Shown in pieces: positions 1-64,000 of a stretch of DNA of 64,000 nt. The translations under genes and the position numbers were made by a program. Numbering within the stretch: position 1 is the stretch's first letter; the number at the start of each line of letters is the position of its first letter. Origin of the DNA: Odiellus spinosus (Eukaryota; Arthropoda; Arachnida; Opiliones; Phalangiidae); the NCBI GenBank assembly GCA_963920705.1, contig OY987230.1:2232001-2296000 (forward strand), given 5' to 3'. The notes beneath the pieces were generated by a model that searched no databases, was not told the DNA's origin, and saw only the letters and a list, made by a program, of their open reading frames with translations.

Positions 1-764
1 GTTGAAAAACATGGAAAATATGGACAATTCAAAAAACATCTAATATCAAAAAGCGAATTTTTAAAATCTAAAATTTGACTATTTTGATATTGTATGATTT
101 CTTGAATTGGCCATATTTTTCTTGTTTTTCAACGGATTTTCCAAAACTATTGTTTTTTAGATAGACCAAAATTTGGTCTTTCTAGTGGTCTTAATTTTGT
201 CTAAATCGCTTAAAATTCAAAAGTTTTGTGTCCATTTGAATCCAATAATCTTGGATTTTTAAGCGTTTTTGCTTAATTTTAACCAATTTTATATTTGTCA
301 CGTTTTGGCAATTTAGACAAAACCAAAGTCATTCGAGAGAGCAATTAATGGACAGTCTAAATAATAAGAGTTTTCAAAAATCCGTTGAAAAACAAGAAAA
401 ATATGGCCAATTCAAGAAATCATAGAATATCAAAATAGTCAAATTTCAGTTTTTCAAAATTCGCTTTTTGATATTAGATGTTTTTTGAATTGTCCATATT
501 TTCCATGTTTTTCAACGGATTTTTGAAAACTCTTATTATTTAAACTGTCCATTAATTGCTCTTTCGAATGACTTTGGTTTTGTATAAATTGCAAAATTGT
601 GACAAATATAAAATTGGTTAAAATTAAGCAAAAACGCTTAAAAATCCAAGATTATTGGATTCATATGGACACAAAACTTTTGATTTTTAAGCGATTTAGA
701 CAAAATTAAGACCACTCGAAAGACCAAATTTTGGTCTATCTAAAAAACAATAGTTTTGGAAAAT

Positions 765-901
765 CCGTTGAAAAACATGGAAAATAAGGCCAATTCAAGA
801 AATCATAGAATATCAAAATAGTCAAATTTCAGATTTTCAAAATTCGCTTTTTGATATTAGATGTTTTTTGAATTGTCCATATTTTCCATGTTTTTCAACG
901 G
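765..901. repeat. Chimeric P with ATGG-type ends on both arms
   Basis: The left end is AACATGGAAAATAAGGCC, an ATGG-type terminus joined to a P- interior, and the right arm ends CCATATTTTCCATG. The centre (ATAGTCAAATTT) marks it as P-. The left end has therefore been replaced over roughly 10-20 bp. A matching chimera at 2680-2816 is its higher-order copy. Confidence 0.8.
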
Positions 902-1103
902 ATTTTTGAAAACTCTTATTATTTAAACTGTCCATTAATTGCTCTTTCGAATGACTTTGGTTTTGTCTAAATTGCAAAATTGTGACAAATATAAAATTGG
1001 TTAAAATTAAGCAAAAACGCTTAAAAATCCAAGATTATTGGATTCAAATGGACACAACACTTTTGATTTTTAAGCGATTTAAACAAAATTAAGACCACTC
1101 AAA

Positions 1104-1120
1104 AGACCAAATTTTGGTCT
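1104..1120. repeat. 17-bp perfect palindrome in the B arm (B1 form)
   Basis: AGACCAAATTTTGGTCT has 8-bp perfect arms around a single central base. It recurs in the B arm of many L cassettes in both orientations. In other monomers it is replaced by the B2 form (GAGCAAATATTGGTCT in L+), which breaks the symmetry and makes the B arm resemble the A arm (GAGCAATTAATGGAC). Such a dyad is a possible protein-binding site, but nothing in the sequence identifies a protein. Confidence 0.8.
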
Positions 1121-1147
1121 ATCTAAAAAACAAGAGTTTTGGAAAAT

Positions 1148-1284
1148 CCGTTGAAAAACATGGAAAATTTGGACAATTCAAAAAACATCTAATATCAAAA
1201 AGCGAATTTTGAAAATCTGAAATTTGACTATTTTGATATTCTATGATTTCTTGAATTGTCCACATTTTTCTTGTTTTTCAACGG
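1148..1284. repeat. Cassette P: 137-bp foldback
   Basis: The cassette begins CCGTTGAAAAAC and ends with the exact inverse GTTTTTCAACGG. The arms are about 56 bp and can be aligned with a few mismatches and one 1-nt gap around an asymmetric spacer of about 24 bp (GAATTTTGAAAATCTG and neighbours). The most diagnostic difference between the arms is ATGG in one and AAGA in the other, next to the terminal 12-mer. Orientation can be scored from these arms or from the spacer. About half of the 167 copies in the window read each way. The terminal inverted sequences resemble a MITE, but the flanks are also mutually inverted and no target-site duplication can be defined, so an origin by transposition is not supported. 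Confidence 0.93.
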
Positions 1285-1530
1285 ATTTTCGAAAACTCTT
1301 ATTATTTAGACTGTCCATTAATTGCTCTTTCGAATGACTTTGGTTTTGTCTAAATTGCAAAATTGTGACAAATATAAAATTGGTTAAAATTAAGCAAAAA
1401 CGCTTAAAAATCCAAGATTATTGGATTCAAATGGACACAAAACTTTTGAATTTTAAGCGATTTAGACAAAATTAAGACCACTCGAAAGAGCAAATATTGG
1501 TCTATCTAAAAAACAATAGTTTTGGAAAAT
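1285..1530. repeat. Cassette L: 246-bp diverged foldback with arms A and B
   Basis: The outer arms, A on the left here and B on the right, are about 73 bp. Over a 51-bp stretch (AGACTGTCC... against the inverse of ...GGTCTATCT) I count 39 matches, about 76%. Both arms keep TTTCGA and TTTTGTCTAAAT. The inner part is not clearly symmetric except at the centre, which holds two adjacent small hairpins. Alternative states recur at fixed sites: GCAAAATTGTGAC or GCCAAAACGTGAC, TTTGAATTTTAAG or TTTGATTTTTAAG, and two forms of the B arm. L occurs in both orientations (86 plus, 81 minus by my count). Confidence 0.92.
1390..1425. repeat. Twin mini-hairpins at the centre of L
   Basis: TTAAGC (1390-1395) pairs with GCTTAA (1402-1407) around a 6-nt loop. 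It is followed at once by TCCAA (1411-1415) and TTGGA (1421-1425) around a 5-nt loop. The pair sits at the dyad centre of L and is conserved in nearly every monomer in either orientation. Departures are rare: an AAAATTGCTT form near 19770, CCAAAACGC forms near 55380, 57294 and 60740, and AATTCAAGATAATTGG near 28971, 30503, 32035 and 48884. Stems this short are weak. Their conservation may only reflect homogenisation of the array. Confidence 0.75.
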
Positions 1531-1915
1531 CCGTAGAAAAACATGGAAAATATGGACAATTCAAAAAACATCTAATATCAAAAAGCGAATTTTGAAAATC
1601 TGAAATTTGACTATTTTGATATTCTATGATTTCTTGAATTGGCCATATTTTTCTTGTTTTTCAACGGATTTTTGAAAACTCTTATTATTTAGACTGTCCA
1701 TTAATTGCTCTTTCGAATGACTTTGGTTTTGGCTAAATTGCAAAATTGTGACAAATATAAAATTGGTTAAAATTAAGCAAAAACGCTTAAAAATCCAAGA
1801 TTATTGGATTCAAATGGACACAAAACTTTTGAATTTTAAGCGATTTAGACAAAATTAAGACCACTCGAAAGACCAAATTTTGGTCTATCTAAAAAACAAG
1901 AGTTTTGGAAAATCC

Positions 1916-3215
1916 GTTGAAAAACATGGAAAATATAGACAATTCAAAAAACATCTAATATCAAAAAGCGAATTTTTAAAATCTGAAATTTGACTATTTT
2001 GATATTGTATGATTTCTTGAATTGGCCATATTTTTCTTGTTTTTCAACGGATTTTCCAAAACTATTGTTTTTTAGATAGACCAAAATTTGGTCTTTCTAG
2101 TGGTCTTAATTTTGTCTAAATCGCTTAAAATTCAAAAGTTTTGTGTCCATTTGAATCCAATAATCTTGGATTTTTAAGCGTTTTTGCTTAATTTTAACCA
2201 ATTTTATATTTGTCACGTTTTGGCAATTTAGACAAAACCAAAGTTATTCGAGAGAGCAATTAATGGACAGTCTAAATAATAAGAGTTTTCAAAAATCCGT
2301 TGAAAAACAAGAAAAATATGGCCAATTCAAGAAATCATAGAATATCAAAATAGTCAAATTTCAGATTTTCAAAATTCGCTTTTTGATATTAGATGTTTTT
2401 TGAATTGTCCATATTTTCCATGTTTTTCAACGGATTTTTGAAAACTCTTATTATTTAAACTGTCCATTAATTGCTCTTTCGAATGACTTTGGTTTTGTAT
2501 AAATTGCAAAATTGAGACAAATATAAAATTGGTTAAAATTAAGCAAAAACGCTTAAAAATCCAAGATTATTGGATTCAAATGGACGCAAAACTTTTGATT
2601 TTTAAGCGATTTAGACAAAATTAAGACCACTCGAAAGACCAAATTTTGGTCTATCTAAAAAACAAGAGTTTTGGAAAATCCGTTGAAAAACATGGAAAAT
2701 AAGGCCAATTCAAGAAATCATAGAATATCAAAATAGTCAAATTTCAGATTTTCAAAATTCGCTTTTTGATATTAGATGTTTTTTGAATTGTCCATATTTT
2801 CCATGTTTTTCAACGGATTTTTGAAAACTCTTATTATTTAAACTGTCCATTAATTGCTCTTTCGAATGAGTTTGGTTTTGTCTAAATTGCAAAATTGTGA
2901 CAAATATAAAATTGGTTAAAATTAAGCAAAAACGCTTAAAAATCCAAGATTATTGGATTCAAATGGACACAACACTTTTGATTTTTAAGCGATTTAGACA
3001 AAATTAAGACCACTCGAAAGACCAAATTTTGGTCTATCTAAAAAACAAGAGTTTTGGAAAATCCGTTGAAAAACATGGAAAATATGGACAATTCAAAAAA
3101 CATCTAATATCAAAAAGCGAATTTTGAAAATCTGAAATTTGACTATTTTGATATTCTATGATTTCTTGAATTGGCCATATTTTTCTTGTTTTTCAACGGA
3201 TTTTTGAAAACTCTT
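1916..3215. repeat. 5-monomer higher-order unit, second copy
   Basis: This is the copy of 1-1300 at an offset of exactly 1915 bp. It shares the private variants listed for that copy and differs by scattered substitutions (for example AAATTGAGAC near 2513 and GGACGCAAAAC near 2582). The fifth monomer is not shared: it is P+L+ in the first unit and P-L- here, so the duplicated tract is about four monomers. Confidence 0.83.
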
Positions 3216-6200
3216 ATTATTTAGACTGTCCATTAATTGCTCTTTCGAATGTCTTTGGTTTTGTCTAAATTGCCAAAACGTGACAAATATAAAATTGGTT
3301 AAAATTAAGCAAAAACGCTTAAAAATCCAAGATTATTGGATTCAAATGGACACAAAACTTTTGAATTTTAAGCGATTTAGACAAAATTAAGACCACTAGA
3401 AAGACCAAATTTTGGTCTATCTAAAGAACAATAGTTTTGGAAAATCCGTTGAAAAACAAGAAAAATATGGCCAATTCAATAAATCATAGAATATCAAAAT
3501 AGTCAAATTTCAGATTTTCAAAATTCGCTTTTTGATATTAGATGTTTTTTGAATTGTCCATATTTTCCATGTTTTTCAACGGATTTTCCAAAACTCTTGA
3601 TTTTCAGATAGACCAATATTTGCTCTTTCGAGTGGTCTTAATTTTGTCTAAATCGCTTAAAAATCAAAAGTTTTGTGTCCATTTGAATCCAATAATCTTG
3701 GATTTTTAAGCGTTTTTGCTTAATTTTAACCAATTTTATATTTGTCACAATTTTGCAATTTAGACAAAAACAAAGTCAATCGAAAGAGCAATTAATGGAC
3801 AGTCTTAATAATAAGAGTTTTCAAAAATCCGTTGAAAAACAAGAAAAATATGGCCAATTCAAAAAACATCTAATATCAAAAAGCGAATTTTGAAAATCTG
3901 AAATTTGACTATTTTGATATTCTATGATTTCTTGAATTGTCCACATTTTTCTTGTTTTTCAACGGATTTTTGAAAACTCTTATTATTTAGACTGTCCATT
4001 AATTGCTCTTTCGAATGACTTTGGTTTTGTCTAAATTGCCAAAACGTGACAAATATAAAATTGGTTAAAATTAAGCAAAAACGCTTAAAAATCCAAGATT
4101 ATTGGATTCAAATGGACACAAAACTTTTGAATTTTAAGCGATTTAGACAAAATTAAGACCACTCGAAAGACCAAATTTTGGTCTATCTAAAAAACAATAG
4201 TTTTGGAAAATCCGTTGAAAAACAAGAAAAATATGGCCAATTCAAGAAATCATACAATATCAAAATAGTCAAATTTCAGATTTTAAAAATTCGCTTTTTG
4301 ATATTAGATGTTTTTTGAATTGTCCATATTTTCCATGTTTTTCAACGGATTTTCCAAAACTCTTGTTTTTTAGATAGACCAAAATTTGGTCTTTCGAGTG
4401 GTCTTAATTTTGTCTAAATCGCTTAAAATTCAAAAGTTTTATGTCCATTTCAATCCAATAATCTTGGATTTTTAAGCGTTTTTGCTTAATTTTAACCAAT
4501 TTTATATTTGTCACGTTTTGGCAATTTAGACAAAACCAAAGTCATTCGAAAGAGCAATTAATGGACAGTCTAAATAATAAGAGTTTTCAAAAATCCGTTG
4601 AAAAACAAGAAAAATATGGCCAATTCAAGAAATCATAGAATATCAAAATAGTCAAATTTCAGATTTTCAAAATTCGCTTTTTGATATTAGATGTTTTTTG
4701 AATTGTCCATATTTTCCATGTTTTTCAACGGATTTTCCAAAACTCTTGTTTTTTAGATAGACCAAAATTTGGTCTTTTGAGTGGTCTTAATTTTGTCTAA
4801 ATCGCTAAAAATCAAAAGTTTTGTGTCCATTTGAATCCAATAATCTTGGATTTTTAAGCGTTTTTGCTTAATTTTAACCAATTTTATATTTGTCACAATT
4901 TTGCAATTTAGACAAAACCAAAGTCATTCGAAAGAGCAATTAATGGACAGTTTAAATAATAAGAGTTTTCAAAAATCCGTTGAAAAACATGGAAAATATG
5001 GACAATTCAAAAAACATCTAATATCAAAAAGCGAATTTTGAAAATCTGAAATTTGACTATTTTGATATTCTATGATTTCTTGAATTGGCCATATTTTCCA
5101 TGTTTTTCAACGGATTTTCCAAAACTCTTGTTTTTAAGATAGACCAAAATTTGGTCTTTCGAGTGGTCTTAATTTTGTCTAAATCGCTTAAAAATCAAAA
5201 GTTTTGTGTCCATTTGAATCCAATAATCTTGGATTTTTAAGCGTTTTTGCTTAATTTTAACCAATTTTATATTTGTCACAATTTTGCAATTTAGACAAAA
5301 CCAAAATCATTCGAAAGAGCAATTAATGGACAGTTTAAATAATAAGAGTTTTCAAAAATCCGTTGAAAAACATGGAAAATATGGACAATTCAAAAAACAT
5401 CTAATATCAAAAAGGGAATTTGGAAATCTGAAATTTGACTATTTTGATATTCTATGATTTCTTGAATTGGCCATATTTTTCTTGTTTTTCAACGGATTTT
5501 TGAAAACTCTTATTATTTAGACTGTCCATTAATTGCTCTTTCGAATGACTTTGGTTTTGTCTAAATTGCCAAAAAGTGACAAATATAAAATTGGTTAAAA
5601 TTAAGCAAAAACGCTTAAAAATCCAAGATTATTGGATTCAAATGGACACAAAACTTTTGATTTTTAAGCGATTTAGACAAAATTAAGACCACTCGAAAGA
5701 CCAAATTTTGGTCTATCTAAAAAACAAGAGTTTTGGAAAATCCGTTGAAAAACAAGAAAAATATGGCCAATTCAAGAAATCATACAATATCAAAATAGTC
5801 AAATTTCAGATTTTCAAAATTCGCTTTTTGATATTAGATGTTTTTTGAATTGTCCATATTTTCCATGTTTTTCAACGGATTTTTGAAAACTCTTATTATT
5901 TAAACTGTCCATTAATTGCTCTTTCGAATGACTTTGGTTTTGTCTAAATTACAAAATTGTGACAAATATAAAATTGGTTAAAATTAAGCAAAAACGCTTA
6001 AAAATCCAAGATTATTGGATTCAAATGGACACAAAACTTTTGATTTTTAAGCGATTTAGACAAAATTAAGACCACTCGAAAGCGCAAATATTGGTCTATC
6101 TAAAAAACAAGAGTTTTGGAAAATCCGTTGAAAAACATGGAAAATATGGACAATTCAAAAAACATCTAATATCAAAAAGCGAATTTTGAAAATCTGAAAT

Positions 6201-7276
6201 TTGACTATTTTGATATTGTATGATTTCTTGAATTGGCCATATTTTTCTTGTTTTTCAACGGATTTTCCAAAACTATTGTTTTTTAGATAGACCAAAATTT
6301 GGTCTTTCGAGTGGTCTTAATTTTGTCTAAATCGCTTAAAATTCAAAAGTTTTGTGTCCATTTGAATCCAATAATCTTGGATTTTTAAGCGTTTTTGCTT
6401 AATTTTAACCAATTTTATATTTGTCACAATTTTGCAATTTAGACAAAACCAAAGTCATTCGAAAGAGCAATTAATGGACAGTCTAAATAATAAGTGTTTT
6501 CAAAAATCCGTTGAAAAACAAGAAAAATATGGCCAATTCAAGAAATCATACAATATCAAAATAGTCAAATTTCAGATTTTCAAAATTCGCTTTTTGATAT
6601 TAGATGTTTTTTGAATTGTCCATATTTTCCATGTTTTTCAACGGATTTTTGAAAACTCTTATTATTAAGACTGTCCATTAATTGCTCTTTCGAATGACTT
6701 TGTTTTTGTCTAAATTGCAAAATTGTGACAAATATAAAATTGGTTAAAATTAAGCAAAAACGCTTAAAAATCCAAGATTATTGGATTCAAATGGACACAA
6801 AACTTTTGATGTTTAAGCGATTTAGACAAAATTAAGACCACTCGAAAGAGCAAATATTGGTCTATCTGAAAATCAAGAGTTTTGGAAAATCCGGTGAAAA
6901 ACATGGAAAATATGGACAATTCAAAAAACATCTAATATCAAAAAGCGAATTTTGAAAATCTGAAATTTGACTATTTTGATATTCTATGATTTCTTGAATT
7001 GGCCACATTTTTCTTGTTTTTCAACGGATTTTCCAAAACTATTGTTTTTAAGATAGACCAAAATTTGGTCTTTCGAGTGGTCTTAATTTTGTCTAAATCG
7101 CTTAAAATTCAAAAGTTTTGTGTCCATTTGAATCCAATAATCTTGGATTTTTAAGCGTTTTTGCTTAATTTTAACCAATTTTATATTTGTCACAATTTTG
7201 CAATTTAGACAAAACCAAAGTCATTCGAAAGAGCAATTAATGGACAGTCTAAATAATAAGAGTTTTCAAAAATCCG
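3216..7276. repeat. Mixed monomers without an evident higher-order unit
   Basis: About 10.6 monomers, all of the same family, with codes 4,1,4,4,2,1,3,2,3,2 from 3448. Notable members are a P with both ends of the ATGG type at 4977-5113 and a small deletion variant near 5413-5425 (GGGAATTTGGAAATC). I see no gene, insertion or unique sequence. The PLUS/MINUS alternation near 6129-7276 anticipates the 5-monomer unit that follows. Confidence 0.8.
4977..5113. repeat. Chimeric P+ with ATGG-type ends on both arms
   Basis: The left arm is normal P+ (AACATGGAAAATATGGAC), but the right arm reads GGCCATATTTTCCATG instead of GGCCATATTTTTCTTG. The outer parts of the two arms are thereby made complementary for about 25 bp. 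It is followed by a B arm with CTCTTG, the form usually next to ATGG ends. Confidence 0.8.
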
Positions 7277-9191
7277 TTGAAAAACAAGAAAAATATGGCC
7301 AATTCAAGAAATCATAGAATATAAAAATAGTCAAATTTCAGATTTTCAAAATTCGCTTTTTGATATTAGATGTTTTTTGAATTGTCCATATTTTCCATGT
7401 TTTTCAACGGATTTTTGAAAACTCTTATTATTTAAACTGTCCATTAATTGCTCTTTCGAATGACTTTGGTTTTGTCTAAATTGCAAAATTGTGACAAATA
7501 TAAAATTGGTTAAAATAAAGCAAAAACGCTTAAAAATCCAAGATTATTGGATTCAAATGGACACAAAACTTTTGATTTTTAAGCGATTTAGACAAAATTA
7601 AGACCACTCGAAAGAGCAAATATTGGTCTATCTAAAAATCAAGAGTTTTGGAAAATCCGGTGAAAAACATGGAAAATATGGACAATTCAAAAAACATCTA
7701 ATATCAAAAAGCGAATTTTGAAAATCTGAAATTTGACTATTTTGATATTCTATGATTTCTTGAATTGGCCATATTTTTCTTGTTTTTCAACGGATTTTCC
7801 AAAACTATTGTTTTTTAGATAGAACAAAATTTGGTCTTTCGAGTGGTCTTAATTTTGTCTAAATCGCTTAAAATTCAAAAGTTTTGTGTCCATTTGAATC
7901 CAATAATCTTGTTTTTTTAAGCGTTTTTGCTTAATTTTAACCAATTTTATATTTGTCACAATTTTGCAATTTAGACAAAACCAAAGTCATTCGAAAGAGC
8001 AATTAATGGACAGTCTAAATAATAAGAGTTTTCAAAAATCCGTTGAAAAACAAGAAAAATATGGCCAATTCAAGAAATCATAGAATATCAAAATAGTCAA
8101 ATTTCAGATTTTCAAAATTCGCTTTTTGATATTAGATGTTTTTTGAATTGTCCATATTTTCCATGTTTTTCAACGGATTTTCCAAAACTCTTGATTTTCA
8201 GATAGACCAATATTTGCTCTTTCGAGTGGTCTTAATTTTGTCTAAATCGCTTAAAAATCAAAAGTTTTGTGTCCATTTGAATCCAATAATCTTGGATTTT
8301 TAAGCGTTTTTGCTTAATTTTAACCAATTTTATATTTGTCACAATTTTGCAATTTAGACAAAAACAAAGTCATTCGAAAGAGCAATTAATGGACAGTCTT
8401 AAAAATAAGAGTTTTCAAAAATCCGTTGAAAAACAAGAAAAATATGGCCAATTCAAAAAACATCTAATATCAAAAAGCGAATTTTGAAAATCTGAAATTT
8501 GACTATTTTGATATTCTATGATTTCTTGAATTGGCCATATTTTTCTTGTTTTTCAACGGATTTTTGAAAACTCTTATTATTTAGACTGTCCATTAATTGC
8601 TCTTTCGAATGACTTTGGTTTTGTCTAAATTGCAAAATTGTGACAAATATAAAATTGGTTAAAATTAAGCAAAAACGCTTAAAAATCCAAGATTATTGGA
8701 TTCAAATGGACACAAAACTTTTGAATTTTAAGCGATTTAGACAAAATTAAGACCACTCGAAAGAGCAAATATTGGTCTATCTAAAAAACAAGAGTTTTGG
8801 AAAATCCGTTGAAAAACATGGAAAATATGGACAATTCAAAAAACATCTAATATCAAAAAGCGAATTTTGAAAATCTGAAATTTGACTATTTTGATATTCT
8901 ATGATTTTTTGAATTGGCCACATTTTTGTTGTTTTTCAACGGATTTTCCAAAACTATTGTTTTTAAGATAGACCAAAATTTGGTCTTTCGAGTGGTCTTA
9001 ATTTTGTCTAAATCGCTTAAAATTCAAAAGTTTTGTGTCCATTTGAATCCAATAATCTTGGATTTTTAAGCGTTTTTGCTTAATTTTAACCAATTTTATA
9101 TTTGTCACAATTTTGCAATTTAGACAAAACCAAAGTCATTCGAAAGAGCAATTAATGGACAGTCTAAATAATAAGAGTTTTCAAAAATCCG
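7277..9191. repeat. 5-monomer higher-order unit, first copy
   Basis: Monomers with codes 3,2,4,1,2. Markers shared with the next unit are GGTTAAAATAAAGC (7509 and 9424), the AATCCGGTGAAAAAC variant (about 7652 and 9567), CTCTTGATTTTCAG (about 8189 and 10104) and CAGTCTTAAAAATAAG (about 8394 and 10308). The offset is 1915 bp until two 1-bp deletions in the second copy. Confidence 0.85.
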
Positions 9192-11103
9192 TTGAAAAAC
9201 AAGAAAAATATGGCCAATTCAAGAAATCATAGAATATCAAAATAGTCAAATTTCAGATTTTCAAAATTCGCTTTTTGATATTAGATGTTTTTTGAATTGT
9301 CCATATTTTCCATGTTTTTCAACGGATTTTTGAAAACTCTTATTATTTAAACTGTCCATTAATTGCTCTTTCGAATGACTTTGGTTTTGTCTAAATTGCA
9401 AAATTGTGACAAATATAAAATTGGTTAAAATAAAGCAAAAACGCTTAAAAATCCAAGATTATTGGATTCAAATGGACACAAAACTTTTGATTTTTAAGCG
9501 ATTTAGACAAAATTAAGACCACTCGAAAGAGCAAATATTGGTCTATCTGAAAATCAAGAGTTTTGGAAAATCCGGTGAAAAACATGGAAAATATGGACAA
9601 TTCAAAAAACATCTAATATCAAAAAGCGAATTTTGAAAATCTGAAATTTGACTATTTTGATATTCTATGATTTCTTGAATTGGCCATATTTTTTTTGTTT
9701 TTCAACGGATTTTCCAAAACTATTGTTTTTTAGATAGACCAAAATTTGGTCTTTCGAGTGGTCTTAATTTTGTCTAAATCGCTTAAAATTCAAAAGTTTT
9801 GTGTCCATTTGAATCCAATAATCTTGGATTTTTAAGCGTTTTTGCTTAATTTTAACCAATTTTATATTTGTCACAATTTTGCAATTTAGACAAAACCAAA
9901 GTCATTCGAAAGAGCAATTAATGGGCAGTCTAAATAATAAGAGTTTTCAAAAATCCGTTGAAAAACAAGAAAAATATGGCCAATTCAAGAAATCATAGAA
10001 TATCAAAATAGTCAAATTTCAGATTTTCAAAATTCGCTTTTTGATATTAGATGTTTTTTGAATTGTCCATATTTTCCATGTTTTTCAACGGATTTTCCAA
10101 AACTCTTGATTTTCAGATAGACCAATATTTGCTCTTTCGAGTGGTCTTAATTTTGTCTAAATCGCTTAAAAATCAAAAGTTTTGTGTCATTTGAATCCAA
10201 TAATCTTGGATTTTTAAGCGTTTTTGCTTAATTTTAACCAATTTTATATTTGTCACAATTTGCAATTTAGACAAAAACAAAGTCATTCGAAAGAGCAATT
10301 AATGGACAGTCTTAAAAATAAGAGTTTTCAAAAATCCGTTGAAAAACAAGAAAAATATGGCCAATTCAAAAAACATCTAATATCAAAAAGCGAATTTTGA
10401 AAATCTGAAATTTGACTATTTTGATATTCTATGATTTCTTGAATTGTCCACATTTTTCTTGTTTTTCAACGGATTTTTGAAAACTCTTATTATTTAGACT
10501 GTCCATTAATTGCTCTTTCGAATGACTTTGGTTTTGTCTAAATTGCAAAATTGTGACAAATATAAAATTGTTTAAAATTAAGCAAAAACGCTTAAAAATC
10601 CAAGATTATTGGATTCAAATGGACACAAAACTTTTGATTTTTAAGCGATTTAGACAAAATCAAGACCACTCGAAAGAGCAAATATTGGTCTATCTGAAAA
10701 TCAAGAGTTTTGGAAAATCCGGTGAAAAACATGGAAAATATGGACAATTCAAAAAACATCTAATATCAAAAAGCGAATTTTGAAAATCTGAAATTTGACT
10801 ATTTTGATATTCTATGATTTCTTGAATTGGCCATATTTTTCTTGTTTTTCAACGGATTTTCCAAAACTATTGTTTTTTAGATAGACCAAAATTTGGTCTT
10901 TCGAGTGGTCTTAATTTTGTCTAAATCGCTTAAAATTCAAAAGTTTTGTGTCCATTTGAATCCAATAATCTTGGATTTTTAAGCGTTTTTGCTTAATTTT
11001 AACCAATTTTATATTTGTCACAATTTTGCAATTTAGACAAAACCAAAGTCATTCGAAAGAGCAATTAATGGACAGTCTAAATAATAAGAGTTTTCAAAAA
11101 TCC
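9192..11103. repeat. 5-monomer higher-order unit, second copy
   Basis: Codes 3,2,4,1,2 again, matching 7277-9191 and its private variants. Two 1-bp deletions (GTGTCATTTGAATCC near 10186 and CACAATTTGCAATTT near 10255) shorten it slightly. The last monomer carries AATCAAGACCACTC in place of AATTAAGACC, which removes a stop codon and opens a short spurious frame at 10553-10783. Confidence 0.83.
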
Positions 11104-12252
11104 GTTGAAAAACAAGAAAAATATGGCCAATTCAAGAAATCATAGAATATCAAAATAGTCAAATTTCAGATTTTCAAAATTCGCTTTTTGATATTAGATG
11201 TTTTTTGAATTGTCCATATTTTCCATGTTTTTCAACGGATTTTCCAAAACTCTTGATTTTCAGATAGACCAATATTTGCTCTTTCGAGTGGTCTTAATTT
11301 TGTCTAAATCGCTTAAAAATCAAAAGTTTTGTGTCCATTTGAATCCAATAATCTTGGATTTTTAAGCGTTTTTGCTTAATTTTAACCAATTTTATATTTG
11401 TCACAATTTTGCAATTTAGACAAAAACAAAGTCATTCGAAAGAGCAATTAATGGACAGTCTTAAAAATAAGAGTTTTCAAAAATCCGTTGAAAAACAAGA
11501 AAAATATGGCCAATTCAAAAAACATCTAATATCAAAAAGCGAATTTTGAAAATTTGAAATTTGACTATTTTGATATTCTATGATTTCTTGAATTGTCCAC
11601 ATTTTTCTTGTTTTTCAACGGATTTTTGAAAACTCTTATTATTTAGACTGTCCATTAATTGCTCTTTCGAATGACTTTGGTTTTGTCTAAATTGCAAAAT
11701 TGTGACAAATATAAAATTGGTTAAAATTAAGCAAAAACGCTTAAAAATCCAAGATTATTGGATTCAAATGGACACAAAACTTTTGAATTTTAAGCAATTT
11801 AGACAAAATTAAGACCACTCGAAAGAGCAAATATTGGTCTATCTAAAAAACAAGAGTTTTGGAAAATCCGTTGAAAAACATGGAAAATATGGACAATTCA
11901 AAAAACATCTAATATCAAAAAGCGAATTTTTAAAATCTGAAATTTGACTATTTTGATATTGTATGATTTCTTGAATTGGCCATATTTTTCTTGTTTTTCA
12001 ACGGATTATCCAAAACTATTGTTTTTTAGATAGACCAAAATTTGGTCTTTCGAGTGGTCTTAATTTTGTCTAAATCGCTAAAAATTCAAAAGTTTTGTAT
12101 CCATTTGAATCCAATAATCTTGGATTTTTAAGCGTTTTTGCTTAATTTTAACCAATTTTATATTTGTCACAATTTTGCAATTTAGACAAAACCAAAGTCA
12201 TTCGAAAGAGCAATTAATGGACAGTCTAAATAATAAGAGTTTTCAAAAATCC
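11104..12252. repeat. Partial third unit: last three monomers repeated
   Basis: Codes 4,1,2 repeat the last three monomers of the preceding 5-monomer units at an offset of 3 x 383 bp. They include CTCTTGATTTTCAG near 11253 and CAGTCTTAAAAATAAG near 11457. The third monomer diverges (GAATTTTTAAAATC near 11924, GGATTATCC near 12003), so this is a truncated or partly replaced copy. Confidence 0.75.
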
Positions 12253-15200
12253 GTTGAAAAACAAGAAAAATATGGCCAATTCAAGAAATCATAGAATATC
12301 AAAATAGTCAAATTTCAGATTTTCAAAATTCGCTTTTTGATATTAGATGTTTTTTGAATTGGCCATATTTTCCATGTTTTTCAACGGATTTTCCAAAACT
12401 CTTGTTTTTTAGATAGACCAAAATTTGGTCTTTCGAGTGGTCTTAATTTTGTCTAAATCGCTTAAAAATCAAAAGTTTTGTGTCCATTTGAATCCAATAA
12501 TCTTGGATTTTTAAGCGTTTTTGCTTAATTTTAACCAATTTTATATTTGTCACAATTTTGCAATTTAGACAAAACCAAAGTCATTCGAAAGAGCAATTAA
12601 TGGACAGTTTAAATAATAAGAGTTTTCAAAAATCCGTTGAAAAACATGGAAAATATGGACAATTCAAAAAACATCTTATATCAAAAAGCGAATTTTGAAA
12701 ATCTGAAATTTGACTATTTTGATATTCTATGATTTCTTGAATTGGCCATATTTTTCTAGTTTTTCAACGGATTTTTGAAAACTCTTATTATTTAGACTGT
12801 CCATTAATTGCTCTTTCGAATGACTTTGGTTTTGTCTAAATTGCAAAATTGTGACAAATATAAAATTGGTTAAAATTAAGCAAAAACGCTTAAAAATCCA
12901 AGATTATTGGATTCAAATGGACACAAAACTTTTGAATTTTAAGCGATTTAGACAAAATTAAGACCACTCGAAAGAGCAAATATTGCTCTATCTAAAAAAC
13001 AAGAGTTTTGGAAAATCCGTTGAAAAACAAGAAAAATATGGCCAATTCAAGAAATCATAGAATATCAAAATAGTCAAATTTCAGATTTTCAAAATTCGCT
13101 TTTTGATATTAGATGTTTTTTGAATTGTCCATATTTTCCATGTTTTTCAACGGATTTTTGAAAACTCTTATTATTAAGACTGTCCATTAATTGCTCTTTC
13201 GAATGACTTTGTTTTTGTCTAAATTGCAAAATTGTGACAAATATAAAATTGGTTAAAATTAAGCAAAAACGCTTAAAAATCCAAGATTATTGGATTCAAA
13301 TGGACACAAAACTTTTGATTTTTAAGCGATTTAGACAAAATTAAGACCACTCAAAAGAGCAAATATTGGTCTATCTGAAAATCAAGAGTTTTGGAAAATC
13401 CGTTGAAAAACATGGAAAATATGGACAATTCAAAAAACATCTAATATCAAAAAGCGAATTTTGAAAATCTGAAATTTGACTATTTTGATATTCTATGATT
13501 TCTTGAATTGGCCATATTTTTCTTGTTTTTCAACGGATTTTCCAAAACTATTGTTTTTTAGATAGACCAAAATTTGGTCTTTCGAGTGGTCTTAATTTTG
13601 TCTAAATCGCTTAAAATTCAAAAGTTTTGTGTCCATTTGAATCCAATAATCTTGGATTTTTAAGCGTTTTTGCTTAATTTTAACCAATTTTATATTTGTC
13701 ACAATTTTGCAATTTAGACAAAACCAAAGTCATTCGAAAGAGCAATTAATGGACAGTCTAAATAATAAGAGTTTTCAAAAATCCGTTGAAAAACAAGAAA
13801 AATATGGCCAATTCAAGAAATCATAGAATATCAAAATAGTCAAATTTCAGATTTTCAAAATTCGCTTTTTGATATTAGATGTTTTTTGAATTGTCCATAT
13901 TTTCCATGTTTTTCAACGGATTTTTGAAAACTCTTATTATTTAAACTGTCCATTAATTGCTCTTTCGAATGACTTTGGTTTTGTCTAAATTGCAAAATTG
14001 TGACAAATATAAAATTGGTTAAAATTAAGCAAAAACGCTTAAAAATCCAAGATTATTGGATTCAAATGGACACAAAACTTTTGATTTTTAAGCGATTTAG
14101 ACAAAATTAAGACCACTCGAAAGACCAAATTTTGGTCTATCTAAAAAACAAGAGTTTTGGAAAATCCGTTGAAAAACATGGAAAATATGGACAATTCAAA
14201 AAACATCAAATATCAAAAAGCGAATTTTGAAAATCTGAAATTTGACTATTTTGATATTCTATGATTTCTTGAATTGGCCATATTTTTCTTGTTTTTCAAC
14301 GGATTTTTGAAAACTCTTATTATTAAGACTGTCCATTAATTGCTCTTTCGAATGACTTTGTTTTTGTCTAAATTGCAAAATTGTGACAAATATAAAATTG
14401 GTTAAAATTAAGCAAAAACGCTTAAAAATCCAAGATTATTGGATTCAAATGGACACAAAACTTTTGATTTTTAAGCGATTTAGACAAAATTAAGACCACT
14501 CGAAAGAGCAAATATTGGTCTATCTGAAAATCAAGAGTTTTGGAAAATCCGTTGAAAAACATGGAAAATATGGACAATTCAAAAAACATCTAATATCAAA
14601 AAGCGAATTTTTAAAATCTGAAATTTGACTATTTTGATATTGAATGATTTCTTGAATTGGCCATATTTTTCTTGTTTTTCAACGGATTTTCCAAAACTAT
14701 TGTTTTTTAGATAGACCAAAATTTGGTCTTTCGAGTGGTCTTAATTTTGTCTAAATCGCTTAAAATTCAAAAGTTTTGTGTCCATTTGAATCCAATAATC
14801 TTGGATTTTTAAGCGTTTTTGCTTAATTTTAACCAATTTTATATTTGTCACAATTTTGCAATTTAGACAAAACCAAAGTCATTCGAAAGAGCAATTAATG
14901 GACAGTCTAAATAATATGAGTTTTCAAAAATCCGTTGAAAAACAAGAAAAATATGGCCAATTCAAGAAATCATAGAATATCAAAATAGTCAAATTTCAGA
15001 TTTTCAAAATTCGCTTTTTGATATTAGATGTTTTTTGAATTGTCCATATTTTCCATGTTTTTCAACGGATTTTTGAAAACTCTTATTATTTAAACTGTCC
15101 ATTAATTGCTCTTTCGAATGACTTTGGTTTTGTCTAAATTGCAAAATTGTGACAAATATAAAATTGGTTAAAATTAAGCAAAAACGCTTAAAAATCCAAG

Positions 15201-16420
15201 ATTATTGGATTCAAATGGACACAAAACTTTTGATTTTTAAGCGATTTAGACAAAATTAAGACCACTCGAAAGAGCAAATATTGGTCTATCTAAAAAACAA
15301 GAGTTTTGGAAAATCCGTTGAAAAACAAGAAAAATATGGCCAATTCAAGAAATCATAGAATATCAAAATAGTCAAATTTCAGATTTTCAAAATTCGCTTT
15401 TTGATATTAGATGTTTTTTGAATTGTCCATATTTTCCATGTTTTTCAACGGATTTTTGAAAACTCTTATTATTTAAACTGTCCATTAATTGCTCTTTCGA
15501 ATGACTTTGGTTTTGTCTAAATTGCAAAATTGTGACAAATATAAAATTGGTTAAAATTAAGCAAAAACGCTTAAAAATCCAAGATTATTGGATTCAAATG
15601 GACACAAAACTTTTGATTTTTAAGCGATTTAGACAAAATTAAGACCACTCGAAAGACCAAATTTTGGTCTATCTAAAAAACAAGAGTTTTGGAAAATCCG
15701 TTAAAAAACATGGAAAATATGGACAATTCAAAAAACATCTAATATCAGAAAGCGAATTTTGAAAATCTGAAATTTGACTATTTTGATATTCTATGATTTC
15801 TTGAATTGGCCATATTTTTGTTGTTTTTCAACGGATTTTTGAAAACTCTTATTATTTAGACTGTCCATTAATTGCTCTTTCGAATGACTTTGGTTTTGTC
15901 TAAATTGCCAAAACGTGACAAATATAAAATTGGTTAAAATTAAGCAAAAACGCTTAAAAATCCAAGATTATTGGATTCAAATGGACACAAAACTTTTGAT
16001 TTTTAAGCGATTTAGACAAAATTAAGACCACTCGAAAGAGCAAATATTGGTCTATCTGAAAATCAAGAGTTTTGGAAAATCCGTTGAAAAACATGGAAAA
16101 TATGGACAATTCAAAAAACATCTAATATCAAAAAGCGAATTTTGAAAATCTGAAATTTGACTATTTTGATATTCTATGATTTCTTGAATTGGCCATATTT
16201 TTCTTGTTTTTCAACGGATTTTCCAAAACTATTGTTTTTTAGATAGTTCAAAATTTGGTCTTTCGAGTGGTCTTAATTTTGTCTAAATCGCTTAAAATTC
16301 AAAAGTTTTGTGTCCATTTGAATCCAATAATCTTGGATTTTTAAGCGTTTTTGCTTAATTTTAACCAATTTTATATTTGTCACAATTTTGCAATTTAGAC
16401 AAAACCAAAGTCATTCGAAA
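12253..16420. repeat. Mixed monomers without a clear higher-order unit
   Basis: About 11 monomers with codes 4,1,3,2,3,1,2,3,3,1,2. They include single-copy point variants such as TTTTTCTAG near 12755, AATAATATGAG near 14912, GTTAAAAAACATGG near 15701 and GATAGTTCAAAATTTGG near 16242. There is no gene or insertion. Orientation order is locally similar to other places, but I could not define a repeated block with shared private variants. Confidence 0.75.
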
Positions 16421-18328
16421 GAGCAATTTATGGACAGTCTAAATAATAAGAGTTTTAAAAAATCCGTTGAAAAACAAGAAAAATATGGCCAATTCAAGAA
16501 ATCATAGAATATCAAAATTGTCAAATTTCAGATTTTCAAAATTCGCTTTTTGATATTAGATGTTTTTTGAATTGTCCATATTTTCCATGTTTTTCAACGG
16601 ATTTTTGAAAACTCTTATTATTTAAACTGTCCATTAATTGCTCTTTCGAATGACTTTGGTTTTGTCTAAATTGCAAAATTGTGACAAATATAAAATTGGT
16701 TAAAATTAAGCAAAAACGCTTAAAAATCCAAGATTATTGGATTCAAATGGACACAAAACTTTTTTAAGCGATTGAGACAAAATTAAGACCACTCGAAAGA
16801 CCAAATTTTGGTCTATCTAAAAAACAATAGTTTTGGAAAATCCGTTGAAAAACAAGAAAAATATGGCCAATTCTAGAAATCATACAATATCAAAATAGTC
16901 AAATTTCAGATTTTAAAAATTCGCTTTTTGATATTAGATGTTTTTTGAATTGTCCATATTTTCCATGTTTTTCAACGGATTTTCCAAAACTCTTGATTTT
17001 CAGATAGACCAATATTTGCTCTTTCGAGTGGTCTTAATTTTGTCTAAATCGCTTAAAAATCAAAAGTTTTGTGTCCATTTGAATCCAATAATCTTGGATT
17101 TTTAAGCGTTTTTGCTTAATTTTAACCAATTTTATATTTGTCACAATTTTGCAATTTAGACAAAAACAAAGTCATTCGAAAGAGCAATTAATGGACAGTC
17201 TTAATAATAAGAGTTTTCAAAAATCCGTTGAAAAACAAGAAAAATATGGCCAATTCAAGAAATCATAGAATATCAAAATAGTCAAATTTCAGATTTTCAA
17301 AATTCGCTTTTTGATATTAGATGTTTTTTGAATTGTCCATATTTTCCATGTTTTTCAACGGATTTTCCAAAACTCTTGTTTTTTAGATAGACCAAAATTT
17401 GGTCTTTCGAGTGGTCTTAATTTTGTCTAAATCGCTTAAAAATCAAAAGTTTTGTGTCCATTTGAATCCAATAATCTTGGATTTTTAAGCGTTTTTGCTT
17501 AATTTTAACCAATTTTATATTTGTCACAATTTTGCAATTTAGACAAAACCAAAGTCATTCGAAAGAGCAATTAATGGACAATTTAAATAATAAGAGTTTT
17601 CAAAAATCCGTTGAAAAACATGGAAAATATGGACAATTCAAAAAACATCTAATATCAAAAAGCGAATTTTGAAAATCTGAAATTTGACTATTTTGATATT
17701 CTATGATTTCTTGAATTGGCCATATTTTTCTTGTTTTTCAACGGATTTTTGAAAACTTATTATTTAGACTGTCCATTAATTGCTCTTTCGAATGACTTTG
17801 GTTTTGTCTAAATTGCAAAATTGTGACAAATATAAAATTGGTTAAAATTAAGCAAAATTACTTAAAAATCCAAGATTATTGGATTCAAATGGACACAAAA
17901 CTTTTGAATTTTAAGCGATTTAGACAAAATTAAGACCACTCGAAAGACCAAATTTTGGTCTATCTAAAAAACAATAGTTTTGGAAAATCCGTTGAAAAAC
18001 AAGAAAAATATGGCCAATTCAAGAAATCATAGAATATCAAAATAGTCAAATTTCAGATTTTCATAATTCGCTTTTTGATATTAGATGTTTTTTGAATTGT
18101 CCATATTTTCCATGTTTTTCAACGGATTTTCCAAAACTCTTGTTTTTTAGATAGACCAATATTTGTTCTTTCGAGTGGTCTTAATTTTGTCTAAATCGCT
18201 TAAAATTCAAAAGTTTTGTGTCCATTTGAATCCAATAATCTTGGATTTTTAAGCGTTTTTGCTTAATTTTAACCAATTTTATATTTGTCACAATTTTGCA
18301 ATTTAGACAAAACCAAAGTCATTCGAAA
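16421..18328. repeat. Near-identical 5-monomer unit, first copy (1908 bp)
   Basis: Codes 3,4,4,1,4. Private markers GAGCAATTTATGG, GTTTTAAAAAATCCG, CCAATTCTAGAAATC, GACAATTTAAATAATAAG and a 2-nt deletion (GAAAACTTATTATTT near 17752) are all repeated 1908-1913 bp later. This copy alone has a 5-nt loss near 16757-16769 and a TCATAATTCG variant near 18061. The few differences imply a recent duplication or recent conversion. Confidence 0.9.
16755..16775. repeat. 5-nt deletion between T runs
   Basis: The usual ACTTTTGATTTTTAAGCG appears here as ACTTTTTTAAGCG. The loss fits slippage or a small deletion between the two T runs on either side of GA. It is the main length difference between the two 5-monomer units starting at 16421 and 18329. 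Confidence 0.85.
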
Positions 18329-20236
18329 GAGCAATTTATGGACAGTCTAAATAATAAGAGTTTTAAAAAATCCGTTGAAAAACAAGAAAAATATGGCCAA
18401 TTCAAGAAATCATAGAATATCAAAATTGTCAAATTTCAGATTTTCAAAATTCGCTTTTTGATATTAGATGTTTTTTGAATTGTCCATATTTTCCATGTTT
18501 TTCAACGGATTTTTGAAAACTCTTATTATTTAAACTGTCCATTAATTGCTCTTTCGAATGACTTTGGTTTTGTCTAAATTGCAAAATTGTGACAAATATA
18601 AAATTGGTTAAAATTAAGCAAAAACGCTTAAAAATCCAAGATTATTGGATTCAAATGGACACAAAACTTTTGATTTTTAAGCGATTGAGACAAAATTAAG
18701 ACCACTCGAAAGACCAAATTTTGGTCTATCTAAAAAACAATAGTTTTGGAAAATCCGTTGAAAAACAAGAAAAATATGGCCAATTCTAGAAATCATACAA
18801 TATCAAAATAGTCAAATTTCAGATTTTAAAAATTCGCTTTTTGATATTAGATGTTTTTTGAATTGTCCATATTTTCCATGTTTTTCAACGGATTTTCCAA
18901 AACTCTTGATTTTCAGATAGACCAATATTTGCTCTTTCGAGTGGTCTTAATTTTGTCTAAATCGCTTAAAAATCAAAAGTTTTGTGTCCATTTGAATCCA
19001 ATAATCTTGGATTTTTAAGCGTTTTTGCTTAATTTTAACCAATTTTATATTTGTCACAATTTTGCAATTTAGACAAAAACAAAGTCATTCGAAAGAGCAA
19101 TTAATGGACAGTCTTAATAATAAGAGTTTTCAAAAATCCGTTGAAAAACAAGAAAAATATGGCCAATTCAAGAAATCATAGAATATCAAAATAGTCAAAT
19201 TTCAGATTTTCAAAATTCGCTTTTTGATATTAGATGTTTTTTGAATTGTCCATATTTTCCATGTTTTTCAACGGATTTTCCAAAACTCTTGTTTTTTAGA
19301 TAGACCAAAATTTGGTCTTTCGAGTGGTCTTAATTTTGTCTAAATCGCTTAAAAATCAAAAGTTTTGTGTCCATTTGAATCCAATAATCTTGGATTTTTA
19401 AGCGTTTTTGCTTAATTTTAACCAATTTTATATTTGTCACAATTTTGCAATTTAGACAAAACCAAAGTCATTCGAAAGAGCAATTAATGGACAATTTAAA
19501 TAATAAGAGTTTTCAAAAATCCGTTGAAAAACATGGAAAATATGGACAATTCAAAAAACATCTAATATCAAAAAGCGAATTTTGAAAATCTGAAATTTGA
19601 CTATTTTGATATTCTATGATTTCTTGAATTGGCCATATTTTTCTTGTTTTTCAACGGATTTTTGAAAACTTATTATTTAGACTGTCCATTAATTGCTCTT
19701 TCGAATGACTTTGGTTTTGTCTAAATTGCAAAATTGTGACAAATATAAAATTGGTTAAAATTAAGCAAAATTGCTTAAAAATCCAAGATTATTGGATTCA
19801 AATGGACACAAAACTTTTGAATTTTAAGCGATTTAGACAAAATTAAGACCACTCGAAAGACCAAATTTTGGTCTATCTAAAAAACAATAGTTTTGGAAAA
19901 TCCGTTGAAAAACAAGAAAAATATGGCCAATTCAAGAAATCATAGAATATCAAAATAGTCAAATTTCAGATTTTCAAAATTCGCTTTTTGATATTAGATG
20001 TTTTTTGAATTGTCCATATTTTCCATGTTTTTCAACGGATTTTCCAAAACTCTTGTTTTTTAGATAGACCAATATTTGTTCTTTCGAGTGGTCTTAATTT
20101 TGTCTAAATCGCTTAAAATTCAAAAGTTTTGTGTCCATTTGAATCCAATAATCTTGGATTTTTAAGCGTTTTTGCTTAATTTTAACCAATTTTATATTTG
20201 TCACAATTTTGCAATTTAGACAAAACCAAAGTCATT
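18329..20236. repeat. Near-identical 5-monomer unit, second copy
   Basis: Adjacent tandem copy of 16421-18328 with the same orientation codes and the same private variants. It keeps ACTTTTGATTTTTAAG where the first copy has lost 5 nt, and has AAAATTGCTT where the first has AAAATTACTT. The copy ends where GAGCAATTTATGG reverts to the common GAGCAATTAATGG. Confidence 0.9.
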
Positions 20237-22336
20237 CGAAAGAGCAATTAATGGACAGTCTAAATAATAAGAGTTTTCAAAAATCCGTTGAAAAACAAGA
20301 AAAATATGGCCAATTCAAGAAATCATAGAATATCAAAATAGTCAAATTTCAGATTTTCAAAATTCGCTTTTTGATATTAGATGTTTTTTGAATTGTCCAT
20401 ATTTTCCATGTTTTTCAACGGATTTTTGAAAACTCTTATTATTTAAACCGTCCATTAATTGCTCTTTCGAATGACTTTGGTTTTGTCTAAATTGCAAAAT
20501 TGTGACAAATATAAAATTGGTTAATATTAAGCAAAAACGCTTAAAAATCCAAGATTATTGGATTCAAATGGACACAAAACTTTTGATTTTTAAGCGATTT
20601 AGACAAAATTAAGACCACTCGAAAGACCAAATTTTGGTCTATCTAAAAAACAAGAGTTTTGGAAAATCCGTTGAAAAACATGGAAAATATGGACAATTCA
20701 AAAAACATCAAATATCAAAAAGCGAATTTTGAAAATCTGAAATTTGACTATTTTGATATTCTATGATTTCTTGAATTGGCCATATTTTTCTTGTTTTTCA
20801 ACGGATTTTCCAAAACTATTGTTTTTTAGATAGACCAAAATTTGGTCTTTCGAGTGGTCTTAATTTTGTCTAAATCGCTTAAAATTCAAAAGTTTTGTGT
20901 CCATTTGAATCCAATAATCTTGGATTTTTAAGCGTTTTTGCTTAATTTTAACCAATTTTATATTTGTCACGTTTTGGCAATTTAGACAAAACCAAAGTCA
21001 TTCGAAAGAGCAATTAATGGACAGTTTAAATAATAAGAGTTTTCAAAAATCCGTTGAAAAACAAGAAAAATATGGCCAATTCAAGAAATCATAGAATATC
21101 AAAATAGTCAAATTTCAGATTTTCAAAATTCGCTTTTTGATATTAGATGTTTTTTGAATTGTCCATATTTTCCATGTTTTTCAACGGATTTTCCAAAACT
21201 CTTGTTTTTTAGATAGACCAAAATTTGGTCTTTCGAGTGGTCTTAATTTTGTCTAAATCGCTTAAAAATCAAAAGTTTTGTGTCCATTTGAATCCAATAA
21301 TCTTGGATTTTTAAGCGTTTTTGCTTAATTTTAACCAATTTTATATTTGTCACAATTTTGCAATTTAGACAAAAACAAAGTCATTCGAAAGAGCAATTAA
21401 TGGACAGTCTTAATAATAAGAGTTTTCAAAAATCCGTTGAAAAACAAGAAAAATATGGCCAATTCAAAAAACATCTAATATCAAAAAGCGAATTTTGAAA
21501 ATCTGAAATTTGACTATTTTGATATTCTATGATTTCTTGAATTGTCCACATTTTTCTTGTTTTTCAACGGATTTTTGAAAACTCTTATTATTTAGACTGT
21601 CCATTAATTGCTCTTTCGAATGACTTTGGTTTTGTCTAAATTGCCAAAACGTGACAAATATAAAATTGGTTAAAATTAAGCAAAAACACTTAAAAATCCA
21701 AGATTATTGGATTCAAATGGACACAAAACTTTTGATTTTTAAGCGATTTAGACAAAATTAAGACCACTCGAAAGACCAAATTTTGGTCTATCTAAAAAAC
21801 AATAGTTTTGGAAAATCCGTTGAAAAACAAGAAAAATATGGCCAATTCAAGAAATCATACAATATCAAAATAGTCAAATTTCAGATTTTCAAAATTCGCT
21901 TTTTGATATTAGATGTTTTTTGAATTGGCCATATTTTTCTTGTTTTTCAACGGATTTTTGAAAACTCTTCTTATTAAGACTGTCCATTAATTGCTCTTTC
22001 GAATGACTTTGTTTTTGTCTAAATTGCAAAATTGTGACAAATATAAAATTGGTTAAAATTAAGCAAAAACGCTTAAAAATCCAAGATTATTGGATTCAAA
22101 TGGACACAAAACTTTTGATTTTTAAGCGATTTAGACAAAATTAAGACCACTCGAAAGAGCAAATATTGGTCTATCTGAAAATCAAGAGTTTTGGAAAATC
22201 CGTTGAAAAACATGGAAAATATGGACAATTCAAAAAACATCTAATATCAAAAAGCGAATTTTGAAAATCTGAAATTTGACTATTTTGATATTCTATGATT
22301 TCTTGAATTGGCCATATTTTTCTTGTTTTTCAACGG
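20237..22336. repeat. Mixed monomers between higher-order blocks
   Basis: Five and a half monomers with codes 3,2,4,1,3,2. Two notable members are a P with mostly AAG-type ends at 21434-21570 and a P with two perfectly matching 33-bp ends at 21817-21953. A CTCTTCTTATTAAG variant lies near 21963. There is no gene or unique DNA. Confidence 0.75.
21817..21953. repeat. P cassette with perfect 33-bp terminal inverted repeats
   Basis: Both ends are AAG-type. The first 33 bp, CCGTTGAAAAAC through GGCCAATTCA, are the exact reverse complement of the last 33 bp. The centre is P-. The same perfect 33-bp ends occur at 8423-8559 and 46708-46844 (P+ centres) and at 27178-27314 (P- centre). These have the longest uninterrupted stem I found in the array. 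Confidence 0.82.
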
Positions 22337-25300
22337 ATTTTCCAAAACTATTGTTTTTTAGATAGACCAAAATTTGGTCTTTCGAGTGGTCTTAATTTTG
22401 TCTAAATCGCTTAAAATTCAAAAGTTTTGTGTCCATTTGAATCCAATAATCTTGGATTTTTAAGCGTTTTTGCTTTATTTTAAAAAATTTTATATTTGTC
22501 ACAATTTTGCAATTTAGACAAAACCAAAGTCATTCGAAAGAGCAATTAATGGACAGTCTAAATAATAAGAGTTTTCAAAAATCCGTTGAAAAACAAGAAA
22601 AATATGGGCAATTCAAGAAATCATAGAATATCAAAATAGTCAAATTTCAGATTTTCAAAATTCGCTTTTTGATATTAGATGTTTTTTGAATTGTCCATAT
22701 TTTCCATGTTTTTCAACGGATTTTTGAAAACTCTTATTATTTAAACTGTCCATTAATTGCTCTTTCGAATGACTTTGGTTTTGTCTAAATTGCAAAATTG
22801 TGACAAATATAAAATTGGTTAAAATTAAGCAAAAACGCTTAAAAATCCAAGATTATTGGATTCAAATGGACACAAAACTTTTGATTTTTAAGCGATTTAG
22901 ACAAAATTAAGACCACTCGAAAGAGCAAATTTTGGTCTATCTAAAAAACAAGAGTTTTGGAAAATCCGTTGAAAAACATGGAAAATATGGACAATTCAAA
23001 AAACATCTAATATCAAAAAGCGAATTTTGAAAATCTGAAATTTGACTATTTTGATACTCTATGATTTCTTGAATTGGCCACATTTTTCTTGTTTTTCAAC
23101 GGATTTTTGAAAACTCTTATTATTTAGACTGTCCATTAATTGCTCTTTCGAATGACTTTGGTTTTGTCTAAATTGCCAAAACGTGACAAATATAAAATTG
23201 GTTAAAATTAAGCAAAAACGCTTAAAAATCCAAGATTATTGGATTCAAATGGACACAAAACTTTTGATTTTGAAGCGATTTAGACAAAATTAAGACAACT
23301 CGAAAGAGCAAATATTGGTCTATGTGAAAATCAAGAGTTTTGGAAAATCCGTTGAAAAACATGGAAAATATGGACAATTCAAAAAACATCTAATATCAAA
23401 AAGCGAATTTTGAAAATCTGAAATTTGACTATTTTGATATTCTATGATTTCTTGAATTGGCCATATTTTTCTTGTTTTTCAACGGATTTTCCAAAACTAT
23501 TGTTTTTTAGATAGACCAAAATTTGGTCTTTCGAGTGGTCTTAATTTTGTCTAAATCGCTTAAAATTCAAAAGTTTTGTGTCCATTTGAATCCAATAATC
23601 TTGGATTTTTAAGCGTTTTTGCTTAATTTTAACCAATTTTATATTTGTCACAGTTTTGCAATTTAGACAAAACCAAAGTCATTCGAAAGAGCAATTAATG
23701 GACAGTCTAAATAATAAGAGTTTTCAAAAATCCGTTGAAAAACAAGAAAAATATGGCCAATTCAAGAAATCATAGAATATCAAAATAGTCAAATTTCAGA
23801 TTTTCAAAATTCGCTTTTTGATATTAGATGTTTTTTGAATTGTCCATATTTTCCATGTTTTTCAACGGATTTTCCAAAACTCTTGTTTTTTAGATAGACC
23901 AAAATTTGGTCTTTCGAGTGGTCTTAATTTTGTCTAAATCGCTTAAAAATCAAAAGTTTTGTGTCCATTTGAATCCAATAATCTTGGATTTTTAAGCGTT
24001 TTTGCTTAATTTTAACCAATTTTATATTTGTCACGTTTTGGCAATTTAGTCAAAACCAAAGTCATTCGAAAGAGCAATTAATGGACAGTTTAAATAATAA
24101 GAGTTTTCAAAAATCCGTTGAAAAACATGGAAAATATGGACAATTCAAAAAACATCTAATATCAAAAAGCGAATTTTGAAAATCTGAAATTTGACTATTT
24201 TGATATTCTATGATTTCTTGAATTGGCCATATTTTTCTTGTTTTTCAACGGATTTTTGAAAACTCTTATTATTTAGACTGTCCATTAATTGCTCTTTCGA
24301 ATGACTTTGGTTTTGTCTAAATTGCCAAAACGTGACAAATATAAAATTAGTTAAAATTAAGCAAAAACGCTTAAAAATCCAAGATTATTGGATTCAAATG
24401 GACACAAAACTTTTGAATTTTAAGCGATTTAGACAAAATTAAGACCACTCGAAAGACCAAATTTTGGTCTATCTAAAAAACAATAGTTTTGGAAAATCCG
24501 TTGAAAAACAAGAAAAATATGGCCAATTCAAGAAATCATAGAATATCAAAATAGTCAAATTTCAGATTTTCAAAATTCGCTTTTTGATATTAGATGTTTT
24601 TTGAATTGTCCATATTTTCCATGTTTTTCAACGGATTTTCCAAAACTCTTGTTTTTTAGATAGACCAATATTTGCTCTTTCGAGTGGTCTTAATTTTGTC
24701 TAAATCGCTTAAAATTCAAAAGTTTTGTGTCCATTTGAATCCAATAATCTTGGATTTTTAAGCGTTTTTGCTTAATTTTAACCAATTTTATATTTGTCAC
24801 AATTTTGCAATTTAGACAAAACCAAAGTCATTCGAAAGAGCAATTAATGGACAGTCTAAATCATAAGAGTTTTCAAAAATCCGTTGAAAAACAAGAAAAA
24901 TGTGGACAATTCAAGAAATCATAGAATATCAAAATAGTCAAATTTCAGATTTTCAAAATTCGCTTTTTGATATTAGATGTTTTTTGAATTGGCCATATTT
25001 TTCTTGTTTTTCAACGGATTTTTGAAAACTCTTATTATTAAGACTGTCCATTAATTGCTCTTTCGAATGACTTTGTTTTTGTCTAAATTGCAAAATTGTG
25101 ACAAATATAAAATTGGTTAAAATTAAGCAAAAACGCTTAAAAATCCAAGATTATTGGATTCAAATGGACACAAAACTTTTGATTTTTAAGCGATTTAGAC
25201 AAAATTAAGACCACTCGAAAGAGCAAATATTGGTCTATCTGAAAATCAAGAGTTTTGGAAAATCCGTTGAAAAACATGGAAAATATGGACAATTCAAAAA

Positions 25301-28300
25301 ACATCTAATATCAAAAAGCGAATTTTGAAAATCTGAAATTTGACTATTTTGATATTCTATGATTTCTTGAATTGGCCATATTTTTCTTGTTTTTCAACGG
25401 ATTTTCCAAAACTATTGTTTTTTAGATAGACCAAAATTTGGTCTTTCGAGTGGTCTTAATTTTGTCTAAATCGCTTAAAATTCAAAAGTTTTGTGTCCTT
25501 TTGAATCCAATAATGTTGGATTTTTAAGCGTTTTTGCTTAATTTTAACCAATTTTATATTTGTCACGTTTTGGCAATTTAGACAAAACCAAAGTCATTCG
25601 AAAGAGCAATTAATGGACAGTCTAAATAATAAGAGTTTTCAAAAATCCGTTGAAAAACAAGAAAAATATGGCCAATTCAAGAAATCATAGAATATCAAAA
25701 TAGTCAAATTTCAGATTTTCAAAATTCGCTTTTTGATATTAGATGTTTTTTGAATTGTCCATATTCTCCATGTTTTTCAACGGATTTTCCAAAACTCTTG
25801 TTTTTTAGATAGACCAAAATTTGGTCTTTCGAGTGGTCTTAATTTTGTCTAAATCGCTTAAAATTCAAAAGTTTTGTGTCCATTTGAATCCAATAATCTT
25901 GGATTTTTAAGCGTTTTTGCTTAATTTTAACCAATTTTATATTTGTCACGTTTTGGCAATTTAGTCAAAACCAAAGTCATTCGAAAGAGCAATTAATGGA
26001 CAGTTTAAATAATAAGAGTTTTCAAAAATCCGTTGAAAAACATGGAAAATATGGACAATTCAAAAAGCATCTAATATCAAAAAGCGAATTTTGAAAATCT
26101 GAAATTTGACTATTTTGATATTCTATGATTTCTTGAATTGGCCATATTTTTCTTGATTTTCAACGGATTTTTGAAAACTCTTATTATTTAGACTGTCCAT
26201 TAATTGCTCTTTCGAATGACTATGGTTTTGTCTAAATTGCCAAAACGTGACAAATATAAAATTGGTTAAAATTAAGCAAAAACGCTTAAAAATCCAAGAT
26301 TATTGGATTCAAATGGACACAAAACTTTTGAATTTTAAGCGATTTAGACAAAATTAAGACCACTCGAAAGAGCAAATATTGGTCTATCTAAAGAACAAGA
26401 GTTTTGGAAAATCCGTTGAAAAACATGGAAAATATGGACAATTCAAAAAACATCTAATATCAAAAAGCGAATTTTGAAAATCTGAAATTTGACTATTTTG
26501 ATATTCTATGATTTCTTGAATTGGCCATATTTTTCTTGTTTTTCAACGGATTTTTGAAAACACTTATTATTTAGACTGTCCATTAATTGCTCTTTAGAAT
26601 GACTTTGGTTTTGTCTAAATTGCAAAATTGTGACAAATATAAAATTGGTTAAAATTAAGCAAAAACGCTTAAAAATCCAAGATTATTGGATTCAAATGGA
26701 CACAAAACTTTTGAATTTTAAGCGATTTAGACAAAATTAAGACCACTCGAAAGACCAAATTTTGGTCTATCTAAAAACAATAGTTTTGGAAAATCCGTTG
26801 AAAAACAAGAAAAATATGGCCAATTCAAGAAATCATACAATATCAAAATAGTCAAATTTCAGATTTTAAAAATTCGCTTTTTGATATTAGATGTTTTTTG
26901 AATTGTCCATATTTTCCATGTTTTTCAACGGATTTTCCAAAACTCTTGATTTTCAGATAGACCAATATTTGCTCTTTCGAGTGGTCTTAATTTTGTCTAA
27001 ATCGCTTAAAAATCAAAAGTTTTGTGTCCATTTGAATCCAATTATCTTGGATTTTTAAGCGTTTTTGCTTAATTTTAACCAATTTTATATTTGTCACGTT
27101 TTGGCAATTTAGACAAAACCAAAGTCATTCGAAAGAGCAATTAATGGACAGTCTAAATAATAAGAATTTTCAAAAATCCGTTGAAAAACAAGAAAAATAT
27201 GGCCAATTCAAGAAATCATAGAATATCAAAATAGTCAAATTTCAGATTTTCAAAATTCGCTTTTTGATATTAGATGTTTTTTGAATTGGCCATATTTTTC
27301 TTGTTTTTCAACGGATTTTTGAAAACTCTTATTATTAAGACTGTCCATTAATTGCTCTTTCGAATGACTTTGTTTTTGACTAAATTGCAAAATTGTGACA
27401 AATATAAAATTGGTTAAAATTAAGCAAAAACGCTTAAAAATCCAAGATTATTGGATTCAAATGGACACAAAACTTTTGATTTTTAAGCGATTTAGACAAA
27501 ATTAAGACCACTCGAAAGAGCAAATATTGGTCTATCTGAAAATAAAGAGTTTTGGAAAATCCGTTGAAAAACATGGAAAATATGGACAATTCAAAAAACA
27601 TCTAATATCAAAAAGCGAATTTTGAAAATCTGAAATTTGACTATTTTGATATTCTATGATTTCTTGAATTGGCCATATTTTTCTTGTTTTTCAACGGATT
27701 TTCCAAAACTATTGTTTTTTAGATAGACCAAAATTTGGTCTTTCGAGTGGTCTTAACTTTGTCTAAATAGCTTAAAATTCAAAAGTTTTGTGTCCATTTG
27801 AATCCAATAATCTTGGATTTTTAAGCGTTTTTGCTTAATTTTAACCAATTTTATATTTGTCACGTTTTGGCAATTTAGACAAAACCAAAGTCATTCGAAA
27901 GAGCAATTAATGGACAGTCTAAATAATAAGAGTTTTCAAAAATCCGTTGAAAAACAAGAAAAATATGGCCAATTCAAGAAATCATAGAATATCAAAATAG
28001 TCAAAATTCAGATTTTCAAAATTCGCTTTTTGATTTTAGATGTTTTTTGAATTGCCCATATTTTCCATGTTTTTCAACGGATTTTTGAAAACTCTTATTA
28101 TTAAGACTGTCCATTAATTGCTCTTTCGAATGACTTTGTTTTTGTCTAAATTGCAAAATTGTGACAAATATAAAATTGGTTAAAATTAAGCAAAAACGCT
28201 TAAAAATCCAAGATTATTGGATTCAAATGGACACAAAACTTTTGATTTTTAAGCGATTTAGACAAAATTAAGACCACTCGAAAGAGCAAATATTGCTCTA

Positions 28301-28970
28301 TCTAAAAAACAAGAGTTTTGGAAAATCCGTTTAAAAACATGGAAAATATGGACAATTCAAAAAACATCTAATATCAAAAAGCGAATTTTGAAAATCTGAA
28401 ATTTGACTATTTTGATATTGTATGATTTCTTGAATTGGCCATATTTTTCTTGTTTTTCAACGGATTTTCCAAAACTCTTGTTTTTTAGATAGACCAAAAA
28501 TTGGTCTTTCGAGTGGTCTTAATTTTGTCTAAATCGCTTAAAAATCAAAAGTTTTGTGTCCATTTGAATCCAATAATCTTGGATTTTTAAGCGTTTTTGC
28601 TTAATTTTAACCAATTTTATATTTGTCACAATTTTGCAATTTAGACAAAACCAAAGTCATTCGAAAGAGCAATTAATGGACAGTTTAAATAATAAGAGTT
28701 TTCAAAAATCCGTTGAAAAACATGGAAAATATGGACAATTCAAAAAACATCTAATATCAAAAAGCGAATTTTGAAAATCTGAAATTTGACTATTTTGATA
28801 TTCTATGATTTCTTGAATTGGCCATATTTTTCTTGTTTTTCAACGGATTTTTGAAAACTCTTATTATTTAGACTGTCCATTAATTGCTCTTTCGAATGAC
28901 TTTGGTTTTGTCTAAATTGCCAAAACGTGACAAATATAAAATTGGTTAAAATTAAGCAAAAACGCTTAAA

Positions 28971-30502
28971 AATTCAAGATAATTGGATTCAAATGGACAC
29001 AAAACTTTTGATTTTTAAGCGATTTAGACAAAATTAAGACCACTCGAAAGAGCAAATATTGGTCTATCTGAAAATCAAGAGTTTTGGAAAATCCGTTGAA
29101 AAACATGGAAAATATGGACAATTCAAAAAACATCTAATATCAAAAAGCGAATTTTGAAAATCTGAAATTTGACTATTTTGATATTCTATGATTTCTTGAA
29201 TTGGCCATATTTTTCTTGTTTTTCAACGGATTTTCCAAAACTATTGTTTTTTAGATAGACCAAAATTTGGTCTTTCGAGTGTTCTTAATTTTGTCTAAAT
29301 CGCTTAAAATTCAAAAGTTTTGTGTCCATTTGAATCCAATAATCTCGGATTTTTAAGCGTTTTTGCTTAATTTTAACCAATTTTATATTTGTCACAATTT
29401 TGCAATTTAGACAAAACCAAAGTCATTCGAAAGAGCAATTAATGGACAGTCTAAATAATAAGAGTTTTCAAAAATCCGTTGAAAAACAAGAAAAATATGG
29501 CCAATTTAAGAAATCATAGAATATCAAAATAGTCAAATTTCTGATTTTCAAAATTCGCTTTTTGATATTAGATGTTTTTTGAATTGTCCATATTTTCCAT
29601 GTTTTTCAACGGATTTTTGAAAACTCTTATTATTTAAACTGTCCATTAATTGCTCTTTCGAATGACTTTGGTTTTGTCTAAATTGCAAAATTGTGACAAA
29701 TATAAAATTGGTTAAAATTAAGCAAAAACGCTTAAAAATCCAAGATTATTGGATTCAAATGGACACAAAACTTTTGATTTTTAAGCGATTTAGACAAAAT
29801 TAAGACCACTCGAAAGACCAAATTTTGGTCTATCTAAAAAACAAGAGTTTTGGAAAATCCGTTGAAAAACATGGAAAATATGGACAATTCAAAAAACATC
29901 TAATATCAAAAAGCGAATTTTGAAAATCTGAAATTTGACTATTTTGATATTCTATGATTTCTTGAATTGGCCATATTTTTCTTGTTTTTCAACGGATTTT
30001 TGAAAATTCTTATTATTTAGACTGTCCATTAATTGCTCTTTCGAATGACTTTGGTTTTGTCTAAATTGCCAAAACGTGACAAATATAAAATTGGTTAAAA
30101 TTAAGCAAAAACGCTTAAAAATCCAAGATTATTGGATTCAAATGGACACAAAACTTTTGAATTTTAAGCGATTTAGACAAAATTAAGACCACTCGAAAGA
30201 CCAAATTTTGGTCTATCTAAAAAACAATAGTTTTGGAAAATCCGTTGAAAAACAATAAAAATATGGCCAATTCAAGAAATCATAGAATATCAAAATAGTC
30301 AAATTTCAGATTTTCAAAATTCGCTTTTTGATATTAGATGTTTTTTGAATTGTCCATATTTTCCATGTTTTTCAACGGATTTTTGAAAACTCTTATTATT
30401 AAGACTGTCCATTAATTGCTCTTTCGAATGACTTTGTTTTTGTCTAAATTGCAAAATTGTGACAAATATAAAATTGGTTAAAATTAAGCAAAAACGCTTA
30501 AA
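28971..30502. repeat. 4-monomer unit (1532 bp), copy 1 of 3
   Basis: The marker AATTCAAGATAATTGG starts at 28971, 30503 and 32035, exactly 1532 bp (4 x 383) apart. Codes are 2,3,1,3. Shared private variants are TCGAGTGTTCTT, AATAATCTCGG, CCAATTTAAGAAATC, AAATTTCTGATTTTC, GAAAATTCTTATT and AACAATAAAAATATGG. I noticed no difference between copies 1 and 2. Confidence 0.9.
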
Positions 30503-32034
30503 AATTCAAGATAATTGGATTCAAATGGACACAAAACTTTTGATTTTTAAGCGATTTAGACAAAATTAAGACCACTCGAAAGAGCAAATATTGGTCTATC
30601 TGAAAATCAAGAGTTTTGGAAAATCCGTTGAAAAACATGGAAAATATGGACAATTCAAAAAACATCTAATATCAAAAAGCGAATTTTGAAAATCTGAAAT
30701 TTGACTATTTTGATATTCTATGATTTCTTGAATTGGCCATATTTTTCTTGTTTTTCAACGGATTTTCCAAAACTATTGTTTTTTAGATAGACCAAAATTT
30801 GGTCTTTCGAGTGTTCTTAATTTTGTCTAAATCGCTTAAAATTCAAAAGTTTTGTGTCCATTTGAATCCAATAATCTCGGATTTTTAAGCGTTTTTGCTT
30901 AATTTTAACCAATTTTATATTTGTCACAATTTTGCAATTTAGACAAAACCAAAGTCATTCGAAAGAGCAATTAATGGACAGTCTAAATAATAAGAGTTTT
31001 CAAAAATCCGTTGAAAAACAAGAAAAATATGGCCAATTTAAGAAATCATAGAATATCAAAATAGTCAAATTTCTGATTTTCAAAATTCGCTTTTTGATAT
31101 TAGATGTTTTTTGAATTGTCCATATTTTCCATGTTTTTCAACGGATTTTTGAAAACTCTTATTATTTAAACTGTCCATTAATTGCTCTTTCGAATGACTT
31201 TGGTTTTGTCTAAATTGCAAAATTGTGACAAATATAAAATTGGTTAAAATTAAGCAAAAACGCTTAAAAATCCAAGATTATTGGATTCAAATGGACACAA
31301 AACTTTTGATTTTTAAGCGATTTAGACAAAATTAAGACCACTCGAAAGACCAAATTTTGGTCTATCTAAAAAACAAGAGTTTTGGAAAATCCGTTGAAAA
31401 ACATGGAAAATATGGACAATTCAAAAAACATCTAATATCAAAAAGCGAATTTTGAAAATCTGAAATTTGACTATTTTGATATTCTATGATTTCTTGAATT
31501 GGCCATATTTTTCTTGTTTTTCAACGGATTTTTGAAAATTCTTATTATTTAGACTGTCCATTAATTGCTCTTTCGAATGACTTTGGTTTTGTCTAAATTG
31601 CCAAAACGTGACAAATATAAAATTGGTTAAAATTAAGCAAAAACGCTTAAAAATCCAAGATTATTGGATTCAAATGGACACAAAACTTTTGAATTTTAAG
31701 CGATTTAGACAAAATTAAGACCACTCGAAAGACCAAATTTTGGTCTATCTAAAAAACAATAGTTTTGGAAAATCCGTTGAAAAACAATAAAAATATGGCC
31801 AATTCAAGAAATCATAGAATATCAAAATAGTCAAATTTCAGATTTTCAAAATTCGCTTTTTGATATTAGATGTTTTTTGAATTGTCCATATTTTCCATGT
31901 TTTTCAACGGATTTTTGAAAACTCTTATTATTAAGACTGTCCATTAATTGCTCTTTCGAATGACTTTGTTTTTGTCTAAATTGCAAAATTGTGACAAATA
32001 TAAAATTGGTTAAAATTAAGCAAAAACGCTTAAA
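30503..32034. repeat. 4-monomer unit (1532 bp), copy 2 of 3
   Basis: Codes 2,3,1,3, with every private variant of copy 1 including AATAATCTCGG near 30874. It looks identical to copy 1 by eye, so the duplication is very recent, was recently converted, or is an assembly duplicate. Confidence 0.9.
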
Positions 32035-33443
32035 AATTCAAGATAATTGGATTCAAATGGACACAAAACTTTTGATTTTTAAGCGATTTAGACAAAATTA
32101 AGACCACTCGAAAGAGCAAATATTGGTCTATCTGAAAATCAAGAGTTTTGGAAAATCCGTTGAAAAACATGGAAAATATGGACAATTCAAAAAACATCTA
32201 ATATCAAAAAGCGAATTTTGAAAATCTGAAATTTGACTATTTTGATATTCTATGATTTCTTGAATTGGCCATATTTTTCTTGTTTTTCAACGGATTTTCC
32301 AAAACTATTGTTTTTTAGATAGACCAAAATTTGGTCTTTCGAGTGTTCTTAATTTTGTCTAAATCGCTTAAAATTCAAAAGTTTTGTGTCCATTTGAATC
32401 CAATAATCTTGGATTTTTAAGCGTTTTTGCTTAATTTTAACCAATTTTATATTTGTCACAATTTTGCAATTTAGACAAAACCAAAGTCATTCGAAAGAGC
32501 AATTAATGGACAGTCTAAATAATAAGAGTTTTCAAAAATCCGTTGAAAAACAAGAAAAATATGGCCAATTTAAGAAATCATAGAATATCAAAATAGTCAA
32601 ATTTCTGATTTTCAAAATTCGCTTTTTGATATTAGATGTTTTTTGAATTGTCCATATTTTCCATGTTTTTCAACGGATTTTTGAAAACTCTTATTATTTA
32701 AACTGTCCATTAATTGCTCTTTCGAATGACTTTGGTTTTGTCTAAATTGCAAAATTGTGACAAATATAAAATTGGTTAAAATTAAGCAAAAACGCTTAAA
32801 AATCCAAGATTATTGGATTCAAATGGACACAAAACTTTTGATTTTTAAGCGATTTAGACAAAATTAAGACCACTCGAAAGACCAAATTTTGGTCTATCTA
32901 AAAAACAAGAGTTTTGGAAAATCCGTTGAAAAACATGGAAAATATGGACAATTCAAAAAACATCTAATATCAAAAAGCGAATTTTGAAAATCTGAAATTT
33001 GACTATTTTGATATTCTATGATTTCTTGAATTGGCCATATTTTTCTTGTTTTTCAACGGATTTTTGAAAATTCTTATTATTTAGACTGTCCATTAATTGC
33101 TCTTTCGAATGACTTTGGTTTTGTCTAAATTGCCAAAACGTGACAAATATAAAATTGGTTAAAATTAAGCAAAAACGCTTAAAAATCCAAGATTATTGGA
33201 TTCAAATGGACACAAAACTTTTGAATTTTAAGCGATTTAGACAAAATTAAGACCACTCGAAAGACCAAATTTTGGTCTATCTAAAAAACAATAGTTTTGG
33301 AAAATCCGTTGAAAAACAATAAAAATATGGCCAATTCAAGAAATCATAGAATATCAAAATAGTCAAATTTCAGATTTTCAAAATTCGCTTTTTGATATAA
33401 GATGTTTTTTGAATTGTCCATATTTTCCATGTTTTTCAACGGA
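32035..33443. repeat. 4-monomer unit, copy 3 of 3 (last L differs)
   Basis: Codes 2,3,1,4. It carries the family variants but has AATAATCTTGG instead of AATAATCTCGG and a private GATATAAGATG near 33395. The fourth monomer ends in an L- (CTCTTGATTTTCAG near 33455) instead of L+, so the unit stops inside that monomer. This is the copy that corresponds to 48884-50292 in the second superblock. Confidence 0.85.
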
Positions 33444-36400
33444 TTTTCCAAAACTCTTGATTTTCAGATAGACCAATATTTGCTCTTTCGAGTGGTCTTA
33501 ATTTTGTCTAAATCGCTTAAAAATCAAAAGTTTTGTGTCCATTTGAATCCAATAATCTTGGATTTTTAAGCGTTTTTGCTTAATTTTAACCAATTTTATA
33601 TTTGTCACAATTTTGCAATTTAGACAAAAACAAAGTCATTCGAAAGAGCAATTAATGGACAGTCTTAATAATAAGAGTTTTCAAAAATCCGTTGAAAAAC
33701 AAGAAAAATATGGCCAATTCAAAAAACATCTAATATCAAAAAGCGAATTTTGAAAATCTGAAATTTGACTATTTTGATATTCTATGATTTCTTGAATTGT
33801 CCACATTTTTCTTGTTTTTCAACGGATTTTTGAAAACTCTTATTATTTAGACTGTCCATTAATTGCTCTTTCGAATGACTTTGGTTTTGTCTAAATTGCA
33901 AAATTGTGACAAATATAAAATTGGTTAATATAAAGAAAAAACGCTTAAAAATCCAAGATTATTGGATTCAAATGGACACAAAACTTTTGATTTTTAAGCG
34001 ATTTAGACAAAATTAAGACCACTCGAAAGACCAAATTTTGGTCTATCTAAAAAACAAGAGTTTTGGAAAATCCGTTGAAAAACATGGAAAATATGGACAA
34101 TTCAAAAAACATCTAATATCAAAAAGCGAATTTTGAAAATCTGAAATTTGACTATTTTGATATTCTATGATTTCTTGAATTGTCCACATTTTTCTTGTTT
34201 TTCAACGGATTTTTGAAAACTCTTATTATTTAGACTGTCCATTAATTGCTCTTTCGAATGACTTTGGTTTTGTCTAAATTGCAAAATTGTGACAAATATA
34301 AAATTGGTTAAAATTAAGCAAAAACGCTTAAAAATCCAAGATTATTGGATTCAAATGGACACAAAACTTTTGAATTTTAAGCGATTTAGACAAAATTAAG
34401 ACCACTCGAAAGAGCAAATATTGGTCTATCTAAAGAACAAGAGTTTTGGAAAATCCGTTGAAAAACATGGAAAATATGGACAATTCAAAAAACATCTAAT
34501 ATCAAAAAGCGAATTTTGAAAATCTGAAATTTGACTATTTTGATATTCTATGATTTCTTGAATTGGCCATATTTTTCTTGTTTTTCAACGGATTTTTGAA
34601 AACTCTTATTATTTAGACTGTCCATTAATTGCTCTTTAGAATGACTTTGGTTTTGTCTAAATTGCAAAATTGTGACAAATATAAAATTGGTTAAAATTAA
34701 GCAAAAACGCTTAAAAATCCAAGATTATTGGATTCAAATGGACACAAAACTTTTGAATTTTAAGCGATTTAGACAAAATTAAGACCACTCGAAAGACCAA
34801 ATTTTGGTCTATCTAAAAACAATAGTTTTGGAAAATCCGTTGAAAAACAAGAAAAATATGGCCAATTCAAGAAATCATACAATATCAAAATAGTCAAATT
34901 TCAGATTTTAAAAATTCGCTTTTTGATATTAGATGTTTTTTGAATTGTCCATATTTTCCATGTTTTTCAACGGATTTTCCAAAACTCTTGATTTTCAGAT
35001 AGACCAATATTTGCTCTTTCGAGTGGTCTTAATTTTGTCTAAATCGCTTAAAAATCAAAAGTTTTGTGTCCATTTGAATCCAATTATCTTGGATTTTTAA
35101 GCGTTTTTGCTTAATTTTAACCAATTTTATATTTGTCACAATTTTGCAATTTAGACAAAAACAAAGTCATTCGAAAGAGCAATTAATGGACAGTCTTAAT
35201 AATAAGAGTTTTCAAAAATCCGTTGAAAAACAAGAAAAATATGGCCAATTCAAAAAACATCTAATATCAAAAAGCGAATTTTGAAAATCTGAAATTTGAC
35301 TATTTTGATATTCTATGATTTCTTGAATTGTCCACATTTTTCTTGTTTTTCAACGGATTTTTGAAAACTCTTATTATTTAGACTGTCCATTAATTGCTCT
35401 TTCGAATGACTTTGATTTTGTCTAAATTGCCAAAACGTGACAAATATAAAATTGGTTAAAATTAAGCAAAAACGCTTAAAAATCCAAGATTATTGGATTC
35501 AAATGGACACAAAACTTTTGAATTTTAAGCGATTTAGACAAAATTAAGACCACTCGAAAGACCAAATTTTGGTCTATCTAAAAAACAATAGTTTTGGAAA
35601 ATCCGTTGAAAAGCAAGAAAAATATGGCCAATTCAAGAAATCATACAATATCAAAATAGTCAAATTTCAGATTTTCAAAATTCGCTTTTTGATATTAGAT
35701 GTTTTTTGAATTGTCCATATTTTCCATGTTTTTCAACGGATTTTTGAAAACTCTTATTATTAAGACTGTCCATTAATTGCTCTTTCGAATGACTTTGTTT
35801 TTGTCTAAATTGCAAAATTGTGACAAATATAAAATTGGATAAAATTAAGCAAAAACGCTTAAAAATCCAAGATTATTGGATTCAAATGGACACAAAACTT
35901 TTGATTTTTAAGCGATTTAGACAAAATTAAGACCACACGAAAGAGCAAATATTGATCTATCTGAAAATCACGAGTTTTGGAAAATCCGTTGAAAAACATG
36001 GAAAATATGGACAATTCAAAAAACATCTAATATCAAAAAGCGAATTTTTAAAATCTGAAATTTGACTATTTTGATATTCTATGACTTCTTGAATTGGCCA
36101 TATTTTTCTTGTTTTTCAACGGATTTTCCAAAACTATTGTTTTTTAGATAGACCAAAATTTGGTCTTTCGAGTGGTCTTAATTTTGTCTAAATCGCTTAA
36201 AATTCAAAAGTTTTGTGTCCATTTGAATCCAATAATCTTGGATTTTTAAGCGTTTTTGCTTAATTTTAACCAATTTTATATTTGTCACGTTTTGGCAATT
36301 TAGACAAAACCAAAGTCATTCGAAAGAGCAATTAATGGACAGTCTAAATAATAAGAGTTTTCAAAAATCCGTTGAAAAACAAGAGAAATATGGCCAATTC

Positions 36401-39400
36401 AAGAAATCATAGAATATCAAAATAGTCAAATTTCAGATTTTCAAAATTCGCTTTTTGATATTAGATGTTTTTTGAATTGTCCATATTTTCCATGTTTTTC
36501 AACGGATTTTCCAAAACTCTTGATTTTCAGATAGACCAATATTTGCTCTTTCGAGTGGTCTTACTTTTGTCTAAATCGCTTAAAAATCAAAAGTTTTGTG
36601 TCCATTTGAATCCAATAATCTTGGATTTTTAAGCGTTTTTGCTTAATTTTAACCAATTTTATATTTGTAAAATTTTGAAATTTAGACAAAAACAAAGTCA
36701 TTCGAAAGAGCAATTAATGGACAGTCTTAATAATAAGAGTTTTCAAAAATCCGTTGAAAAACATGGAAAATATGGACAATTCAAAAAACATCTAATATCA
36801 AAAAGCGAATTTTGAAAATCTGAAATTTGACTATTTTGATATTCTATGATTTCTTGAATTGGCCATATTTTTCTTGTTTTTCAACGGATTTTTGAAAACT
36901 CTTATTATTTAGACTGTCCATTAATTGCTCTTTCGAATGACTTTGGTTTTGTCTAAATTGCAAAATTGTGACAAATATAAAATTGGTTAAAATTAAGCAA
37001 AAACGCTTAAAAATCCAAGATTATTGGATTCAAATGGACACAAAACTTTTGAATTTTAAGCGATTTAGACAAAATTAAGACCACTCGAAAGACCAAATTT
37101 TGGTCTATCTAAAAAACAAGAGTTTTGGAAAATCCGTTGAAAAACATGGAAAATATGGACAATTCAAAAAACATCTAATATCAAAAAGCGAATTTTGAAA
37201 ATCTGAAATTTGACTATTTTGATATTCTATGATTTCTTGAATTGGCCATATTTTTCTTGTTTTTCAACGGATTTTTGAAAACTCTTATTATTTAGACTGT
37301 CCATTATTTGCTCTTTAGAATGACTTTGGTTTTGTCTAAATTGCAAAATTGTGACAAATATAAAATTGGTTAAAATTAAGCAAAAACGCTTAAAAATCCA
37401 AGATTATTGGATTCAAATGGACACAAAACTTTTGAATTTTAAGCGATTTAGACAAAATTAAGACCACTCGAAAGACCAAATTTTGGTCTATCTAAAAAAC
37501 AATAGTTTTGGAAAATCCGTTGAAAAACAAGAAAAATATGGCCAATTCAAGAAATCATAGAATATCAAAATAGTCAAATTTCAGATTTTCAAAATTCGCT
37601 TTTTGATATTAGATGTTTTTTGAATTGTCCATATTTTCCATGTTTTTCAACGGATTTTCCAAAACTATTGTTTTTTAGATAGACCAAAATTTGGTCTTTC
37701 GAGTGGTCTTAATTTTGTCTAAATCGCTTAAAATTCAAAAGTTTTGTGTCCATTTGAATCCAATAATCTTGGATTTTTAAGCGTTTTTGCTTAATTTTAA
37801 CCAATTTTATATTTGTCACAATTTTGCAATTTAGACAAAACCAAAGTCATTCGAAAGAGCAATTAATGGACAGTCTAAATAATAAGAGTTTTCAAAAATC
37901 CGTTGAAAAACAAGAAAAATATGGCCAATTCAAGAAATCATAGAATATCAAAATAGTCAAATTTCAGATTTTCAAAATTCGCTTTTTGATATTAGATGTT
38001 TTTTGAATTGTCCATATTTTCCATGTTTTTCAACGGATTTTTGAAAATTCTTATTATTTAAACTGTCCATTAATTGCTCTTTCGAATGACTTTGGTTTTG
38101 TCTAAATTGCAAAATTGTGACAAATATAAAATTGGTTAAAATTAAGCAAAAACGCTTAAAAATCCAAGATTATTGGATTCAAATGGACACAAAACTTTTG
38201 ATTTTTAAGCGATTTAGACAAAATTAAGACCACTCGAAAGACCAAATTTTGGTCTATCTAAAAAACAAGAGTTTTGGAAAATCCGTTGAAAAACATGGAA
38301 AATATGGACAATTCAAAAAACATCTAATATCAAAAAGCGAATTTTGAAAATCTGAAATTTGACTATTTTGATACTCTATGATTTCTTGAATTGGCCACAT
38401 TTTTCTTGTTTTTCAACGGATTTTTGAAAACTCTTATTATTTAGACTGTCCATTAATTGCTCTTTCGAATGACTTTGGTTTTGTCTAAATTGCCAAAACG
38501 TGACAAATATAAAATTGGTTAAAATTAAGCAAAAACGCTTAAAAATCCAAGATTATTGGATTCAAATGGACACAAAACTTTTGATTTTGAAGCGATTTAG
38601 ACAAAATTAAGACAACTCGAAAGAGCAAATATTGGTCTATGTGAAAATCAAGAGTTTTGGAAAATCCGTTGAAAAACATGGAAAATATGGACAATTCAAA
38701 AAACATCTAATATCAAAAAGCGAATTTTGAAAATCTGAAATTTGACTATTTTGATATTCTATGATTTCTTGAATTGGCCATATTTTTCTTGTTTTTCAAC
38801 GGATTTTCCAAAACTATTGTTTTTTAGATAGACCAAAATTTGGTCTTTCGAGTGGTCTTAATTTTGTCTAAATCGCTTAAAATTCAAAAGTTTTGTGTCC
38901 ATTTGAATCCAATAATCTTGGATTTTTAAGCGTTTTTGCTTAATTTTAACCAATTTTATATTTGTCACAGTTTTGCAATTTAGACAAAACCAAAGTCATT
39001 CGAAAGAGCAATTAATGGACAGTCTAAATAATAAGAGTTTTCAAAAATCCGTTGAAAAACAAGAAAAATATGGCCAATTCAAGAAATCATAGAATATCAA
39101 AATAGTCAAATTTCAGATTTTCAAAATTCGCTTTTTGATATTAGATGTTTTTTGAATTGTCCATATTTTCCATGTTTTTCAACGGATTTTCCAAAACTCT
39201 TGTTTTTTAGATAGACCAAAATTTGGTCTTTCGAGTGGTCTTAATTTTGTCTAAATCGCTTAAAAATCAAAAGTTTTGTGTCCATTTGAATCCAATAATC
39301 TTGGATTTTTAAGCGTTTTTGCTTAATTTTAACCAATTTTATATTTGTCACGTTTTGGCAATTTAGTCAAAACCAAAGTCATTCGAAAGAGCAATTAATG

Positions 39401-42400
39401 GACAGTTTAAATAATAAGAGTTTTCAAAAATCCGTTGAAAAACATGGAAAATATGGACAATTCAAAAAACATCTAATATCAAAAAGCGAATTTTGAAAAT
39501 CTGAAATTTGACTATTTTGATATTCTATGATTTCTTGAATTGGCCATATTTTTCTTGTTTTTCAACGGATTTTTGAAAACTCTTATTATTTAGACTGTCC
39601 ATTAATTGCTCTTTCGAATGACTTTGGTTTTGTCTAAATTGCCAAAACGTGACAAATATAAAATTGGTTAAAATTAAGCAAAAACGCTTAAAAATCCAAG
39701 ATTATTGGATTCAAATGGACACAAAACTTTTGAATTTTAAGCGATTTAGACAAAATTAAGACCACTCGAAAGACCTAATTTTGGTCTATCTAAAAAACAA
39801 TAGTTTTGGAAAATCCGTTGAAAAACAAGAAAAATATGGCCAATTCAAGAAATCATAGAATATCAAAATAGTCAAATTTCAGATTTTCAAAATTCGCTTT
39901 TTGATATTAGATGTTTTTTGAATTGTCCATATTTTCCATGTTTTTCAACGGATTTTCCAAAACTCTTGTTTTTTAGATAGACCAATATTTGCTCTTTCGA
40001 GTGGTCTTAATTTTGTCTAAATCGCTTAAAATTCAAAAGTTTTGTGTCCATTTGAATCCAATAATCTTGGATTTTTAAGCGTTTTTGCTTAATTTTAACC
40101 AATTTTATATTTGTCACAATTTTGCAATTTAGACAAAACCAAAGTCATTCGAAAGAGCAATTAATGGACAGTCTAAATCATAAGAGTTTTCAAAAATCCG
40201 TTGAAAAACAAGAAAAATGTGGACAATTCAAGAAATCATAGAATATCAAAATAGTCAAATTTCAGATTTTCAAAATTCGCTTTTTGATATTAGATGTTTT
40301 TTGAATTGGCCATATTTTTCTTGTTTTTCAACGGATTTTTGAAAACTCTTATTATTAAGACTGTCCATTAATTGCTCTTTCGAATGACTTTGTTTTTGTC
40401 TAAATTGCAAAATTGTGACAAATATAAAATTGGTTAAAATTAAGCAAAAACGCTTAAAAATCCAAGATTATTGGATTCAAATGGACACAAAACTTTTGAT
40501 TTTTAAGCGATTTAGACAAAATTAAGACCACTCGAAAGAGCAAATATTGGTCTATCTGAAAATCAAGAGTTTTGGAAAATCCGTTGAAAAACATGGAAAA
40601 TATGGACAATTCAAAAAACATCTAATATCAAAAAGCGAATTTTGAAAATCTGAAATTTGACTATTTTGATATTCTATGATTTCTTGAATTGGCCATATTT
40701 TTCTTGTTTTTCAACGGATTTTCCAAAACTATTGTTTTTTAGATAGACCAAAATTTGGTCTTTCGAGTGGTCTTAATTTTGTCTAAATCGCTTAAAATTC
40801 AAAAGTTTTGTGTCCTTTTGAATCCAATAATGTTGGATTTTTAAGCGTTTTTGCTTAATTTTAACCAATTTTATATTTGTCACGTTTTGGCAATTTAGAC
40901 AAAACCAAAGTCATTCGAAAGAGCAATTAATGGACAGTCTAAATAATAAGAGTTTTCAAAAATCCGTTGAAAAACAAGAAAAATATGGCCAATTCAAGAA
41001 ATCATAGAATATCAAAATAGTCAAATTTCAGATTTTCAAAATTCGCTTTTTGATATTAGATGTTTTTTGAATTGTCCATATTCTCCATGTTTTTCAACGG
41101 ATTTTCCAAAACTCTTGTTTTTTAGATAGACCAAAATTTGGTCTTTCGAGTGGTCTTAATTTTGTCTAAATCGCTTAAAATTCAAAAGTTTTGTGTCCAT
41201 TTGAATCCAATAATCTTGGATTTTTAAGCGTTTTTGCTTAATTTTAACCAATTTTATATTTGTCACGTTTTGGCAATTTAGTCAAAACCAAAGTCATTCG
41301 AAAGAGCAATTAATGGACAGTTTAAATAATAAGAGTTTTCAAAAATCCGTTGAAAAACATGGAAAATATGGACAATTCAAAAAGCATCTAATATCAAAAA
41401 GCGAATTTTGAAAATCTGAAATTTGACTATTTTGATATTCTATGATTTCTTGAATTGGCCATATTTTTCTTGATTTTCAACGGATTTTTGAAAACTCTTA
41501 TTATTTAGACTGTCCATTAATTGCTCTTTCGAATGACTATGGTTTTGTCTAAATTGCCAAAACGTGACAAATATAAAATTGGTTAAAATTAAGCAAAAAC
41601 GCTTAAAAATCCAAGATTATTGGATTCAAATGGACACAAAACTTTTGAATTTTAAGCGATTTAGACAAAATTAAGACCACTCGAAAGAGCAAATATTGGT
41701 CTATCTAAAGAACAAGAGTTTTGGAAAATCCGTTGAAAAACATGGAAAATATGGACAATTCAAAAAACATCTAATATCAAAAAGCGAATTTTGAAAATCT
41801 GAAATTTGACTATTTTGATATTCTATGATTTCTTGAATTGGCCATATTTTTCTTGTTTTTCAACGGATTTTTGAAAACACTTATTATTTAGACTGTCCAT
41901 TAATTGCTCTTTAGAATGACTTTGGTTTTGTCTAAATTGCAAAATTGTGACAAATATAAAATTGGTTAAAATTAAGCAAAAACGCTTAAAAATCCAAGAT
42001 TATTGGATTCAAATGGACACAAAACTTTTGAATTTTAAGCGATTTAGACAAAATTAAGACCACTCGAAAGACCAAATTTTGGTCTATCTAAAAACAATAG
42101 TTTTGGAAAATCCGTTGAAAAACAAGAAAAATATGGCCAATTCAAGAAATCATACAATATCAAAATAGTCAAATTTCAGATTTTAAAAATTCGCTTTTTG
42201 ATATTAGATGTTTTTTGAATTGTCCATATTTTCCATGTTTTTCAACGGATTTTCCAAAACTCTTGATTTTCAGATAGACCAATATTTGCTCTTTCGAGTG
42301 GTCTTAATTTTGTCTAAATCGCTTAAAAATCAAAAGTTTTGTGTCCATTTGAATCCAATTATCTTGGATTTTTAAGCGTTTTTGCTTAATTTTAACCAAT

Positions 42401-42467
42401 TTTATATTTGTCACGTTTTGGCAATTTAGACAAAACCAAAGTCATTCGAAAGAGCAATTAATGGACA

Positions 42468-44765
42468 GTCTAAATCATAAGAGTTTTCAAAAATCCGTTG
42501 AAAAACAAGAAAAATGTGGACAATTCAAGAAATCATAGAATATCAAAATAGTCAAATTTCAGATTTTCAAAATTCGCTCTTTGATATTAGATGTTTTTTG
42601 AATTGGCCATATTTTTCTTGTTTTTCAACGGATTTTTGAAAACTCTTATTATTAAGACTGTCCATTAATTGCTCTTTCGAATGACTTTGTGTTTGTCTAA
42701 ATTGCAAAATTGTGACAAATATAAAATTGGTTAAAATTAAGCAAAAACGCTTAAAAATCCAAGATCATTGGATTCAAATGGACACAAAACTTTTGATTTT
42801 TAAGCGATTTAGACAAAATTAAGACCACTCGAAAGAGCAAATATTGGTCTATCTGAAAATCAAGAGTTTTGGAAAATCCGTTGAAAAACATGGAAAATAT
42901 GGACAATTCAAAAAACATCTAATATCAAAAAGCGAATTTTGAAAATCTGAAATTTGACTATTTTGATATTGTATGATTTCTTGAATTGGCCATATTTTTC
43001 TTGTTTTTCAACGGATTTTCCAAAACTCTTGTTTTTTAGATAGACCAATATTTGCTCTTTCGAGTGGTCTTAATTTTGTCTAAATCGCTTAAAATTCAAA
43101 AGTTTTGTGTCCATTTGAATCCAATAATCTTGGATTTTTAAGCGTTTTTGCTTAATTTTAACCAATTTTATATTTGTCACAATTTTGCAATTTAGACAAA
43201 ACCAAAGTCATTCGAAAGAGCAATTAATGGACAGTCTAAATCATAAGAGTTTTCAAAAATCCGTTGAAAAACAAGAAAAATGTGGACAATTCAAGAAATC
43301 ATAGAATATCAAAATAGTCCAATTTCAGATTTTCAAAATTCGCTTTTTGATATTAGATGTTTTTTGAATTGGCCATATTTTTCTTGTTTTTCAACGGATT
43401 TTTGAAAACTCTTATTAATAAGACTGTCCATTAATTGCTCTTTCGAATGACTTTGTTTTTGTCTAAATTGCAAAATTGTGACAAATATAAAATTGGTTAA
43501 AATTAAGCAAAAACGCTTAAAAATCCAAGATTATTGGATTCAAATGGACACAAAACTTTTGATTTTTAAGCGATTTAGACAAAATTAAGACCACTCGAAA
43601 GAGCAAATATTGGTCTATCTGAAAATCAAGAGTTTTGGAAAATCCGTTGAAAAACATGGAAAATATGGACAATTCAAAAAACATCTAATATCAAAAAGCG
43701 AATTTTGAAAATCTGAAATTTGACTATTTTGATATTCTATGATTTCTTGAATTGGCCATATTTTTCTTGTTTTTCAACGGATTTTCCAAAACTATTGTTT
43801 TTTAGATAGACCAAAATTTGGTCTTTCGAGTGGTCTTAATTTTGTCTAAATCGCTTAAAATTCAAAAGTTTTGTGTCCATTTGAATCCAATAATGTTGGA
43901 TTTTTAAGCGTTTTTGCTTAATTTTAACCAATTTTATATTTGTCACGTTTTGGCAATTTAGACAAAACCAAAGTCATTCGAAAGAGCAATTAATGGACAG
44001 TTTAAATAATAAGAGTTTTCAAAAATCCGTTGAAAAACATGGAAAATATGGACAATTCAAAAAAAATCTAATATCAAAAAGCGAATTTTGAAAATCTGAA
44101 ATTTGACTATTTTGATATTCTATGATTTCTTGAATTGGCCATATTTTTCTTGTTTTTCAACGGATTTTTGAAAACTCTTATTATTTAGACTGTCCATTAA
44201 TTGCTCTTTAGAATGACTTTGGTTTTGTCTAAATTGCCAAAACGTGACAATTATAAAATTGCTTAAAATTAAGCAAAAACGCTTAAAAATCCAAGATTAT
44301 TGGATTCAAATGGACACAAAACTTTTGAATTTTAAGCGATTTAGACAAAATTAAGACCACTCGAAAGACCAAATTTTGGTCTATCTAAAAAACAATAGTT
44401 TTAGAAAATCCGTTGAAAAACAAGAAAAATATGGCCAATTCAAGAAATCATACAATATCAAAATAGTCAAATTTCAGATTTTAAAAATTCGCTTTTTGAT
44501 ATTAGATGTTTTTTGAATTGTCCATATTTTCCATGTTTTTCAACGGATTTTCCAAAACTCTTGTTTTTTAGATAGACCAATATTTGCTCTTTCGAGTGGT
44601 CTTAATTTTGTCTAAATCGCTTAAAATTCAAAAGTTTTGTGTCCATTTGAATCCAATAATCTTGGATTTTTAAGCGTTTTTGCTTAATTTTAACCAATTT
44701 TATATTTGTCACAATTTTGCAATTTAGACAAAACCAAAGTCATTCGAAAGAGCAATTAATGGACA
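42468..44765. repeat. About six extra monomers in superblock copy 2
   Basis: The match to 27151 breaks at GTCTAAATCATAAG (42468) and resumes after about 44765. The inserted monomers have codes 3,2,3,2,1,4. The pair starting at 42468 recurs 766 bp later at 43234 and resembles the pair at about 40173 (AAATCATAAG, AAATGTGGAC, and AATAATGTTGG near 40828 and 43890). The insertion therefore looks like a local amplification of neighbouring monomers, not foreign DNA. Confidence 0.75.
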
Positions 44766-45639
44766 GTCTAAATAATAAGAGTTTTCAAAAATCCGTTGAA
44801 AAACAAGAAAAATGTGGACAATTCAAGAAATCATAGAATATCAAAATAGTCAAATTTCAGATTTTCAAAATTCGCTTTTTGATATTAGATGTTTTTTGAA
44901 TTGGCCATATTTTTCTTGTTTTTCAACGGATTTTTGAAAACTCTTATTATTAAGACTGTCCATTAATTGCTCTTTCGAATGACTTTGTTTTTGACTAAAT
45001 TGCAAAATTGTGACAAATATAAAATTGGTTAAAATTAAGCAAAAACGCTTAAAAATCCAAGATTATTGGATTCAAATGGACACAAAACTTTTGATTTTTA
45101 AGCGATTTAGACAAAATTAAGACCACTCGAAAGAGCAAATATTGGTCTATCTGAAAATAAAGAGTTTTGGAAAATCCGTTGAAAAACATGGAAAATATGG
45201 ACAATTCAAAAAACATCTAATATCAAAAAGCGAATTTTGAAAATCTGAAATTTGACTATTTTGATATTCTATGATTTCTTGAATTGGCCATATTTTTCTT
45301 GTTTTTCAACGGATTTTCCAAAACTATTGTTTTTTAGATAGACCAAAATTTGGTCTTTCGAGTGGTCTTAACTTTGTCTAAATGGCTTAAAATTCAAAAG
45401 TTTTGTGTCCATTTGAATCCAATAATCTTGGATTTTTAAGCGTTTTTGCTTAATTTTAACCAATTTTATATTTGTCACGTTTTGGCAATTTAGACAAAAC
45501 CAAAGTCATTCGAAAGAGCAATTAATGGACAGTCTAAATAATAAGAGTTTTCAAAAATCCGTTGAAAAACAAGAAAAATATGGCCAATTCAAGAAATCAT
45601 AGAATATCAAAATAGTCAAATTTCAGATTTTCAAAATTC

Positions 45640-47550
45640 GCTTTTTGATATTAGATGTTTTTTGAATTGTCCATATTTTCCATGTTTTTCAACGGATTTT
45701 TGAAAACTCTTATTATTTAAACTCTCCATTAATTGCTCTTTCGAATGACTTTGGTTTTGTCTAAATTGCAAAATTGTGACAAATATAAAATTGGTTAAAA
45801 TTAAGCAAAAACGCTTAAAAATCCAAGATTATTGGATTCAAATAGACATAAAACTTTTGATTTTTAAGCGATTTAGACAAAATTAAGACCACTCGAAAGA
45901 CCAAATTTTGGTCTATCTAAAAAACAAGAGTTTTGGAAAATCCGTTGAAAAACATGGAAAATATGGACAATTCAAAAAACATCTAATATCAAAAAGCGAA
46001 TTTTGAAAATCTGAAATTTGACTATTTTGATATTCTATGATTTCTTGAATTGGCCATATTTTTCTTGTTTTTCAACGGATTTTTGAAAACTCTTATTATT
46101 TAGACTGTCCATTAATTGGTCTTTCGAATGACTTTGGTTTTGTCTAAATTGCCAAAACGTGACAAATATAAAATTGGTTAAAATTAAGCAAAAACGCTTA
46201 AAAATCCAAGATTATTGGATTCAAATGGACACAAAACTTTTGAATTTTAAGCGATTTAGACAAAATTAAGACCACTCGAAAGACCAAATTTTGGTCTATC
46301 TAAAAAACAATAGTTTTGGAAAATCCGTTGAAAAACAAGAAAAATATGGCCAATTCAAGAAATCATAGAATATCAAAATAGTCAAATTTCAGATTTTCAA
46401 AATTCGCTTTTTGATATTAGATGTTTTTTGAATTGTCCATATTTTCCATGTTTTTCAACGGATTTTCCAAAACTCTTGATTTTCAGATAGACCAATATTT
46501 GCTCTTTCGAGTGGTCTTAATTTTGTCTAAATCGCTTAAAAATCAAAAGTTTTGTGTCCATTTGAATCCAATAATCTTGGATTTTTAAGCGTTTTTGCTC
46601 AATTTTTACCAATTTTATATTTGTCACAATTTTGCAATTTAGACAAAAACAAAGTCATTCGAAAGAGCAATTAATGGACAGTCTTAATAATAAGAGTTTT
46701 CAAAAATCCGTTGAAAAACAAGAAAAATATGGCCAATTCAAAAAACATCTAATATCAAAAAGCGAATTTTGAAAATCTGAAATTTGACTATTTTGATATT
46801 CTATGATTTCTTGAATTGGCCATATTTTTCTTGTTTTTCAACGGATTTTCCAAAACTCTTGTTTTTTAGATAGAGAAATATTTGCTCTTTCGAGTGGTCT
46901 TAATTTTGTCTAAATCGCTTAAAAATCAAAAGTTTTGTGTCCATTTGAATCCAATAATCTTGGATTTTTAAGCGTTTTTGCTTAATTTTAACCAATTTTA
47001 TATTTGTCACAATTTTGCAATTTAGACAAAACCAAAGTCATTCGAAAGAGCAATTAATGGACAGTTTAAATAATAAGAGTTTTCAAAAATCCGTTGAAAA
47101 ACATGGAAAATATGGACAATTCAAAAAACATCTAATATCAAAAAGCGAATTTTGAAAATCTGAAATTTGACTATTTTGATATTCTATGATTTCTTGAATT
47201 GGCCATATTTTTCTTGTTTTTCAACGGATTTTTGAAAACTCTTATTATTTAGACTGTCCATTAATTGCTCTTTCGAATGACTTTGGTTTTATCTAAATTG
47301 CAAAATTGTGACAAATATAAAATTGGTTAAAATTAAGCAAAAACGCTTAAAAATCCAAGATTATTGGATTCAAATGGACACAAAACTTTTGAATTTTAAG
47401 CGATTTAGACAAAATTAAGACCACTCGAAAGACCAAATTTTGGTCTATCTAAAAAACAATAGTTTTGGAAAATCCGTTGAAAAACAAGAAAAATATGGCC
47501 AATTCAAGAAATCATAGAATATCAAAATAGTCAAATTTCAGATTTTCAAA
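45640..47550. repeat. About five extra monomers in superblock copy 2
   Basis: The P cassette matching about 27946 in copy 1 continues after this interval: TTTTGATTTTAGATG with GAATTGCCCATA occurs at about 28028 and 47558, an offset of 51 monomers, while the preceding segment matches at 46. Private variants include AAATAGACATAAAAC near 45840, TTTGCTCAATTTTTACC near 46596 and GATAGAGAAATATTTG near 46871. No non-satellite DNA is present. Confidence 0.7.
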
Positions 47551-48883
47551 ATTCGCTTTTTGATTTTAGATGTTTTTTGAATTGCCCATATTTTCCATGT
47601 TTTTCAACGGATTTTTGAAAACTCTTATTATTAAGACTGTCCATTAATTGCTCTTTCGAATGACTTTGTTTTTGTCTAAATTGCAAAATTGTGACAAATA
47701 TAAAATTGGTTAAAATTAAGCAAAAACGCTTAAAAATCCAAGATTATTGGATTCAAATGGACACAAAACTTTTGATTTTTAAGCGATTTAGACAAAATTA
47801 AGACCACTCGAAAGAGCAAATATTGCTCTATCTAAAAAACAAGAGTTTTGGAAAATCCGTTTAAAAACATGGAAAATATGGACAATTCAAAAAACATCTA
47901 ATATCAAAAAGCGAATTTTGAAAATCTGAAATTTGACTATTTTGATATTGTATGATTTCTTGAATTGGCCATATTTTTCTTGTTTTTCAACGGATTTTCC
48001 AAAACTCTTGTTTTTTAGATAGACCAAAAATTGGTCTTTCGAGTGGTCTTAATTTTGTCTAAATCGCTTAAAAATCAAAAGTTTTGTGTCCATTTGAATC
48101 CAATAATCTTGGATTTTTAAGCGTTTTTGCTTAATTTTAACCAATTTTATATTTGTCACAATTTTGCAATTTAGACAAAACCAAAGTCATTCGAAAGAGC
48201 AATTAATGGACAGTTTAAATAATAAGAGTTTTCAAAAATCCGTTGAAAAACATGGAAAATATGGACAATTCAAAAAACATCTAATATCAAAAAGCGAATT
48301 TTGAAAATCTGAAATTTGACTATTTTGATATTCTATGATTTCTTGAATTGGCCATATTTTTCTTGTTTTTCAACGGATTTTTGAAAACTCTTATTATTTA
48401 GACTGTCCATTAATTGCTCTTTCGAATGACTTTGGTTTTGTCTAAATTGCCAAAACGTGACAAATATAAAATTGGTTAAAATTAAGCAAAAACGCTTAAA
48501 AATCCAAGATTATTGGATTCAAATGGACACAAAAGTTTTGAATTTTAAGCGATTTAGACAAAATTAAGACCACTCGAAAGACCAAATTTTGGTCTATCTA
48601 AAAAACAATAGTTTTGGAAAATCCGTTGAAAAACAAGAAAAATATGGCCAATTCAAGAAATCATAGAATATCAAAATAGTCAAATTTCAGATTTTCAAAA
48701 TTCGCTTTTTGATATTAGATGTTTTTTGAATTGTCCATATTTTCCATGTTTTTCAACGGATTTTTGAAAACTCTTATTATTAAGACTGTCCATTAATTGC
48801 TCTTTCGAATGACTTTGTTTTTGTCTAAATTGCAAAATTGTGACAAATATAAAATTGGTTAAAATTAAGCAAAAACGCTTAAA

Positions 48884-50292
48884 AATTCAAGATAATTGGA
48901 TTCAAATGGACACAAAACTTTTGATTTTTAAGCGATTTAGACAAAATTAAGACCACTCGAAAGAGCAAATATTGGTCTATCTGAAAATCAAGAGTTTTGG
49001 AAAATCCGTTGAAAAACATGGAAAATATGGACAATTCAAAAAACATCTAATATCAAAAAGCGAATTTTGAAAATCTGAAATTTGACTATTTTGATATTCT
49101 ATGATTTTTTGAATTGGCCATATTTTTCTTGTTTTTCAACGGATTTTCCAAAACTATTGTTTTTTAGATAGACCAAAATTTGGTCTTTCGAGTGTTCTTA
49201 ATTTTGTCTAAATCGCTTAAAATTCAAAAGTTTTGTGTCCATTTGAATCCAATAATCTTGGATTTTTAAGCGTTTTTGCTTAATTTTAACCAATTTTATA
49301 TTTGTCACAATTTTGCAATTTAGACAAAACCAAAGTCATTCGAAAGAGCAATTAATGGACAGTCTAAATAATAAGAGTTTTCAAAAATCCGTTGAAAAAC
49401 AAGAAAAATATGGCCAATTTAAGAAATCATAGAATATCAAAATAGTCAAATTTCTGATTTTCAAAATTCGCTTTTTGATATTAGATGTTTTTTGAATTGT
49501 CCATATTTTCCATGTTTTTCAACGGATTTTTGAAAACTCTTATTATTTAAACTGTCCATTAATTGCTCTTTCGAATGACTTTGGTTTTGTCTAAATTGCA
49601 AAATTGTGACAAATATAAAATTGGTTAAAATTAAGCAAAAACGCTTAAAAATCCAAGATTATTGGATTCAAATGGACACAAAACTTTTGATTTTTAAGCG
49701 ATTTAGACAAAATTAAGACCACTCGAAAGACCAAATTTTGGTCTATCTAAAAAACAAGAGTTTTGGAAAATCCGTTGAAAAACATGGAAAATATGGACAA
49801 TTCAAAAAACATCTAATATCAAAAAGCGAATTTTGAAAATCTGAAATTTGACTATTTTGATATTCTATGATTTCTTGAATTGGCCATATTTTTCTTGTTT
49901 TTCAACGGATTTTTGAAAATTCTTATTATTTAGACTGTCCATTAATTGCTCTTTCGAATGACTTTGGTTTTGTCTAAATTGCCAAAACGTGACAAATATA
50001 AAATTGGTTAAAATTAAGCAAAAACGCTTAAAAATCCAAGATTATTGGATTCAAATGGACACAAAACTTTTGAATTTTAAGCGATTTAGACAAAATTAAG
50101 ACCACTCGAAAGACCAAATTTTGGTCTATCTAAAAAACAATAGTTTTGGAAAATCCGTTGAAAAACAATAAAAATATGGCCAATTCAAGAAATCATAGAA
50201 TATCAAAATAGTCAAATTTCAGATTTTCAAAATTCGCTTTTTGATATTAGATGTTTTTTGAATTGTCCATATTTTCCATGTTTTTCAACGGA
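48884..50292. repeat. Single 4-monomer unit in superblock copy 2
   Basis: Codes 2,3,1,4 and variants AATTCAAGATAATTGG, TCGAGTGTTCTT, CCAATTTAAG, AAATTTCTG, GAAAATTCTT and AACAATAAAAATATGG match 32035-33443 at an offset of 16849 bp. Only one copy is present here against three in superblock copy 1. It has AATAATCTTGG, as in the third copy of superblock 1, and private changes such as GATTTTTTGAATTGG near 49105 and TTGATTATCAG near 50307. Confidence 0.87.
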
Positions 50293-53200
50293 TTTTCCAA
50301 AACTCTTGATTATCAGATAGACCAATATTTGCTCTTTCGAGTGGTCTTAATTTTGTCTAAATCGCTTAAAAATCAAAAGTTTTGTGTCCATTTGAATCCA
50401 ATAATCTTGGATTTTTAAGCGTTTTTGCTTAATTTTAACCAATTTTATATTTGTCACAATTTTGCAATTTAGACAAAAACAAAGTCATTCGAAAGAGCAA
50501 TTAATGGACAGTCTTAATAATAAGAGTTTTCAAAAATCCGTTGAAAAACAAGAAAAATATGGCCAATTCAAAAAACATCTAATATCAAAAAGCGAATTTT
50601 GAAAATCTGAAATTTGACTATTTTGATATTCTATGATTTCTTGAATTGTCCACATTTTTCTTGTTTTTCAACGGATTTTTGAAAACTCTTATTATTTAGA
50701 CTGTCCATTAATTGCTCTTTCGAATGACTTTGGTTTTGTCTAAATTGCAAAATTGTGACAAATATAAAATTGGTTAATATAAAGAAAAAACGCTTAAAAA
50801 TCCAAGATTATTGGATTCAAATGGACACAAAACTTTTGATTTTTAAGCGATTTAGACAAAATTAAGACCACTCGAAAGACCAAATTTTGGTCTATCTAAA
50901 AAACAAGAGTTTTGGAAAATCCGTTGAAAAACATGGAAAATATGGACAATTCAAAAAACATCTAATATCAAAAAGCGAATTTTGAAAATCTGAAATTTGA
51001 CTATTTTGATATTCTATGATTTCTTGAATTGTCCACATTTTTCTTGTTTTTCAACGGATTTTTGAAAACTCTTATTATTTAGACTGTCCATTAATTGCTC
51101 TTTCGAATGACTTTGGTTTTGTCTAAATTGCAAAATTGTGACAAATATAAAATTGGTTAAAATTAAGCAAAAACGCTTAAAAATCCAAGATTATTGGATT
51201 CAAATGGACACAAAACTTTTGAATTTTAAGCGATTTAGACAAAATTAAGACCACTCGAAAGAGCAAATATTGGTCTATCTAAAGAACAAGAGTTTTGGAA
51301 AATCCGTTGAAAAACATGGAAAATATGGACAATTCAAAAAACATCTAATATCAAAAAGCGAATTTTGAAAATCTGAAATTTGACTATTTTGATATTCTAT
51401 GATTTCTTGAATTGGCCATATTTTTCTTGTTTTTCAACGGATTTTTGAAAACTCTTATTATTTAGACTGTCCATTAATTGCTCTTTAGAATGACTTTGGT
51501 TTTGTCTAAATTGCAAAATTGTGACAAATATAAAATTGGTTAAAATTAAGCAAAAACGCTTAAAAATCCAAGATTATTGGATTCAAATGGACACAAAACT
51601 TTTGAATTTTAAGCGATTTAGACAAAATTAAGACCACTCGAAAGACCAAATTTTGGTCTATCTAAAAACAATAGTTTTGGAAAATCCGTTGAAAAACAAG
51701 AAAAATATGGCCAATTCAAGAAATCATACAATATCAAAATAGTCAAATTTCAGATTTTAAAAATTCGCTTTTTGATATTAGATGTTTTTTGAATTGTCCA
51801 TATTTTCCATGTTTTTCAACGGATTTTCCAAAACTCTTGATTTTCAGATAGACCAATATTTGCTCTTTCGAGTGGTCTTAATTTTGTCTAAATCGCTTAA
51901 AAATCAAAAGTTTTGTGTCCATTTGAATCCAATTATCTTGGATTTTTAAGCGTTTTTGCTTAATTTTAACCAATTTTATATTTGTCACAATTTTGCAATT
52001 TAGACAAAAACAAAGTCATTCGAAAGAGCAATTAATGGACAGTCTTAATAATAAGAGTTTTCAAAAATCCGTTGAAAAACAAGAAAAATATGGCCAATTC
52101 AAAAAACATCTAATATCAAAAAGCGAATTTTGAAAATCTGAAATTTGACTATTTTGATATTCTATGATTTCTTGAATTGTCCACATTTTTCTTGTTTTTC
52201 AACGGATTTTTGAAAACTCTTATTATTTAGACTGTCCATTAATTGCTCTTTCGAATGACTTTGATTTTGTCTAAATTGCCAAAACGTGACAAATATAAAA
52301 TTGGTTAAAATTAAGCAAAAACGCTTAAAAATCCAAGATTATTGGATTCAAATGGACACAAAACTTTTGAATTTTAAGCGATTTAGACAAAATTAAGACC
52401 ACTCGAAAGACCAAATTTTGGTCTATCTAAAAAACAATAGTTTTGGAAAATCCGTTGAAAAGCAAGAAAAATATGGCCAATTCAAGAAATCATACAATAT
52501 CAAAATAGTCAAATTTCAGATTTTCAAAATTCGCTTTTTGATATTAGATGTTTTTTGAATTGTCCATATTTTCCATGTTTTTCAACGGATTTTTGAAAAC
52601 TCTTATTATTAAGACTGTCCATTAATTGCTCTTTCGAATGACTTTGTTTTTGTCTAAATTGCAAAATTGTGACAAATATAAAATTGGATAAAATTAAGCA
52701 AAAACGCTTAAAAATCCAAGATTATTGGATTCAAATGGACACAAAACTTTTAATTTTTAAGCGATTTAGACAAAATTAAGACCACACGAAAGAGCAAATA
52801 TTGATCTATCTGAAAATCACGAGTTTTGGAAAATCCGTTGAAAAACATGGAAAATATGGACAATTCAAAAAACATCTAATATCAAAAAGCGAATTTTTAA
52901 AATCTGAAATTTGACTATTTTGATATTCTATGACTTCTTGAATTGGCCATATTTTTCTTGTTTTTCAACGGATTTTCCAAAACTATTGTTTTTTAGATAG
53001 ACCAAAATTTGGTCTTTCGAGTGGTCTTAATTTTGTCTAAATCGCTTAAAATTCAAAAGTTTTGTGTCCATTTGAATCCAATAATCTTGGATTTTTAAGC
53101 GTTTTTGCTTAATTTTAACCAATTTTATATTTGTCACGTTTTGGCAATTTAGTCAAAACCAAAGTCATTCGAAAGAGCAATTAATGGACAGTCTAAATAA

Positions 53201-54119
53201 TAAGAGTTTTCAAAAATCCGTTGAAAAACAAGAGAAATATGGCCAATTCAAGAAATCATAGAATATCAAAATAGTCAAATTTCAGATTTTCAAAATTCGC
53301 TTTTTGATATTAGATGTTTTTTGAATTGTCCATATTTTCCATGTTTTTCAACGGATTTTCCAAAACTCTTGATTTTCAGATAGACCAATATTTGCTCTTT
53401 CGAGTGGTCTTACTTTTGTCTAAATCGCTTAAAAATCAAAAGTTTTGTGTCCATTTGAATCCAATAATCTTGGATTTTTAAGCGTTTTTGCTTAATTTTA
53501 ACCAATTTTATATTTGTAAAATTTTGAAATTTAGACAAAAACAAAGTCATTCGAAAGAGCAATTAATGGACAGTCTTAATAATAAGAGTTTTCAAAAATC
53601 CGTTGAAAAACATGGAAAATATGGACAATTCAAAAAACATCTAATATCAAAAAGCGAATTTTGAAAATCTGAAATTTGACTATTTTGATATTCTATGATT
53701 TCTTGAATTGGCCATATTTTTCTTGTTTTTCAACGGATTTTTGAAAACTCTTATTATTTAGACTGTCCATTATTTGCTCTTTAGAATGACTTTGGTTTTG
53801 TCTAAATTGCAAAATTGTGACAAATATAAAATTGGTTAAAATTAAGCAAAAACGCTTAAAAATCCAAGATTATTGGATTCAAATGGACACAAAACTTTTG
53901 AATTTTAAGCGATTTAGACAAAATTAAGACCACTCGAAAGACCAAATTTTGGTCTATCTAAAAAACAATAGTTTTGGAAAATCCGTTGAAAAACAAGAAA
54001 AATATGGCCAATTCAAGAAATCATAGAATATCAAAATAGTCAAATTTCAGATTTTCAAAATTCGCTTTTTGATATTAGATGTTTTTTGAATTGTCCATAT
54101 TTTCCATGTTTTTCAACGG

Positions 54120-56661
54120 ATTTTCCAAAACTCTTGTTTTTTAGATAGACCAAAATTTGGTCTTTCGAGTGGTCTTAATTTTGTCTAAATCGCTTAAAAT
54201 TCAAAAGTTTTGTGTCCATTTGAATCCAATAATCTTGGATTTTTAAGCGTTTTTGCTTAATTTTAACCAATTTTATATTTGTCACGTTTTGGCAATTTAG
54301 ACAAAACCAAAGTCATTCGAAAGAGCAATTAATGGACAGTCTAAATAATAAGAGTTTTCAAAAATCCGTTGAAAAACAAGAAAAATGTGGACAATTCAAG
54401 AAATCATAGAATATCAAAATAGTCAAATTTCAGATTTTCAAAATTCGCTTTTTGATATTAGATGTTTTTTGAATTGGCCATATTTTTCTTGTTTTTCAAC
54501 GGATTTTTGAAAACTCTTATTATTAAGACTGTCCATTAATTGCTCTTTCGAATGACTTTGTTTTTGTCTAAATTGCAAAATTGTGACAAATATAAAATTG
54601 GTTAAAATTAAGCAAAAACGCTTAAAAATCCAAGATTATTGGATTCAAATGGACACAAAACTTTTGATTTTTAAGCGATTTAGACAAAATTAAGACCACT
54701 CGAAAGAGCAAATATTGGTCTATCTGAAAATCAAGAGTTTTGGAAAATCCGTTGAAAAACATGGAAAATATGGACAATTCAAAAAACATCTAATATCAAA
54801 AAGCGAATTTTGAAAATCTGAAATTTGACTATTTTGATATTGTATGATTTCTTGAATTGGCCATATTTTTCTTGTTTTTCAACGGATTTTCCAAAACTAT
54901 TGTTTTTTAGATAGACCAAAATTTGGTCTTTCGAGTGGTCTTAATTTTGTCTAAATCGCTTAAAATTCAAAAGTTTTGTGTCCATTTGAATCCAATAATC
55001 TTGGATTTTTAAGCGTTTTTGCTTAATTTTAACCAATTTTATATTTGTCACAATTTTGCAATTTAGACAAAACCAAAGTCATTCGAAAGAGCAATTAATG
55101 GACAGTCTAAATAATAAGAGTTTTCAAAAATCCGTTGAAAAACATGGAAAATATGGACAATTCAAAAAACATCTAATATCAAAAAGCGAATTTTGAAAAT
55201 CTGAAATTTGACTATTTTGATATTCTATGATTTCTTGAATTGGCCATATTTTTCTTGTTTTTCAACGGATTTTTGAAAACTCTTATTATTTAGACTGTCC
55301 ATTAATTGCTCTTTCGAATGACTTTGGTTTTGTCTAAATTGCAAAATTGTGACAAATATAAAATTGGTTAAAATTAAGCCAAAACGCTTAAAAATCCAAG
55401 ATTATTGGATTCAAATGGACACAAAACTTTTGAATTTTAAGCGATTTAGACAAAATTAAGACCACTCGAAAGACCAAATTATGGTCTATCTAAAAAACAA
55501 TAGTTTTGGAAAATCCGTTGAAAAACAAGAAAAATATGGCCAATTCAAGAAATCATACAATATCAAAATAGTCAAATTTCAGATTTTCAAAATTCGCTTT
55601 TTGATATTAGATGTTTTTTGAATTGTCCATATTTTCCATGTTTTTCAACGGATTTTCCAAAACTATTGTTTTTTAGATAGACCAAAATTTGGTCTTTCGA
55701 GTGGTCTTAATTTTGTCTAAATCGCTTAAAATTCAAAAGTTTTGTGTCCATTTGAATCCAATAATCTTGGATTTTTAAGCGTTTTTGCTTAATTTTAACC
55801 AATTTTATATTTGTCACGTTTTGGCAATTAAGACAAAACCAAAGTCATTCGAAAGAGCAATTAATGGACAGTCTAAATAATAAGAGTTTTGGAAAATCCG
55901 TTGAAAAACAAGAAAAATATGGCCAATTCAAGAAATCATACAATATCAAAATAGTCAAATTTCAGATTTTCAAAATTCGCTTTTTGATATTAGATGTTTT
56001 TTGAATTGTCCATATTTTCCATGTTTTTCAACGGATTTTCCAAAACTCTTGTTTTTTAGATAGACCAAAATTTGGTCTTTCGAGTGGTCTTAATTTTGTC
56101 TAAATCGCTTAAAAATCAAAAGTTTTGTGTCCATTTGAATCCAATAATCTTGGATTTTTAAGCGTTTTTGCTTAATTTTAACCAATTTTATATTTGTCAC
56201 AATTTTGCAATTTAGACAAAACAAAGTCATTCGAAAGAGCAATTAATGGACAGTTTAAATAGTAAGAGTTTTCAAAAATCCGTTGAAAAACATGGAAAAT
56301 ATGGACAATTCAAAAAACATCTAATATCAAAAAGCGAATTTTGAAAATCTGAAATTTGACTATTTTGATATTGTATGATTTCTAGAATTGGCCATATTTT
56401 TCTTGTTTTTCAACGGATTTTCCAAAACTATTGTTTTTTAGATAGACCAATATTTGGTCTTTCGAGTGGTCTTAATTTTGTCTAAATCGCTTAAAATTCA
56501 AAAGTTTTGTGTCCATTTGAATCCAATAATCTTGGATTTTTAAGCGTTTTTGCTTAATTTTAACCAATTTTATATTTGTCACGTTTTGGCAATTTAGACA
56601 AAACCAAAGTCATTCGAAAGAGCAATTAATGGACAGTCTAAATAATAAGAGTTTTCAAAAA
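54120..56661. repeat. Mixed monomers between superblock and 9-monomer unit
   Basis: About 6.6 monomers with codes 4,3,2,1,4,4,2 (the first only its L). ATTAAGCCAAAACGC and AAATTATGGTC near 55373-55485 recur 1914 bp later near 57287, again a 5-monomer step with one 1-nt deletion (ACAAAACAAAGTC near 56218). A chimeric L end lies at 55861-55900. There is no gene. Confidence 0.75.
55861..55900. repeat. Chimeric L end: A arm with B-type junction
   Basis: The A arm (GACAGTCTAAATAATAAGAG) is normally followed by TTTTCAAAAATCCG, but here it is followed by TTTTGGAAAATCCG, the B-type end. A second blurred junction is GATTTTCGAAAACTC near 1284, intermediate between the A and B forms. Both are evidence of exchange or conversion within the roughly 15 bp beside the P/L boundary. 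Confidence 0.75.
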
Positions 56662-59600
56662 TCCGTTGAAAAACAAGAAAAATATGGCCAATTCAAGAAA
56701 TCATAGAATATCAAAATAGTCAAATTTCAGATTTTCAAAATTCGCTTTTTGATATTAGATGTTTTTTGAATTGTCCATATTTTCCATGTTTTTCAACGGA
56801 TTTTCCAAAACTCTTGTTTTTTAGATAGACCAAAATTTGGTCTTTCGAGTGGTCTTAATTTTGTCTAAATCGCTTAAAATTCAAAAGTTTTGTGTCCATT
56901 TGAATCCAATAATCTTGGATTTTTAAGCGTTTTTGCTTAATTTTAACCAATTTTATATTTGTCACAATTTTGCAATTTAGACAAAACCAAAGTCATTCGA
57001 AAGAGCAATTAATGGACAGTCTAAATAATAAGAGTTTTCAAAAATCCGTTGAAAAACATGGAAAATATGGACAATTCAAAAAACATCTAATATCAAAAAG
57101 CGAATTTTGAAAATCTGAAATTTGACTATTTTGATATTCTATGATTTCTTGAATTGGCCATATTTTTCTTGTTTTTCAACGGATTTTTGAAAACTCTTAT
57201 TATTTAGACTGTCCATTAATTGCTCTTTCGAATGACTTTGGTTTTGTCTAAATTGCAAAATTGTGACAAATATAAAATTGGTTAAAATTAAGCCAAAACG
57301 CTTAAAAATCCAAGATTATTGGATTCAAATGGACACAAAACTTTTGAATTTTAAGCGATTTAGACAAAATTAAGACCACTCGAAAGACCAAATTATGGTC
57401 TATCCAAAAAACAATAGTTTTGGAAAATCCGTTGAAAAACAAGAAAAATATGGCCAATTCAAGAAATCATACAATATCAAAATAGTCAAATTTCAGATTT
57501 TCAAAATTCGCTTTTTGATATTAGATGTTTTTTGAATTGTCCATATTTTCCATGTTTTTCAACGGATTTTCCAAAACTCTGGTTTTTTAGATAGACCAAT
57601 ATTTGCTCTTTCGAGTGGTCTTAATTTTGTCTAAATCGCTTAAAATTCAAAAGTTTTGTGTCCATTTGAATCCAATAATCTTGGATTTTTAAGCGTTTTT
57701 GCTTAATTTTAACCAATTTTATATTTGTCACAATTTTGCAATTTAGACAAAACCAAAGTCATTCGAAAGAGCAATTAATGGACAGTCTAAATAATAAGAG
57801 TTTTCAAAAATCCGTTGAAAAACAAGAAAAATGTGGACAATTCAAGAAATCATAGAATATCAAAATAGTCAAATTTCAGATTTTCAAAATTCGCTTTTTG
57901 ATATTAGATGTTTTTTGAATTGGCCATATTTTTCTTGTTTTTCAACGAATTTTTGAAAACTCTTATTATTAAGACTGTCCATTAATTGCTCTTTCGAATG
58001 ACTTTGTTTTTGTCTAAATTGCAAAATTGTGACAAATATAAAATTGGTTAAAATTAAGCAAAAACGCTTAAAAATCCAAGATTATTGGATTCAAATGGAC
58101 ACAAAACTTTTGATTTTTAAGCGATTTAGACAAAATTAAGACCACTCGAAAGAGCAAATATTGGTCTATCTGAAAATCAAGAGTTTTGGAAATCCCGTTG
58201 AAATACAAGAAAAATATGGCCAATTCAAGAAATCATAGAATATCAAAATAGTCAATTTTCAGATTTTCAAAATTCGCTTTTTGATATTAGATGTTTTTTG
58301 AATTGTCCATATTTTCCATGTTTTTCAACGGATTTTCCAAAACTCTTGTTTTTTAGATAGACCAAAATTTGGTCTTTCGAGTGGTCTTAATTTTGTCCTA
58401 ATCGCTTAAAAATCAAAAGTTTTGTGTCCATTTGAATCCAATAATCTTGGATTTTTAAGCGTTTTTGCTTAATTTTAACCAATTTTATATTTGTCACAAT
58501 TTTGCAATTTAGACAAAACCAAAGTCATTCGAAAGAGCAATTAATGGACAGTTTAAATAATAAGAGTTTTCAAAAATCCTTTGAAAAACATGGAAAATAT
58601 GGACAATTCAAAAAACATCTAATATCAAAAAGCGAATTTTGAAAATCTGAAATTTGACTATTTTGATATTGTATGATTTCTTGAATTGGCCATATTTTTC
58701 TTGTTTTTCAACGGATTTTCCAAAACTATTGTTTTTTAGATAGACCAAAATTTGGTCTTTCGAGTGGTCTTAATTTTGTCTAAATCGCTTAAAATTCAAA
58801 AGTTTTGTGTCCATTTGAATCCAATAATCTTGGATTTTTAAGCGTTTTTGCTTAATTTTTACCAATTTTATATTTGTCACGTTTTGGCAATTTAGACAAA
58901 ACCAAAGTCATTCGAAAGAGCAATTAATGGACAGTCTAAATAATAAGATTTTTCAAAAATCCGTTGAAAAACAAGAAAAATATGGCCAATTCAAGAAATC
59001 ATAGAATATCAAAATAGTCAAATTTCAGATTTTCAAAATTCGCTTTTTGATATTAGATGTTTTTTGAATTGTCCATATTTTCCATGTTTTTCAACGGATT
59101 TTCCAAAACTCTTGTTTTTTAGATAGACCAAAATTTGGTCTTTCGAGTGGTCTTAATTTTGTCTAAATCGCTTTAAAATCAAAAGTTTTGTGTCCATTTG
59201 AATCCAATAATCTTGGATTTTTAAGCGTTTTTGCTTAATTTTAACCAATTTTATATTTGTCACAATTTTGCAATTTAGACAAAACAAAGTCATTCGAAAG
59301 AGCAATTAATGGACAGTTTAAATAATAAGAGTTTTCAAAAATCCGTTGAAAAACATGGAAAATATGGACAATTCAAAAAACATCTAATATCAAAAAGCGA
59401 ATTTTGAAAATCTGAAATTTGACTATTTTGATATTCTATGATTTCTTGAATTGGCCATATTTTTCTTGTTTTTCAACGGATTTTCCAAAACTATTGTTTT
59501 TTAGATAGACCAAAATTTGGTCTTTCGAGTGGTCTTAATTTTGTCTAAATCGCTTAAAATTCAAAAGTTTTGTGTCCATTTGAATCCAATAATCTTGGAT

Positions 59601-60108
59601 TTTTAAGCGTTTTTGCTTAATTTTAACCAATTTTATATTTGTCACAATTTTGCAATTTAGACAAAACCAAAGTCATTCGAAAGAGCAATTAATGGACAGT
59701 CTAAATAATAAGAGTTTTCAAAAATCCGTTGAAAAACAAGAAAAATGTGGACAATTCAAGAAATCATAGAATATCAAAATAGTCAAATTTCAGATTTTCA
59801 AAATTCGCTTTTTGATATTAGATGTTTTTTGAATTGGCCACATTTTTCTTGTTTTTCAACGGATTTTTGAAAACTCTTATTATTAAGACTATCCATTAAT
59901 TGCTCTTTCGAATGACTTTGTTTTTGTCTAAATTGCAAAATTCTGACAAATATAAAATTGGTTAAAATTAAGCAAAAACGCTTAAAAATCCAAGATTATT
60001 GGATTCAAATGGACACAAAACTTTTGATTTTTAAGCGATTTAGACAAAATTAAGACCACTCGAAAGACCAAATTTTGGTCTATCTAAAAAACAATAGTTT
60101 TGGAAAAT
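56662..60108. repeat. 9-monomer higher-order unit (3446 bp), copy 1
   Basis: Codes 4,1,4,3,4,2,4,2,3, repeated exactly by the next nine monomers. Shared rare variants at an offset of 3446 bp are ATTAAGCCAAAACGC (57285 and 60731), TATCCAAAAAACAATAG (57401 and 60847), TTCAACGAATTTTTG (57941 and 61387), AAATCCCGTTGAAATAC, TTTTGTCCTAATCGC, AATCCTTTGAAAAAC, AATTTTTACCAATT, AATAAGATTTTTC and ACAAAACAAAGTC. Confidence 0.9.
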
Positions 60109-63100
60109 CCGTTGAAAAACAAGAAAAATATGGCCAATTCAAGAAATCATAGAATATCAAAATAGTCAAATTTCAGATTTTCAAAATTCGCTTTTTGATA
60201 TTAGATGTTTTTTGAATTGTCCATATTTTCCATGTTTTTCAACGGATTTTCCAAAACTCTTGTTTTTTAGATAGACCAAAATTTGGTCTTTCGAGTGGTC
60301 TTAATTTTGTCTAAATCGCTTAAAATTCAAAAGTTTTGTGTCCATTTGAATCCAATAATCTTGGATTTTTAAGCGTTTTTGCTTAATTTTAACCAATTTT
60401 ATATTTGTCACAATTTTGCAATTTAGACAAAACCAAAGTCATTCGAAAGAGCAATTAATGGACAGTCTAAATAATAAGAGTTTTCAAAAATCCGTTGAAA
60501 AACATGGAAAATATGGACAATTCAAAAAACATCTAATATCAAAAAGCGAATTTTGAAAATCTGAAATTTGACTATTTTGATATTCTATGATTTCTTGAAT
60601 TGGCCATATTTTTCTTGTTTTTCAACGGATTTTTGAAAACTCTTATTATTTAGACTGTCCATTAATTGCTCTTTCGAATGACTTTGGTTTTGTCTAAATT
60701 GCAAAATTGTGACAAATATAAAATTGGTTAAAATTAAGCCAAAACGCTTAAAAATCCAAGATTATTGGATTCAAATGGACACAAAACTTTTGAATTTTAA
60801 GCGATTTAGACAAAATTAAGACCACTCGAAAGACCAAATTATGGTCTATCCAAAAAACAATAGTTTTGGAAAATCCGTTGAAAAACAAGAAAAATATGGC
60901 CAATTCAAGAAATCATACAATATCAAAATAGTCAAATTTCAGATTTTCAAAATTCGCTTTTTGATATTAGATGTTTTTTGAATTGTCCATATTTTCCATG
61001 TTTTTCAACGGATTTTCCAAAACTCTTGTTTTTTAGATAGACCAATATTTGCTCTTTCGAGTGGTCTTAATTTTGTCTAAATCGCTTAAAATTCAAAAGT
61101 TTTGTGTCCATTTGAATCCAATAATCTTGGATTTTTAAGCGTTTTTGCTTAATTTTAACCAATTTTATATTTGTCACAATTTTGCAATTTAGACAAAACC
61201 AAAGTCATTCGAAAGAGCAATTAATGGACAGTCTAAATAATAAGAGTTTTCAAAAATCCGTTGAAAAACAAGAAAAATGTGGACAATTCAAGAAATCATA
61301 GAATATCAAAATAGTCAAATTTCAGATTTTCAAAATTCGCTTTTTGATATTAGATGTTTTTTGAATTGGCCATATTTTTCTTGTTTTTCAACGAATTTTT
61401 GAAAACTCTTATTATTAAGACTGTCCATTAATTGCTCTTTCGAATGACTTTGTTTTTGTCTAAATTGCAAAATTGTGACAAATATAAAATTGGTTAAAAT
61501 TAAGCAAAAACGCTTAAAAATCCAAGATTATTGGATTCAAATGGACACAAAACTTTTGATTTTTAAGCGATTTAGACAAAATTAAGACCACTCGAAAGAG
61601 CAAATATTGGTCTATCTGAAAATCAAGAGTTTTGGAAATCCCGTTGAAATACAAGAAAAATATGGCCAATTCAAGAAATCATAGAATATCAAAATAGTCA
61701 AATTTCAGATTTTCAAAATTCGCTTTTTGATATTAGATGTTTTTTGAATTGTCCATATTTTCCATGTTTTTCAACGGATTTTCCAAAACTCTTGTTTTTT
61801 AGATAGACCAAAATTTGGTCTTTCGAGTGGTCTTAATTTTGTCCTAATCGCTTAAAAATCAAAAGTTTTGTGTCCATTTGAATCCAATAATCTTGGATTT
61901 TTAAGCGTTTTTGCTTAATTTTAACCAATTTTATATTTGTCACAATTTTGCAATTTAGACAAAACCAAAGTCATTCGAAAGAGCAATTAATGGACAGTTT
62001 AAATAATAAGAGTTTTCAAAAATCCTTTGAAAAACATGGAAAATATGGACAATTCAAAAAACATCTAATATCAAAAAGCGAATTTTGAAAATCTGAAATT
62101 TGACTATTTTGATATTGTATGATTTCTTGAATTGGCCATATTTTTCTTGTTTTTCAACGGATTTTCCAAAACTATTGTTTTTTAGATAGACCAAAATTTG
62201 GTCTTTCGAGTGGTCTTAATTTTGTCTAAATCGCTTAAAATTCAAAAGTTTTGTGTCCATTTGAATCCAATAATCTTGGATTTTTAAGCGTTTTTGCTTA
62301 ATTTTTACCAATTTTATATTTGTCACGTTTTGGCAATTTAGACAAAACCAAAGTCATTCGAAAGAGCAATTAATGGACAGTCTAAATAATAAGATTTTTC
62401 AAAAATCCGTTGAAAAACAAGAAAAATATGGCCAATTCAAGAAATCATAGAATATCAAAATAGTCAAATTTCAGATTTTCAAAATTCGCTTTTTGATATT
62501 AGATGTTTTTTGAATTGTCCATATTTTCCATGTTTTTTCAACGGATTTTCCAAAACTCTTGTTTTTTAGATAGACCAAAATTTGGTCTTTCGAGTGGTCT
62601 TAATTTTGTCTAAATCGCTTTAAAATCAAAAGTTTTGTGTCCATTTGAATCCAATAATCTTGGATTTTTAAGCGTTTTTGCTTAATTTTAACCAATTTTA
62701 TATTTGTCACAATTTTGCAATTTAGACAAAACAAAGTCATTCGAAAGAGCAATTAATGGACAGTTTAAATAATAAGAGTTTTCAAAAATCCGTTGAAAAA
62801 CATGGAAAATATGGACAATTCAAAAAACATCTAATATCAAAAAGCGAATTTTGAAAATCTGAAATTTGACTATTTTGATATTCTATGATTTCTTGAATTG
62901 GCCATATTTTTCTTGTTTTTCAACGGATTTTCCAAAACTATTGTTTTTTAGATAGACCAAAATTTGGTCTTTCGAGTGGTCATAATTTTGTCTAAATCGC
63001 TTAAAATTCAAAAGTTTTGTGTCCATTTGAATCCAATAATCTTGGATTTTTAAGCGTTTTTGCTTAATTTTAACCAATTTTATATTTGTCACAATTTTGC

Positions 63101-63506
63101 AATTTAGACAAAACCAAAGTCATTCGAAAGAGCAATTAATGGACAGTCTAAATAATAAGAGTTTTCAAAAATCCGTTGAAAAACAAGAAAAATGTGGACA
63201 ATTCAAGAAATCATAGAATATCAAAATAGTCAAATTTCAGATTTTCAAAATTCGCTTTTTGATATTAGATGTTTTTTGAATTGGCCATATTTTTCTTGTT
63301 TTTCAACGGATTTTTGAAAACTCTTATTATTAAGACTATCCATTAATTGCTCTTTCGAATGACTTTGTTTTTGTCTAAATTGCAAAATTGTGACAAATAT
63401 AAAATTGGTTAAAATTAAGCAAAAACGCTTAAAAATCCAAGATTATTGGATTCAAATGGACACAAAACTTTTGATTTTTAAGCGATTTAGACAAAATTAA
63501 GACCAC
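60109..63506. repeat. 9-monomer higher-order unit, copy 2
   Basis: Same orientation codes and rare variants as copy 1. The offset becomes 3447 bp after an extra T in CCATGTTTTTTCAACGG near 62530. The rare ACTATCC variant also recurs (59889 and 63336). The match ends near 63506, where GAGCAAATATTGTTC replaces GACCAAATTTTGGTC, so the last L belongs to a different lineage. Confidence 0.88.
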
Positions 63507-64000
63507 TCGAAAGAGCAAATATTGTTCTATCTGAAAATCAAGAGTTTTGGAAAATCCGTTGAAAAACATGGAAAATATGGACAATTCAAAAAACATCTAA
63601 TATCAAAGAGCGAATTTTTAAAATCTGAAATTTGACTATTTAGATATTGTATGATTTCTAGAATTGGCCATATTTTTCTTGTTTTTCAACGGATTTTCCA
63701 AAACTATTGTTTTTTAGATAGACCAAAATTTGGTCTTTCGAGTGGTCTTAATTTTGTCTAAATCGCTTAAAATTCAAAAGTTTTGTGTCCATTTGAATCC
63801 AATAATCTTGGATTTTTAAGCGTTTTTGCTTAATTTTAACCAATTTTATATTTGTCACGTTTTGGCAATTTAGACAAAACCAAAGTCATTCGAAAGAGCA
63901 ATTAATGGACAGTCTAAATAATAAGAGTTTTCAAAAATCCGTTGAAAAACATGGAAAATATGGACAATTCAAAAAACATCTAATATCAAAGAGCGAATTT
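63507..64000. repeat. Array continues to the window edge
   Basis: The end of one L, one monomer of code 2 and a 60-bp partial P+. The rare TATCAAAGAGCG occurs twice here (about 63601 and 63982) and nowhere else that I noticed, which suggests that another local duplication begins near the window edge. There is no transition to non-satellite DNA. Confidence 0.8.

Follow-up and report, generated by a model that had tools for sequence, protein, structure and literature searches.

The closest described counterparts of the array reported here are the TmSat1 and TmSat2 satellites of Tribolium madens, which the parts of PMC13081366 that concern them present as abundant macro-dyad satellites in orientation-changing arrays. 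As cited in the same source, Trichogramma brassicae has a 385-bp satellite with 80-bp inverted repeats, and Tribolium brevicornis a 1061-bp satellite with inverted segments of about 470 bp. Our array resembles TmSat1 and TmSat2, as characterized there, in being an abundant satellite with subunits lying both ways round, intra-monomer dyads and orientation-changing arrays. Its period is near the monomer length of the T. brassicae satellite, and inverted arms within the monomer are also found in T. brevicornis; both are likened here by description only, and the passage of PMC13081366 that cites them mentions no orientation mosaic. At the level of titles and abstract openings, mainly of open-access papers, we found no description of half-monomers in independent orientation.

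The stretch of DNA that was analysed (64 kb, hereafter the window) is a satellite array from end to end (1-64,000), with a tandem period of 383 bp and 166.5 copies. Two dyad centres per period, 191.5 bp apart, were located by a scan of about the first 10 kb and then tracked throughout the window. The array is one satellite family whose unit comprises an arm A, a P loop, an inverted arm A′ and an L loop, and the window holds 167 P and 167 L cassettes, each lying either way round. As in a classic satellite, a single monomer length is kept over a long tandem array, here 264 kb without a break; the head-to-tail arrangement of classic monomers is absent from the window.

In an example unit, delimited from a junction map and the sequence, the left arm A (377-415, minus strand; 39 bp, offsets 35-73 from the P centre) contains the 17-bp core AAAATCCGTTGAAAAAC, and the right arm A′ (485-523, plus strand), ending in the core GTTTTTCAACGGATTTT (507-523), is the switch zone, in which bases go from following P to following L. 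On the same map, the P loop between them (416-484, plus strand; about 70 bp) consists of bases that follow P orientation, and the bases of the L loop (524-759, plus strand; 236 bp) follow L orientation, though a few positions close to the arm also give a weak P signal. Together with most of its arms, the P cassette measures 129 bp. The map was built from 322 of 333 half-junctions, namely those of length 192; offsets 0-34 follow P, offsets 74-191 follow L, and at offsets 56-73 no orientation signal exceeds 0.08 bit. It places sharp switch points inside the inverted arms, where a first, sequence-only reading of this DNA had expected them. A CENP-B-box-like reading of the core was considered and dropped.

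Every P and L was scored against its own consensus in both orientations, with the assembled sequence as data. The edit-distance margin was never smaller than 17 (of 71 bases) in P or 48 (of 120) in L, and the orientation calls are thus unambiguous. In the window, 83 P's are '+' and 84 '-', 86 L's are '+' and 81 '-', and the four P/L combinations number 45, 42, 41 and 39; apart from a swapped P sign, these are exactly the near-equal counts given earlier. The same pattern extends over 264 contiguous kb (the window plus 100 kb on either side), with 339 and 356 among 695 P's and 317 and 370 among 687 L's. The 383-bp phase is indeed kept despite this mosaic, in the window as well as over the 264 kb, where only 8 irregular steps occur among 1,382 units. 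Orientations along the array are not random: adjacent P's have the same orientation in 30.1% of 694 steps and adjacent L's in 38.6% of 686, as compared with 48-54% and 49-57%, respectively, at lags 2 to 16. This alternation of neighbours is not accounted for by the explanation that we favour below, and we list it against that explanation.

Absolute orientation has changed many times. For the 167 L's of the window, a tree requires 33 or more changes (200 shuffles give a mean of 51.2 and a minimum of 43) rather than one or two, which bears out the earlier claim of repeated change. The mean distance is the same whichever way the two members of a pair lie, with 7.779 differences between L pairs at equal and 7.804 at opposite orientation, and 3.279 and 3.315 between P pairs. 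Copies of a single haplotype are less mixed in orientation than random, as both orientations occur in 32 of the 131 L haplotypes that repeat, where 83.8 are expected, and in 25 of the 76 such P haplotypes, where 51.5 are expected. Thirty L haplotypes do so more than 20 cassettes apart, and from these together with the changes on the tree it follows that reversal continued recently.

Relative P-L orientation behaves quite differently, being mostly inherited. The 761 L's fall into four subtypes according to their junction states, '-+' (267), '+-' (258), '--' (161) and '++' (75), the last two of which look like left/right recombinants of the first two. The 525 L's of the first two subtypes form the subfamilies of the inverted frames, P- L P+ (X) and P+ L P- (Y), in which the flanking P's are mirror images. 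Junction state is tied to linked SNPs (column 236, for example, carries 0.56 bit on the right junction), and on the window L tree the left junction changes 10 times and the right one 15 times, against about 50 when shuffled. All 94 repeated L haplotypes in inverted frames hold one frame (34.7 expected if free), and 38 of 41 in direct frames hold one relative orientation (13.8 expected); for P haplotypes, the corresponding figures are 35 of 39 and 31 of 35, or 31 of 33 and 31 of 31 for rare ones (at most 8 copies). The independence of the two half-monomers that had been proposed is therefore not supported, and the equal four-way count, which had been taken as a sign of free flipping, hides four linked L subtypes.

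Identical pairs give a similar picture, although such pairs are not independent of one another. Among 1,708 identical L pairs more than 20 cassettes apart, both P junctions are kept in 1,286, one in 407 and neither in 15. Where both L's lie in inverted frames, all 1,240 pairs share the frame (719 in the same and 521 in opposite orientation); where both lie in direct frames, 248 retain relative orientation and 15 of 263 cross. Mixed pairs, in which one L has an inverted frame and the other a direct one, make up 417 of 1,920, so that one junction changes fairly often. This counts against the strand-blind exchange that we favour below, as do the identical P pairs: 1,859 of 6,739 direct-frame pairs cross, and 5,949 of 13,414 inverted-frame pairs have their two copies in opposite frames. 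Common P haplotypes are present in every frame. Concordance of relative orientation was rejected as a disproof of in-place L flips, since an L that turns between two mirror-image P's has the same relative state before and after; the discriminating tests are therefore those on direct frames and on next-L order. Also on the opposing side, few L haplotypes show both orientations inside inverted frames (21 of 94, against 59.3 if free) because tandem copies share orientation.

Whole blocks of cassettes have been copied, also as reverse complements. A 30-cassette block (31,395-37,137, plus strand) has a head-to-tail copy at 48,244-53,986, and a 25-cassette block (22,333-27,181, plus strand) one at 37,650-42,498, neither with any internal orientation difference; most of a 23-cassette run (1-4,215), which starts 252 bp left of the window, has a reverse-complement copy about 0.5 Mb away on the same contig (L035:5249-9715). 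Over 1,535 units, runs of at least 8 matching cassettes comprise 48 pairwise direct and 8 reverse-complement ones, in line with the earlier caution that higher-order copies are not independent samples. Runs of at least 4 number 280 in direct order and 186 in reverse complement, and there are 0 and 0 in two control arrangements. For opposite-orientation identical L's in inverted frames, the next L matches in reversed order in 112 of 894 comparisons and in direct order in 11 of 894; by haplotype and over all frames, the respective matches are 26 of 30 and 6 of 30, and a reversed-order match is found for 4 of 71 same-orientation L haplotypes. In most of the opposite-orientation identical-L comparisons the neighbours match in neither order, and these thus do not show by which pathway they arose. 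Where a P junction differs, the L beyond that P matches on 0 of 427 sides (484 of 2,708 where it is kept; background 0.031), and this next-L test thus reveals no in-place P flip at differing junctions. Nor was any P flip seen in 138 P comparisons with flanks of 4 + 4 strictly matching cassettes (121 direct, 17 reversed).

Clean single-cassette changes between recent block copies number two, both of an L between mirror-image P's. L unit 1019 has 8 differences from units 1037 and 1069 (flanks of 6 to 16 cassettes, inverted frame), and this change is a replacement by a different L. L unit 1299, on the other hand, has 2 differences from unit 1309 (flanks of 10 and 11, inverted frame) and keeps a private variant, and it may be a true in-place flip. 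The recent clean events, two or three in all, lie in inverted frames, but as 69% of L's are in such frames, a frame rule is not significant on this basis alone. With looser flanks (at least 3 cassettes), candidate changes of a single cassette number 19 in direct and 10 in reversed order, and they include a P with 2 differences. Among 16 gap events, four longer gaps (3, 3, 6 and 7 cassettes) also come with orientation changes, P's included, which again counts against strand-blind exchange. Zero-difference flip candidates in reversed context (units 966/994, 1291/1301 and 647/727) were judged to be side effects of head-to-tail copies, as their offsets fall within direct runs, and a five-cassette flip block (1292/1316) was judged from the local 10-cassette repeat to be another such side effect.

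Relatives of the array occur elsewhere in the genome. A related array on C5 with the same arms is head-to-tail over the 12 kb examined: 20 of 20 P's and 21 of 21 L's share one orientation in one stretch (L036), and 10 of 10 and 10 of 10 in another (L037). In L036 an intact core is present on each strand, which rules out arm loss as the cause of this arrangement. As these two stretches possess arms and show no flipping, foldback arms alone do not cause it. P-L+ is the sole arrangement in the C5 stretches and likewise in the C1 and C2 copies outside the mirror point, and the L's of all three lie some 1% nearer to the '-' consensus of the right junction (94.0% vs 92.8% in L038). On C1, a foldback transposon copy of 4,862 bp carries the satellite in mirror-symmetric form. 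Its terminal inverted repeats (1,751 and 1,754 bp, 99.3% identity) contain 149-bp tandem subrepeats, and a target-site duplication, GACCTTCTC, seen in this one copy, stands directly at both ends and is absent elsewhere on the plus strand of the 7 kb around the element. Further foldback-like copies are located at C1:1.80 Mb, C2:2.55 Mb, C3:23.3 Mb and C4:19.3 Mb.

How, then, did the mosaic arise? In-place flipping of individual cassettes, whether through crossovers between the short inverted arms of each, cruciform resolution or template switching, would agree with the near-equal counts, with the strong folding of the P example when single-stranded (-29.1 kcal/mol, z -8.5; folding of the L example is weak, z -3.7), with the reversal of L 1299/1309 between near-perfect copies and with the looser single-cassette candidates. 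As a general rule, however, it is ruled out by the frame test, in which so few identical L's cross in direct frames, and by the neighbour-order tests, with 11 direct-order matches in 894 and none beyond a relatively flipped P; the few junction changes on the tree, the 138 P comparisons and the arm-bearing C5 stretches likewise speak against it. We thus regard this scenario as unlikely. From the earlier proposal that both cassettes flip in place, the many absolute changes stand, with one L as a possible true flip, while independence is not supported and in-place P flips are not seen. It is also doubtful that the four junction types go back to a few ancient inversions, with nothing but ordinary copying and unequal exchange since. 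The linked SNPs, the P-L+ arrangement on C5, C1 and C2 and the slight affinity of those L's to one junction consensus would suit such a history, which fits relative but not absolute orientation: it leaves at least 33 changes on the L tree and 30 widely spaced haplotypes in both orientations to be explained.

Could the mosaic have been made by joining reads from oppositely oriented arrays? Orientation is known from the assembled sequence alone, and the satellite family is large, with 65,172 and 63,717 exact matches to the core. Yet orientation strings of 14 to 30 cassettes recur on C6, C112 and C138, both direct and reversed, irregular steps are as rare as stated above, and misjoins are not expected to respect L haplotype and frame in 94 of 94 cases, which makes an assembly artefact very improbable. 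We give even less credence to a site-specific recombinase acting at the 17-bp core in the manner of a bacterial shufflon. The switches do lie in a sharp zone containing the core, and diversity in the 10-bp bins with the core is somewhat below average (0.018 vs 0.025 at the end of P; 0.014 vs 0.029 at the start of L), but several other bins are less diverse still, no flip is found in L036 despite its intact cores, and blocks and replacements suit homology-driven exchange.

The explanation that we favour, with reasonable though far from full confidence, is strand-blind ectopic exchange within a frame of P cassettes, with a foldback element probably at its start. Neighbouring P cassettes are often inverted repeats around an L, and ectopic exchange (whether by gene conversion, by crossing over or by repair that copies from elsewhere in the array) may use them as homology. 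With mirror-image flanking P's, the two strands would be indistinguishable to the exchange, and the donor, or a whole cassette block, could then be inserted either way round. Repeated over time, this would scramble absolute orientation down to single cassettes. The 383-bp phase would be preserved because the switches occur at homologous arms, and as relative P-L orientation changes less often, being mostly inherited, the L's would evolve as frame-bound subfamilies. A foldback transposon with the satellite in its mirror-image arms is the probable seed of the inverted copies. More tentatively, and with somewhat less than even confidence, we suggest the broader picture that mirror-image framing renders homologous repair strand-blind, with concerted evolution split by frame (X and Y pools hardly mixing), absolute orientation drifting to equilibrium and a foldback transposon at the start.

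If true, this would amount to a distinct way for a satellite to evolve. The genome contains what look like three stages of one satellite: a foldback element, a head-to-tail array and an orientation-scrambled array. Variants per cassette suffice to trace copying, so that inverted-repeat exchange in heterochromatin would become measurable from sequence alone, with direct versus inverted frames as a built-in control. Links between inverted satellites and both centromere identity and genome instability are now being drawn.

In a bacterial shufflon, each of several segments between inverted sites can take either orientation. Unlike in that system, relative orientation is mostly inherited here, and free in-place inversion of each segment was not found, one L being a possible in-place flip. 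In T. madens, as far as the description in PMC13081366 goes, orientation changes between kilobase subarrays, with two predominant inversion types in TmSat1, whereas in the present array the changes fall at half-monomer boundaries all along, with no loss of phase; rather than kilobase single-orientation subarrays meeting at conserved inversion sites, we find that 70% of the 694 P steps and 61% of the 686 L steps switch orientation. In structure, the present system is like Tetris and TIR-220 of Drosophila virilis, as portrayed in the relevant parts of PMC4079207, in that satellite monomers are common to a foldback element and long arrays. Each element ends in long inverted repeats (up to 1,735 bp in Tetris, about 1.75 kb here) that contain tandem subrepeats, and each has short target duplications (8-9 bp and 9 bp, respectively). 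Unlike TIR-220 as described there, the satellite reported here has a 383-bp double-foldback unit and is scrambled in orientation in its large arrays.

The window (C6:2232001-2296000 of the 443-Mb assembly) is one 383-bp satellite array, with 166.5 copies of this period at window positions 1-63763. Dyad centres of two kinds alternate along it, spaced 191.5 bp apart, and tracking them across the window gave 167 P and 167 L cassettes, the spacing being exactly 383 bp in 149 of 166 P steps and 139 of 166 L steps. When each unit was scored both ways round, the orientation counts of the sequence-only reading were reproduced (P 83/84, L 86/81, P-L combinations 45/42/41/39), and the same pattern extends over 264 contiguous kb, which hold 695 P and 687 L units and show 8 irregular steps. 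Only at lag 1 do adjacent orientations alternate more often than random, and one conjectured cause is that direct neighbours are unstable. Irregular spots of two kinds recur at C6:2348057-2349232 and C6:2367612-2373379, where P+ and P- stand without an L between them, either 136 bp apart (three times) or 80 bp apart (five times). All data come from one assembly, and pairs and haplotypes within it are non-independent.

The limits of the two cassettes were mapped on 322 of 333 half-junctions, the 11 of other lengths being excluded. Bases at offsets 0-34 from the P centre track P orientation, those at offsets 74-191 track L orientation, and between them, at offsets 56-73, the orientation signal never exceeds 0.08 bit. 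A residual partial P signal is present at offsets 43, 53 and 55, and weak mixed signals at 82, 86, 91, 93, 127 and 149, with a P share of up to 0.17 bit. By these P-following, low-signal and L-following zones, the unit divides into a P loop of 70 bp, set between an arm of 39 bp and its inverted counterpart, and an L loop of 236 bp that follows. Folding of one single-stranded DNA example each was strong for P (z -8.5) and weak for L (z -3.7).

Absolute orientation does not mark a sequence lineage. With 773 P and 762 L units all turned to one strand, mean differences were 3.279 between P's of equal and 3.315 between P's of opposite orientation, and 7.779 and 7.804, respectively, for L. On a tree of the window's 167 L's, which is blurred by recombination within L, absolute orientation changes at least 33 times (shuffled mean 51.2), and the P-junction state only 10 times on the left and 15 times on the right, against about 50 when shuffled. 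Repeated L haplotypes were seen in both orientations in 32 of 131 cases (83.8 expected); single haplotypes are less mixed than random because block copies share orientation.

We called an L inverted-framed when its flanking P's were opposed (525 of 761) and direct-framed in all other cases (236 of 761). If L's flipped freely in place, identical direct-framed L's should occur about equally in both relative orientations. Relative orientation crosses in 15 of 263 identical pairs in direct frames. There, 38 of 41 repeated L haplotypes hold one relative orientation where 13.8 would be expected, and of those in inverted frames 94 of 94 hold one frame, against an expectation of 34.7; restricted to the window, the constant haplotypes number 9 of 10 and 28 of 28, respectively. 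Tandem block copies inflate these counts, and after removal of pairs in runs of at least four matching cassettes, direct frames retained 174 same and 15 crossing pairs, and inverted frames 1,009 and 0. Independent flipping of P and L, as proposed by the sequence-only reading, thus agrees with the many changes of absolute orientation on the window tree, but not with the relative orientation that these haplotypes keep. P haplotypes were constant in frame in 35 of 39 and 31 of 35 cases, the common ones being present in all frames. One junction does change, since 417 of 1,920 identical L pairs are split between one inverted and one direct frame. With every L turned to L+, 267 L's belong to subtype X (P- L P+) and 258 to subtype Y (P+ L P-), two groups that linked SNPs set apart; the remaining 161 '--' and 75 '++' L's have the look of recombinants, half X and half Y. 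Concordance in relative orientation of the next P is 0.85-0.90 where the L's are identical and declines to 0.47-0.50 where they carry 7-9 differences.

An in-place P flip would be expected to leave the L on its far side still matching. Among 1,708 pairs of identical L's separated by more than 20 cassettes, both junctions were shared in 1,286, a single one in 407 and neither in 15; the L beyond a differing junction matched on 0 of 427 sides, and beyond a kept junction on 484 of 2,708 (background 0.031). The changed junctions therefore look like ends of exchanged tracts rather than flipped P's, and no P flip was found between 4+4 strictly matching flank cassettes in 138 P comparisons. As for L, neighbour order was compared at identical, inverted-framed L's separated by more than 20 cassettes. 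Most comparisons gave no neighbour match in either order, but of 894 opposite-orientation comparisons, 112 had the next L matching in reversed order and 11 in direct order, against 25 and 228 of 1,137 for the same orientation; per haplotype, over all frames, reversed-order matches occurred in 26 of 30 and direct-order matches in 6 of 30. Runs of at least four matching cassettes numbered 280 in direct order and 186 in reverse complement, with none in two control arrangements. Reversed-order matches and reverse-complement runs together argue that the reversals which can be traced mostly moved blocks.

Between 4+4 strictly matching flanks, L was flipped in 2 of 111 L comparisons, both involving unit 1019, which carries a different L (8 differences); a looser case, unit 957 against 1011 and 1061, is a replacement too (7 differences). 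A second clean case, unit 1299 against 1309, lies within a tandem repeat of 10 cassettes, its flanks extending over 10 and 11 cassettes, and was not counted among the strict comparisons because the adjoining P has 2 differences. Here L is flipped with 2 differences and a private variant retained, making this pair the best candidate for true in-place inversion; the donor could, however, have been unit 1331, which lies at a distance of 4 to 6 kb and whose L is that of 1299 turned the other way round, with no difference in sequence. All three cases are inverted-framed, as expected for 69% of L's anyway, and four longer gaps hold orientation changes spanning at least two cassettes.

A genome-wide count of the 17-bp core of the inverted arms gave 65,172 forward hits, 63,717 reverse hits and none for its backward control; with two cores to a monomer, the satellite would amount to some 64,000 monomers (about 25 Mb). 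A cousin array on C5, with the same arms as the main satellite, is P-L+ only and strictly head-to-tail over 12 kb (C5:1812001-1820000 and C5:1834001-1838000); its 8-kb stretch is diverged (about 84% identity to the consensus), with the core on both strands. A 4,862-bp foldback transposon at C1:33019596-33024457 has terminal inverted repeats of 1.75 kb (99.3% identity), 149-bp subrepeats and a target duplication of 9 bp, GACCTTCTC; enclosed in it is a short satellite array with mirror symmetry. Between the first P+ and next L- of this array (stretch L038), a short hairpin-like unrelated insert, seen by eye, breaks the satellite. A similar mirror-symmetric arrangement is found in the 4 kb read at C2:8466501-8470500; away from the mirror point, the C1 and C2 copies are again P-L+. 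Similar short dispersed copies, as pattern hits only, lie at C1:1800197, C2:2549907, C3:23306527 and C4:19303365. Separately, COX1-like pieces in several places on the nuclear contig C17 (stretches L010-L012) are probably nuclear copies of mitochondrial DNA.

These findings are explained most simply by strand-symmetric ectopic exchange, with P cassettes serving as homology and a foldback element as the probable seed of the inverted copies; the molecular pathway of exchange is inferred. In-place flipping may persist as a minor route where an L stands between mirror-image P's. By description rather than by sequence, the C1 element is the same in kind as the foldback element Tetris (PMC4079207).
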